64,000 nucleotides of DNA, taken from contig JANVFP010000009.1 in NCBI GenBank assembly GCA_027919835.1, positions 124,001 to 188,000 on the forward strand. The letters are read 5' to 3'. The notes below the pieces were generated by a model, which worked only from the letters and a program-made list of their open reading frames with translations, did no database searches and had not been told where the DNA came from. The stretch's first letter is position 1, and every line of letters starts with the position of its first letter. The DNA is from Lentinula raphanica. Its lineage: Eukaryota > Basidiomycota > Agaricomycetes > Agaricales > Omphalotaceae. A program made the position numbers and the translations under genes. Below, in pieces: positions 1 through 64,000 of this stretch.

Positions 1-700
1 GAGCCAAATCCTCTTCCGACCAACCCCAATCGAGCATTAGAGTCAATCCTGCCTCCATATCAGCGTAAAGATATCGCCAGGCTGTATCACTCTCAGGGAC
101 CTCATGTCCGTCTCCAGTTCCCATTTTTCTTAGCATGTCCCGTACCAAGACAGAATACTTCTTGTCCATTTCAACCTTCACGTCCTTCTCTTTCTCCAAG
201 AGGGATATCCCGTATTCAATAAAAAGCAGACCACGGCGTTGTTCATACGCAGTCTCGAGTGCCTCGGTAAACCCGCCTGGAAGATTCTTTCATAGCCGTC
301 CTTGACTTGAACGTTATCTTCCCCAGTAACTGCCCACCAGCGCGTAAACCGACGTTGGCATGCCGCTCGTTGGCAAAGTCTCCAAGCTCTTCGCCCGTTT
401 GAACTTTGAAAGCATTGTCACAAACAGTTCACCCACTTTAAGCCCTTGCCAGATTTCGTTCGGTGAGACAACCTCTTTTCCTTCTTGTCGGCTTTCGTTA
501 CCCTTCATTGTGCGAAAGAGGTAGAATTCGACTTCTACCGGGTCCGTACCTACTTCTACAGGTCCATCGGAATCAGCTTGAGAGGGAGAAGAATCCTAGT
601 TCAGACGAAAAGCAACAGTGAAGCTCATGATCAAGATCAAAAACTGACAATGAAGCCTTGAGGGCTTGCTGGGAGGCCGCGGGCGTTGGATCAGCGCTTG
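1..700 (-). pseudogene. MESP copy A0, partial and frameshifted
   Basis: This stretch parallels the final exon of the intact gene at 1094-1677 over nearly its full length: the same order of blocks, the same acceptor followed by CTGATTCCGATGGACCTG near 575, and a matching intron beyond. Relative to that copy the frame is broken more than once. One clear break is an extra base in the stretch that follows the MKESS motif (about 240-290), and the frame then meets a TGA. The longest open piece (314-508) covers only part of the domain. The 3' end is cut by the window edge. No signal-peptide exon was found between it and the next copy, so it looks like a head-to-tail partial duplicate of the downstream gene. 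Confidence 0.6.
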
Positions 701-1093
701 ACTTTCCGACTACTAATTCTTCATCCTCGAGATCATATCATATCATATCATGGCCAGCCCCGTCAAGCTGGGAATTGCCTTTGCATTGGAGGTTTCATTG
801 GCCTGTTTTTCTTCTTCTTCTTCGTTCTCGGTACATATACATAATATGATACATTACAGCTTTTATGGAATACCAATTCTTGTTCAAGTCTACCTCGATA
901 CTCCGACCCCTCTCTTCCCTTAATGCTCATTCTTGTGTTCTTCGTCCTTAGGTTTCGAGTAGTACTACTGCGAAACTCAGAATATGGTCGTCATCGCAAT
1001 TCTCTGAAGACTCAAAGTTAAAGCTGTAGGTCGACGAAGTGTTTTCAAATGCATACCGTTGTAGTGAACGTTCCTAATCTTTCTCGCTCCACG
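700..1093. other. Intergenic spacer between two MESP copies
   Basis: About 390 bases with no supported coding region. The start repeats the intron region of the neighbouring copy. The remainder serves as downstream sequence of the gene at 1094. Confidence 0.5.
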
Positions 1094-2290
1094 CTACCAA
1101 TCCATTCGACTGAAACGAGCCAACTCCTCTTCCGACAAACCCCAATCGAGCGCTAGAGTCAACCTTGCCTCCATATCAGCATAAAAAGCCCGCGTGGCGT
1201 GATCACTCTCAGAGAGCACATATCCATCTCCGCCTCCCTCTATTCTTAGCATCTCTCGTACCAAGACATAATACTCTCTATCCATTTCAACCGTCACGTC
1301 CTTCTCCTTCTCCAAGAGGTCTATCCCGTGTGTAATAAAAAGCAGACCACGGCGTTGTCCATACGAAGTTCCAAGGTCCTTGGTAACCCGCCCGGAAGAT
1401 TCTTTCATAGCCGTCCTTGACTTGAACGTTATCTTTCCCAGTGGCTGTCCACCAACGCGTAAAGCGACTCTGGCATGTCGTTCCTTGGCAAAGTCTTCAA
1501 GCTCTTTGCCATACGTGACAGAAATTCCTCTTTTGTCCCGTTTGAAAGTAAACAGTTCACCCACTCGCCCTTGCCAGTTTTCCGTGGGTGAGCTAGGTTT
1601 TCCTTCTTGTCGTTTTCCAGTGCTGCGATCTCTGCGAAACAAATAGAATTCGACTTCTACAGGTCCATCGGAATCAGCTTGAGAGGGATAAAAAAAACTT
1701 ATGGGTCAAACGAAAAGAAACAGTGGAGTTTGAAATCAACAACTGACAATGAGGGATTTCTGGGAGGCGGTACGCGTTTGATCAGCAAAAGACGAATGAA
1801 TCGGATGAGTGAATGCGACTTACGATTTGGACTCCTCGCTGGAGCGGCTGGCAGGACATTGTCACTTGTCGGCGGCACTTTAGATATGATCAGAGAAAAA
1901 GAAAGAGGAGCCTAGCAAAGGCAACCTACAATTCGAACTCGCCGGAGCTGCTGGCAGGACTCCGTCTCTTGTCGGTAGCACTTCAGGGATGATCAGAAAA
2001 AGGAAAGAGGATCATGAGTAAAGGCAACTTACAATTCGGACTCGCTGGAGCTGCTGGCAGGACTCCATCTCTCGTCGGTGGCACTTCAGGGATGATCAGG
2101 AAAAATGAAAGAGGATGAGGAAAAACAACTCACGGTTCGGACTCGCTGGAGCTGCCAAGACTCCTTTTACTGACGACGCCCCTCCAAAATGATCAGCAAA
2201 GGATGGGAAAAATACGAGTGCCAGGCAGAGCAAGCGTAGAAGGGACAAGGCTGGTCGAATGGGTCGCAAAGGAGGCTGCATATTCGGCAT
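1094..2290 (-). CDS. Micro-exon secreted protein (MESP) A, intact
   Basis: Five exons on the minus strand: signal exon 2134-2290, micro-exons 2033-2083, 1930-1980 and 1824-1877 (51, 51, 54 nt), and large exon 1094-1677. They sum to 897 nt, or 298 residues. The N-terminus starts MPNMQPPLRPIRP, followed by a Leu-rich hydrophobic core and the sequence GVLAAP, a plausible secretion signal. Each micro-exon begins and ends in phase 1 and encodes a near-copy of LPPTRDGVLPAAPASPN, so they look like tandem exon duplicates. The C-terminal domain of about 190 residues contains YYVLVREMLRIEGGGDGY, shared with the other copies. I do not recognise the domain. Acceptors are of the AAG/TAG type and donors GTAAGT-like. 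The start is the first ATG after an ATG-free leader. Secretion is inferred; function is unknown. Confidence 0.72.
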
Positions 2291-2437
2291 ACAAATTGTT
2301 GTTTGCTTTGAGCTTTCAAGAGTTAAGTTAGGTAGATGGTCTGGAGAGATTGTCGTCGAACTGAATACAAAAATGGACGAAAGTTTAGTGCAGGGTTGAG
2401 TACGGTGCGGACTCAGTTTGTGATGAATCGTACATAC

Positions 2438-2506
2438 CTTTGTGATTTCGTGAAGTGTAACTAGTACGAGTCTCGAGATAAGAAATTTGACCAGCAAATC
2501 AATTAT
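2438..2506 (-). promoter_or_regulatory. Conserved 5' leader exon of MESP A
   Basis: An exon-like segment bounded by a CTAG acceptor and a CACAAAG/GTATGT donor. It opens with ATAATTGATTTGCTGGTCAA and has no ATG. The same opening block lies upstream of all seven other family-type leaders in the window. It lies about 150-220 bases upstream of the start codon and is followed by one leader intron. Confidence 0.6.
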
Positions 2507-2509
2507 CTA

Positions 2510-4600
2510 GCTGTGAAAATCGTAGGCAGGAATGCGATTGCAGCAGTTCAGTGTTTATACCATGACGTCGGATGAACAATTCGGGTTATGTGTTGGTTCG
2601 TTCAAAGCCGGAACGATGGGAAGGAGAATGCGAAAAGAATCAGCATGTTAGAACAATACCGTGCAACATCATAGTGAAAGGACTACATACCAAAGGGAAG
2701 CTGGTATGAACTTCTTGGGTGGATAGACTAGGACCACTGGGCTTGAATGGGGTGGATGGGGGTTGAATGCCAAGGTACAAATTTCATATCCGCGATTCAC
2801 AAATCCCGCATGTTGGTGGAGTCTCAGTCATGAACTACCAATGGAAATTCTTATGAGCCCTTTTGCAACACATGCTCCCATCGCCCGAGTCCCTTGCCAC
2901 GGATGCACCCATTGATATCGCCAATCTGCATTATTCAACGTTTTGACTGGCGGAATCCCAAACGTGAAACCCGATGGCTGAAGATGGTTGATTAGGCTCC
3001 TCTGGGCCTCTTGATGACTCTGAAGCATTAGAGGAAGGCCACTATCGAGCAATTTGAGCTGCGAGCAAACCGTTGTTTGTAAGATAGTATTCCAAGGGAA
3101 TCATTCATGGCGAGACACAGATAACATAGGCGACAGACGGACAAGGGTCAGAAATCAATGTTGCGAGCCACGAACAGAAAGAAAGAGGGACCGCCAATGT
3201 CCTTGATTATCCACCATTTCTGCACGCGTTTCATAGACGAGAAAAGCTGTAAGACTATACAATGAACATCATAGTAAACGGATAGTAGCATGCACATACC
3301 TGCAAAGTCCAATCAAAAAGGATGGATCGCGTGATGACCTCCTGGCAGCTCAGACGAGTATCCACGAGCGGACTTCCACGATTTCATCTCCTAGTTCGGA
3401 ATGGATCATCTCGTCAGATTCACCATTCAGCGTTCTCTAGTCAGTCAGAGAAAGTGAACTATTACAATGAAATAGGGAAGTTCGCCAAGGTAGTAACCTG
3501 CGAGGGCGCCTCTCTCGCAGGTCATGCAGTGTGCTCCGAAATCCATATGGAAGTCAGCACCAAGCCACGCCATGGTAGTCTGACGGCGGAAAGGCTTTCA
3601 CTGTGTACTTGGGTATGTGGTATTCCCGATTCGTAGTTCACTAAAACGTTTGGGAACTGTGGGCGACTCACTCGAAAGAGAGACCGACTGCCAGACATAG
3701 TAGGCGAACATATACATGTTGCTGACATTGAACCAGTCTAGCAGAATAGACTGAGTGAGAGGTCATAATCAGGGGATCCGGAAGGTATACTATTAGATAT
3801 TGCAGAAACCTACGACATCGCGCTAGACTTTTCGCCTTTTCTACCCCGGAGGTTTATTCTCTGTGGTTGTAACTAGGATGAGGTCCACACTCAGTCTTGT
3901 TTTGGGGTTTCTGTGTGTGAGAACCTAACAACACCAGCAAGCTCGAGTTCTGGATAAACGCTAACGAAGGGGAACTCATACCATTGATAGGTTGATCCTG
4001 CAAAACCCCAACACACTTACACTCCACCACCACCACCGCCTCTCTATCCATACGAAAGAACGCCAGACACACAATCAGCCCTCCTCCGATACGCCCTAGA
4101 AGTCTGACTCGCTGCAATCCAAAGGAGAGGTGGGACCGTGAAGAGAGGATGTGGGGTTGGAAATTGGTGTGGCAGCTGGACGTTGGGCAAGAAGAATGAA
4201 CTGGCGTTCTCGCCGATGACACGAGCTTGTTGTCAAATTGCTTATGGCTTATGTACATGAAATTAGTTGGAGGATTTCCAACGAGATATGGATGTTCAAG
4301 ACAACCATACAAGGAGATGCCAGATTCCAAAAGCAGAAATGGTTGTCGCCAATGGGTCACGAATAGTGCTAGTGAGGAGGAAGAAAGAAAGCGTGCTCGA
4401 CGATTTCTGAATCTTGGACGTGTGGGACGTGTCGAAGAGAGACTGTACGTGTGTGAAGATAAGCAGCGGGTGGGAATTTAGCGACTATTGCTTTCTCTTA
4501 TCCACCGTCAACTTCGCCATCCTCCTCACCATCTCTACCTCTATCACAACACCAGTATTCACATGCCACAACCCCTGCTCAAATTAGCAATAACAAGGAA
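2510..4600. other. Long spacer with no supported gene
   Basis: The left part (2510-2830) is the distal leader and promoter of MESP A. Beyond it there are only scattered open frames. A minus-strand stretch at about 3440-3660 reads plausibly as protein (it contains DFHMDFGAHCMTCERGALAG) with possible splice sites, and a minus-strand open frame of 168 codons spans 3854-4360. I could not join these into a gene or recognise a family, so I treat them as possible remnants. Confidence 0.35.
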
Positions 4601-4609
4601 GGGGGATAG

Positions 4610-4856
4610 ATTTACCTAGGACGTCGCGCAGAAGCTCAAGAAGTTTCGAGAGGCCTCAGCGGGAGATTTGTTGGAGTTGGAGATCACGTCGCGTTATATG
4701 GTTCAGTTTGGGTCAAATCCGCCTGGTGAGTACTGTGTAATCTTTGCTGGGATAGAGACTTCCCTGTTCTTCGTTGGGATTGTGATGTTGATTCTTTGTG
4801 CAGCAATACCGCCTGGTCTACAACTCATACGTAAGGAGCAAAGCGGTGGAAACTGA
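4610..4856 (+). pseudogene. APH-like kinase 3' remnant (unit A)
   Basis: Only the C-terminal end of the kinase-like gene is present. It has an open stretch containing DVAQKLKKFREAS and RYMVQFGSNPP, an intron (GTGAGT to GTGCAG), then an exon with AIPPGLQLIRKEQSGG and a stop. The same two-exon tail recurs at about 9540-9800 and 17050-17340. No kinase core lies upstream, so it is a truncated duplicate. Confidence 0.5.
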
Positions 4857-5066
4857 GAAGGATCGACGGATCGACATGGATGGAGAATGGAACGAACAGT
4901 CACATTGAGGTCAGGCGAGTGGGGAGCTGAAGACGCCTGAGGAGGGCTACTTGCGAACGAGACCAAGTACATCCACTACAAATCATATGGAGCTTGCGCG
5001 TACCAGTCAGTACATGATCAATCAGATAGTTGCAGTCATAGAGGATAAATAAAAATTGATACTACA

Positions 5067-6064
5067 TTACTGCATATCTTCCATGGGAATTTCAAACAAC
5101 TGTTTCTCAGCCAAATCCTGTGCTGAGATTCGTGGATCAACAAGCACTTCGGTCAACTTCTTCGCCATTTTTTCGTAGCATGTCCGCATCACCTTATCGT
5201 CCTCTGGGACCACCTTTCCCTCTCCAGTTCCCATTACCTTAAACATGTCTCGCAGCCTGACCCACCATTCCCTCTCCATCTCAACGCTCAAGACGCCCGG
5301 ATCTTCGCCCAAGTGACTGATCCCGAAGACAACAAAAAACAGATTATAGGCGAGTTTACCCTCCATGGTCTTGAGCTTGGCGATCAACCGTTGCAGAGAT
5401 TGTTCCATACTCTGGTGCGAATGAAACACTATCGTTCCCATCACCTCTCCAACGGGAATTCTTTCGCTGCTGAAGTTGATGACAGGAGTTTTATCGTCCT
5501 GGTGATAAGACAAGTGTTCACCTATGTTACCCAGCCACCAGTCCGTGGCTTGGACAGGGTTACCATCTGCTCGTTGCGTCTTATCTGCACTGTTGCGAAC
5601 GATGTGGAATGCTGCTGTTACAGGTCCATCATAACCAGCTTGAATGGGTGAATCATATGTTGGGTTAGACAAAAACAAGCGATAGATTCGAAGCCAACAC
5701 CTACGATCGGCTTGAGTTCCCTGTGCAACGGGTGAAGGCGCGTCTACTTCCGCTTGATGATCACCAGTAAAAGAGAAAGGAGTGAAAAGCAACTCACGAT
5801 TCACTTGGGCCGCTACCGTCGACTGGCTCGCAGGGGCTCCGTTCAACAAGATTGTTGGGGGCAGCCCTTGAAGATAATCAGTAAAAACGGGAGGATTATG
5901 AGTAATGATCACTTACGATTCGGACTCATTGGCGCCGCCAAGACTCCTGGCGATAGACCTCCAGGATGGTCGAAAACGGATGGGCAGAGTACGAGTGCTA
6001 GCAAGAGCAAACGTAAAAGGGAAATGGTCGGTCGGATGGGTCGTAGAGGCTGCATATTCGGCAT
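5067..6064 (-). CDS. Micro-exon secreted protein (MESP) B, intact
   Basis: Four exons on minus: signal exon 5917-6064, micro-exons 5798-5866 (69 nt) and 5705-5752 (48 nt), and large exon 5067-5638. The sum is 837 nt, or 278 residues. The N-terminus MPNMQPLRPIRPTIS leads into a strongly hydrophobic core and then SPGVLAAPMSPN, a likely secretion signal. Both micro-exons are phase 1-1. They encode linkers rich in Pro, Ala, Gln and Val. The C-terminal domain has, in order, a DWW motif, VMGTIVFHS, LFFVVFGI and EREWWVRLRDMFKVMG, all with counterparts in copies A, C and D. The signal exon and flanks are closest to copy D at 18-19 kb, pointing to a fairly recent duplication. The function is unknown; I recognise no named domain. 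Confidence 0.75.
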
Positions 6065-6193
6065 ACAACCAGATGCTTGCTTCGAACGAATGTTTTTTTT
6101 GGTAGATTGCGCGGAGAGAGATGTCAAACTAGAAGAACATGAACAATGCAGATGAGTATGTAAACTTGGTTCGAGATGTAACATATTACACAC

Positions 6194-6284
6194 CTTTGTG
6201 GCTTTGTGAAGTTGGTAACGACAGCAGGGAAAGTGTCAAAGTTAGAGTCTCGAGATATAGAGATTTAACCAGCAAATCAATTAT
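6194..6284 (-). promoter_or_regulatory. Conserved 5' leader exon of MESP B
   Basis: Begins ATAATTGATTTGCTGGTTAA and ends CACAAAG/GTGTGT, with no ATG. It is almost the same as the leader of copy D. The exact acceptor is less clear here, because the base run before ATAATT is CGCG rather than CTAG. Confidence 0.55.
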
Positions 6285-6289
6285 CGCGA

Positions 6290-8070
6290 TTCTTGGGGGC
6301 GGTAGATCTTCATAGTATGCAGAAACGCAGCGATTCACACCATGACCGTCAGCAAACATTGTCGTTTCGTTCGTTCATTTCGGAGCGATGCAAAAAGAGG
6401 GTTTGGAAAGAGCATGAAAAAAACACGTCAGAATAAGGATGTGTGATGACGGAGAGTCAAGGACTACATACCGAACCGGGGGGCGTTGGTGTGAACTTTT
6501 TGAGCAGATAGAGTTGAATCACTGGGCTTGAACGGTGTGGATGTGATGAGGACAATTTATGGCCCATAGGTAGGTTCATATCCAATTGCGAGAAGTTGAA
6601 CTCCGAAAAAAATAAACCACGCATTCCATATGCAGATGGAGACCCTCATCTACCCTCATGATCTACTCATGATATCACGTATCGCGATCCACTCTGCTTG
6701 GGGAAAACCTGAACATGAAACTCGCGGCGCTTCGGATCTTTTGAAAACAGGGTTGAGGCTGTTTGAGGAGAGAGCTGAGGAGAGTCAGGGTTGATGCAGA
6801 TGGAGGGTGATGCAGATGCTTGCAGATGACGGACGGGATAATCAATCATCAACCATAAACCGCGCATGCGCATTGATAGAGCCCGTTTCACGTCGAAGAG
6901 GCTGGGAGAAGAATCAAAAACGTAGAAGTAGAACTCGTTCATGCACAGGGATTGGTATCTTTTCATCTTGCAGGAAAAATCCGAGCTATAGTTCACATTG
7001 TACATGGGACAACTTCAATCTTCGAGGGAAACGGTCTGAAACAATTCGAAGTTTGAGCGCTTGAGCAGCCGCCGCTTAAATCTTGTCAGGCTACGAAGGC
7101 TATGTTATCTTTTCGCTTCGTGGTACATAGTTGGCAACATGCCAACAGTTGGAACTTGGCGACCCTTTGAAGTTTGAAGCCCTTTGATCAATCAAGGTGC
7201 AAGAAATGAGTAGGTACATACCTGTAGTACCTGTAATCAGTATGAGAGCAGAGAGAGAGAGAGAGAGAGAATCCAAACCCAACAATGATTCTCAAGGGAT
7301 CAGAATCTTTCATCGGAACAGCCTGAAAGCTGTTTTTGGCTTGTTGTGTATAAGATGCGAAACGGCCTCAGTCGGGATTTTTGAGGTTCATCGACTCGGA
7401 TATCATCTGTGATCATGCTTGTAAGTCATAATTCAAAGTAGATGTAGCATCGTGGGCACGCAGAGCATACAATCATGATACAACATATGTACAACCAACC
7501 TACAATCACCCTCGATCGCAGTGGAAAACACTGAACAGTGGCGCCTTGTGGTCCTAAGGTAGTGAGCTCCTGTACGGCGATCCCAAGTAAACGTCGTCTG
7601 CACAGTGAACATCATGAAGCTTGACTTGTCAGAATCATTCCTGGTTTATCCTATAGAGTATACATCAGCACTCAGTCTCGTTCCGAGTTGAATACTTGAA
7701 TGTTCGAGGTCGAAAGCTTGATGGAGCATAGAACTCACGCATGATCCTATGGCAATCGGCATGACGAATATTGACAACTACCTCGGCCCTCTACCGCTCA
7801 CATTTCTTTTCAGGACATTGATGCATCAACGTTACATTCAACAGTCATGACCGGCGCAGGATCTGTCACGGAGGTTCTATGCAATACTACCAGTAGTATG
7901 CTTTAGCCTGTGAGAAGCGCTGAATAGTGTACGCTCGGAGCGAGAGGTTGAACCTGCTACATCTGTTACAGCAGGAATCAGGGCTAGGGCTAGTGAAAGT
8001 GTCATGCGCCTTGTGGGGCGGAGGTCGGTGATGCACATATACGTTCACGTTCAAACTCTTTGTCGTAGAG
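6290..8070. other. Repeat-unit spacer B
   Basis: No supported gene. The part up to about 7100 parallels 19480-20360. A block around 7360-7420 (GAAACGGCCTCAGTCGGGAT and what follows) recurs at 14330, 20915 and 21570. A (GA)n run lies at about 7244-7270. Open frames here are short and not conserved between units. Confidence 0.5.
7244..7270. repeat. (GA)n microsatellite
   Basis: About 13 consecutive GA dinucleotides. Confidence 0.85.
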
Positions 8071-8320
8071 CCCGAAAGGAGTAGCGTCTGCGTTAGCACT
8101 TGATGATGCTGGAGATAGAAGGAATTAAGGGATCAAGAAGGTACAATGAGGAGGAAGAGGAGGATGGAGGGGGTACAGTACTTATCTGTGAATACGAATC
8201 AAGACTTGCGAAAGAACACGTTGGACAAGCACTCACCCGCAACCCTCTCATAATCATCGCTGTTGAACGTTGAACATCCTTCTTGCAAATCTTACGGCCT
8301 TCCGGAGTCCAAATCGTCAC
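8020..8320 (-). pseudogene. MAM3-like 3' exon remnant (unit B)
   Basis: On minus this reads MIMRG, then intron-like sequence, then an exon starting AGCATCATCAAGTGC. It lines up with the last two exons of the intact gene (TIMRG / GIVERERKRDSFGSYKS). The equivalent of the Glu-Arg codons here is a stop (TAA). Only this end of the gene is present. Confidence 0.6.
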
Positions 8321-8329
8321 GCATCACTT

Positions 8330-8880
8330 CCAAGTGACATTAGCACTGTGTTCTATGATACAGGTCCCTCGAACATAGAAATCTGAGAGACAGAGAGACC
8401 TCGCGGTAAATGAAGTTGACGGAGCATTGATTGTGTTTGACGCCCGCAGTTTCGAAAGGCTGACCTTTTGCAATGAGGAGCCTGGGATGGCAATGAATCA
8501 ATTTGGGTGGGACTCGAGTCTCGAGAGATGGGGCAGATTCTGAACACGATGACAGTCGTGGTTGTAGTGTAAGCCCCTGTACAGTCACCGTACACTTGTG
8601 GGAAAAAGCCAATGGGTGGAATTTACATAACGGAAACAAGCCAACTTCGCCAAAACTTCGCCATCCTTCTGTCCTCACTGTTCCTCCCTCTGATATGCCA
8701 ACTACCCATTAATGTCTTCTCTAACCCCATTACAAACGAAACCAATTCTGGCTTCCTCCAAAACCCCAACCTTCCGAAGACAACCGCCGTCAAGAGCGTG
8801 GGTTCAAAAGAGGTCCGCTCTCCACGAAAACAAATATCGACAATGACAACGATAACAACATGAAAACCAAGTCGTCTCCT
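8330..8880. other. Repeat-unit spacer before the kinase remnant
   Basis: Parallels 15700-16320 in unit C, for example the block around CAGGTCCCTCGAACATAGA. No coding region is supported. Confidence 0.5.
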
Positions 8881-8884
8881 TGTT

Positions 8885-9870
8885 CTCTTGCCTGGGTCAA
8901 CTACGGGGTCTATATAAGCATCTACATCGCTCATGAACTCGCAAGGGACGCCGACGATGAAGACAAGTGATCGTGTCGGACTACGTTGAAGGGAGCGGTT
9001 GTAAGTGTGGGATTGGGGAGGAGACCGATGTGGATATTGTAGCTGAAGCGGCTGAGAGAATGTTCGCTATACGTGCACCGGAGGGAATCACGATTGGGCA
9101 TATCGGAGCCGGGGCCCTTGTCCATCCGTTCTTCGTGTGTAGGGAGGCAGCGGTAGGACAATAGGTATAGGTGTGTGAGATATTTGCACTGTGCAGGGCC
9201 ATATTCATGGGTGAGCTGTTCTTCCCCTCTTCTCTCTTTTCATTTGGCGTTTTTGGGTGAAAGATACAAAACTTGATGATGATGTTGTTGCGTTTTTTAG
9301 GTCCTCAAACACCGAAACCCCAAAACGCCTTTTCCTGTGGACTTCATCTCCGACTGCTCAAGCACCTTTTCCTGTGGACCTCATCTCCTACTGCTCAAGC
9401 GGCCTTTTCCTCTGCTCGTGTAGATTGACCCAGGAAACCTTCGCAAATCCCAATCCTCGTCCAACGAACGCTATAGTACGTCGTAGACTTCCGTGCATCA
9501 TCCTTCCCCCTTCTCTTATTCTTCCCTCTAGCACTAACGTGGAGGATGGACAAATTTGACCGGGAGGTCGTGCAGAAGCTCTAGCGATTCAAAGGCGGAA
9601 AATTTGGCAAAGTCGGAGACGGCATCGTGTTGTCTGGTTCAGTTTGGGCCCAATCCACCTGGTTAGTATCACTACAAGTTGGGGATCTCGACGAGTCCTC
9701 TGCTTCTCCGCTATTGTCATTGATGCGAAGGCTGATCGTGTTGTTTTCTTGGTCTTAGTATGCAGCAATACCACCCGGTTTTCACTCATACGTCGTAGAG
9801 AGGGAAGACAGTGGGTTTCCAGGGGTGAAGCAGACAGCGGTGTGAATCAAACCAAGAAGGCTCTCCATGG
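8885..9870 (+). pseudogene. APH-like phosphotransferase pseudogene (unit B)
   Basis: Broken pieces of an APH-like kinase occur in order: NYGVYISIYIAHELARDADD (8910-8970), then after an internal deletion a piece with AERMFAIRAPEG and GHIGAGALVHPFF (9040-9140). A catalytic-loop-like IDPGN follows in a shifted frame near 9425, then YVVDFRAS near 9475, then MDKFDREVVQKL followed by an in-frame TAG near 9580, and an AIPPGF tail after an intron. Compared with the unit C copy the segment holding RAPRVLDYF is missing. Several frame changes make this non-functional. APH-like proteins phosphorylate small molecules; the substrate here is unknown. Confidence 0.55.
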
Positions 9871-9879
9871 GGAGCGGAA

Positions 9880-11060
9880 CAAACATTCACGTCGAGGAGA
9901 GGGACCTAGGAGCACTGCGGGAGGCGCCCCTGCCAGAACTAGGTATTGTTCAAAGCCGTGGCCATTTCGTTGCCAGGGATAGACAAAGGAGACGGAAAGA
10001 TGGAGAGAGAAGGGTGAGCGCTCAATGGTTCTTACCCACCATAACGCCCAACCGAGCACAGAATCACTGCGGAGAGACTTAGGCTCTACCCTGTCGGAAT
10101 ACCGGATACAGTGCTCATGGTTTCACGTTCCAGGCATTCATCGGCAGAAAAGGGGAAGATTCAAGTTGAAGAAAGGTGTCATAAGAGTCGAAGCTAAGGA
10201 AGAGTTAACGATGTCGAAGAGTTGGAGAGTCGATTCTGGGGTCCATTGGACGTTTCTTCTATCCGACACTGGGCACAAACACCTACATAGATCCATATCC
10301 GTCTTGTTATGCTTATCTTTTCTTCCGGGTCTTTGTCTTTCAAAGTTTTCGAATATCAACACTTCGAATAATAGTCAGAACGTTTCACGTTGATAGCCAC
10401 ATTCAGAGTATTCACATCGTCGCTAATACCGTACACACTTGGGTCATTTTCGGGCCATTGTCGTAACTATGTACTAGGATACTCGGTCCCAGTTTGAGTA
10501 ACGATTCGCGCACTAAACACCAACAGCCTGCTGAGCTTTGATAAGTTCATACTAGGGGGGGTTGAAGCATGGTAGAAGATGTCACTGTCTCAATGACTCT
10601 GCGATAGAGGATAAGGTCGGAGGAGGGGGATCACTGAAGGTGTCAGCTTTTGATATACATGATCAAAATGACACTTTAGCTTTAATTCGCATCTCTCTCC
10701 AGAGCCCGGATTCAGAGCGACAAAAGTTCCGACTCCTTCGCCGTCTGGCTGAGCTGAGGTATGCAATAATGCAGCGGCTTCCTTCCCTTCGAGACTTTCA
10801 AAATAGTCAAAGACCTGGTAGAGGAATTGTCAGGATTGCAGAACAATCAATGTTGAGAGAAGACAGAATACTCTGGATTTGTATTATTCGGAACGAGAGT
10901 CACCTTCAGAGATTGAGATGAGCACATTTATTACCTCTGAGTCAGCACTGGGCCTGCGTTGCAATATAGAGATCTGAGAGAAGCTTGCAAGTTGCGTACA
11001 ACGGCCTATTATGGATTATGAATCGTAGGGAGCTGGCGAAGGGTGGCTTGGAAATGAATG
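9880..11060. other. Spacer with MAM3-promoter-like sequence and a unit-specific insertion
   Basis: 9990-10560 resembles 17500-17960 and the region upstream of the intact MAM3-like gene (27430-27700). Relative to unit C, about 330 extra bases lie between roughly 10615 and 10955. These hold an open frame (10562-10921, 119 codons) without a recognisable domain. 10960-11060 again matches unit C. Confidence 0.45.
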
Positions 11061-11065
11061 ATACT

Positions 11066-13016
11066 CTATAACTGTATCTTGTTAAGGTCGAACAACTGCG
11101 TCTTAGCCAACTCCTTTGTTGACACACCCCGAGCCTCGAGCAAACCATTCAACTTCTCTTTCATCTCTTGGTACTGTTTCCGCTTTTCCACCTCCTTCTC
11201 AGGAATCTCCATACCCTGTCCAGATCCCCATAATCTGAGTATCCGTGACACCATGACAAACCAATCCCTATTCAACTCAACACTCACGACGTCCTCATCA
11301 TGTTCCAGGAAGGCAATACCAAATGCGATAAAAAACACATTAGAGATAAATTCATCCTTCTTGACTTTCGAGAGTTCGTCGATCAGGTTCTGCAAAGACT
11401 TGGCCATAGTTGTCGAGGAACGAAACGTTATCGTTCCATCACCTTTCCATGAAAGCCGAATTGACTGTCATCCCTGATAATGACTTCATCTTTGCCAAGT
11501 GCATACATGAGGAGATCACCTAGTCTCGCATGCCACCATTCATTGGATCTGACAGGTTTTTCGTCTATTCGTTGGCGACCATCCTGTGCCCTGCGAACCA
11601 GCTCAAATGGTACGTGCACATAATGAACGTATTCAGCTTCAAGAGAGAGAGGTAAAATTCCGGGTTAGACAAAAACAAACACTATTTTCAAGCTAATGAC
11701 TTACGATCTACTTGATTCGCTGGGGGGCAGCTGGTGAAGGCGCATCCATTTGGCAATAGCAGGTGAAGGGAATGAGGATTTTGATTCAGTAATAATGTAG
11801 CCAATGGAAAGTTATAGCTTACGACTTTGATGAACTGCATGACCAGGCTGTATTTCCATATGAGCATGTTCTAATCAGTGGGTGAAAAGAATAGGGATTT
11901 CAGTTCAGTGGCAGTGAGGAAGATAACGAGCGAAGTTGTAACTTACGATTTGGTTGAGCAAGGGGTATTCCTGAGCGAGCAAGTTCTAATCAGAGGGTGA
12001 AGGGAGATTCTAACTCAGTGATGATGAAGACAATGAGCAAAATTGCAGCTTACGTGGATCAACCTGTTGAGCAGGATGAGCAAGGTTTCCCCCAGGTTGC
12101 CAATTAGTAGGTGATATTTCCGGAACCGTGTGAGCAAAATCTGATCAGTGGGTGAAGGGATTTCGGATTTCGGATCAGCTATGAGGGAAACACTGCCAAG
12201 TAAAGTTGCAACTTACGCGGATTAACCTGTTGAGCAGGGTGAACAGAGTCGGCATTTCCCCATTGCCAACCAGGAACATATTCTAATCAGCGGGGGAAGG
12301 AAATGAGGATTTCGGCTCAGCAATGTAGAAGACAATGAGCAAAGTTGCAACCTACGTGGATCAACCTGTTGAGTATGGTGAGCGGAGTTTTGCCGTTGCC
12401 AACCGTTAGCATGTTCTAATCAGCGGAGGAAGGAAACGAGGATTTCAGTTCAATAATGCAAAGAAACTGAGTAAAGTTGCAACTTACGTGGATCAACCTG
12501 TTGAGCAGTATGAGCAGGGTTTCCCAATTGCCAATTGTGAGCATATTCTAATCAGCGGGTGAAGGGAATGAGGATATTGGTTCAGCAATGACGAAAAGAA
12601 ACAGGCAGAGTTGTAGCTTACGATTTGGATGAAGGGGGTGAGCAGATCGAGCAGTGTCACTTTCCCATTGCCAAGCAGGCGCCGGTATTTCCGTGTGAGC
12701 ATATTCTGATGAGCACGGGTGAAGGGAATGGCGATTTTTGGTTCAGCGATGATGAATACAATGACCGAAGTTGTAACTTACGATTTGAATCAATGTGTTG
12801 AGCAGGTTGGGCAGTGTTTCCCCAAAGCTCGGGCAATTCAGGTTGTTCAGGTTGAGCAGGCGGTATGTCTTGATTTCGGTTCATCGGGGCAGCTGAAACT
12901 CCTTTGATGGCTGGGCCCCCTCCGAAATATTCATGTCCTGAAAGGAAGAGGATAAACGCCCCCAAGAGCATGCACGAACGGGGAGATTTCGGTCGGATGG
13001 GTTGCAGAGGTGGCAT
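11066..13016 (-). pseudogene. MESP C: eight micro-exons, one-base frameshift
   Basis: Ten exons on minus. The signal exon is 12782-13016. The micro-exons are 12622-12705, 12488-12547, 12356-12415, 12217-12282, 12054-12140, 11947-11985, 11823-11870 and 11705-11719, that is 84, 60, 60, 66, 87, 39, 48 and 15 nt. All are phase 1-1. The large exon is 11066-11636. Several micro-exons encode variants of a short theme around AHTAQQVDP, so the linker is a Gln/Ala/His/Pro repeat. The large exon is 571 nt where copy B has 572: one G is missing at about 11435, turning the VMGT motif into VMER and a stop. Beyond that the frame is clean to the end (DWFVMVSRILRLWGSG and so on). It may be a recent null allele, a pseudogene or an assembly error. 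One leader intron also has AT where others have GT. Confidence 0.68.
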
Positions 13017-13273
13017 CTTGGAGAGACAAATACTGCGAGAGAGCGAGAGCGAGAACGATAAAAGATTCTTGAACTAGAACAGGTGACGGACAGTAGTGGA
13101 TGAGGTGAAGGTTGAAAAGTTCTTGATGAGCATAGCCTCGACGTCCAGTATGAGATACGCACTTACATTGGGTAGAAGCAGTTGAGAGAAGGAAAGTTGT
13201 TGATGAGCTAGAGTGGTACAGAGGGTCGAGATCAGTATAATGTAGCGGAATGCATGAGTCGAAGGTGATACGC

Positions 13274-13385
13274 ACTTATGTTTAACTTCGTGACGTTCAA
13301 GACAGTGAGCGAGAGTGATAGCAGCCCGCTGCGGTTTTGGATGTTCAAGTTCCGAGATGAAAAATTTGACCAGCAAATCAATTAT
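13274..13385 (-). promoter_or_regulatory. Conserved 5' leader exon of MESP C
   Basis: Begins ATAATTGATTTGCTGGTCAA after GGGGTCCTAG and has no ATG. The upstream intron end AAAAACGCCTTGGGGTCC is shared with copies E, F, G and the kinase-like gene at 46.8 kb. Its own donor appears to be AT in place of GT. Confidence 0.58.
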
Positions 13386-13389
13386 CTAG

Positions 13390-14735
13390 GACCCCAAGGC
13401 GTTTTTCGAAAGCTGTAGGTCTCGTAGTGACGTCAAGGTTGTGTCGGTGATGTTGTTCCGCCGGGGGCAACAAACGGGTCAAGAAAACAGGGCAAGAAAA
13501 CGTTGAAGGCAGAGAAGATGAGGGTGGAAGTGAGAACGTATATCTAACGAGTTGGGTAGTAACACTTACCGAAAGATGCGGGTTTGAGCGTGAAGACGTC
13601 CAAGTATGGGGGTCGGACTGGGATGGATGCAATGCGGTGGATTGGGGTTTATATCCAAATACCACAGGCGAGAGAGCACACCACGAATCCACGATAGGCC
13701 GTGATAGGCCACGATAAGAATATTGGCCATGGGTAATTCTGCGTTACTTTCCTATTTATGGTATGTTATCCAAAGATGAACAGTGAGGAACAGTGAGACA
13801 ATGTTGCAGACTGTTGCAGAGTGTCGCCTATGGTGTCGCTTAGTCTTGCTGCGGTGTTCATACCGCATGGAATCTTGAGTTTCGAACTATTTTGCATCGC
13901 CATCCATTTTACTCGGGGAAACATGAGACTTGGCTCGTCCGGTTGATCCTGGCCTGAGGAACAGTTCAGAATGTTGAAGCCATATGGATGATGGATGAGC
14001 GACGTACAACCTCGTACAACTCACGCACAATCCAACAGAACGATGAAGGTTTGCTTTCAGTGAGAGTTGAAGGAATGAGCCTGTAACAATCCCGATATAC
14101 ATCTTGAATTGGGTACACTGTACACGAGCTATCCTACAGCTCACCTCGAGGCCTCTCGAGGATATAGGTGTTCTGATTCTGACTGATGAGTGATAGCGGA
14201 CGACGGCTGGCGAAAAGTGAGCAATGAGCATGTATGTATGTACCGAGGACCCGAAATCGGAACGTACCATAGCATCCAGGGATATCGATACTCATTGATA
14301 CTGTTATCAATCCCCTCGTTTGGGGCAAAACATGAAACCGCCTCAGTCAGGATTCTTGAGGTCCGTCGATATCATCTGTGATCGTGCTTGTAAGTTACGA
14401 TTCAAAATAATGTTAGCATTGCCAGCTCACAAACATGGTGGAATATATAACACACACCCTACAATCACACTCGATCGCAGTGGATAACAGCGGCGCCTCG
14501 CGGTCCTCACTGGGTGGTAAGATCCTCAGTATATGTCGTCTGCTTGCAATTCATCATGAGACTTGATTCGATGGAATCATGCATGATTTGTCTTATAGAG
14601 TATAGAGCAACAATCAGTACTCAGTATCGTGCCGAGTTCAATGGCTCGATGTACGCACAAGAGAATTCGGACGAAACAACGAATTCAGGAATATCCGCAG
14701 GCGGCAGCTGCCCTTCTAACGGTCGCATAAGTTCT
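13390..14735. other. Promoter and spacer of unit C
   Basis: A TATA-like GGATATAAAC (minus strand, near 13650) fits a core promoter for MESP C. The rest parallels spacers in units B and D, for example the block at about 14330-14400. No gene is supported. Confidence 0.45.
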
Positions 14736-14739
14736 TTTC

Positions 14740-15670
14740 AGGACATCCGCATCAACTGACATGTACAGGCACTGAGGCGAAGGTGAAGGAAGACGGCAGT
14801 GCGAAGGACCGGTGGGAAGGATGAAATCTGAAACATGAGTTCTCTCACGACGACTGTGAAGAGAATAAAACTTACAAGCGAGGGTTGCAACATTAGAACC
14901 CTGCTGGGATGCAGGCTAGTTGATGGTAATGGATTTGTACTAGAGCCTAAAGGAATAGTGTCGTGTTTTCGTTCGCGCTTGACGATACTGGAGCTAGAAG
15001 GGATCGAGGGGGTAGAAGGAGGGGGAGAGGGGGCAGACGTATACCTGTGAACATGAATCAAAATTCGAGAGGTATTGACCTTAAGAGTCCCGAGTCCTCA
15101 CCCGCACCCTTTTATGATCATCCTTCTCAGATCTCCGAGCGGCCTTCTGAAATCCAGACTGCAAACTTAGTGTTAACACGAACGTTCAGCGTTTGAAGTA
15201 GCCGACTCGTACTTGTACCCGGTCTGTCTTCCGAGTCCGCTCGAGTCCATCGTCACTGCATTGATATGCAGGTCCTCGAACAGAGAGACTACCTAGACCC
15301 TCCCGAGAAACAATGGAGTGTTCAATGTTGATCTTGTGTTTGACACCTGCACTAGACGCTTTGTGAGCATCCGATGCGAGTGTGAATCTGATATTCACCC
15401 ACTGGGGTAATCTTTCGAGAGATCCTGAGATAAACTCTTCGTCCTCCTCTTTCACGCTTTGTGTTTCCCCAATCACCCTGAGGCTCTGTAGTTTTGCTCT
15501 CGTGATGAGTCGAAGATAGAAGGGATCCAGGGATCCAGAAGGCAAACGAGGAGGAGGTGGAGTAGGTGGAGGGAGAGCGTTAGTATCTAATCGTGAGTAC
15601 GAATGTGAACATGGGAAAGAAGACCTTGGACAAGCACTCACCGATACCCACAACCCTCTCATGATCATCG
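14740..15670 (-). pseudogene. MAM3-like 3' remnants (unit C)
   Basis: Two pieces on minus: MIMRG with following intron sequence at about 15600-15670, and a last-exon piece reading SIVKRERKHDTIPLGSS near 14930-15000. Both align with the end of the intact gene. Sequence between them is expanded, and the frame is lost downstream. Confidence 0.6.
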
Positions 15671-15679
15671 CCGTTGACG

Positions 15680-16250
15680 TTGACGTTGAACGTCAAACAT
15701 CCTTCTTAGAAATCTTACGGCCATCCAGAGTCCAAGTCGTCACGCATCACTGCCAAGCGTTGTCACTGTGTTCTATACAGGTCCCTCGAACATAGAGATC
15801 TGAGAGACAGAAAGACCTTCCAAAAATATGACGGAGTATTGATGCCCGCAGTCTCGGAAGTCTGAACCCAGTCTGAACTTTTGCATATGGCGATGAATCA
15901 ATCTGGGTGAGACTCGGGTCTTGAGAGGTGGGGCAAATTCTGAACTATGTGGGCCGTGTCGAAGAGTGATGGTCGTGGTCGTAGCAGTGTAAACCCCTGT
16001 CCAGTGGTACGCGTGTGGGAAAAAGTCAATGGGTGGGAATTTACGGAAATCCCAAGGATCTAATTCTACTTGCTCTTCTTTTCCATCGACCTCACCATCC
16101 TCTCATCCTCCTCACTGTCCCTGCCTTTGACACGCCAGCTACTCTATACTGTCTTCTCCAGCACCACTCACAACCAGAACCAATCTCGGCTTCCTCCCAA
16201 ACCCCAACGTTGAACGTTCCGAGTTGACACGCGATAGAAAACCGTTGTCG
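15680..16250. other. Repeat-unit spacer
   Basis: Parallels 8290-8880 of unit B. No coding region is supported. Confidence 0.45.
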
Positions 16251-16259
16251 AGAGCGTGG

Positions 16260-17420
16260 ATTCTTAGAGCGACGATAATAATCACAACAACGAAACCGAG
16301 TCGTCTCTTCGTCCCATTGCCTGGGTGAAGTACGGGCTCTACGTGAGCATTTACGTCGCTCAGGAACTCACGAGGGACGCCGACGATGAAGACAAAGACT
16401 CTGAAACATTCACATCATCAGCATCAACGCTCCCTTCCTCCCTCTCCTCCAACATACAAATCAAAATCCGCGCCCCGCGTGTCTTGGACTACTTCACATG
16501 CAACTACATCCGTGCTCCATGGCCAGTTGGCATGATCGCGATGGAATACGTTGGAGGGAGCGGTTGTGAGCGTGGGTCTGGGCCTGGGATGTGGATGTGG
16601 TGGCGGACGCGGTCAAGAGACTGATCGCTATACGTGCCCCGGAGGGAATCATGATTGGGCATATCGAAGGTGGGGCCCTTCTCCATGCTTTCTTCTTGTA
16701 TGGAGAAGCGGCGGTAGGGTGTGCAGGAACATGTTATCGGGTGAGTTGTTCTTCCCCGCTCTCTTTTCATTTGGCGTTCCACCAGAAACAGAACTTGATG
16801 ATGACGTCGTTGCGTTTTCAGGTCCTCAGCACTGAGTACATACTGAAACCCCAAAACCTCCTTCGCGCAGACCTTATTTCTGACCCTGCAAACTGTCTCT
16901 TCCTCTGCCTGTGTGTGTATCGACCCAGGAAACGTTCGCAAATCCCAATCCTCATCCAATCGACTCTCGCCTACACAAATGTCACACTACGTCGTACGCG
17001 TACACTTCCGTGGCACATCCTGCCTCCCTCTCTGCTTCTTGCCTTTAGCAATGACACGGTCAATGGACAAATCCAACCGGGAGGTCACGCAGAAGCTCAA
17101 GTCGGAGACGGCGTCGTGTTGTCTGGCCACATTTGGGCCTAATTCACCTGGTTAGTATTACTACAAGTTGGGGATCTCGATGAGTCCTCTGTTTCTGCGT
17201 TGTTGTCATTGGTGTGAAGGCTGATCGTGTTGTTTCTTGGTCTTAGTTCTTTGTATGCAGCGATTCCGCCCGGTCTACAATACATACGTCGCGGAGGGGA
17301 AAGGCATTGGGTCTCCGGGGGTGAAGCAGCCAGCGGTGTGAACCAAACCGAGAAGGCTCTCCATGGGGAGTGCAACGAATATTCCCGTCGAGGAGAGGGA
17401 CCTAGTAGCACAGCTGGAGG
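16260..17420 (+). pseudogene. APH-like phosphotransferase pseudogene (unit C), longest copy
   Basis: Pieces in order: KYGLYVSIYVAQELTRDADD; then RAPRVLDYF, APWPVGMIAMEYVGG; then after a frame change AVKRLIAIRAPEG, GHIEGGALLHAFFLYGEAAV; then CIDPGNVRKSQSSS; then VVRVHFRGTSCLP; then MDKSNREVTQKLKSETASCC; then an intron and AIPPGLQYIRR. The order matches a fungal APH-like kinase: KYG near the start, the linker MEYV, the catalytic loop with D-P-G-N, and the metal-binding D-F. The metal-binding Asp is His here (VHF), whereas the unit B copy keeps VDF. Frame shifts separate several pieces. This is the best template for what the ancestral gene encoded. Confidence 0.6.
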
Positions 17421-17429
17421 CGCCCCTAC

Positions 17430-18105
17430 CAGGTCTCATCATTGTTCAAAGCCATGGCCTCTTCGTTTCCAGGGATGGATATAGGAGACGGAAAGATGCA
17501 GAGAAAAGGGTGGGCGCTCGATGACTGCTGCCCACCATAATGCCCAAACCGAGGAGAGTCACTGCGGAGAGACATTGGCTCTACCCTAATCGGAATATCG
17601 GCCACGGTATATCGGATACAGTGCTCATAGGCTCACGTCTGAGTTATGTATTCATCGTTGTCGAAGAGCTGGAAAGTCGAGTCTAGGGTCCATCGGACGT
17701 TTCTTCCATCCTACTCTGGGAACAAATGTCAAACACCCATAATATCCATATATGATATCCGTCTTATCATATACTAATGTTTCCATCCACTCAAAGTACC
17801 TCTGTAATTCCCGGTCTTTCTCTTTTGAGATGTTCGAATATCAGTACTTTGAATAATAGTCAATACGCTGCCCAATTTGAGTTCAAGTAAGCTGGGGAAC
17901 GATAGGGAACGATTCACAGAACATGAACAGCCTGCTGAGCTTTGGTGAGTTCACACTAGGGGGAAGCAATTGTAGAAGATGTTGCTGTATCGATCCTAGT
18001 CTGTACTCCTGCTTTGCAATTACTAATATTAGAAATCTGAAAGAAGCAAGTTGCAAGTTGCATTCGATGGCCTACTACGAACTGTATGGAGCTGACGAAG
18101 GGTGA
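17430..18105. other. MAM3-promoter-like spacer
   Basis: Parallels 10000-10560 and 27430-27700. No coding region is supported. Confidence 0.4.
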
Positions 18106-18110
18106 TTTGG

Positions 18111-19238
18111 TTACGAATAATAATCTGTAAGTGTATCAGTCGGTATCTTTCTAAGGTCGAAAAACTCGTTCATCTGCTTTTCAGAAATATTCGGATCCTT
18201 CAGCGCATCATTCAACTTTTTCCCCATCAGAAGGTAACGGTTCCACTTTGCCTCATCGTTCGGAGAGATCGCCTTACCCTCTCCAGATATCCCCATAAGA
18301 ATCATGTTCCGTAGCATGACATACCACTCTCTCTTCATCTGAACATCTAGTACGTCCGGATCTTCTTCCAGGAGGAAAACCCCAAACGCGATGAAAAACA
18401 GAGCAGAGACAGCGTCTTCCGGCTTGATTTGTGAGAGTTCGTGCCGCATCCGGTTCAAAGAGTCTTTCATAGTCGTCAGTGAACGGAACGTTATCGTCCC
18501 CATCAAATCTCCAGGGTCACAACCGCCCGACCCAATGTTGGAGGTCTGGAGAATGGCTTCATCTCCTTTATGTGTATAGACAAGCGCACCACCTATTTGT
18601 CCTTGCAAAATTTCGTTGTGCAAGATCTCCAACTTCTCTCGTCGTACTCTTCCATTCCTGGACTTGCGAATCAGTCCGAATGGTAATTGCATAGCAGCTT
18701 GATTTTGGGTTAGACAAAAACAAATAATGGAATCAATTCATCTTACTTGAATCTGAGTGACTCGTCGCCGGTGGAGACATGCTCATTGGCCCTTGAAGAT
18801 CGTTAGCAAAAGAGGAAAGAGGCTCTCATCAGTGAAACCAACTTACGATTCGGACTCGCTGGAGCCACCATCAATTTATGATTCGGGTTACTCGCAGAAG
18901 CCCCTGGTGGACTCGTGCTTGTTGGCCCTTGAAGATAGTCAACAAAAGAGGGAAAGGGGAGAAGTTGGCAAACCATCTTACGGTTTGGACTTGCTGGAGC
19001 CGTTGGCAAGACTCCATTTATCGCTGGCGGAGGCCCTTGAAAATATCAGCAAAAGAGGAAGGTGTACGAGTGAATGTCACTTACTCGGATTCGGACTTAT
19101 GGTCGGAGCCGCCAAGACTCCTAGTAGCGATGCCCCTCCAAGATGATCAACGGATGGATAGAGTACGAATGCTAGCAAGAGCAAACGTAAAAGGGAAATG
19201 GTCGGTCGGATGGGTCGCAGGGGCTGCATATTCGGCAT
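18111..19238 (-). CDS. Micro-exon secreted protein (MESP) D, intact
   Basis: Five exons on minus: signal exon 19085-19238, micro-exons 18982-19035, 18847-18927 and 18747-18791 (54, 81, 45 nt, all phase 1-1), and large exon 18111-18697. The sum is 921 nt, or 306 residues. The N-terminus MPNMQPLRPIRPTIS and hydrophobic core match copy B closely. The micro-exons encode Pro/Ala/Ser-rich linkers with repeated APASPN. The large exon holds LMGTITFRSLTTMKDSL, LFFIAFGVFLLEEDPDV and KREWYVMLRNMILMG, the family hallmarks, and ends with an extra hydrophilic tail. No breaks were seen. Secretion is inferred from the N-terminus; the function is unknown. Confidence 0.74.
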
Positions 19239-19295
19239 ACAATTTGATGCTTGTTTCGAACGGATGTTTTTTTTTGGTAAATTGCGCAGAGAGAG

Positions 19296-19309
19296 AGAGA
19301 GAGGTTGTC
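19296..19309. repeat. Short (GA)n run in leader intron of MESP D
   Basis: A run of about seven GA units inside the leader intron. Confidence 0.6.
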
Positions 19310-19380
19310 GAACTAGAAACACATGAACAATGCAAATGAGTATGATATAAACTTGGTGCGAGACGTAACATACTACATAC

Positions 19381-19470
19381 CTTTGTGGCTTCGTGAAAGA
19401 ACGGTAACAACTGCAGGGAAAGCGTTGTTCGAGTCTCGAGATATAGAGATTTGACCAGCAAATCAATTAT
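19381..19470 (-). promoter_or_regulatory. Conserved 5' leader exon of MESP D
   Basis: Begins ATAATTGATTTGCTGGTCAA and ends CCACAAAG/GTATGT. It has no ATG and is nearly identical to the leader of copy B. Confidence 0.55.
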
Positions 19471-19474
19471 CGCA

Positions 19475-21735
19475 ATTTTTGAGGGCGGTAGATCTTCATA
19501 TGCAGAAATGCAGCGATTCGCACCATGACCGTCAATAAACATTGTCATTTCGAAGCGATGGAAAACGAGGGTTCGGAAAGAGCATGAAAAAAAAACATGT
19601 CAGAATAAGAACATGTGACGACGGAGAGTCAAGGACTACACACCAAACCGGGGGAGTTGGTATGAACTTCTTGAGCAGATAGACTTGGATCACTAGGCTT
19701 GAACGGCGTGGATGTGATGGAGAAAAATGTCAAGTTATGGATAGGGTTATATCCAATCGCGAGGAGAGCCATGGAAAACCATAAACCACGCATAAACCAC
19801 GCATACCATATGCATATTCTGATTATCGATGGAGCCCCTCATGTATTCGTGATATCGCGTATCGCGATCCACTTTGCTTGGGGGAAAATCAAAACACGAA
19901 ACTCCTGGAAACTCCTGGAAACTCCCGTTGCTTCGGATCTTTTGAATACAGGTTGGAGGCTGTTGCAGGAGACCTGAGGAGCCTGGAGACCTGAGGACAG
20001 TCAGGGTTGATGGAGGGTGATGCGCAGATGGCGGATAATCAACCAGAAACAGCGCATGCACATTGATCAATAGAGCCCATCCAGATTCCAAGAGGCTGGG
20101 ATAAGAATCAAGAGCGTCGAAGTAGAAGACGTGCACGCACAGAAAGTACTTTTTTGCCTTGCAGGAAGCTCGGGGCTCAAATGGTACACAATGTACATTG
20201 GTCAACTTCAATCTTCGAGGAAAAATGTTCTTAGCCATGATCCATCGCTCAAATTCCACTTGTGAGCTGTGTCGTCGGTAATCGGGGAACTCGGGAGGGT
20301 TGTCATGTTGTTGGGCTACGAAGGCTATGCTTATCTTTTCGCTTCGTTGAAGTTTCTAAACTCTTTGAAGCCCTCTAATCAATCGAGTCGCAAAAAATGT
20401 GCACTGAGCATACTACATACCATATACTGTATGGAACTTTCCAGTTCATGTATCGATATCCATTCTGATTGAGGAAACGTGAAACGTTACCCATCGGGTT
20501 TATCCTGATTTATTCTGGAGCAACAGTCAGAATGTTGTGAATCCAATGTTGAAGCATGATGGAGGCTGATGAAGGCACAACAGCGCACAACTTACGCGCA
20601 ATCAGCCGGAAATGATGAACGTTTGCAACTGCCTCTACCGCTTGCAAGTTGCAGTTCGTTCATTCAACTTCAAGGACATTGGAGGACCAATGGGATTCAG
20701 GAACTTTGAAGGAATTCCTGCATACTGGCTGACAGCTGTGTTACGTGTACAGTGTACACGAGCAAAGTGAGCCTTGTTGAGCCTGAGTCTGATACATAGG
20801 TGAGCAATCTTGGCTCGCCAAAACTGAGCATGTACCATGAGGTCGGTACAGTGTGATATATGATATGTACTGTTATCGATCCGCTTGTTTTGAGCAAAGT
20901 TACACGAAAGTTGAAACGGCCTCAGTTCGCACAACTGTGCTGTCTCGCTGTGATAAATCATAATAGGGCTTGGTTGGGTATAGGGTTGCTCTAATAGGCT
21001 GCCAAGGTCCAACCTAGCCCGACAGAATTCCTTGGCTATGATTATTTTTTGTGTCGCCGGTTTGATCAATCAACTCGCAAAAAATGAGCAGGTGTACTTA
21101 CTACATCATTGTTGTGAAGTCGAAGCATGATGGATGCACAGCTGACGCATAATCCGAGTCCCGATGGAACGACGAATACGAATAATTCAAGCAGCTGCCT
21201 CTGTTCTCCTTTATTGTCGTGTATCACTGGCATTTCTGTTCAGGACGGACTGAGAAGAGAAGAACTCGGAACAGTTCGATGTACATGATAACATGTTCAA
21301 GGTTGTGTACTCACACTGTAGTACCCGAGCGAGATGAGCCTCGATAGTTGAAGATGTAGGCCTGAGTTCATCGTCTGCTTTAGATCATTTGAACCGGATC
21401 TGATTGATGACCGATGAATAACGGCGGACGACAGTAGACGACAGTCTACGACGGCGGACGACAGTAGACGACAGTCTACGACGGCTCGCCAAAACTGAGC
21501 AAGTACCACAAGGAAGGTATTATAATACATGTACTGTTAATCAATCCGATTGTTTTGGGCAAAATACGAAACGGCCTCAGTCGGGATTTTGGGGTGGGTT
21601 ATCGCATGTTATCACAGGTCATCATCTGTTATCAATCCTGTCAGTCACAATTGTGTTGATTCTCGAAGCATTATACACGCACGACTGACGCATAATCCGA
21701 TGGAACGAGGAATATTAACTTATTTGCAACTGTCT
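19475..21735. other. Long spacer of unit D
   Basis: The left part (to about 20360) mirrors unit B. The right part holds two rounds of the block seen once in other units (GAAACGGCCTCAGT at about 20915 and 21570), so this spacer is internally duplicated. Only short unsupported frames are present. Confidence 0.45.
21421..21480. repeat. Two perfect 30-bp tandem copies
   Basis: The 30-bp unit starts ACGGCGGACGACAGTAGACG and is followed by itself without a mismatch. Each unit contains near-palindromic AGTAGACGACAGTCTAC. Confidence 0.95.
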
Positions 21736-21739
21736 CTGC

Positions 21740-21970
21740 TAGTTAACGTTTGAACTCTTTGCAGAACCCGAAGGGAGTTGCGTTTGCGATCGGGCTTGAC
21801 GATGCTGGAAATCGAAAAGATCCAGGGATCCAGAAGGCAAACGAGGAGGAGGAGGAGTAGGTGAAGGGAGGGTGTATAGTATCTGTTCGTGTATACGAAT
21901 CAATACTTGAAAAAGAAGACCTTGGACAAGCACTTACCGCAACCCTCTCATATTCATGGCTGTTGAACAT
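21740..21970 (-). pseudogene. MAM3-like 3' exon remnant (unit D)
   Basis: On minus: ATGAATATGAGAGG followed by intron-like sequence ending in TTTCCAG, then an exon reading SIVKPDRKRNSLRVL, matching GIVERERKRDSFGSY of the intact gene. Frame and length are lost after this. Confidence 0.6.
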
Positions 21971-21974
21971 TAAA

Positions 21975-22680
21975 CCTGCTTCTTGGTAGTCTTACGGCCT
22001 TCCAGAATCCAAATTATCACTGCCAAGCGTTCAGCGTTCAGTATTAGACTCTCCGACTCGTACTCGTACCCGGTCTGTCTTCCGAGTCCGATTTCGTCCA
22101 TTGTCCATGTGTTTTGCAGGTCCCACTCGAACATGGGAACGCCAAGGAACGACTTTGGACTTGGTAGAGTCTAGACAGTGTCGAGCGAGATTTTGTATCC
22201 CGGATGTCACAGGAAATTTCGAGGATATGAAGGATGAGAAGAATGAGAAGAATGAGAAGAATGAGAAAGACAGAAGAGATGAGGGATGAGGGGAGAACCG
22301 GTGGCATCGAGACATACGGAGGGGAGAAACGTGGCGAGTGAGAAGACTGCGTCGTGTTATGAATCATCTGGTTCAATCGACAGTCTGGGGATATATCCAT
22401 CTGACACGCAATTAGTTGCGCACGACGTGCTGGGATGCAGATGGTTCTGTTCTTGGCCTTCTATTAGTAAGTGATAGTGCTGGCTTTATGACGCGTACGG
22501 GGTGGGGAATCAGGGGAGGAGGCGGTTGCTGGAAAGTGTTGCTGTTCAAAGAGATGGAGCTGAGGTTCAGATGGAGGGGAGGCTCGATGAATCCTGATGA
22601 ATTAGACCCGAACTGAGTACGAAGACACCGCGAGAGTCGAGTATCAGCCACGGAATACATATATCAGGAAATATCATGCA
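21975..22680. other. Spacer with a short kinase-tail remnant and a 9-bp tandem repeat
   Basis: 21990-22130 parallels the spacer before the other kinase remnants. 22230-22267 holds about four copies of GAGAAGAAT. Around 22340-22370 the sequence resembles the SETASCC part of the APH-like tail seen at 17100, in a degraded state. No gene is supported. Confidence 0.4.
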
Positions 22681-23300
22681 CTTACGCCGTACGGTCTACA
22701 TAGGGTCCATCCGACACAGACGAATCCAGATATCCTCTTTGAATCCTACGTTCAAAGTTTTCGTGGTTTCTGTCGTTATTGTTGTTTGATAGAAATGAGT
22801 AGCACTCTTTGAATGACAGCGAATAAACTGATACCATCGTCCATTGTAGGCGCTTGAATGCCCAAGGTTCGGGACCAGCTTCATCTGTAGCTCATTCAAG
22901 AATCAACTCGTAGGTCGAAGAAGACCAGGCTCGAGCGCTCATCAAATTTCATCGAGGTCCGTGGGTATTTAGTTACGTAGTTCATCCTGACCAGAGTCCT
23001 ACTCTGACTCTAGATCTTCTCCAGCTCTTCTCCTTCCATTCTCCAAGACCTCTCTTCTCTTTCAACCCAAAGTCCCAATCTCATCTACGCTCATCAACAT
23101 TGATTCTCCTCGTACTTGATTTCGGAGTATGGGAATATCGAATGGAGTATCGAATGATTTATCAAATATGGTGACAACGACAACGCACGACGACACACCC
23201 AAATCCGGCTCGCCTGAGTTTTGGTGGAAGATGGGGATCAGTGTATGCTTGGTGCTTTTGGGCGGTGTGCTTTCTGGCATGGGTGGGTCGTCACTCTCGC
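22680..23300 (+). pseudogene. Duplicate of MAM3 promoter and first exon
   Basis: The left part resembles the region just upstream of the intact gene (27480-27990). The right part reads GVSNGVS, TTTTHDDTP, GSPEFWWKMGISVCLVLLGG, matching exon 1 of the intact MAM3-like gene at its first membrane segment. The original start exon codons are not preserved in frame, and no later exons follow before MESP E. Confidence 0.65.
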
Positions 23301-23469
23301 TCTTCGTTTCTGGATTCGAAATTCAAAACCCACGAGCTCCATCTCCGAGTCCTAAATGTGTACTGCTCTGACTCGGCGATTCCTAAATGCTTCACTGAAG
23401 AGTACGAACTATATATGTTCTACATATTGCACAACACAACACTACATGTTATCTAGAACGAATGTGGTA

Positions 23470-24469
23470 CTACTGCTTTGGCTTGAATTCTAGTAATCTA
23501 GGGTCATCCGCAGAACGTTCGCGTATAATATTCGCCAGCAAGTCACTGTACACCTTCTGTAGCTCCGCATCTGTCTCGGAAATCGCATCTCCCGATCCAC
23601 TTCCCTTTACGTGCAACATGCCTGCCACAAGATAATACCAGTCATCATTCATCTCGATTTCCAAGCCCGCCTTTTTGGCCTCGGACACCGCATGGAACAG
23701 ATAGAGAAGATTCGTTGCCGGCTTGGCATCGTTGATAGTATGGAGGAATTCGATTGTCTGGGTTTTCGCAGTCGACTCGGAAGCATACGTGATCATTCCT
23801 ACGGCTATTCCTGGGTTGCTAGACACCTTGTCGGTTCCTCTAAGCCCGGGGCCCCATTTGACGGAAGAAACACGTTTTGGTTTCCTGGTTTGGCCTCCTG
23901 CGGCTAGCATTGCAGCTGTTGCAGAGATATCGGTATGAGGTAGGTTTATGGCAAAGTAATTCCCGCCTTGCAAAGCCCACTTGTCTTTGGGTGCAGCAGG
24001 CTTGCTCGGTGAAAGTTTGCGGTTTACTAGGTACAAGATGATTTCGAAAGGTTCTAAATCAGCGAGGTGAAAGGAATGTGGGGTTTGGATATTGAATGAT
24101 GGAGAGAACGACTTGGAGCAACATTGTCACTTACGATTTCGATCAGCTGATTGAGTAGGTCGTAATTCCAGTTCAGCAAGCGTTACTCCCGTGTGAACGA
24201 AGTCTAAACAGCAGTTGAAGGAAACGAAGATCTCATTTCAGCAATAATCAAGACGATGACCAAAGTTGTAGCTTACAATTTGGATCGACTTGTTGAGCAG
24301 TTTCCGGTTGAGCAGGCAGTTGGTCTCGGTTTCGTTTCGCCGGGGCAGCTAATACTCCTCTGATAGCTGGGGTCCCTCCAAAATGATCATGGAGAGAGAG
24401 GAAGAGTATAAGCGCCCCCCAGAGCAAGTGCGAAAGGGAGAGTTTTGGTCGGATGGGGTCAGAGTGCAT
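23470..24469 (-). CDS. Micro-exon secreted protein (MESP) E, intact
   Basis: Three exons on minus: signal exon 24277-24469, one micro-exon 24135-24203 (69 nt, phase 1-1), and large exon 23470-24053. The sum is 846 nt, or 281 residues. The N-terminus MHSDPIRPKLSLSHLL is followed by a hydrophobic stretch and HFGGTPAIRGVLAAP, the same signal layout as copies A-D. The C-terminal domain belongs to a second subfamily with F and G: it has KWALQGGNYFAINLP, a GPGLRG motif, a TYASEST motif and NDDWYYLVAGMLHVKGSGSG. The W-Y-Y-L/V core aligns with the WYVMLR core of subfamily 1. The function is unknown. Confidence 0.75.
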
Positions 24470-24727
24470 GTTTCAGACGCGAGTACGGCGAGAGAGATTG
24501 AGAGCGAAATGACTCGAAAAGGTTGTCAAACTAGAACAGGCGATGAACGAGACAAGGGATGAGAAAGTTCATAATGAGCATGGCTTCAACATCAACGATG
24601 ATATTGACTTACGTTGTGTAGAAGGAGAGAGCAAGCGAAAGTTGTTGACGAGCTAGAGAGGTTACGGTACAGAGCGTCGAAATGAGTATGACATCGTGCA
24701 AAGGGCGAGGAGATAATATGCACGTAC

Positions 24728-24837
24728 CTGTGGCCTTGTGAAGTCCAAGTGAGGTTATTAGTGAGAGTGATAGCAGCCCGCTGCAATTTTGAATTTTCGA
24801 GTTCCGAGGTAAAACGTTTGACCAGCAAATCGATTAT
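24728..24837 (-). promoter_or_regulatory. Conserved 5' leader exon of MESP E
   Basis: Begins ATAATCGATTTGCTGGTCAA and ends GGCCACAG/GTACGT. It has no ATG. It is followed by a second leader exon and intron before the start codon. Confidence 0.6.
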
Positions 24838-24839
24838 CT

Positions 24840-25545
24840 ACGACCCCAAGAGGTTTTTTTGAGAACTATCGGTCTCGTAGTGATGGCCAAGGTCAAGGTT
24901 GCGTCGATGATATGTTGCGCGGGCGACAACGAACGGTTGATTTCATTCGATGGGCAGCAAAACGTCGTTGAAGGTGAAGAAGATATAGATATAGATATGT
25001 GGGTGAGAGTGAGAACGTATACGAAACGAGTTGGTAGCACTTACCGGTTGCAAATTGCGCAGGCTGCAAATAGCAGACAGTCTAGGATTGAACGAAGAAC
25101 GAGGGGGGGTGAGATGCAGCCTTGCGGTGGCGTGGATTATTATATCTAAAATGCTACAAGATTATTCCGCATAGCCTCTTGAGTCTTTTGTTGCTCGAAC
25201 AGATTGAAAAAAAACCCACAAAGCAGTGCCACTTTGGCACATCCCTTAACATCCCTTAACCTTCCTTGACCTTCCTTGACCCTCACAAGCCAGTGACCAT
25301 ACATATGGCATATCAGCGCATATACTGTTTCAGACTGCTCTATGAAACCGGCGTCCAATCGATTGGCGACGATACGAATCGAAGTCCATGCGTACTTCTG
25401 CGTTATTTTTCTCTTTACGCCGTACGGTCTCGTACGGTATGCATCAATCCAAAGATGTCGATTCTGAACAGGGAGGGATAATACCGGTACCGCTACGAAT
25501 CGGACAAAGCGTCGCGTTCAAAGTTGGGAAGCGAGTGCCAGTCTA
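24840..25545. other. Upstream region of MESP E and 3' flank of the kinase-like gene
   Basis: 24840-25045 is the first leader intron, with the shared AAGAGGTTTTTTT/GGGGTC block. A donor GGTAAGTGCTACC (minus) lies near 25040. The rest has no supported feature. Confidence 0.45.
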
Positions 25546-25549
25546 ATAT

Positions 25550-26752
25550 CTATTTCCGAGTCTTTCTCCATTCCAAAAACTCGTTCACAATCGAAGGATC
25601 ACCCGCCATATAGTACTCGACTGCCCAATTCAAAGCGAATTGCCGGTCGAACCAGTCCACCTGAAAGGAAAAACTCAGCAATTTCCTGAGCAGAATTTGA
25701 AAGGGCACTTACAAACATGGCGTCGTCGATTGCTTTTTTCTCTCCATGCGATCTCAGGAGTCCAGTGTGGTCCCAGTCGATCATCGCCACGCCTTTCACT
25801 CTAAGACCAGAAGATCTCTGCACAAGGTCGACCAGCACATTCCCGTTATGAATATCCTTCCTGGTGAAAGAAAAAAGAGCACGACCGGGATTCAAAATAC
25901 AGGATATTCAAGAGTGAAAGAAGTTCCTTACCCTGGAAGTAATCGATCTTCGTTGCTCTTTGTTTCGAAAGCGTATTTGTGGAGCTGTTTCTTCGTCTTC
26001 ACTCGGACTGAGGCGAGCGCTGCCTGCTGTTCCTCCTGTCCTGCGTCCAACCACAGCTCGTTTTCTACTACCGCTCCACCAGGTTTCTGTTTCATCAAGA
26101 TAGCACCAACCTCTTGGCCGTTGGCGCGGTCTATCAGTATCCCTGTGTGGTGCGGAATTCCGAGTTGTTCCATGGCGTGGGGTTCGCAAGAGGCAACTAT
26201 CTTTCCTTCATCGGATGTGATGTCAACCGCTTTCACAAGATAATCTCCTTTGTACTCCTTGCCTCCGAAGGTGAATTTCTTTGCGTCGACACTGTAGATA
26301 TTATAATTGTTGCCTCCGTTGTTTTTGATATTGTCCCAAGGGTTAGAAAGAGGGAGCCTCGCGAACTCTTTGCTACCCTTCTTCCCTGTTGGAAGCACTG
26401 TCAATCGAACAAGCCTTGACGAACGCAAATGTGGACTGACAGAAATACTCATCATTTTGGTTCATGCCTGGACATTCGAGCTTCTGAAATGATTCAATCC
26501 AACTCTACAAAAGCATTCATCGATTAGTATGATCGAAAATTTGTTCAACAACTGCTAGAAAACACTGACTTGGTGCTTTACATTATTCTGATATACCTGA
26601 TCGTGTTTCCAATTCCAAAAGCTATGCCAATCTTCCTCAGTCGAGAAAGGTTCTTTCGGGCGCGCCCTCGGCGTCGGCATAGCGTGTGCGCTCAAGTCGA
26701 AACCAAGCAAACAACCGACAAGCGGCAGTAGCAGATTTTGGCGGGCTACCAT
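25550..26752 (-). CDS. Secreted APH/kinase-like protein 1
   Basis: Five exons on minus: 26570-26752, 26468-26504 (37 nt), 25932-26385, 25713-25860 and 25550-25660. The sum is 933 nt, or 310 residues. It starts MVARQNLLLPLVGCLLGF with SAHA, a signal peptide. A kinase-like fold of the APH type is suggested by YLVKAVDI (candidate ATP-site Lys), CEPHAMEQLGI (candidate Glu), KDIHNGNVLV (Asp and Asn of the catalytic loop, Asn at +5) and VAMIDWDHTG (metal-binding Asp). The His two before the catalytic Asp is Gly. The donor of the second intron is GC (CCAG/GCATGA); the 37-nt exon is the same length in all three paralogues, which supports this. A secreted kinase-like enzyme or binding protein is inferred; its substrate is unknown. 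Confidence 0.7.
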
Positions 26753-26759
26753 TCTTGTG

Positions 26760-28005
26760 GGAGCTGTATAGAACTCTTTGATATTGGGTATTCAGTGGTC
26801 GTTGGGAAAAGGAGAGCACGTATGACTTTGGTTTCTCTGGCCAGCAGAGAAAAGTCGTAGCGGTGGGGAGGAGAAAAAGTTATTGATGTGATGATTGAGG
26901 CCGTCCGACTACATAAACCGCCCATCATGGCATTTTCCACGCTCTTCGTTCTACAGCTTTAGGTTCGATACATATCCATTATCTATTCCTAACACCGTCG
27001 GAACAATAAATTGTTTAGGGGGTCCTTTCCTGACTGTGCGCTTGCAAGAGTCAGCCCGAGGCTGACCAGGAAGGTGGACAAGTATGGGGGTCCGATAGAC
27101 AAGACTTAGGCCCTGATCGGATACAGTGGGAACTTGGTCGACGGTGAGAAGGTGAGAAAGTAGAAGAGGGATGAAAAAGTTGAAAGGTTTGAAGAAGGTG
27201 GAAGGGAACGAGAAAGAGGGGTGAATTCAGAATTGGAGAACAAACTTTGAGGAAGTCAATGAGTCCCTTCAAAACCTGTTTCTTGGTCCTTCCGTTTTTT
27301 CGTGGTTGTTGTCTTCGGTGTGACGGGGAGGGGATGGGGGGTGGGTTTCGTTGCTGGAGATGGAGAGAGGAGGAGGAGATATTGAGAAAGGAGGGCCCAT
27401 TATTATTATTAACCAATGAATCACAGATTCGTTACCCGCCATAACGCCCAAGCGGACTCACGCAGTTTAGTATCGGACGTTTCTCCCATCCGACAGAGGT
27501 ATCTATATCATTATCCATATATCCTCCAAGTTTCCGAGTTCTACGTTCATCCTCGTCTATTCTCGTGGTTTGGGGTTTTTTTCTAGTTCTAAGAGAGATT
27601 ATCAATTTATCGATCAGTTGGAGTATTCTTTAAACGACAGTGGATTATACCATTATTGTACTAGCTGTACTTATTGCCCAAGCTTCGTTTAAACCAGTTC
27701 AGAGTCGTTGAAAGGAAGGCGGCTGGAAGGCGAGAGAGAGCGGCGAGCGCTCATCGAATTTCACCGAGGTCCGCGGCAAATCATTACGTAGTTCGTCCTA
27801 GCCATTGAATCAGGGTCTTTCTCTTAGCTATAACTGTAACTTCTCTCTCTTCCAAATCTTCAAGCTTCAACGTTTCAACTCCAGCTTCAACTTTGTCAAA
27901 AAGCGAATATCCTCCACACTCCTTCCTTTCTCGCTTCTTCTACTCGTACATTACATCGAAATCATAAACCGCTGAAAACAAAAAACATAAACATAAACAT
28001 CAACA
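26760..28005. other. Divergent promoter region between kinase-like gene 1 and MAM3-like gene
   Basis: 26760-26900 is the promoter part duplicated at 34770-34915. 27430-28009 is the MAM3-like promoter and leader, whose relatives occur at 10000, 17500, 22700 and (inverted) 36430-36900. The two start codons are about 1.26 kb apart and point away from each other. Short open frames at 27050-27450 have no support. Confidence 0.5.
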
Positions 28006-28009
28006 AAAA

Positions 28010-31000
28010 ATGCGAAGAACCTCTCTTTTTCTCCACCTCCCATTCCTCCGCCTCTTCGCTCGTCAAGCTCGGAATGTCGTCTTTGGGCTCGGGTCGTATG
28101 TCTTCCTAGCGTCTACGTCCACGGCGGCTAGTGTGAACGCAAAACCTCTAGCAGTGGATGTGTTTGGCGTATCGAATGGAGTATCGAGTATACAGACACC
28201 GACGACGACGACACACGACGACACACCCGAATACGGCTCGCCCGAGTTTTGGTGGAAGATGGGGATCAGTGTGTTCTTGGTGCTTCTGGGAGGGGTGTTT
28301 GCCGGGTGGGTTTTTCGAATTCCTGCTTCATTACCGCTCGTGTAGTCGTGCTTTCTTCGTTACTGCGTTGGTTGGTTGGTTTGTGAACGGAACGATTTCG
28401 TTCGTTTGGCGTTCGTTCGTTTCTTCGTTCTTCCTCCATACTTCATACATCCTACATCCTACGCTCGTGTCTCTACAGACTACACCTCTCTCTCTTACTA
28501 CCTCTTTCTGCCCTCTTCCTGCTCCAAACTGCCAAGCTACGATCACAACACACAATACTAATCAACAAATTCTCCGCTCACCATTGTACAATGTATAGGT
28601 TAACCCTCGGCCTCATGGGCCTAGACGAGTTACACCTTCGGGTCTTGGCTGCGTCGAGCGATGATAGGCAGGAGAAGGCGAATGCGAAGAAAGGTGTGTG
28701 TAGAGAGTTCAGGGTGTTTCGTTAGATCCTTTCGGTCGGCTGGGCTAAGGCAGGAATCACTAGTCCTCAAGTTGATGTCAAAAGGGCGACATTGGGTGTT
28801 GGTCGTGCGTTTCTTTCTCCCCTTTCTTAACTCGTACTCTCGAGCTGAAGCTCAAGTGACATGGTATCGTTGTTTCGTTATAGGTGCTCCTCTTGGGCAA
28901 TGTGGTTCGTAAACCTTTCCGGTCTTTAGAATCTCTCTCTTACCTTCTCAATCGTCAACGCATTCCGCTCAACGAACACCTCTTTCCATTTCCATCTCAA
29001 CCCATTCTCTCCCCATTCCAACGTTCCAACGTTTCCACCATTCGACCATGTCCATGATCCATTTCCGCCTCCGAATCGGTCAAACCGTCCAAACTGTCCA
29101 AACTGTGTAACCTGTGTAAATGACCTGATGCATTAATGCAAAACAGATCGTGAACGAGAGTTTGCCTATTTTCTTAGATGGCGCTGTACGTCTCTTCCTC
29201 CTGATCCTAATTCTCCTCTCCTACATTATCCTATTCTCTTCTCTCTCTCGCTCTCTTTCGAGACCCGCTCCTTCGTGTTCTGCTTTTCAAGTCTGCTACA
29301 GTGTTAACGTTAATCGATATCGATTTGATCTTCTTCTAGATCGGAGGAGGGATAGCTGCGGTGGTTATATCCACGACCGCGATCGGTACGTTTTGGTTTC
29401 TTATGTTTCTCATGTTGCTTCGAATGGTTAACTCATGATACGCATGATGCGCATGATGTTACAGTGATTTTCGGGTATGTTATTCGTCTGGACTCTGGAG
29501 AAGGTCGAGGAAGGGGAAACTGACGAAAAGATTGATGATTCATTCGAATTTCGGGGATGTTTAGAGAGTGAGTGGATTCAATCTTTTTTGTGCTATTGAT
29601 CTGGATCTCGTGTTTCAGAATCATACCTCAAGCTGTTAGTGTCCGCTACGGTCTATCGATAGGAGCGAAATGTGCTCCGTTCGTGTTGGGGTTGATGTGG
29701 CTTATGTGTGAGTCACACTTTTCTCTCTTCTCCAACGACTACCATTACTGACTTTACAATTTCCCCACCCCACAGCTCCCCTCGCCTACCCCATCGCCAA
29801 ACTGCTCGACCGTGTCCTCGGCTCCTCCGAAACGCACACGTACAAAAAAGCCGAGCTCAAGTCTTTCCTCCAGTTCCACCGCACGGGCGAGGAGCCCTTG
29901 AGGGACGATGAGATCAGTATCTTGAATGGAGTGCTGGAGTTGAACACGAAGCGGGTCGAGGGGATTATGACTAGGATTGAGGATGTGGTAAAGTTGAGTG
30001 CGGATACGGTGTTGGATCATAAGACGCTAGATGCGATGTGAGTGACGTATACACGCGTTTACTTCACACTGTCCATCTCCCTCAGACGCTAACGCTTCCG
30101 TGCTACGCCTATGCTCCCGCTCTACAGACTCTCGAGCGGGTACTCCCGTTTCCCGATCCACGAACCTGGAAACCCGCTCGCGTTCGTCGGGTTGTTGCTT
30201 ATCAAAAAGGTATGTACGGGGAAGCAATTTTGCAATCGACGATTCGACATATGATGCATCTGTTATAACTCGTTTCTGGTCGTTATCACAGCTCCTGCAA
30301 TACGACCCCTCCCAGTGTCTCCCGATCTCGAGCTTCCCGCTATCGATCTTACCAGAAGCTCCACCGACGATTAATTGTTTCCAGGCATTGGATTATTTGT
30401 GAGTGTCTCTTTGAAATCTTATGGTGAACTTTCAACTGCTCAATCTGAACCACGCTCGTTTCATTTCGTTTTTGCCTTCTAGCCAAACAGGCCGTGCGCA
30501 TCTTCTACTGATCAGCTCGACACCGGGATACGCGGGTGGTGCGTTGGGTGTGGTCACGTTGGAGGATATCATCGAGGTGTGTTCCTCACCCTTTTCTTCA
30601 TATTTCGCCACCTCACCACCTCCACCACCTCACCATCGGACCCAACTTGATTCTCCAGGAAATAATATCTGAAGAAATCGTAGACGAGACAGATCGGTAT
30701 GAGGATAACGTGAGTAAGAGAAAGGCGAAGAGGGCGACGACGGCGACGATTATGAGAGGGTGAGTCGCTCTCTTTTCACTCTCACTCTTCTCACTCTCTT
30801 CTTGATCCTCTCTCAATTCATTCGCGCGTGAACTCACCATGTCACAGCATCGTCGAACGCGAACGCAAACGAGACTCCTTCGGGTCCTACAAATCCATCA
30901 CGAACCTCTCTGGAGGCGCGGCGCATCTTAGTTTTGGGGTTGGCTCGGTCGAAGGGGTGAGTGCGAATGGGATGGTGAGGACGCCGGGTGTAGAGACGGG

Positions 31001-31184
31001 TGAACCGGATGGAGGTGAAGGGGTGGTCACGGATGAGAGGGCGCCGTTGCTTGGAGGTGGGAGGGCGTATGGTACCGGTACGCCGATTAGCACGGTCAGG
31101 GATTATGCGCGGTCTCCACCTGCAGCAACCGGAGCGGGTGGTGCTGGTGGTGCTGGTCGAGGAGGAGGGGACGGAAATGAGTGA
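28010..31184 (+). CDS. MAM3: MAM3/CNNM-type DUF21-CBS membrane protein, intact
   Basis: Fifteen exons: 28010-28305, 28599-28693, 28764-28801, 28884-28904, 29147-29185, 29340-29385, 29465-29474, 29565-29567, 29619-29707, 29776-30037, 30128-30209, 30292-30398, 30483-30576, 30659-30759 and 30848-31184. The sum is 1620 nt, or 539 residues. The order is: N-terminal signal or membrane region, EFWWKMGISVFLVLLGG, GLTLGLMGLDELHLRVLAAS, SKGRHWVLV, LLLGNVIVNESLPIFLD, VIFGEIIPQAVSVRYGL (DUF21), then a CBS pair (GYSRFPIH, GVVTLEDIIEEII) and a Gly/Ser-rich tail. Yeast Mam3 and animal CNNM proteins are linked to Mg2+/metal homeostasis at vacuolar or plasma membranes. The Glu of GEIIPQ is only restored by a 3-nt exon (AGA, 29565-29567). 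This is the apparent source of the many fragments in the window. Confidence 0.88.
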
Positions 31185-31189
31185 GGATG

Positions 31190-32200
31190 GGTAACGATAC
31201 TAGGGAGAGGTGTGTAGATGGAGATGGTTATCTAAATCTAAACGTATTGCGACGCAGAGTTTGCTTTTTTCCGTTCGTTGTCCCTTGTTCGTTGTTTGTT
31301 GTTTTCTTCCTCACTTTGCTATCACATCACATACACCATCCTTTTGTTAAGGTTAAGACTCGTAGACTTATTTGCATCGTTCGATCTCGACTCTCTTCGT
31401 AGCTCATTGTAAAACCCAGATTCCTCCTCCTGCGTCCTTGCTGCCTTGCTTCCCTAATCCATATGCATACTACCTCAGACACCCCTACACAACATTCAAC
31501 ATTGTCTATGCCATCCTCCATGACCCATCAACGCGTCAACGTTGTCAACGTTCAACGTTTGGGGTCCCAATGCAAATCTCTCCTTGTGGATGATCGATGA
31601 TCAATTCGGACAGTCACACCAGTTGAAGTTTCAAGTTTGTGATAAAACAGGGGACATCAGTTTGACAATGAGGTGTCTGTTTTGGTGAGAGTCCGACGAG
31701 GTTCCAACGGGGTCCGACGTCTCGCTAAATGAGCATTGAACGGTTTCAAGTTTGTGATACTTAGAACAAGAGCATTGGTTTGAGGGTCGATTTTGTGGAG
31801 GGTCTGACCACGTCCGACGAGGTCCGACGTCGCAACAGAATCTGAACAAGGCTCTGCAGGGCTCTGGCGGATGATCTTGTAGTTGGAATTGAGATATAAA
31901 CCCAAGCCATTGCACGTTCATTCCGCCCCACCCTCCCCCCAAATTTTTCATTCTTGAGTCTATCCGTTAACAACCTGTGCAATTTGACGTGTAAAACACT
32001 CAAGCCAACATCTCTCGCCGGTAAGTGCTACTACCCAATTCACACTCGCACTCATTTTCATTTTCTTCTTCTTCACCCTGTGCCGTTTTCTTCTCTATCA
32101 AACGAAACCCATCGTTTGTTGTCACCCGGCGCAATGGGCACATCACCGACACTCACTACGACACCTATAGCTCTCAAAAAAAAAAAACGCCTTGGAGTCC
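31190..32200. other. 3' flank of MAM3-like gene and promoter of MESP F
   Basis: 31620-31835 holds an imperfect direct repeat. A TATA-like GATATAAACC at about 31892 is followed by a first leader exon ending CTCGCCG/GTAAGTGCT (about 32020) without any ATG. The intron then runs to CTATAG at 32206. Confidence 0.5.
31625..31832. repeat. Imperfect tandem duplication of about 105 bp
   Basis: Two diverged copies share GTTTCAAGTTTGTGATA near the start and GACGAGGT-CCGACGTC near the end (31630-31724 and 31740-31832). Confidence 0.6.
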
Positions 32201-32206
32201 CTATAG

Positions 32207-32316
32207 ATAATTGATTTGCTGGTCAAACTTTCCATCTCGGAACTCGAAATTTCAAACCTGCAGCAGGCTGCTACATATCACTCTAGCTAACTGTCTTGAA
32301 CTTCACGAAGCCAAAG
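32207..32316 (+). promoter_or_regulatory. Conserved 5' leader exon of MESP F
   Basis: Begins ATAATTGATTTGCTGGTCAA after CTATAG and ends CCAAAG/GTATGTGC. It has no ATG. Two further leader exons follow before the start at 32580, giving an ATG-free leader of four exons. Confidence 0.62.
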
Positions 32317-32579
32317 GTATGTGCATATTACCTCCTCCTTCCAATATCTCATACTGATTTCAGCCTTCCGTACCTCTTTAGCTCGTCAACAACTTCTCTC
32401 GCTCACCCCTTCCACGCAATGTAGGTCTAAATCTCATCGTGGGACATCGAAGCCATACTCAGCACAACTTTTTCAACCTCTTCCTCGTCCATCACCGTCC
32501 CGTCACCTGCTCTAGTTCAACAACCTTCTCTCGTTCCTCGTTCTCGTTCTCACTATCTTACTGTATTCGTCTCTCAAAC

Positions 32580-33581
32580 ATGCACCCTCTGCAACCTGGC
32601 ATCCGACCAAAACTTGCCCGCTCGGTCTTGCTCTGCGGGGCGCTTATGCTCTTCCTATCTTTCCATGATCATTTTGGAGGAACCCCGGCTATCAAAGGAG
32701 TCTTAGCTGCCCCAATGAACCGAAATCAAAACATACCGCCTGCTCAACAGGCTGAACTGCATCGTAAGCTACAACATCGGTTGTTGTCTTCATCATCGCT
32801 GAACTAGAAATCCTCATTCCCTTGGGCCTTCGCCTGCTTAGAACTCGCTCACATGGATGGAATAACGCTTGCTCAACTGGAAATGCCGCTTGCTCACTCG
32901 CAAATGCAGCCTGCCACTTCGCCACCGCCTGCGCAACCGGTTCATCACGAAAATCGTAAGCTGTGACCTTTTCTCATTATTCTTATCACTGCTGAGCCTT
33001 CACCTGCTAATCCAGAACCTTTCGAAGTCCCCTTGTATCTAAACCGCAAAGATGCCGCCTATAACCCCAGAGATGATTTACATAAGCGTGTTCTACCCAA
33101 AGAGAAGTGGGTTGTGCAAGGGGGGGCCGATTACTTTGCCATAAACCAGCCTGCCTCCGATAGCCCTAACAAACAGGCAGGAAGATATGTTCCTCCCGTC
33201 AGACGAGGCCCTGGACTTGGAGGACAGTCGGCGTTATCCAGGCCTGGAATGAGGATTGGCACACTCACTTATCCTTCCGAGTCAACCGCGGCACTCGAGA
33301 TGAACGAATTCGTCGACGAAGTCAAACAAATGGCCCAGGCAGACACGAATCTTCTCTACTTGCAAAATGTGCTGTCTAGAGGCGAAGGGAAGGGCCGGCT
33401 TGTTGTAGATGATGACTGGTATTATCTTATGGCGAGCATGTTGCATGCAAAGGGGACTGGAGAAGGAGCTGCAATTCCCGATAATAATGCGGAGCTACAG
33501 AAGGTGTACAGTGACATGTTGGAGAAAATGGTACACGAAAGGTCTGCATCGGACCATAGATTACTGAAGTTCAAACAGTAG
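32580..33581 (+). CDS. Micro-exon secreted protein (MESP) F, intact
   Basis: Three exons: 32580-32763, 32842-32955 (114 nt, phase 1-1) and 33016-33581. The sum is 864 nt, or 287 residues. The N-terminus MHPLQPGIRPKL is followed by a hydrophobic core and FGGTPAIKGVLAAP. The micro-exon encodes a Gln/Pro/His/Ala-rich linker with repeated LAQLE and LAHSQ-like units, which suggests fusion of smaller repeats. The large exon carries KWVVQGGADYFAINQP, GPGLGG, TYPSEST and DDDWYYLMASMLHAKGTGEG. It is the closest relative of copy E and lies in the opposite orientation on the other side of the MAM3-like gene. The function is unknown. Confidence 0.76.
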
Positions 33582-33589
33582 TACCATGC

Positions 33590-34165
33590 TCGTTACTAGG
33601 AAAAGAACAGCTGTTTGATTTTCACAAGATACAAGTGTAGAGCAATGTTATCTCCAAGTCGCCCTTCGCCATAATGCCAAACGCGCAAGCTTTGATCAGG
33701 ACTGATCAGGAGCGTGAGAAAGCGTGAGAATTACACTTCATCTTGTTTTCTGACCAGCGGTTCAGCGCTGTCCTGATCATAATGACGACTGTATGTTAGA
33801 CCGATACACGTCTCCTCTCTTGCCTTGATCAGTGCATCTGACATAAACAAAGCCCATCTAAACAGGTATGCGGTAGGCCGGTAGCACACGTCGGAGGAGA
33901 ACGTTCAGGTGTGTCTTGGCAACGGCTTTGCAACTTGTATGCAACGTAAAGTCAAACGCTCCCGGTGATCAATCGGAGGTGCGAATCAAAGGCCATAATT
34001 TTGTAGCATCGAGCGCTCACCGGTCATCTCTTGCCAAGATGATTGCAGTCATACGAAGCCAGATTGAGCTCTAACAAGAAGCTATCTCTTTTGTTTACTA
34101 CCACTCATTCTCTCTCGTTCTGGCATTCTTCCTCGTTCCTTACATCCGTAACCGTCCTTCCTTCC
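33590..34165. other. 3' flank of MESP F
   Basis: No gene supported. Parts (about 33650-34080) resemble the flank after MESP G (40180-40660), for example the block GCATCTGACA near 33835 and 40430. This shows that F and G were duplicated with their downstream sequence. Confidence 0.5.
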
Positions 34166-34169
34166 CTTT

Positions 34170-34335
34170 TTGCTTATTCGAGCATCGTCAAGCGCAAACG
34201 CAAACACAACTCCTTCCCGCGGTCCTACAAATTCTTCACCAACCTCGCCGGCTATGCTCTCAACTGCGGAGTTGGATCGATTGAGGCTATGGATGCGAGT
34301 ATGCGGACGGTTGAATACGGTTGAAGCCAATGTAG
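34170..34335 (+). pseudogene. MAM3-like last-exon remnant downstream of MESP F
   Basis: Reads SIVKRKRKHNSFPRSYKFFT and a Gly-x-Gly-Ser-Ile-Glu motif, matching IVERERKRDSFGSYKSITNL and GVGSVEG of the intact gene. Frame is lost about 150 bases later. Confidence 0.65.
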
Positions 34336-34338
34336 GGG

Positions 34339-34500
34339 ATGGATTCGATAGAAGACTGAAAGAAAAGGGTGCCGTTACTTGGTCGTGGGCCTGCTGCGTA
34401 TGGGAGTCAGAGTCAGAGGATGGATTCGACAGAGGATTGAAAGAAAAGGGCGCCGTTAGTGGTCGTGAGCCTGCGTATGGGAGTCAGAGTCCGGGTCGGG
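34339..34500. repeat. Two diverged copies of an about 80-bp tandem repeat
   Basis: GGATGGATTCGA followed by AGAAAAGGG, GCCGTTA and TATGGGAGTCAGAGT occurs at 34339-34417 and again at 34420-34490. Confidence 0.8.
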
Positions 34501-34769
34501 GTTAGACGAGGACGATTACGGGGAAAACTGACAAGTGACTCGGAATTGATTTTTGGCTTTGGTTTTGATTTGGAATTATAGAGAGTGAGACTCTTTCGTG
34601 TTCTAGCATCGAAGCGTTTTCCAACCTCAGCATCCTTCCTGTTCAGAATCAGGTATTTTCACCTTCGTTGGTTGATCGCTTTCTTTTCCTCACACTCTCA
34701 AGCCCTTCCGAAATACTCTCATATCTCCAAATATTCTGGATCTCCAAACATTGTCCTTGCAGCTTAGGA

Positions 34770-35095
34770 ACCACATCTCAATAACTTTTTCCTCCTCCCC
34801 ACCGCTACGACTTTTCTCTGCTGGCCAGAGAAACCAAAGTCATACGTGCTCTCCCTTTCCCAACGACCACTGAATACCCAATATCAAAGAGTTCTATACA
34901 GCTCCCACAAGAATGGTAGCCCGCCAAAATCTGCTACTGCCGCTTGTCGGTTGTTTGCTTGGTTTCGACTTGAGCGCACACGCTATGCCGACGCCGAGGG
35001 CGCGCCCAAAAGAACCTTTCTCGACCGAGGAAGATTGGCATAGCTTTGGAATTGGAAACACAATCAAGTATATCAGAATAATGTAAAGCACCACT
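34770..35095 (+). pseudogene. Recent inverted copy of promoter and exon 1 of kinase-like gene 1
   Basis: Nearly identical to the reverse complement of about 26573-26900. I count about five differences over roughly 310 bases. The start MVARQNLLLPLVGC is kept, but a one-base deletion after the DWHS codons (near 35045) shifts the frame. Similarity ends just at the exon 1 donor (CACCAA/GTCAGT becomes CACCACTCG). No further exons follow. Confidence 0.82.
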
Positions 35096-35099
35096 CGAA

Positions 35100-35465
35100 C
35101 TACCGCTATCCTCCAATATAACAGCCTGTATTGATGATCGCTTCCATCTCCGTTCAGGACGGCGTGAAAGGGAAAGGAATCCGAAGGACTGAAGTCGGAG
35201 ACCAGAGGGAAGAGAGCTAAGAGGAAGCTGTAAAACATATGTGAGCATGAAACATCAAAACTTTTGAAACCAGGCTAGAAATTAGGGATGACTCGAGTAC
35301 AGATAGATGAGACGACGAGAACATCAAACAATGCGATGACAACGACCGAAGGAAGAAGTATGTATTAGCAAAAGAACAACACCACCAACGAACGGATAGG
35401 CAAACTCAACACTTGAGCTTGAGCTCCCATTCGACACGTATAAGTACCACCTGCTTCGAGACGAT
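35100..35465. other. Breakpoint region, no gene seen
   Basis: Sequence between the kinase-like duplicate and the inverted MAM3 remnant. No coding signal was recognised. Confidence 0.4.
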
Positions 35466-35469
35466 GAAA

Positions 35470-36910
35470 CGAGATAAGAGCCACTCATCCTCTCATAATC
35501 ATCTCCGTCGTCGCCTTTCTCTTACCCACGTTATCTTCGTATCGATCTGTCTCGTCCACATTCTAGAAAGATGATTCCTAGAGAGTTCAAAGTAACGTTC
35601 AGTACACAGTTGTTGCTGTGATCGAGTGTTAGCGATGGTTCAGTAGCGAGAGTCGATAGAGTGTCAGAAAGCACCTCGATAATGTCCTTCAACGTGACTA
35701 CACCCAGCGCACCACACGCGTATCCTCACACCTAATAAGTTCTTCACTTCGGCCTTCTCCTCACTATGATCGCTCGACGCAGCCAGTATCTGAGAAATCT
35801 AGACCCATGGTACCGAGGATTGACCTGGATCATATTGGCTTCAAAGAATCTGTGAATTCGTGCATTAGTATCGAAGTTATTTCCTGAGCTTGGGCAGAAA
35901 GAGGCAGAGACACAGACGCCACGAGCGTACGACGTCGGGATATACGAACGAAGAAGGATGGAGAAGAATGAAGATTGAAGAAGAAACGAAGAATGCAGAA
36001 TTCAGAATGAAGGAAGAATAAGAAGATACAAAATTGAAGAAAACAACCCACCTAGCGATCACCCTACCCAAAAGCACCAACAGCACCAACAGCACACTGA
36101 TCTCGATCTTCCACCAAAATTCGGGCGAGCCATGTGTCGTCGTGGTGGTCGTTAGCATTGTTGCTGTTGGTGTGTCTGATACTATGCCATCTAGTCCTTG
36201 ATTCGATACTCTCCCCAAGTCTGGGACTCCCGATTGCGATACTCCAATTTGAAGAAGGCTCAAAGGTCCCTAATGTTTGGCGGTTGTGTTGGCCGTTGTA
36301 GACATCGATAAGACATACGTCCTAAAGATGGAGGTTTGGGCTTGACGAGCGAAGGATCGGAGGCATGGGAGGTAAATGGGAGGTGCCAGAGAAGAAGAGG
36401 AGAGAGTTTCTTCGCATTCATGATTTGACGGGATGTACGAGAAACAAACGCAAAGGTTATGAAGGTCAGAGACGATGAAAGTTGGAAGAGAGAAAATTAG
36501 GATGAACTACGTAATGATTTGACTCATCCGAATAGCCGTAAAATTCATTCAACTTGATTCCAACAATGAACTGTCTGAGCTTTCGCTTGTCTCTCGCCTT
36601 CCGGACACCTATATACACATTTTGTGAGCGCTTGTGTATTACACCTACAATGAACAATGCATGCTATCATTTGGCTCTCATCCGAAACCCAAATGACAAG
36701 AACCAAAACCACGACTCTTCACAAAAAAGAACTCGGACACCCGTTCTGGAGGATATACGGATATGTTTGTTTGCGATTATTCCATGGCTGATACTCCGAC
36801 TTTTCCTTGTTTCTGTCTTCATACGCAGTTCGGGCTTTATGGCGGGATCGAGTCTCCCTTCCTCCAAGAAACCAGAAGAAATCCTCCTCTTTCCAACATC
36901 TCTCCATCCC
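35470..36910 (-). pseudogene. Inverted MAM3-like pseudogene with internal deletion
   Basis: On minus, 36430 downward begins MRRNSLL and then reads GSPEFWWKIEISVLLVLLVL (exon 1). 35880-35720 matches exon 2 (a GLD motif and GCGTCGAGCGAT). 35720-35470 matches the CBS exons: GALGVVTLKDIIE, then VDETDRYEDNV, then EMIMRG with the donor changed from GT to AT. Exons between DUF21 and the second CBS segment are missing. 36430-36910 resembles the MAM3 promoter in inverted orientation. Confidence 0.68.
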
Positions 36911-36914
36911 TACC

Positions 36915-38039
36915 CCTCCTCCACCCCTTTCCTCTCACTCCTAGGCGAATGTGCAGACGCACCAAACCTTCTAGAGCGGGCGTCAGACACACAACGCGTG
37001 CGCGTGCGCGTGAACGTTTGAACGCTTGCCAGTAATAATTTAGATTCTGGAACGACCTTCAAGGCTGCAGCCTGCAAGATTCTGAGAAGGACCTACAACG
37101 GCTTAGAGACGATGATTATGAGAGGATGGTGCGGCGGAGTTGCTTGCAGGTGAGTGGCTGGCCTATAGCCTACACCAGGTCTTCTTTCTCTTTCGATTCA
37201 GAGTCACTTAAATACAGCTACAAACACAGATATTTACCCCGCCTCACCCCGCCCCCCTACTCCTCCATCTATCCCCAAGCATTGTCAAGCTCGAACGACT
37301 TGAGCACGACTCTATTCCTTTGGAAACTAGTACAAATTCACCATCACCATCACCAACGAGTAGCCTGTACCCCAGTAAGTGCAATTCCTTGGAGTACATG
37401 CTCCATTTCCGCGAGCCGTCGTTTGCCGTCGTTCAACAATCAGATCTGATTCCAATGGTCCAAATCAGCTATACATGCAACTGGTCCAGGAAGTTCCTCT
37501 CAGCTCTTCCTCAGCTCTCCTCCCCTTCTAGTCTCCCTTCGTATTCGTCGTTCCGTCGGATTATGCGTGAGTCTTGTTTGCCTGAAGTTATGCGTCCATC
37601 ATGCTTCGACATAAGATTCAACATTGTAATTCATTTCAGATCATTTCTGAACAGTTGAACGTTGAACAGTTGTCTACTACTGTTGTCTCTGTAGATAACG
37701 AGTCAAGGTCTCATATTCACCCAAGTAGAATCGATGGCGAATTGCGATGCAAGATAGCACAAGATTCCAAGCAGTATGTATCGATACATAGGGGACACGC
37801 AGCAGGACAGAGCAGAACTCAGCAACACTATACCGATAGGCGACACTTTGTTGCTTCATTGTATCGCAGACCAGTTTGATACAGTACATATATGTCATAT
37901 AATTTGTTATCTTCTGTTATGCGAGGGTCCGTCGCAACAAAGCGAGGCTATAGGAGGCTATGCGGGATGATGGATGATCTTGTGGCATTTTATAAACTCA
38001 GCCAGCGTATCACGTCCACCCCATTCCAATCCCCGTACT
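36915..38039. other. Spacer with one MAM3 3' remnant
   Basis: 37095-37130 reads like the DDYERM/IMRG junction and 37270-37330 reads SIVKLERLEHDSIPLETS on plus, matching the last exon of the MAM3-like gene and most similar to the unit C remnant. An alternating GCGTGCGCGTGCGCGTG run is at about 36999. No intact gene is seen. Confidence 0.5.
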
Positions 38040-38453
38040 GGATGACTTCCCGTAAGCATTTTGCGTTTATTAACGTCGCATTAATCGTTACGTGAACCTT
38101 AAGCGATGTCTGCCGGAGAGCGGCATTGTGTCACATCAAGAAATTTGAAATTCTGGAGCTTTTCTAAATGCTCAAATCTACAAGAGGGTCCCGACCCTCT
38201 TGTAGATTGGAATGCGCTGTATTTTTCCCTAAGCGAGTCGGCTAATGTCGGGTATCCACTCAAAAATGATCGCACGTCGTGTTTGAAGAGGAGGGATCAG
38301 AATCCCCATCAATAATTTTCCCTCATGCAGCGTCCTTCTCAGAACCTTACGGGAAAACACTCTGTATTAATTTTGTATTTTTGCTATTACAAATTCGTGA
38401 CAGATATTTAGAAAATACGACGCTCTATTAAAAATCGTTACGGGAAGTCATCC
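38040..38453. mobile_element. MITE-like element with 16-bp terminal inverted repeats
   Basis: Left end GGATGACTTCCCGTAA (38040-38055) is exactly inverted at the right end (38438-38453). The similarity continues more weakly inward. The flanks share ACT on both sides, a possible 3-bp target duplication. The element is 414 bp, AT-rich towards the right, and has no transposase frame. Its middle holds a 34-base hairpin. The superfamily cannot be set from this alone. Confidence 0.75.
38175..38208. repeat. Perfect 16-bp inverted repeat with 2-base loop
   Basis: AATCTACAAGAGGGTC, then CC, then its exact reverse complement. It lies inside the MITE-like element. Confidence 0.95.
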
Positions 38454-38548
38454 ACTTCAACGTGTTAACGCTCAAACTATCATCTCTCGCCGCTCGGTAT
38501 GTGCTATGTTATATATGTGTTCTCACTCTCTCATTCACGCTCTCTCCC

Positions 38549-38582
38549 ATTCTCTTCTTCTTCTTCTTCTTCTTCTTTTTCT
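38549..38582. repeat. (TTC)n microsatellite
   Basis: About ten TTC/CTT units in the leader intron of MESP G. Confidence 0.8.
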
Positions 38583-38715
38583 CCTTCACCTTCCAAACGC
38601 TCCGCTGCCCTTCGAATGAAATGGACCATCTGTTGCCCCCCGCGGCGCAAAATATCACGACATAACCTCGAACATTACCAGTACGACTCCCAAAAAAGAC
38701 GCTTTAGGGTCCTAG

Positions 38716-38806
38716 ATAATCGATTTGCTGGTCAAATTTTATATCTCGGAATTCGACAATTCACACCTGCAGCGGGCTGCTATCACTCTTTTCGCTCTTC
38801 CACAAT
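38716..38806 (+). promoter_or_regulatory. Conserved 5' leader exon of MESP G
   Basis: Begins ATAATCGATTTGCTGGTCAA after GGGTCCTAG and ends CCACAAT/GTAAGTC, with no ATG in the exon. One leader intron present in copies E and F seems to have been lost with the adjoining sequence. Confidence 0.55.
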
Positions 38807-38942
38807 GTAAGTCAATGTCATCGTGGACGTCGAAACCATACTCATCAGAACTTTTTCAACCCTTTGCCTCGTTCTAGCTTGAAAATCTCTCCTCGTTTTT
38901 GTTCCGTCTCTCTCACCGTACTCGTCTCTCACAGACTCAAAC

Positions 38943-40114
38943 ATGTACCCTCTTCTCCCCATCCAACCAAAACTTCCCCTTTTGCGCTTGCTCTGGGGGC
39001 GTTTATCCTCTTCCTCTCTTTCCATGACCGTTTCGAGGGGCCCTAGCCATTAAAGGAGTCTTAGCTGCCCCAATAATCCAAAACCAAAACATACCGCCTG
39101 CTCAAGCGGTTGATCTCCATCGTAAGCTACAACATCGGTCGTTGTTTACATCATCGCTGAACTGAAATCCTCATTCCAAACAGAGCTTGCTCAAATGCAA
39201 GGAGTAACACTTGCTCAACTGGAAATACGACCTACTCAACCAGGAATGCTGTTGGCTCACCCGGGGATGCAGCCTGCGACTTTGCCACCACCTGATCAAC
39301 CAATGTATCCAGCAAATCGTGAGTGATAAACTTCCTCGTTACCTCATCATCGCTGAACGGAAGTCCTCATCCCTTTCACCCTGGCTGATCAGAACTTGCT
39401 CAGTCAGGAGAACAGCCTCACCCGGGACCACAGCCTGGTCAATCAGTTCATCCACATCATAAGCTACAACTTTTTGCTTGTTGTTCTTCCTCACTGCTGA
39501 CAGCAAAAGCTCATTCCTTTCACCCCGCTGGTTCAGAACCTGTCATGATCAATTTGCACCTGAATCGCAAAAATATCGTCCTTAAGCCCCAAGATGGCTG
39601 GGACAAGCCTGATATAGGGACCGAAAAGTTGTCGTTGCAAGCGGGTGATTACTTCTCCATAAGCCTGCCTCCGGCCTATAGCTCTCTAAACAAAGGAGGG
39701 AGACACGTTTCCTCTGTTGTATATGGCCCTGGGCTTGGAGGGACCAAGCACTTACCCCGCCTGGAATGATGATAGGGACACTTACATATAAACCCGACTC
39801 CAAAGAGTCAACTGTGAAATCTGCATTTGACGGAACTCCTCCGAAGGATCGAGTACGACAAGACGGCAGAGACGAATCTGTTCTTCTTGAACCATGTGCT
39901 ATCCATCGCCAAAGAAAAGTTCGAGGAAGTTGTTTTGAATAAAGAGTGGTATTATTCTGTGGTGTGGATGTTGCATGAAAAGGCAACTGGAGCAGGAGCT
40001 GAGATTCACAAGAATGATGTGAAGCTACAGAAGGTATACAGGGACACGTTGGCAAAGATTGTAGAGGATAGATCTGCGTTAGATGATAGATTACTGGCCT
40101 TTAAGCAAAAGTAG
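38943..40114 (+). pseudogene. MESP G, decayed copy
   Basis: Signal exon 38943-39121 starts MYPLLPIQPKLPLLRLL but is two bases short compared with F and runs into a stop. Micro-exons 39184-39318 (135 nt) and 39393-39458 (66 nt) keep phase 1-1 and the Gln/Pro-rich theme, but the donor of the second is AT instead of GT (39459-39460). The large exon 39537-40114 keeps YGPGLGG and NKEWYYSVVWMLHEKATGAG but has two compensating indels with stops between them (near 39750-39825). It is a clear pseudogene of the E/F subfamily. Confidence 0.72.
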
Positions 40115-40119
40115 TATGT

Positions 40120-40735
40120 ACCACATTTGTTTCTTGTAAGTACATGTAGTGTGGTGCCGTTGTGTTAGCTTGAATTTCTGAATCACCCTTTGCCCTCCTT
40201 CGCCTTCCTTAGTCACCACAAGGCCTTGGAGATTGAAACGCGCGAGCTCTGCATAGACGACAACTCATGAGGAGCGTGGGAATTACAGTTCCATCAACGT
40301 CAACGTCAACGTGAACGTGAACGCGTGAACATTCATCTGACCACTGCCAGCACCGTCCTGGTCATGATTGACCGACTGCAGAGTATGTTTATCTGATACC
40401 CATTTCCTTTCTCACCTTGACCAGTGCATCTGACACTCGCAAAACTCATTTATACAGGCGTGAGCTTCAACCCGTTGGAGGATAACATCCAGGTGTGTCT
40501 CAAAGGCTTTGCAATGTGAAGTCAAAAAAGCTCAACTATTCTACAAGTTGTTCGATTCGCACCTCTTGATCACCTTTTGCCGAAACGATTGCAGTGATAC
40601 GAAGGAAGATTGAGCTCTGATACGAAAGTTATGTACATAGTAGAAGCTCTCTCTTTTCTCTTTTCTGTTCACTTCCAGCCATTCTTCCTCTTCCGTTGCA
40701 TCTGTAACCCTCCCTCCTTCACATCCTCACTTTTT
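40120..40735. other. 3' flank of MESP G
   Basis: Parallels the flank of MESP F. No gene. A run of GTCAAC/GTGAAC hexamers lies at about 40297-40330. Confidence 0.45.
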
Positions 40736-40739
40736 GCCT

Positions 40740-40930
40740 AATACAGCATCATCGAGCGCGAATGCAAACCCAACTCTTTGGGGTCCTACACATCTTTCAC
40801 TGATCTCGCTGGCTGTGAAGGCCATTTCAACTTTGGAATTGGATCGATTGAGGCCACGAATGCGAATGCGAGTATGCCAATGGAATACGGTCGAAGTTGA
40901 TGGATTAGGCGGAAGATTGGAAGAAAGGGC
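40740..40930 (+). pseudogene. MAM3-like last-exon remnant downstream of MESP G
   Basis: Translating across a small gap gives SIIERECKPNSLGSYTSFTD and FGIGSIEATNANAS, matching the start of the last MAM3 exon. It sits in the same place relative to MESP G as the remnant after MESP F. Confidence 0.62.
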
Positions 40931-40934
40931 ACCG

Positions 40935-43252
40935 TGTTATAGGCTGGTCATTGGCCTGTGTAGGGTACTGGGGGTCGTGGTCACACCCTCATTCACAACT
41001 GATCCATCCTCTCTTTCTCACTAACAGCAATTACGACTTGAGGTCCGACAAATTCACTACAAAACTTGTTCGTAGCGGCACGTCAATCAAATTTGAATGG
41101 AAATGTTGTTTCTTTAGAACTTCCGAACCGCGGAGGCAGTAATGGGCTCGTCTTGATCTTCATATCTGAAGGTAACTCTCGTCCTAACTTCAAGGTAGCA
41201 CTATCTGGTGAGATCTGATGAAGGGGTACATATCCCTTCTTCGCATTCAATGAATCCATAGTCAGTTGTCTTCGCTCACACAGCATCCATGCTGCAAACT
41301 TGTTTTCTGTTCGACTTTCGAAAGTCCCGAAGGGAAGGAACAAGGAAGGAAGCTGCAGCAAACCTCTGGTCAGTAAGTCGAAAGAGTCGGAACCTTGGTC
41401 GCTCCGGATCCGGGCTTTCAGAGATGCGGATTGTCTTCTCCAACGGTCTTTCTTTCTACTCCTGTGTTTTTCCGACTCTTCCAATAACCTTTCCCGTCCT
41501 GCCAAATTCGAACAGGTGTTCTACGTGGTAACGAACATGCCGAGGGTCTGTCGGACTGTAATCTCCATCCATTGTGTCCAAACACTCCTCTCAGGCTGCT
41601 TCCAATCGCATGATTGTACAAACCTTACAGTGAGTACGCAGCGTGTATAATGCGTTGTATCTCAACAAATCTTCGTCCCGTTTGCCGTAAACAGGAGATG
41701 ACGCCCGCTCCAAGTTCTAGTCCAATCTTCTTGATTGTGGATGCAGCGATGAGGCGACGACCTCTTTTTTGGACTTTCGATTGTCATTCAAGAACGCACA
41801 CCTTGTGCAACGCTTGACAACGGGAGAGGCGTAAACTCTGTCTTTGGGAGACCGTAACGTCTCTGGGATCATATCATGTTTTCGGGAGGGGTCCACCAGG
41901 ATCATATCTTGTCTTTGGGAGGAGTCCACTAGGATCAGGATCAATCTCATCCTAGAATGTCTAAGCAGAACCACAACTCAAGTGCCAGCTCTGGAGCTGA
42001 ATGCCCTATGCTCCCAAGAAGTTGATGATCGTAGTCACAGATACAACACCTCGATCCAAAAGGCTCCTCAGCGGTAACATGCTACTATCAATGCCACACT
42101 CCACCAGTGGTGATACGAAACGTACGGAGGTCTCATACTACGTCGGGGTCGGACAGTCACGCTGAATTCATGGTTAGTAATGGGCTCAATATGCCTCTCC
42201 CCTTGTGAGAGTGCCCACACTTCTCGCAAACCGAACGTACTAAGTGTTGAGCCTCTATTCTTGTTCTAGGCCCCGTCTCTTCTTCCGATATCAGTCTTTC
42301 TTTCCTTGAATCTCGCAGACTGAATACAGCCGTGAATAAACGACTCAAGGTTCGTCTTCGTATGAGAACAATTCTTTCGGTTGCCGAGTCGAAAATTCTC
42401 ATCTTTTCTCATCCGATTACAGATTGGTCTTTAATGCAGTCACTACAGGCGCTGACAGACGTCATGATTCAGATGCTCATCGCTGGACAAACAGCCAAGA
42501 TACCCGAGTCTGGGTCTGTACCGTAGGTTTGTACTTACAGGTACTGGCAGCACACGATACTATGTGCCCTCCTTGTATTCTCTTGACTTCTCGAATGGAA
42601 TATCCAAGCAACATATCACTCTTCCATCACTCTAACAGTCAGGTGGAATGATCTGGACCCACTAAACCATAACGCCACGTTACCTACAGGCATTGGATTG
42701 TGTACCAGAATCTTGAGGATACTTCGTTGCCGTTGCGACAAGCTCGCCTCCATGAGCAAGATGTACAAAATCGGAATTGTTCTTTTGGTATACTAACGCC
42801 GGAAAGTCTCCTATACCGGGTACGTATTCACCGCAATTCTGTTACAGTGCAAAGCCTCAGAGCCGCCAACCTGTCGGTCACCCTGAAAAATGGTAAACTT
42901 CCATTCACCACCATCATCAGTACTCATAGACCTGATAGGCACTTACTGCTAGTACTTACCTGGGTTCAAGAAATATATCCTGTTTTCGGTAACATTATTC
43001 GGACATCACCAACGATGGCCAAAGTACGAACTGGTAAAATTTATTTCGATCCATGCATATAAGTACTCGAATATCTCGCAGATTTTCCTTCATACTCGAC
43101 TGTTCTTTCCTTACTCTCTGCACTCACTCACTTCTCTGACCACTGTACTTACATTCTCAACTCTCAATCACACAAATGTGGGTAGATACCTTGGATATCT
43201 CTTGGTTCGGATGCTAACCGTCAGATCGTATACGACGATTGAAGCAGTTGCA
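40935..43252. other. Gene-poor stretch
   Basis: Several open frames of 60-140 codons on both strands (for example minus 41083-41505 and plus 42700-43062), none with a domain I recognise or convincing exon joins. It may hold a gene I failed to see. 43080-43250 is the promoter side of the decarboxylase-like gene. Confidence 0.3.
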
Positions 43253-43892
43253 ATGGCGCCTTTAACCGACTCAGTCAACCCACTCATCAACAAGCACATC
43301 ATCTACGAGTTTGAGGGCCTGGAAGGGTCCGCCACTCCAGCTCGATATGAGGCGTGGTGTCAATGTAAGCTCTGGTTCATTGCATGTCGTCTAGATTCTC
43401 GTTAACCATCTCCGTTATTCGATTCTTCAGCAGAAGAAACCATCGTGTACAAGATGCACGGGGGTCCCTACAAAGGGCGCTCTGCATATCAACGGGCCTT
43501 CTATCAGAAGCTGTCCGATGCAGATGAAATTTATATGATATCCTGGATCGAAGGTCAGTTTGATTCGATGAACTCTCACCCGTCCCGAATGTCATTGCTC
43601 AATCTCGACCGTCCTTTCAACAGAAGTAGGAACGACCGTATCTCTTGTCGTGAACCTCAAAGAGAAAACCATCAACGGCTTCCTCGCCTTCGCCCCTGGT
43701 CATTTCCGAGAACGGGAAATCTTCCGTGCGGATAAAAGGAACCCAGAGACGTTGGACCAATGGAGACAACTCGCCTATGTCGACAACAAACCCATCCATC
43801 GGGTCCCTTATCAGGTGTTTGCTCGTATCATTGAGGTCTCTGAAGGTGCAGGAGACTTGCAGCCGCGTACTGAGGCAGATCCATACTTTTGA
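43253..43892 (+). CDS. Phenolic acid decarboxylase-like enzyme
   Basis: Three exons: 43253-43364, 43431-43553 and 43624-43892. The sum is 504 nt, or 167 residues, the usual size of phenolic acid decarboxylases. The start is the ATG of MAPLTDSVNPLINKH; an upstream ATG at 43176 ends early. The family signature is visible: KHIIYEFEG, YKMHGGPYKGRSAYQ, YMISWIEEVGTTVSLVVN and NGFLAFAPGHF. These enzymes remove CO2 from ferulic, p-coumaric or caffeic acid without a cofactor. Of the residues used in bacterial enzymes, the first Tyr (in IIYEF), the Arg (in KGRSA) and the Glu (in SWIEE) are present. The second Tyr is Phe. The activity is inferred; detoxification of plant phenolics is a plausible role. 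Confidence 0.8.
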
Positions 43893-43894
43893 TG

Positions 43895-46465
43895 TGGCTG
43901 ATGATCGATATCGCTCTGTAGCTCCAAATTTTTTGTATGTTAGAAAGTATCATGGCTATGTAACGTGGAGACCCGGCCGCGTCCGGATGGTGTAAATGAA
44001 CTTTTGTGTATGTGGAGAGACATGGAGTCGAGAGAGCTTATGAGGTACTTGTCTTTCTAAGTTAACGTTGCCGGCGGGAGAATATCTGGCCGTAAGTATG
44101 TACCTCGCTCGAGAATGATATCAAAAGAGATGATGTGGAAACAAACGCTATATGCTAGACAGAAGGTTCGTCATCTATATGTTACCCTTGTTGACAGATT
44201 CACGCAGTACCTTTCTTCATCGAGCTGGAAAAACAGGAGATCACCTAGAAGCAAGACCTCAATCGCAGTCACCACTCACCCTAGTTTGACGTCGTCATTT
44301 TTCTCCATCATCATCTCGCATTTCTTCCTCTACATGTCGTTCAAGATACGTTCCTCTGATAGTTCAGCAACCATGGCACCCACCTGTAGCTATGATAGAT
44401 AAGGACAGGTCTTCAGAGCCTCCACTGCCTCCGAATGAAGTCGAGGAAACTCTCGTTTGTGTTCAGTCTTCTGCCTGCCGCTCAAGAATGATTCGGCCGT
44501 GTTGCGAATTTTTGGCGAGCGTGTGTTCCCTGTGTTACATCCAAAAGTTCGTAATCTTGACGTGAATGATTGAGCATACCTGTGAGTGCCTGACTCTCTT
44601 CTAATGGCGACTTATCGATATCGATCTTTGTCGAATGCGAGAGAGGTTATATTTGTTGAGCGATTTCCTTGTCTACTTGCAGTTTCTCGGTCGGTGCACT
44701 GTGCAGTCACATCTTGTGTGTTGATGTTTCGAGCACTTTCGAGCATCAATAGCGGGAAGACTTGGACTCCTCTACCTTTCTTGATATACAATTCTGCTTG
44801 TTCTTGGCTTCTATCGCGTTTCGAGAAGTACTTCAAGTATCGTGACTGGTCCGGCGAGGGAGCTTTCGACTCCTGGGAGAACAGAGATCCTAAATGGAAA
44901 GCGGAGGTCATACTTATTATATAGTACGCGTCGAATTCGAAGAGGAAACAGGCGCCCTTCTTCCTTTTTCGGATTGGCGGTTCCGGTTACCGGTTACCTT
45001 TTCGTTCCGGACCGCGTTTCCTCGCTCTCTTCTGCTCTTCCATCATCATCTTTCTAACCAAATCCTATGTACCAACGGCCTGGCTCACAGTATATCACTC
45101 AACACAAGACCAACCTCAAGCCTCCGAGTACATTGCTGGCATTGATGGATGGGAGGAACGGGCGATTGAGGCGATTGAGGCGAACGGATCGAGACTCGAT
45201 AGGACGTTAACTCAAGAGAATTATCTTGGATTTGAAGTTGCTTGTGTTCTAGGTGAGGGTTGGTGAAAGAAACCCCGACTGGATAAGCGCAGCAGTATGT
45301 TTTTTTCTCCTTCTTACAACGAGCTCGCTCAATGGTATGCCATAGGTCCTGTGCACCGCGAAACAACGATGAACACGGTTCAAAACAAGAATCCACAAGT
45401 ATACAAATCCAACGACAGGCTGTTGCTCAACCACAGTGGAACGAAGTGACGTAGGTGGTCATCACGATCTATCATGAGTGGGTAACACCCTTGTAACTGT
45501 TTAATTCTCCCTTCTTTCATCTCATCATTCATCTTTACACCGCCTGTCCTCTCGCAACATATCTCCTCGCTCTCTCCTCACTCACGTAGTCCGTCTGGAT
45601 CACATCTACAAGAATTCGAGGCTAGTACAGGCTTTACTTTGATCAGTATGCAAGTATGCCAGTGGATGTACGTGATTCACCTCCATCGGCCTCGAAAATG
45701 ATAATCACCATCCGGATAACATCATGGACAGCATACCTGCAGCATACTGAGGCTCTCATTTCTGGCCCGCCGCCGTTTCAACTTGTTTCAACCGGCTCCC
45801 TCTCCGACGTTTCGGTTAAACGGTCTATATTAGCAAGCTTGTCTTGCATGAGTCTGCCTACGGGAGACTAGTTAAACGGAGCATCTTCACGATTCCTATG
45901 CATTGCAAGTCCAAACCTGTGGCCAGTAGCCACTGGTCCAGACTGGTCCTCCCTGGCGCCGTCGACACAGCAAAGCACAGCAGCAAGACTAAACGACCCC
46001 GTATTTGAATGTTCGAGGACTCTGGTCGATAAAGAATCGGACTCCGGTCGGATGCGGTACGATATACAGGGTATCGTATGTGCGGTTCGTGGTTGCGAAG
46101 AGAAAAAGACATGTAGGTATCCTGTGAAGCAACTTCAAAGCAGGTCTTGTGTCATCTGGATATAACTTGGACACAGCTTAGCATCCACCGCATTCATCCC
46201 CACCCCGTTCAATCCTGGTCTGTCTGTGCTCCAGCCTACGCAATTTGACGTTTGAACGCTTTTACCAATCCTTCTTGGTAAGTACCACTATCAAAGTTTC
46301 CCTTGATATGCTTTCTTACTCTTCCATCTTCCGTTTTTTATCCTTTTGATCCTTCGCCTTCGACGTCGTTCTTGTCCTCGAATGAAATAAAACGTTTGTC
46401 GCCCGGCGGACGTCGCCCAATGAACATCACTTCGAGGCCTGTAGCCCAAAAAACGCCTTTGAGTC
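43895..46465. other. Spacer with unassigned coding-like fragments
   Basis: A plus-strand stretch of about 65 codons at 45060-45260 reads smoothly (it includes ASEYIAGIDGWEERAIEAIE), and 44820-44990 also reads protein-like (FEKYFKYRDWSGEGAF, VEFEEETGALLPFSDW). I cannot join them or name a family. 46210-46465 is the distal leader of the next gene, with donor CTTG/GTAAGTACC near 46276 and the shared AAAAAACGCCTTTGAGTCC block. Confidence 0.35.
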
Positions 46466-46469
46466 CTAG

Positions 46470-46572
46470 ATAATCGATTTGCTGGCCAAATTAATTCATC
46501 TTGGAACTCGAACATTCAAGCCTGCACTGTGTTGCTACCGCTATCGCTGTCGTCAACTTTACAAAACCATAG
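46470..46572 (+). promoter_or_regulatory. MESP-type 5' leader exon in front of a kinase-like gene
   Basis: Begins ATAATCGATTTGCTGGCCAA after GAGTCCTAG and ends CCATAG/GTACGTGC, with no ATG. Intron positions, the preceding block and the following leader exons all match the leaders of MESP C, E and F, yet the coding region behind it belongs to another family. Confidence 0.65.
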
Positions 46573-46797
46573 GTACGTGCATATTGCTTCTCGAACCTGT
46601 ACTAGTGGATCCATACTCAATTTGACCCACTTCACTTCTCTAGACTCTAGTGGTTAAAAATTGTTCCTCGCTATCTCCTTCTACACACGTATGTCGAAAT
46701 CTCACCTTGGACATCGATGCCATACTCATCTCTCCTCTCTCATCCCCGACCTGTTCTAGTTCGTTTCAAAAATCCCCATATCGAGCGCCTTACACAT

Positions 46798-48002
46798 ATG
46801 GTAGCCTACCACAAACTACTACTCCCACTCGTCGTCTGCCTAGTCGCTCTCCTTACCGCACACGCTCGGCCGACTCTAGAGGCTCGAAAGCAGGAGAATT
46901 CCTATTGGACCGAAGATAATCGTGAACGCTTTCTCGAATGGAGGAGGGAGGAACTGATGAAAAATCTTCAAGAGCACCAGGTCAGTCTTCCCGTCCGGCA
47001 TTGATCAAGCAAAGTTCAAGTCTGTTCAAATTGTAACTTGCTTTGGACTGATAAATGACGTTACGTAGAGTTGGATTAACATGCCCGAAGCATGGACCTG
47101 TCCTGGTATGAACAAAAACGGTCCATATTTCTGTTAGTAGCGCGAATGATTCCTGCATTTCTCTCACTGACGGTACCAGCAGCAGGGACAAAGAGCACTT
47201 TGATACAGGAAAAGCTGAGGGAATACGAAAAGCTAACTTCAGGGGACAACGGGGGCAACAGCAAGGTCATCTACCGTGTTACAAGGAATTTCCAATTGGC
47301 AGACAACTCGGTGTGCAGAGCAAAGGACAATTACATCGTAAAGCTGGTCGATATCAGTTCATCCGACGAGGGAAAAGTTGCCTCTTGCGAACCCTATGCC
47401 TTGGAAGAACTCGGAATTTGGCACAGAACGGGAACCTGGCACGACGAACGCAGTCGCACGGTGTATGGTGCGATCCTCATCAAACAGGAGCCCGGTAAAC
47501 GGCTCCGTGATGATCAGCTGTGGATCAATGCAAGCCCGGAGGAAAAACAGAAACTGTTGAAATCGATCAGGAAGACGACGAAGAAAAAGCTGCACACGTA
47601 CGCTTTCAAAACATCGACCAATGTCGCCGATCGGATCATGGCATAGTAAATGCTCATTTCATCCTCGTATTTTACTCGGTGCGCTCACGTTATCCTCATC
47701 CAGTGACATATCCAACGAGAATGTCCCTGTTGACTTTGAGGAGGGACAGTCAGGTCTCGAGCTGAAAGGCGTGGCTTTCAAAAGCTGGGAGTACTCGAAA
47801 ACCGTGACGTGCAAATCAAAGCAAAGTCTCACAGATGCCGGTTTTGTAAGTGTCTTTCAACTGACGTTTATGGTGGGCCATCTCATCTGTGATCTAGAGC
47901 GGCTGGTTCGATCGGCAATTCGATTTGTACTGGGCATTAGAGTACGAGGAGGCGGGTATTCCTACGGTTGTGGACGAGTTCAAAAGAAAGGTCGGTCACT
48001 GA
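46798..48002 (+). CDS. Secreted APH/kinase-like protein 2, probable pseudokinase
   Basis: Five exons: 46798-46980, 47069-47105 (37 nt), 47186-47645, 47704-47845 and 47898-48002. The sum is 927 nt, or 308 residues. The signal peptide reads MVAYHKLLLPLVVCLVALL with TAHA. The body has NYIVKLVDIS (candidate Lys), CEPYALEELGI (candidate Glu) and a loop YDISNENVPV that keeps Asp and Asn. Where paralogues have MIDW this copy reads AFKSWEYS, so the metal-binding Asp is lost. The C-terminus SGWFDRQFDLYWALEY aligns with the other two. Catalysis is therefore doubtful, while the open frame and splice sites are intact, which suggests a retained non-catalytic role. It is preceded by the MESP-type leader. 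Confidence 0.72.
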
Positions 48003-48004
48003 GG

Positions 48005-48610
48005 ACGAAGCAAGTGATTGTCCCAGCTACCGATGTAGAAGTTCCTACTATGTACAGGTTTTCACGAGAGATACAACAGTAGAGGTAGAATCGAGAGCTT
48101 CTGAAATGATATTCATGTACATGCCTTTATGCTCCAGGGAAATCGATCTTGAGTGTACGTCCTTGAAGATTGCGCGATGTATAGTAGTGTCGATATTCTA
48201 CGAAATCAAGGTGTCTTTGGGAGCTATTTCGGACTGGGCGAGTCATGTTTCATTCAGTCAGGACCTTACCCAATTTTCTCGGGCTCATGTGTGAAAGACG
48301 GACAGCTTGGACCCTTTAGGCGACGAGTCTGCTCCAGAAAATACTTATATCTCTCCGGCAAACTAAAGAACTAAGGTCCGTCGAAATCGAAGCTACTGTA
48401 AATCTGACAGTGATAATCTTGCCTGGCCAAGAATGGCTGTGAGGATTACAAGATCATGTAACGGGATAGCGAGATGTTTTCTAGTAGCTACCTTACGGCG
48501 CCAACCCTCAATCTGGACAGTATGTGCATCGATGCACGTATCATTCGCTATATATGATATATGAACACTCGCTGAGAACGCCCCACATTCTTTTCAGAAC
48601 CTCTCCAAGT
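48005..48610. other. Convergent 3' flanks
   Basis: Between two convergent genes (plus ending 48002, minus ending 48613). Nothing else was recognised. Confidence 0.45.
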
Positions 48611-48612
48611 CC

Positions 48613-49592
48613 TCACGATCGCACAAACTTATTAGCAGGACCTAGACGACGTAGGCTCCCGATATTGGCTTTTTGCGGGCATCGATGAGAAGAGAGTGAG
48701 TGAAAGATATCAAATCAGACGGATGATTCAATTTACCTGCCCGTCGTTCATATCCTCTCCCTCTCTTTCCCATCCGATCTCCTTCTCGTGTCTTTAACAG
48801 CAAATTCTTGTCAATAAACCGTTTGACCTTAGAGGAAGGCTGCATGGCTAGGGTTGCGCGCGGCGCAGAGGATATACCGGAGTCGGAGGTAATTCGAAGC
48901 AGTCGGGATCTAAAGGCCATTTCATCTTTGTTACTTCTCAGGAGTAGAAAGAAAGGAACGTACCCGACTATATGATCCTTCCCCCCATTTCGTTTCTTTC
49001 TTCTCCGTGTTCGATTCGGTTCAGGTTTAGTTGTTTTCTTCGCAGTTGATTTCTTTTCGTTGGTTTTGGTTGAGGCAAGAACAGAAGCGAAGAGATAGTC
49101 CGGCAGGTGGTTCGGGTTTTTGTGTAGACTGTTTAGCTCGTCGACTTCGGCCTCAGCGTTTTCTTCCTCTTCCTCTTCCTCCTCTTCGTCGTCATCGTCA
49201 TCATCATCATCATCTCCATCACCTTCCAAACCCCGCATTTCGGCGTCACTCTCTTCTTCGTCACCATCGCTTTCCACCTCCTCATCGCTCTTCTCTTCTT
49301 CTTCTTCAGCCTGCTGCATCGCTCGTAACATTCGCGCCTCTATGTCATTCTCTTCATCGTCAGAGCTTCCATCTTCCTCAACCTTTCTCCTCTTACTGTT
49401 CCTCTCGTTTTTTTCGTTCCTCTCCCGATTTCTCTCCCGTCTTTTCAACTTGGCCTGAGCGTCGAGGTCATGTAATTCCTTCCTCCTCTTCTTTGCAGCG
49501 CTTTTGGTTTGTGAGAGAGATACAGCTTCTGGGGCCTCGTCGTCTGAAGGGTTCGAATTGTCTGTGATATCTATATGAGCGCGAGAAGGCAT
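48613..49592 (-). CDS. UTP16/BUD21-like U3 snoRNA-associated nucleolar protein
   Basis: Three exons on minus: 48964-49592, 48737-48909 and 48613-48668. The sum is 858 nt, or 285 residues. It starts MPSRAHIDITDNSNPSDDEA. The first 60 percent is charged: a Lys/Arg block (KRRERNRERNEKNERNSKRR), then long Asp/Glu runs. This is followed by LPDYLFASVLAS, a basic stretch, PSSKVKRFIDKNLL and MGKRGRGYERRAG. That layout (acidic N-terminal region, YLF motif, basic C-terminus) fits yeast Bud21/Utp16, a component of the small-subunit processome that acts in 18S rRNA maturation. The last 56-nt exon is the least certain part. Assignment is by motif only. Confidence 0.7.
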
Positions 49593-49599
49593 TGTGTAA

Positions 49600-50465
49600 C
49601 GGAACGAGAGCAGAGAAATGATTAAGCGCTTGTTCAGGAAGTTTTTCTCACGCCTTCGAATTCCCTATCACTTCACTTCAAGATCCGGCGATCCGCGGTC
49701 GTTGAAGCTATGTAATACCAACTTTCGCAGAACCAAGAACAAAGTTATCAAGCTACGCGCAGATATGAGCACCTCGTTCTTCAGCAATGCGTCTACCGAC
49801 ACTAGGCAATACACGAGGTTTCTGACGGGGAAACTATCACAAGTGCTCAGTGGGTTTGCTTGTGGCAGTGGGTTTCGAGTCACACACTCGAGTCAGGAAA
49901 GGCCCCTTCAAGCTGGTGCGTCTCTTTCCAAAGCTCTATCAGACCCTATTATTGACCTGTGCACCAACTCTCTATTCAATACGTACTAGTAGAAGAGAAA
50001 TCGCTCATAGCATTTGACTGCAGGGTACTTACGAATTGAACGACTTTTGCTCAGAATCCATCCTCGTATGTGGTCGATCCAGCATACTCATATCACTCAT
50101 ATGATGCATAGAATCAGCAGACATCAAGCTCTCCTCCTCACTTCTCCTGGCAGAGCACAAATTCAACTACCCTTCAAACTAGTTCTGATTGCTCTCCTCG
50201 GCCGAAGCATTTTCTGGGCTGTGGCAACGTCTAGAAACAACATGAAAATTCAAAACACAAAGAGCGTGGAATTTGCCATGATAGGTATCAGCGCGCGCAA
50301 GCACAGCCAGGGGCCCGTCGCATATATTTTCTTTCCTTCGCCGCCGTCCAGGCTCCCTCTTCTACCTCCCTCTACTTGCCAGTGAAAGCGATTAAATCCT
50401 TCTCTCTTTGCAAACGACCACGTTTTGCGCGTCTCATCATATACGAGTTACACGCAGCCCACACA
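49600..50465. other. Divergent promoter region
   Basis: Separates the UTP16-like gene (minus) from kinase-like gene 3 (plus). A 123-codon plus frame at 49618-49989 overlaps the promoter and has no recognisable content. The MESP-type leader was not found here. Confidence 0.4.
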
Positions 50466-50469
50466 AAAA

Positions 50470-51666
50470 ATGGTAGCTCACCCTGTTCTACTTGGTCTCT
50501 TGCAGCTTGTCAGCTGTCTAGTCATTTCTCTTACCGCGCAAGCTGAATCGCCAAAGTACTATCCCTTTCGAACACTCGAAGAGCAGGATTGCTTTTACGA
50601 GTGGAAATCGAAACAACTTCGTGAAAACATTCAGAAGCATGGGGTCAGTCTTCCCTTCCACGGACCACGATTTGAACAAACTGTGACCCTCTGAATGATC
50701 AATGACTGCAGGAGTGGATCAATTTTCATAAAAAGGGGACGTGTCCTGGTATGAAACAAAATCAATTATACTTCAGTCAGTACCCCAAAGTATTACAAGT
50801 ATCTCTCATTAACAAGGCCAATAACAGGGTATAAGGGCATTCAGGAGATGCAGACACTATCTCTGGTCAAATCGGACAACTCTTACATTGGGAGTTATAA
50901 TGAAGGTATCTACGACGTCATCAGGTCATTCACCTTGGAGGGCAAGAGATATAGAGCTGGAGGTTACATCATAAAACTAGTTGACATCACATCCGAAAGA
51001 GGGAAGATGTTTGCTTCTTGCGAGCCACATGCGCTCGAACAAGTGGGCATTTGGCATCGCACGGGAATACTGACAAATGACAGAGGTGTAGAATTCGGTG
51101 CGATCCTCATGAAACGCGAACTTGGTGAAGAGTTAGGTCAAAAGTCGGTGTGGCGCAGAGCAGGCAAGAAGAAGAAACTACAGATCCTGAATTTGGTCAA
51201 GGAGGAGAACAGGAACCAACTGCACAGATATGCTTTCGAAACACCAACCAATGTAGACCACATTCTTCATGCGTAAGAGATTTTGCCTGTTCGTTCATCC
51301 TCAAATCTGACTTGGGCTGATACATAAACAGTGATAACAATCCGGGGAACCTCCCTATTCAATTCTCTCAAGTGCCGCCGGTAGTTAAAATGGCCATGAT
51401 CGATTGGGGTCACCCAGGACTTTGGACATGGTATGGAGAGCCAAAAGCAATCGATGATCCCCAGTTCGTAAGTGTGTGTTCATCTGCTCACCAGTCTCAT
51501 TTCAATCATACCTGTTCCATTTCAGACGGACTGGCATGAACAGCAATTCTCACTGGACTATGCACTTGAGTATTATGACGCGGGTGATACTTCAGTCATG
51601 GACAGGTTTTGGGCGAGTGACGAAGGTGCTCCATATGCTCGTAAACGCTCGATAGGACCCGCATAG
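50470..51666 (+). CDS. Secreted APH/kinase-like protein 3, most canonical
   Basis: Five exons: 50470-50643, 50712-50748 (37 nt), 50828-51272, 51332-51467 and 51526-51666. The sum is 933 nt, or 310 residues. The signal peptide starts MVAHPVLLGLLQLVSCLVIS. Motifs in order: YIIKLVDIT, CEPHALEQVGIWHRTG, LHADNNPGN across an exon junction, VKMAMIDWGHPG, then TDWHEQQFSLDYALEYYDAG. It alone of the three keeps His-x-Asp-x4-Asn together with the metal-binding Asp of IDW, the pattern of APH-type kinases. The first exon is cut at a GTCAGT donor like its paralogues, and exon 2 is again 37 nt. A secreted or secretory-pathway kinase-like enzyme is inferred; the substrate is unknown. Confidence 0.74.
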
Positions 51667-51669
51667 GAC

Positions 51670-53330
51670 TCATACAGAATAAACGTAAAATCTCGCCTAT
51701 AGATTTGAGCTCGAATTTGTTAAAGACGCCGAGGGCGCCTAAGTATACTCTCGAAACCTACTTTCGAGTTGGAAGTTGAAACAGAATTCTTCCTCATCGT
51801 CCTGGCAGTGCTGTCACATTTCCAGCTTCCTTTGGAGCCGTTTCGATGGGCGCAAGCAAATGACGATGCCGGTGGTGGCCGAAATGTAGCACTAAGTAAG
51901 TATGGTGAGCAGTGCTAGTGAGCACTGAACGTTGCTTGAGTTTGAACTCAGAAAGTAGAGGTATTACTCCTAGATCAAGCTAACACTGTTCCTCGTCGCT
52001 TCTCTATACCTAGATCTCTACCTCTCTTTTACCTCTACCTCTACTTTGCGTTGTTTTCGCTGGTGTGAAAGCTCTGAATGGGCCATGGCAATTGGGTCAG
52101 AGGTAAGAGGCGCCCAAGGCGCTAATGGCGTCCAACAGCAGTGTGAGAATGGGCGCTAAAAGCTGCAGGTTGCTCAGCTGAGTACCAACATTCACGGTAA
52201 CTGTCTGGCTCGCCATGATTCATCCGTGAAATTTTTACCCCAAACTGGCTACCCCAAACTGTGTTTATCAGTTTAGCCCACCCATTCCTCGTCCTAGCTA
52301 CTCGCCGGAGGAAGATTGAGATGTCCAGGCGATTCATGAAGATCACGACCATATCTTCAATGCGGAACAAACGTCCAAACTCTATCCTTGAAACAAAATC
52401 CGCCGTGACACACCTTCTCTGAAGGAAGATGGGTGTGAACGGTCAAGGCATAGACCGGTGCAGATGAAGACCCCGGGCTTTCACCAACCCTTCGGTCCGC
52501 GGCATCTTCCTTCTTGAGGCGAGAATTTGCTCCAGATTGAGGGCGAAGATGTGCTCTGAGGGAATTCAAGACGATGATGTACAGTGAACTGACGCTTGCC
52601 ACTGAGAGGTGAGTCTCCGATTGTGTCTCGATATTGCATAGGCTTTACCGTACTTCCAAGTATCAAGGTTCTGGCTAGGATGAGAAGATGACGATTGTTT
52701 CTAATGTGACTCATAAGGCTGGGAAGCGGTTGGGTTTTAAGCTATGACACACAAGAGCCAGGGCTGAGGTACAACGATAACATGTAGTACAGGTGACCGA
52801 GAGAAAGTTACAGGTACTTGCTCATAGATTGCCCGCTGGTGAATGCCAAACCCGAGATAGCCTGAGATCTATCCGCCCCGTCGTGGGCTGAACTTTTCTG
52901 ACCCTAGCGAGTCGTTCTTCGATCCTGGGACCTGTGTCACTCGAAGGCACTGCTGCTGAATCATGATTATCGGCTTAGAAAGAGCAGGCGTCATACTACG
53001 TGGCGTAAAGCACTCGAATCTTCATCGTTCAGCGCTTGGGGTACGTGTTCCGTCTTCCAGGGTACTCTTACTAACTCAATGCCAGTTAGAACAGTTATCA
53101 CAACTGGGCTTCATAGTACGGTTCAGTGTTTCAAGTGGTATCGCCCAGCGGTATATCCATCATTGTACCCTTTGAGCATCCGCTATCACTTCGTTTCATT
53201 GAGCGGTAACTTGAAGTTTCTCCATTGAGATTATCGCGGGAACGTGAGACGCAGTAGATCTAACTCAGCCTTAAATAACGAAGCAGTATAAGTACGACCC
53301 TCAAGGAACTCGACTTCCTGTTACTACATT
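51670..53330. other. Long intergenic stretch
   Basis: Only short unsupported frames on both strands. A pyrimidine-rich run of CTCTAC/TTACCTC units is at about 52005-52050. 53260-53336 is the P450 promoter (GTATAAGTACG near 53286 is TATA-like). Confidence 0.4.
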
Positions 53331-53336
53331 CTCGGA

Positions 53337-56241
53337 ATGCCAGCCTACACTGAAATCTTCGCCTCTATTGACGTGCATCTATTTATCGATCTCGTCTTGT
53401 ATTTTCTTGTATATCGTTTCTTCAGGTGGCTTTTGAGTCCTCTTTTGTTTCCTCGTTTTCCCAATATTCCCGGGCCTCCATCTCAGTCGTGGTTCAAAGG
53501 TGGGTGGTTCCAAGTCTGGAGAAGGTTTAACCCGTCATTTTCTGACTGAGTTCGAAGGCAATCTGGGACAGCTTTTCAATGCAAAGGGACTACGTTTTCA
53601 CCAGCGACTAATAGACCAGTTTGGTGGTATGGTCAAGATTCGTGGGTTCTTTGGTGTGCGTCCGAATGTTACGGAGCAATCGCAAACGATGTCAGCCAAG
53701 ATTGACTGAGCTTTCTGTAGGATGAACAACTATACGTTTCCGACCCGAACGCATTACAAAGTATCGTGGTCAAGGACCAGGACGCATTTGAAGAGACCGC
53801 GGTGTTCATCGAGTACGTCGTTACTGAATCTCGCAGATTGAGTGGGTGACTTTACTCATCAACGGGCTTTCTCAACCCACATAGTACAAATCGAATCATT
53901 TTTGGGCCTGGTGAGAGTCAGAAATTGTGTATAGCGTAAGCATCTTTTGACTGGGGATCTATGAATCCATATTACAATGCAGGCCTCGTAAGCACTACAG
54001 GTATGTGATGTATCACTCCAACTGTTACTTACTGAGATATCATTGATCAACCAATAACTCATTCTATAGGCGATGTACACAAGAGGCAGCGTAAAATAGT
54101 TGCTCCCGTCTTCTCCGTACCCCAGTTGAAAAGAATAACACCAATTGTGTATGATATTGCAGAGAAGGTGAGGTCACTGGGCTATTTCTTGTTTCTGCAT
54201 CTTGCTGCGCATAGACGGTGATTGACACCCTTATAGCTTGCAGATGTACTCACGCGGGAGGCTCATGCTTGCCGTGCGACAACTGGAAGCTGTGTTCTCG
54301 ACATGTCTGAATGGGTGTCCCGTGTAGCGCTAGAAACCATTGGAAGAACGGTGTTGGGGTATTCGTTTGTAAGTCACCAGGTATTCGAAGCCTGGTAGGC
54401 CTCACTGTCTGAACCGGTGCTTATACGTACATCCCCTTTGTGCTTGTAGGATCCTTTGGATTCACCCCATAACAATCCGTATACCTCCGCAATAAAGGAA
54501 CTGATGTGAGTTCAAGAATAAGTTCCTTCCACGCTAGTACCTCGTTGTTCTGATACCGGATTCGGACTTCTACCCCCCAGTCCTACCTTATTTTCGCTAT
54601 CTGTTCTCCGTCAGTTCGCACCGTTCTTGTCGCGATTGGGGACTCCCGGATTCAGAAGGAAGCTTGTGGAATGGACACCTAATCGGGCAATTCAAAAAAT
54701 CAAAGTGAGTTGTTGGAACTTGGTGGCATGGCCAATGGGGAGGGGGCTTGCTCCTCAGTTGTATTCACCCTTCTTCGTCTTGGCTTTGCTATGTGCAGGA
54801 TATATCAGATATCATGGACCGTACGGCACGAACTATTCTGCGAGAGAAGCAAGCAACGATGATCAATAATTCATTGGGATCAGACGCATACGGACAGGAG
54901 GAAGATAAAGATATCATTAGCGTTCTCCGTAAGTTTTCTATCATCGCCCCCTTCTGGTTATTGTTTTCCCTCATGTGTGTGTACGTCCAGTTCGTGCGAA
55001 TGAAAGAGCCGCAGTGGGGGAAAAATTATCGGAGTCAGAGTTGTCTGGTCAGATGACGTGCGTATGAGTTCCTTCCTGCGTTAGAAGAATAGCGGACTAA
55101 CTGGAATTTGGACATTTCGTTAGTGTCCTTATTTTCGGGGCGCAGGATACGACGTCTTCGGCGTTATCGCGAATTCTATATTTACTCGCAAAAAATCCTG
55201 ATATACAGAACAAGGTGACCTTTCATGGTAGGAAGTAAGGGAGGAACTTGTATGCTGACCATGAGTGTGAATATGTAGGTCCGCGAAGAGATAACGACTG
55301 CGTTCGTAGACGCTGAAAGGCTCGAATACGAAGCATTATCCGAGCTTCCTTGGCTGGACTCTGTCATAAAGGAAACGCTACGACTGTAGGTTCTTGTTAG
55401 TACGTCGACTCCCCGTCCCGAGTTTGTTTATCGGAAAGGTTTGCAGTTACCCACCGGTTCCATTTGTGCGAAGAACGTGAGCGGACGGGCTGTTAGTGGT
55501 GGCTGTCTTGAATACTCATCCCAGACTTTGTTTAGAGCAACCAAAGCGCGGACATTGATGTATTCGACTACGAGTTCTGGAGTTGCGGATGCTTCTGTTG
55601 TTGTACCTGCCGGAACGACGCTATTCGTTGGGATTGCGGGTGCGAATCGTCTGGAATCTGTGTGGGGTCCAGATGCGAAGGTATGTCTATCTCTTTCAAG
55701 CTTTATTTATGTAGAGCTGATGTTCGTGACCCAAAGGTGTGGAAACCCGAGCGATGGATGTCTGGTAAAAACCCAGCTTCGATACACCTGCCTGGCATCT
55801 ATTCAGGAATGTAAGTACTTTCGTTTGTGACTCCAAGCGACGAACGTTCGGTGGTAATGTGAATTTTTATGAAACAGGTTATCATTCTTTGGAGGAGGAC
55901 GTTCTTGTATGTAAGTAGCAAGCTGATGCACTTTCTGACTTGTTTAGCGCCTCACCTTGTGTGTTTTCTCTTCCTTACACAGCGGGTACAGGTTCGCACT
56001 GATTGAGATGAGTAAGCCTCATGAGCTGACAAGGTGTATGAGCTGTGCTGACCGTCTACTCCTAGAAATCATTCTGGCGACATTATTGCGTCGATTGAGT
56101 TTTTCGTCTACGGAAGATGAAATTATCTGGAACCTATCACAAATCATCTCTCCATCAGTACGTCGACCTTCACCTACAGTCGACCAGGAAGACAGAGAGG
56201 AGAAGGGCTTACCAATGCTCGTTGAACTCATCGCCGAGTAG
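53337..56241 (+). CDS. Cytochrome P450 monooxygenase, complete
   Basis: Nineteen exons give 1689 nt, or 562 residues. The first is 53337-53499 and the last 56066-56241. Very short exons are 53885-53910 (26 nt), 53983-54000 (18 nt), 55447-55476 (30 nt), 55878-55910 (33 nt) and 55983-56011 (29 nt). The N-terminus has a membrane anchor (LFIDLVLYFLVYRFFRWLL) followed by the Pro hinge PNIPGPP. Then come GDVHKRQRKIVAPVF (helix C region), FGAQDTTSSAL (helix I, oxygen activation), KETLRL (ExxR), PERW and the haem loop FFGGGRSCIGYRFA with the Cys ligand. All canonical motifs are present. It should sit in the endoplasmic reticulum and work with a P450 reductase. It resembles basidiomycete long-chain or xenobiotic P450s, but I cannot set the CYP family or substrate. 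Confidence 0.9.
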
Positions 56242-56244
56242 GAG

Positions 56245-56880
56245 CCATACCATACCTTGCCAGCAACTGGCATATTCTTTTTTTCCACCCGCGCAGTCAG
56301 CTTCCCTTCGAACATACCATATATTAACGCACGAGCGCGAACACGATGTTGTTTGGATGTAATCTCTCATAACTACAGTACACGATCTTTGGACTCTATG
56401 ATATGTATGTTGAATTGCTTTCCAACAAATTAAACACGTTCCCAGAACAAAAAACATGCATCGCTTAGTTGCCTCGTTTTCTTCTTCTTGAATTCGACCC
56501 TCAGCGGGAAGGCTGCTACTTTGAAGGTCTCCAGGTTGATTCTCTTTTGTATTTTGTGAAACGGCGTCAACGCTGCGTTTGTGGTCAAAGAACAAGGCAA
56601 AGTGAGCAAAGGAAAATTGAAGCCATTGCCAAGAGCCAAGTGGTAAAGCTTAAAGGGTCAAAGCGCCAATTATCTTCGAAGATAAGATAAGGATGTCGGA
56701 TAAATGGGGATAATACTCACGTCATCCCACGTCCTTATAAGGGGCAAAGCCATGAGTTTGTTCTCAATTTCTTTCCATCTCTCACTTTTTATTTTCCCCT
56801 TCGTAGTGGTACAACCATGAAGAATTGAGTCGCTGAGGCCCTCTAGGTCCTCCCCTTCTCAATGCGTTTTTGACATCATC
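56245..56880. other. Intergenic region between P450 and GCN2
   Basis: About 640 bases holding the P450 3' end and the GCN2 promoter. Overlapping frames of 70-130 codons on both strands lack support. Confidence 0.45.
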
Positions 56881-59800
56881 ATGGATTCTATCGAGGAACT
56901 GCAGCAGAACGAACTAACTGCGCTGAAATCCATCTACGCCGAAGATTTTATAGAAACACCACCACCGAAGGCCTGGAAGGCGAGTTTCAGCTTGCTGCAG
57001 CTTCAACACAAGCTCAATGTATTATAGGGCGCTGCACGTCTCCCAGAATTCATCATCCGAGTTCCGCATCTCAACCCAGAATATGCGCAGAAGATCTGTT
57101 TTAACTTACATGTCATGTTCGTGTGCCGTACATACGCTTCAAACGTGTCCTCGATACTGAAGGGTCCTGACAGCTTCCCTAAGACTTATCCTATCAAGGC
57201 TACTCCCACATTCACGATTCAGAAACCCATTAATGGTCTCTCTAATGAACAAGTAACGAAACTATCGCATGCTATCCATGCAGAAGCACAAAGTCATCGG
57301 GGCTCGGAGATGGTGATGGAGGTGAGTCAGTGGCTCTTACTTCATGAATTCACACTAATCATGTCCTTCAGATCGTTACCTTTTGTCAAGATTGGATAAT
57401 GGACAATGTTGTTCCTACCGTAGAGGCCCCAGGATCATTAGCCCTACAGATGAACCTTCGTGCTGAGGATGAGGAAAAGGTACGCATTACTCCAATCATA
57501 ACATCTTCCTTCCTTGAGAAATTCGAACATAGGCACGAAAGCAAAAGGCCGAGGCGGACGCATCGGAGGAGCGAGAGAAAGAGATTAAACACGCTCAAGA
57601 GCTGGAGGAACAACTCAAGCTAGACTCAGCAAGGCAACAGGTTGTTCGAGAAAGGGAATACAAGGCTCGCAAGAGAGCAAGCTCTGAAGCGACCGAAGTG
57701 CCTCTTTCCAGCGAGTATCCGACGGAGTCTTTCGCTAGCGAGATCGAGTTTCAAGGCATCCATTTCGACACTGTGAAGTACTTCCATCCTCGTAACGGTG
57801 GGTTAACCAATGGATCAACTTTCTGTTTCTCTACAATCATGATTTCGTAGAATGCTTGGGCGTAACTTACGCAGCCGACCCCTTGTGCGATGACGTGAAT
57901 GCCACCCTGCCACTGCAGCTTCATGTTGTGACGTTTGAGACACCATATTACTCAACCACCCAAGGTACGCGAATACTTCTTATCTTGCAGGTTTTTTACC
58001 TTCACTCAATCGCTGTTCAGGGCGCAAGAAACTGAAACAGTTAGAGACTGAAATACAACGTCTAATGGCAATAAAGCACACCAATGTAGTCCACATCTTA
58101 GCTGTCAAGCTTCATATTCCGACTTCCAGTCTCGCTTCACGACTGTCTATCCTCTCCGAACAACCACCTGCATTGACTTTACACGATGTCTTGCAAGACT
58201 GTGACTCTTTACGAGAAGAACGCGCCTCGGTAAGTGGTCATACTCAACCATGCTCTCAAGCTACTCACTTGGGTGAAATCCCTAGGAATATCTAGGTCAA
58301 ATATTAACGGGGCTCAATGCGATCCACTCAGTAGATTTAGTACATCGAGGTGCCCTACAGTCTACTCTGAATACCAACCCAATAGCCTCACTGATTCGAA
58401 CAGGCATTAACCCTCGCTGCATCGGTCTAGAAACCCGGAATTCCCAGTCGAACTCGAAACACATCAAGCTTTTCAAAGCGGCCTATCATACACGGCTGGT
58501 CGATCTCAACAAATCCAACGAGTTTCGAACCACTCTCAGTTACGTCCACGAAGACCCGCAGATACCTGATGCATGGTTGGTCATCAATGCCGAATCACTA
58601 GTCCTCGATATTCTGATACGACTCTCCTTATCAGGTTGTCCAAAGATGTGAAGAACGAGTCTTCCCTAGTGTACACTCGACATCGAGATATTCATTCCGT
58701 TGGCATCGTTTTCATGCAAATGCTACTGGGTCTAGATGTTATACGCCGTTTCTCGGACGTTCATATCGCACTAAAGCATTGTAAGTGTGTTCACAAAACC
58801 AACTAGCAGGGTCACTCAACCGGTTGGCCTTAGCTTTGATCTCCCCTAGACTACAAAGTATAGCTCTGAATATGCTCTTCCCACCGAAGAAGAACCATGT
58901 ATCCTGTTTGAGCCTACTAACTGAGCTGGGTGATAACGCCGTTAGCGAGAATCTTCGCAGTCCTACAATTCCCGTTTCTTCGTCTGGTGAATGCTCTGAT
59001 ACCTCTCATCTGATGACCCCTGGCTGAATAATTCCAAACCTGCTTTCAGATTTGAAAACACCGATGCCGTCAGGGTATGGAAGCTCTCCGGAGATTGATT
59101 ATTTCAGACCCATGGGGTTGAGGCACACGAGTAGGTGGAAGGAAGACTGGGAGGAATTGGAATTGCTGGTATGTTCATCATCTTACCTCGTTGGTTTCTG
59201 GAGTAATCTCATTCATCCATAGGGAAAAGGGGCTTTCGGCTCTGTCGTGAAGGCACGGAACAGGATAGACAATCGAATCTACGCTGGTACAATGCCTGAT
59301 CTGGTTATCTGTTGCGAGAGGTTCACTCGATCTCTTTTTTCCAGTCAAGAAGGTCCGACTTCGTACCACTCAAAGCGACAAGATTTTCAGAGAAGTCAAC
59401 GCTTTGAGCCGTCTGTCACATCGATTCATCGTCAGATATTATACAACCTGGGTCGAAACTTCCGAACCTTCATCTACAGCTCCCTCCGACGATTCCGACA
59501 ATGAATCCATTTCTTCAAACGAGCTTTCGGACACCGAAGACGGCATGACCTCCGTTCCGAATTCTCACTCCACTAGACGCACAACGAGCACAGAGGATGG
59601 GTTAATATTCAGTCTGGATGACTTAGATGATCCAGGAGCTTCCAAAGGATCTTTCCCGAGTATCCATTTCAGTGGTCGTTCGTCTGAACGCATCGGAGAT
59701 GAGGACACAGATAGCGATGGAGATCCGCTTGCGCTCGATAACTTGTTCCAGCCCGAGACCATTCGTCCAGCTCCCCCGCCGTTGCTTCAACGTACTCTAT

Positions 59801-62800
59801 ATATTCAGATGGTAAGTATCATCTCTATGTCAGTGCACGAATACCTACGAACAGTAATATTCACAGGAATTCGTTGAACGCCAGACTCTCAAAGAGGTAT
59901 GCAACTCCGGTCATTTTAGGCATTAGAGTCATTCATTTCGTTACTATTGTTATAGCGGATCGATGAAGGATTGTCCGTTGAAGAAGCATGGAGATTATTC
60001 CAACAAATTGTTGATGCTCTCGCCCACATGTCCAATCTAGGCATTGTATGATCCTTAATATGAAGCTCGAAGCTGAGACTGACTCCGATCCTGCCAAATC
60101 AGCTCCACCGGGATATCAAACTAACGAATATCTTCATTGGTATGTGCTGCCCCAATACTGCACTCATTCTCTATCCTCACTTTTACTCGTAGATGGTAAT
60201 GGAGACTGCAAAGGTGATTATGACTGTTGATCATGCTTTTGCAATATCTCACTACGAGCAGTCGGAGATTTTGGCCTTGCGACGTCTAGTCTTGCAGCGG
60301 TGGATCCTTCCGATGTATCACCGAGTGTGATACTCCCGCAAGCGGATATGACTTTGGGTATGTCCGGATAGGCTGGCGCGGGTACTTCAAACGTTCTGAC
60401 TATTGCTCAAGAGGTCGGCACTAGATTGTACATTGCCCCGGAGGTTCAATCGCGAAAGCGTGGACCAGTCAATCACTCTAAAGCCGATATGTATAGTCTA
60501 GGAGTGCGTCACGTTTAAGGCTGGTAAACTTTGCATTGCTCATATCCTATGGCTTCTAGATTGTGTTTTTCGAAATGAACTACGCATTCTCTACTGGGTC
60601 GGAACGTATATTCGTCCTCGAACGACTCCGTAAACCGGATATCCAGTTTCCAGCTACTTGGGATACTTCACGGACTCGACAACGCGAAAGTACGTGTAAC
60701 AGGATTGTATTTGGATGAACTTTTCCTCAATTTGACCTTCAGTCATCACTTGGCTGCTACAGCATGAACCAGATCAACGTCCTAGTGCGATAGAGTTATC
60801 TCAAAGCCCTCTGATGCCGCCACGGATGGAAGACGAGTATTTCAAGGGTGCTCTTCGTTTGATGGGTATGTTTCAATGGCTGAATTCTCATTGCGCTAAC
60901 GGAATAACTCTATCAGCAAAACCTGATTCTCCCCATCTTCAAACTGTTCTCTCCGCCCTATTCAGCAACTCTCCGAAGCCTGTACGAGGATTCCTCTATG
61001 ATCAGGAAGCTGAGCTGCCGGAATATGCATCTTTGAATGGCGTAGTACAAGATCGCTTAGGAACACTATTCCGTCTACATGGAGCGGTCAATATGGAACC
61101 CCCGCTTCTCATACCGGTAGTGAACAGCGACGACAAAACCCAGGCAACCTTCGTAGACCGGCACGGAGAAGTGGTCGCTCTTCCGAACAACTTGATCGTT
61201 CCCTTTGCGAGACTTGCTGCACGAGAGAAGGTGCAACGAATCAAGCGGTACCATTTGTCCAGTATATACCGACCAAGGTAAGCTCGACGTCCTTTCATTG
61301 GTAATTTTGGCACACTGAACTCTTCGCTGGCTTAGTCTCATTCCTGGACATCCTAAAGTCTGGAAAGCAGGCATATTCGATATCATTACCCCGGACCTTG
61401 CATACGGACCAATTGCTGCTGGAGCTGAGATACTTGCCGTCGCGAATGATATCTTGGATAGTTTCCCCAACTTGACGCCAACATATGAAATACATATATC
61501 CCATTCCGATAGTGAGTTCAAAGTTCTATCCTTTTTCCCCTGCTTCATGAACGTCTCATAGTTGTCAACTTAATCGTTGATCGTATTCCGCCCTCGCAAA
61601 GGACTGCCGTTTTGGATATCATCCAACATACCAAGTCATCCTCATCTCAGAAGAAGGCCAACCTCCTCAAGAAAGGTTTACTTCGTAGTGTCATCGACGA
61701 GTTGGACGTGCTCACGGATGCAGGTGGGAAATGATCCGGTGTTATAATATTTCTTTGCTCAGTTTCTTCAAGATGATGACATAGATGCTGTTATGACACG
61801 GCTTGAGAAGATCAATCCATCCTTGGTCGAGCAACTGCGAAGCGCCGTCGACGAATTGAAAGCAACTATACAACACGCAGTCTGCGCCGGAGTCTCACAA
61901 CCCATATATTTCAGGCCGTTGATGCTCGGGTCTTATTTTACTCACTTCAAGAACGGGGTTTTGGTGGAAGTGGCGAAGAAATCGAGAAGGACTGATATAC
62001 TAGCTGCTGGCGGTCGGTGAGCATACAGTTATCAACACCATTGGAGTTGATCATTGAAAGCAAGCCCAGGTATGATAATCTCATTACCCATTTCACTCCA
62101 CCGAAGTCGAAAGGCCACGGCAGCTTTGCTTTTGCCCTTCAGATCGACGTTGAGAAGATTTCAGTCATGCTTGCTTTATTCCAAAGCACATCCGTCCAGC
62201 CGCTGATCAAAGAAGCCCGCTCATTTGGCTTTTGGAGTCCGAGGCGATGCGATGTCTATGTTATATCTTATCACCCTGGTTTCCTACAAGAACGACTCGA
62301 AGTCGTCGCTTGGCTCTGGCAGCATGGAATCAGTGCAGATCTCATGTATGAGTCCGGATTGCAAGAAGTGGAGCAGGAGAATCAAGTCGATATGTGTGCA
62401 AGGGAGGGAATATTGTGCGTTTCTCAGATCATTGTATCCACGTAACATTTCCTCATATACCATCCCTCTCAGGTTCACTGTCTATCCACGTCCACGCGCT
62501 GGCCGTCGTGATATGACAGCGTTCAAAGTCAAGAGCATCCTCAAAGGCACCGAGTACGAAGGTACTACTATCCCTACCTCTTCTGATCCATCAACTCAAC
62601 TCATTATCACTTAGTTTCGAAGTCTGATCTAATTGGATGGCTTCAACATGAGATCGGAGAGCAGAAGCGTATTGATACAACTACTGCATGTACACCGGCC
62701 TCTTCTCGATACGGCGTGCTCAGTATTTCTCAAATCGGTCGATCTAATACGGCGGTACCGCCTGGCTCCTCGGATGTACAGCTTTGTCTTCCACAGGAAA

Positions 62801-63186
62801 CAAAGAAACAGCGCCGGCAAGTCAAGCAAATGTTCCTGGATCGAGGTATGATATCTTTCTCTCACACGGTTTTTCTATGGGACTTACCGGAACAACTTGT
62901 GCCAGCATACGACGTTTCCTCGGACCTCAAAGCCACTTTTCAAAGCCCTAACGGAATGCCTGTCGTTGCCGTCGACATTTCATCTTCATTATTCGATGCT
63001 CTCACGCGGAATGCCTCTTGGCTCAATGATGAGGAAGTATGGAAATCTTTAGTTGGAGAATTTTCTAGCTCTGGCTATGCACAACAAGTACATGAGGCAG
63101 TTGCGAAGAAGAAAAGCGAGGGGAACAGCTGGGTCTTACTGGTTGGTGTGAAGGAGGAGAGAGCAGGCCTGTTGAATCTGCGATGA
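56881..63186 (+). CDS. GCN2: GCN2-type eIF2-alpha kinase, full length
   Basis: A many-exon gene starting MDSIEELQQNELTALKSIYA (RWD domain, first 120 or so residues, which binds GCN1), then a charged coiled region (57480-57700). A pseudokinase follows, with VHRGINPRC where active kinases have HRD. The true kinase has LLGKGAFGSVVKA, YAVKKVRL, an acidic Ser-rich insert (59480-59760), LHRDIKLTNIFID, VGDFGLA and VGTRLYIAPEV. The HisRS-like domain includes FRPLMLGSYFTHF and AGGRYDNLI, and a C-terminal dimerisation/ribosome-binding region ends at LLNLR. Gcn2 senses uncharged tRNA or stalled ribosomes and phosphorylates eIF2-alpha, driving the general amino acid control response. The first intron uses a GC donor (GGAAG/GCGAGT at 56980). 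An intron at about 60359-60408 removes an in-frame TAG. Not every exon edge was checked. Confidence 0.92.
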
Positions 63187-63189
63187 TTT

Positions 63190-64000
63190 TTAACCTATTT
63201 TCACGAATGGATTTCTCTCTTATGGCTTTACATGTCCTTTCATGCCCATTCAAATCACTTCAATTCACAACTCTACATATATCTAGTGTATCATACCTGC
63301 ATGCTCCGTCATCTCACTTGTGTATTTAACCAAATGTAATATGTATAGGCTGTAGCGCCAGAATATTTTTCTTCAGTGGCTGGCACTGCAAGTAGGGAAT
63401 CAATGATATATTTCAGCTCAAGCTTAGTAGTATCTACATAGCTTGGATTTCTTCGAAGCACAGAGAAAACTCAACACATCGTGGCTCATCCTGCGCTCAC
63501 CATGATGTTGAACGACGGAGCAAGGTCGAATGGTAGCAATTCACCCCACCTTTTGTTGAACATCCCAATCCGCTCCTACTTTGGCGTATTTACGTTGCTT
63601 GAGTGTCAAACAACTGGAGCCATAGAACAGTGCAACGGTACGACCGTCTGGTCTTACAAACAAGGATATTGGAGGCAGAATGATTAGTATGCACATTACA
63701 AGAAGTCGAGCAAGGTGGCTAGGAACGTGCTACAGGAGAAGAAGCCCTACAAGTGGGCATGGCACGACTCAACACCATGAACATACTCAGGCCGAGGAAG
63801 AACGCTGAGTTTGTGACACTGGAACGCATATTGATATAGTACGAATCGAATCTACGATATAAGGGAAGTTCTGAATCTGCTTGATTTTAAGAGCCAATGT
63901 CGTCCGCTCAAAAAAGGGATAGCAATCGACGGAAAATGCGGTACAACAAGAGATATTGATTTGTTGATTGAAGAGAAGATCGAGTCGTTGATAGAGGAGT
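63190..64000. other. 3' flank of GCN2 and right edge
   Basis: A plus frame of 68 codons (63481-63687, GTG start) and a short stretch reading SSKVARNVLQEKKPYKWAWH (about 63697-63760) look coding-like. No family was recognised, and the window ends before more can be seen. Confidence 0.3.

What the first reader, a model, noticed from the sequence alone, without database searches (positions are those of the whole stretch)
1094..40114. A fungal family of secreted proteins built from tandem frame-neutral micro-exons
In each of seven copies, one to eight tiny exons lie between a signal-peptide exon and a single large exon. Sizes I read are 51/51/54 (A), 69/48 (B), 84/60/60/66/87/39/48/15 (C), 54/81/45 (D), 69 (E), 114 (F) and 135/66 (G). 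All are multiples of three and all phase 1-1. So any subset can be included or skipped without changing the downstream frame, and the number differs between paralogues. Schistosome micro-exon genes (MEGs) use the same logic to diversify secreted proteins. I know of no described fungal counterpart. It could be a device for variable effector linkers.
Basis: partly seen in the sequence, partly recalled or inferred. Interest (0 to 1): 0.93.

Follow-up and report, generated by a model that had tools for sequence, protein, structure and literature searches.

The report
Mushroom gene family with duplicated linker exons
A small cluster of probably secreted mushroom proteins has a variable linker, written in short exons that look like repeated copies of the end of the signal-peptide exon; this would explain why such exons keep the reading frame, and nothing seen here shows that the fungus mixes and matches them.

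Summary
The window is Lentinula raphanica contig C9. The exons are real. H, outside the window, has five more (60/51/57/45/48). In six intact-looking copies 15 of 15 small exons are multiples of three, against 7 of 21 introns. Corrections: C (eight exons) and G are broken; C's last three exons are uncertain; A may hold a further 12-nt exon; in E, skipping makes a stop.

Best explanation: tandem duplication of the signal exon's 3' end plus adjoining intron. In A all three units align to that end, acceptors on a phase-1 glycine codon, so frame neutrality is inherited, not evidence of regulated skipping. The exons encode a Pro/Ser/Thr/Ala/Gln-rich linker before a ~190-aa domain without a recognised fold. 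At 45-114 nt and 8-26% of the coding sequence this is not a MEG. No RNA data were available. A 22-nt element, alike but for two pyrimidine positions, lies upstream of A-H and nowhere else exactly in 49 Mb.

The parts
2134..2290 (-). copy A signal-peptide exon (157 nt)
2033..2083 (-). A small exon 1, 51 nt, phase 1-1
   Evidence: P0007
1930..1980 (-). A small exon 2, 51 nt
1824..1877 (-). A small exon 3, 54 nt
1748..1759 (-). A possible further exon, 12 nt (QIPHS in P0007)
1094..1677 (-). A large exon
1835..2155 (-). A tandem exon-intron array, period 103, 3.1 copies
5917..6064 (-). copy B signal exon (148 nt)
5798..5866 (-). B small exon 1, 69 nt
   Evidence: P0011
5705..5752 (-). B small exon 2, 48 nt
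   Evidence: P0011
5067..5638 (-). B large exon
12782..13016 (-). copy C signal exon (235 nt)
12622..12705 (-). C small exon 84
12488..12547 (-). C small exon 60
12356..12415 (-). C small exon 60
12217..12282 (-). C small exon 66
12054..12140 (-). C small exon 87
11947..11985 (-). C small exon 39 (parser's best: 24)
11823..11870 (-). C small exon 48 (parser's best: 25)
11705..11730 (-). C last segment, acceptor unresolved: reader 15 nt (keeps frame), acceptor placed here 26 nt (does not)
11066..11636 (-). C large exon, frame changes at its middle
12199..12590 (-). C tandem exon-intron array, period 132, 2.9 copies
19085..19238 (-). copy D signal exon (154 nt)
18982..19035 (-). D small exon 54
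   Evidence: P0001
18847..18927 (-). D small exon 81
18747..18791 (-). D small exon 45
18111..18697 (-). D large exon
24277..24469 (-). copy E signal exon (193 nt)
24135..24203 (-). E small exon 69; skipping it would create a stop
   Evidence: P0013
23470..24053 (-). E large exon
32580..32763 (+). copy F signal exon (184 nt)
32842..32955 (+). F small exon 114
   Evidence: P0006
33016..33581 (+). F large exon
38943..39121 (+). copy G signal exon (179 nt), frame broken
39184..39318 (+). G small exon 135
39393..39458 (+). G segment 66, followed by AT instead of GT
39537..40114 (+). G large exon, frame broken in the middle
44..577 (-). remnant of a further large exon (copy I); no signal exon seen
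2486..2507 (-). 22-nt upstream element of A
6264..6285 (-). 22-nt upstream element of B
13365..13386 (-). 22-nt upstream element of C
19450..19471 (-). 22-nt upstream element of D
24817..24838 (-). 22-nt upstream element of E
32206..32227 (+). 22-nt upstream element of F
38715..38736 (+). 22-nt upstream element of G
46469..46490 (+). the same element (1 mismatch) upstream of a gene of another family

Best explanation
A family found here only in L. raphanica, clustered on one contig: presumed signal peptide, Pro/Ser/Thr/Ala/Gln-rich linker, ~190-residue domain. The linker is written in short exons that arose by tandem duplication of the 3' end of the signal exon together with the start of the next intron. 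In the duplicate (subfamily A/B/D/H), codons of the signal exon (the DHFGG stretch) came to serve as branch site and 3' splice site, at a phase-1 glycine codon; the donor was already phase 1. The new exon therefore spans two phase-1 points of one reading frame and is frame-neutral by construction. Further duplication and divergence make linker length differ between paralogues and strains. Most likely the small exons are spliced in constitutively. Shown: exon structure; similarity of small exons to each other and, for 11 of 23, to the signal exon. Inferred: direction of the duplication, codons turned into splice site, constitutive splicing, secretion, linker function.
For: Exon models, borne out by NCBI models for B, D, E, F. 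A: all three exon+intron units align to the signal-exon end (scores 85, 67, 56; largest of 300 shuffles 35, 35, 34), acceptor at -48, phase 1, donor at 0. In that test 14 of 23 units beat all 300 shuffles (A 3 of 3, D 2 of 3, C 7 of 8, E 1 of 1, F 1 of 1, B 0 of 2, H 0 of 5), but shared donor and intron start help them. Exon sequence alone: 11 of 23 at 5 of 500 shuffles or fewer (A 3 of 3, C 6 of 8, D 1 of 3, E 1 of 1, B 0 of 2, F 0 of 1, H 0 of 5). A matrix of the intron 3' ends, own copy left out, peaks at the DHFGG/DHLGG codons in A (14.5 bits) and D (11.3), each reached by 2 of 1000 shuffles. Tandem arrays of period 103 (A) and 132 (C). Small exons 15 of 15 multiples of three, introns 7 of 21. 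Linkers of six copies 44-64% P+S+T+A+Q against 22-29% in the three domains counted. Linker length differs between strain proteins of like domain, e.g. E type: 45 vs 118 aa with 164 of 192 domain residues identical (P0013/P0014).
Against: B and H exons show no significant similarity to their own signal exon; there the origin rests on analogy. The intron 3' ends alone, aligned with the signal exon, are not significant in A (80, 54 and 154 of 500). The matrix peak is weak in B, E, F (66, 61, 115 of 1000), and lies elsewhere without significance in H and C (627, 483); it peaks one base beyond the mapped acceptor. In one search the acceptor could be mapped for 10 of 23 units, 9 at phase 1 and C's seventh exon at phase 0; phase 1 is nearly forced once the donors align. 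Between tandem units exons are not clearly better preserved than introns (no shuffle control), so divergence shows no constraint. B-type linkers of P0011 and P0012 are the same length (44 aa). NCBI models are predictions; some from other strains keep introns (P0008, P0010).
Confidence: 0.6

Rival explanations
1. MEG-like device: frame-neutral exons kept because regulated skipping yields a repertoire of secreted isoforms.
For: All subsets of exons stay open in A, B, D, F, H and for C's first seven exons; exon content differs among models of other strains (P0002/P0003 against P0004/P0005; P0018 against P0019); 1,527 coding exon skips are counted in one analysis of S. commune.
Against: No transcript evidence here; skipping in E makes a stop; symmetry is expected from duplication; the same S. 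commune paper gives 1% of coding events as exon skips; strain differences also look like other acceptors and kept introns, and may be prediction differences; the copy with most exons is broken.
Confidence: 0.13
2. Reverse origin: the signal exon gained its 3' end by fusion with a small-exon unit (loss of one intron), not the other way round.
For: The alignments used for the best explanation are symmetric; GATCAT..GGAG in the signal exon looks like an old branch site and acceptor.
Against: The DHFGG codons occur in signal exons of both subfamilies, also in E and F whose real acceptors do not resemble them; the signal exon presumably needs this segment between hydrophobic core and cleavage site (inference).
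Confidence: 0.17
3. The small exons are partly artefact: several are really retained introns or longer exons, and the chain was set by eye.
For: Introns 2 and 3 of B are open multiples of three and two models from other strains read through one or both (P0008, P0010); the automatic parser preferred other acceptors in D and H, a read-through in B, and at a looser setting a mixed-phase chain in A (14.3 against 14.2).
Against: NCBI models of this contig splice exactly these exons in B, D, E, F; the best chains of A, D, H outscored all 200 shuffles.
Confidence: 0.1

Closest known systems
Schistosome micro-exon genes (MEGs)
   Same: secreted-type proteins, symmetric small exons, variable exon number between genes
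   Different: MEGs have most of the coding region in very small symmetric exons, said to allow alternative splicing (PMC4350168, passages); here 8-26% of the coding sequence, 45-114 nt, splicing variants not shown
Aphid bicycle effector genes
   Same: fast-evolving putative effector family recognisable by many small internal exons of one phase
   Different: phase 2 and about 17 exons on average (PMC9168663, passages); here phase 1 and 1-5 small exons in intact-looking copies
[quoted passage not shown]
   Same: duplicated segment crossing an intron-exon boundary brings new splice signals (PMC4974935, abstract and passages)
   Different: here the duplication is repeated and makes new frame-neutral exons; in A and D the acceptor appears drawn from coding codons
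SP7-like effectors of Rhizophagus
   Same: fungal secreted family, signal peptide, imperfect hydrophilic repeats, conserved intron before the first repeat (PMC11333574, passages and section 6)
   Different: described as Glomeromycotina-specific; relation by sequence was not tested
Xlr2 microexon of Trichoderma virens
   Same: fungal small exon
   Different: one regulated microexon in a transcription factor; the abstract says functional microexons had not been described before in filamentous fungi (PMC11121469, abstract and outline)

Membership tests
Schistosome MEG | most of the coding region in very small symmetric exons | tested here: not met
   8-26% of coding sequence in six intact-looking copies; 0 of 15 exons at 36 nt or less (the 36-nt bound is recalled)
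Schistosome MEG | exons symmetric (multiple of three, same phase at both ends) | tested here: met
   15 of 15 in A, B, D, E, F, H
Schistosome MEG | alternative splicing of the small exons | not testable with these tools
   no RNA data
Schistosome MEG | secreted product | tested here: inconclusive
   hydrophobic core followed by VLAAP read by eye in the sequence; no signal-peptide predictor was run
Aphid bicycle genes | internal exons of phase 2 | tested here: not met
   21 of 21 introns in six intact-looking copies are phase 1
Tandem exon duplication | neighbouring exons homologous to each other | tested here: met
   TRF arrays over exon and intron in A and C, none in H; exon identities A 78-90%, C first seven 67-90%, H 65-89%, D 69-80%, B 62%, without shuffle control
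[quoted passage not shown]
   whole-unit alignment in A and matrix peak in A and D support it; 3' ends alone not significant
SP7-like effectors | family signature at the end of each repeat | not tested
   signature letters not given in the passages read

The most novel reading that the evidence does not exclude
A self-propagating exon cassette in a fungus: a signal exon whose own codons double as a latent 3' splice site, so that each local duplication adds a ready-spliced, frame-neutral linker exon, giving a fast-changing secreted family under one shared 22-nt upstream element, with isoforms further varied by splicing.
Probability: 0.15. Interest if true: 0.72.

Novelty: new variant of a known kind. 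Interest (0 to 1): 0.42.

Why it matters
It gives a concrete route by which symmetric exon arrays can arise without selection for alternative splicing, which bears on how such arrays in parasite and effector genes are read. Linker content differs between strain proteins of one species, so the idea can be checked with ordinary RNA data and strain genomes.

Tried and rejected

Relatives: three protein searches found 20 proteins; 19 carry the name Lentinula raphanica, one (P0007) no name. The search needs shared 5-residue words and one search scored only the 7,999 best candidates, so distant relatives in other fungi are not excluded.

Genome-wide scan for three good donors at 96-125-base spacing: 137 places against 363 for the reversed control, so no excess; among the places listed (the list was cut), the only run of four overlapping places outside the C48 array and a short-unit repeat on C6 was copy H. 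The scan misses C (longer period) and A (one GTAGGT donor).

My parser disfavoured AAG acceptors. It ranked other acceptors first in D and H, a read-through first in B at the first setting, mixed-phase chains just ahead in A and an extra phase-2 intron in F at the looser setting, a phase-0 intron inside the large exon in one listed H chain, found none for G, and bridged C's break with introns I do not believe. I set the acceptors by hand after D's NCBI model. All chains listed for B and D were phase 1.

Intron three-fold bias (retention-neutral introns) rejected: 7 of 21. Better conservation of exons than introns between units: not seen. No Rfam family and no tRNA in the window.

Full report
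WHERE. The window is bases 124,001-188,000 of contig C9 (1,505,092 bases) of a 49-Mb genome. NCBI proteins of Lentinula raphanica (locus prefix C8R42DRAFT) on a contig of the same length equal models D, E and F letter for letter, so this is that species, family Omphalotaceae. The right end of the window holds a GCN2-like kinase gene (RWD and anticodon-binding domains above cut-off, weak kinase match).

THE FAMILY. There are two subfamilies by the large exon: A, B, C, D, H and E, F, G. Three protein searches returned 20 proteins, 19 of them named L. raphanica and one unnamed.

THE OBSERVATION. With donors and acceptors set by hand after D's NCBI model, the exon lengths are A 157|51,51,54|584; B 148|69,48|572; D 154|54,81,45|587; E 193|69|584; F 184|114|566; H 148|60,51,57,45,48|602. 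All 21 introns are phase 1. P0001 (D), P0006 (F) and P0013 (E) are identical to the models; P0011 (B) is identical over the last 256 of 278 residues and has a different start; A's array is inside P0007. Shuffling the stretch between signal and large exon (200 times each) gave no chain as good in score as the parser's best for A, B, D, F and H (E: 1), and chains with as many introns, all in phase 1, in 0 (A), 5 (B), 0 (D), 32 (E), 14 (F), 0 (H) cases. The chain scored there is the parser's own, which can differ in some acceptors; for A it has one intron more.

WHAT IS WRONG OR WEAK IN IT. G has broken frames in signal and large exons and AT instead of GT at one donor, while proteins of two other strains, P0018 and P0019, are intact-looking relatives of G; P0018 keeps the 135-nt segment. 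Skipping E's exon makes a stop; in A, B, D, F, H and C's first seven exons every subset is open. None of the 15 small exons in intact-looking copies is 36 nt or less; the median is 54, and they form 8-26% of the coding sequence.

WHERE THE EXONS COME FROM. TRF sees exon-intron arrays in A and C, not in H; small exons of one gene resemble each other (A 78-90%, H exons 3-5 83-89%, C first seven 67-90% identical, no shuffle control). More telling, in A each unit, from the branch site to beyond the donor, aligns to the 3' end of the signal exon and the start of its intron (scores 85, 67, 56; shuffles up to 35), with the acceptor on the same place, 48 bases before the donor, at phase 1. D's first unit does the same (34 against at most 27). 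Over all, 14 of 23 units beat all 300 shuffles; the acceptor could be mapped in 10, of which 9 at phase 1 and one (C's seventh exon) at phase 0. Without intron sequence the similarity holds in 11 of 23 exons (A, six of C, D's first, E), not in B, F or H. A matrix made of intron 3' ends from the other copies finds one strong site in the signal exon of A and of D, at the codons of DHFGG/DHLGG (14.5 and 11.3 bits; 2 of 1000 shuffles each), weaker in B, E, F, none in H and C. The 3' ends alone, aligned by pairs, are not significant in A. I read this as tandem duplication of the signal-exon end, with its codons turned into a 3' splice site at a glycine codon. Phase-1 introns near the signal-peptide cleavage site are known to be over-represented; Tordai and Patthy explain it by glycine-codon proto-splice sites (as cited in PMC1626468, passages). 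A segment between two phase-1 points of one frame is a multiple of three and symmetric without any selection for skipping.

WHAT IT LIKELY DOES. The exons encode a linker, 44-64% Pro, Ser, Thr, Ala and Gln in six copies, against 22-29% in three domains counted, between a presumed signal peptide and a domain of about 190 residues with a fairly confident but unmatched model. Some strain proteins show that linker length changes faster than the domain: E type 45 against 118 residues with 164 of 192 domain residues alike; G type 97 against 53 with 184 of 192 alike; in B type P0011 and P0012 have equal linkers (44). Some differences between strain models look like kept introns (P0008, P0010) or other acceptors (P0017 against P0020, by eye) rather than whole-exon skipping; DNA of those strains was not available, so prediction differences cannot be separated from real ones. 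Constitutive splicing is my expectation: in S. commune 1% of coding-region splicing events are given as exon skips, though a separate junction analysis in that paper counts 1,527 coding exon skips (PMC5034255, passages).

A SHARED UPSTREAM ELEMENT. GATAATYGATTTGCTGGTYAAA, a pattern taken from these copies, occurs without mismatch in front of all eight copies A-H, 217-374 bases before the ATG, and with one mismatch in front of a gene of another family at 46.8 kb; allowing one mismatch there are only these nine places in 49 Mb, and none for the reversed control. It is kept better than the surrounding leader, which suggests common regulation; this is inference.

NOVELTY. Full-text searches for microexons in fungi, tandem exon duplication in fungi, and micro-exon genes with fungal effectors (best-ranked listings only, 20 of 61, 1 of 1 and 12 of 1,715 papers) showed me no described counterpart, but cover open-licence papers only. 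I rate it a new variant of a known kind: tandem exon duplication with an apparent twist in the source of the acceptor.

Noticed in passing
window 2486-2507, 6264-6285, 13365-13386, 19450-19471, 24817-24838 (-); 32206-32227, 38715-38736, 46469-46490 (+); C9:96530-96551 (-): A 22-nt element, alike but for two pyrimidine positions, upstream of eight family copies and with one mismatch upstream of a gene of another family; no other place in the 49-Mb genome at up to one mismatch.
   Followed up: partly
window 25928-26461 (-), 47080-47643 (+), 50755-51276 (+): A second, dispersed family (KLVDI..CEP..LGIWHRTG motif): 11 matches on five contigs of the genome, no Pfam hit above cut-off in the three members scanned.
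   Followed up: partly
window 46469-47643 (+): The member of that second family at 47 kb shares the upstream element and, by alignment, parts of the leader of the first family, as if it had taken over its promoter.
   Followed up: partly
window 44-577 (-): Remnant large exon (copy I); in P0007 a second domain resembling it by eye follows that of copy A in one model.
   Followed up: no
G000 C48:272797-290280: Long tandem repeat array with GTGAGT motifs, seen in the donor-pattern scan.
   Followed up: no
window 57028-63183 (+): GCN2-like eIF2alpha kinase gene: RWD and anticodon-binding domains above Pfam cut-offs, a weak kinase match.
   Followed up: no
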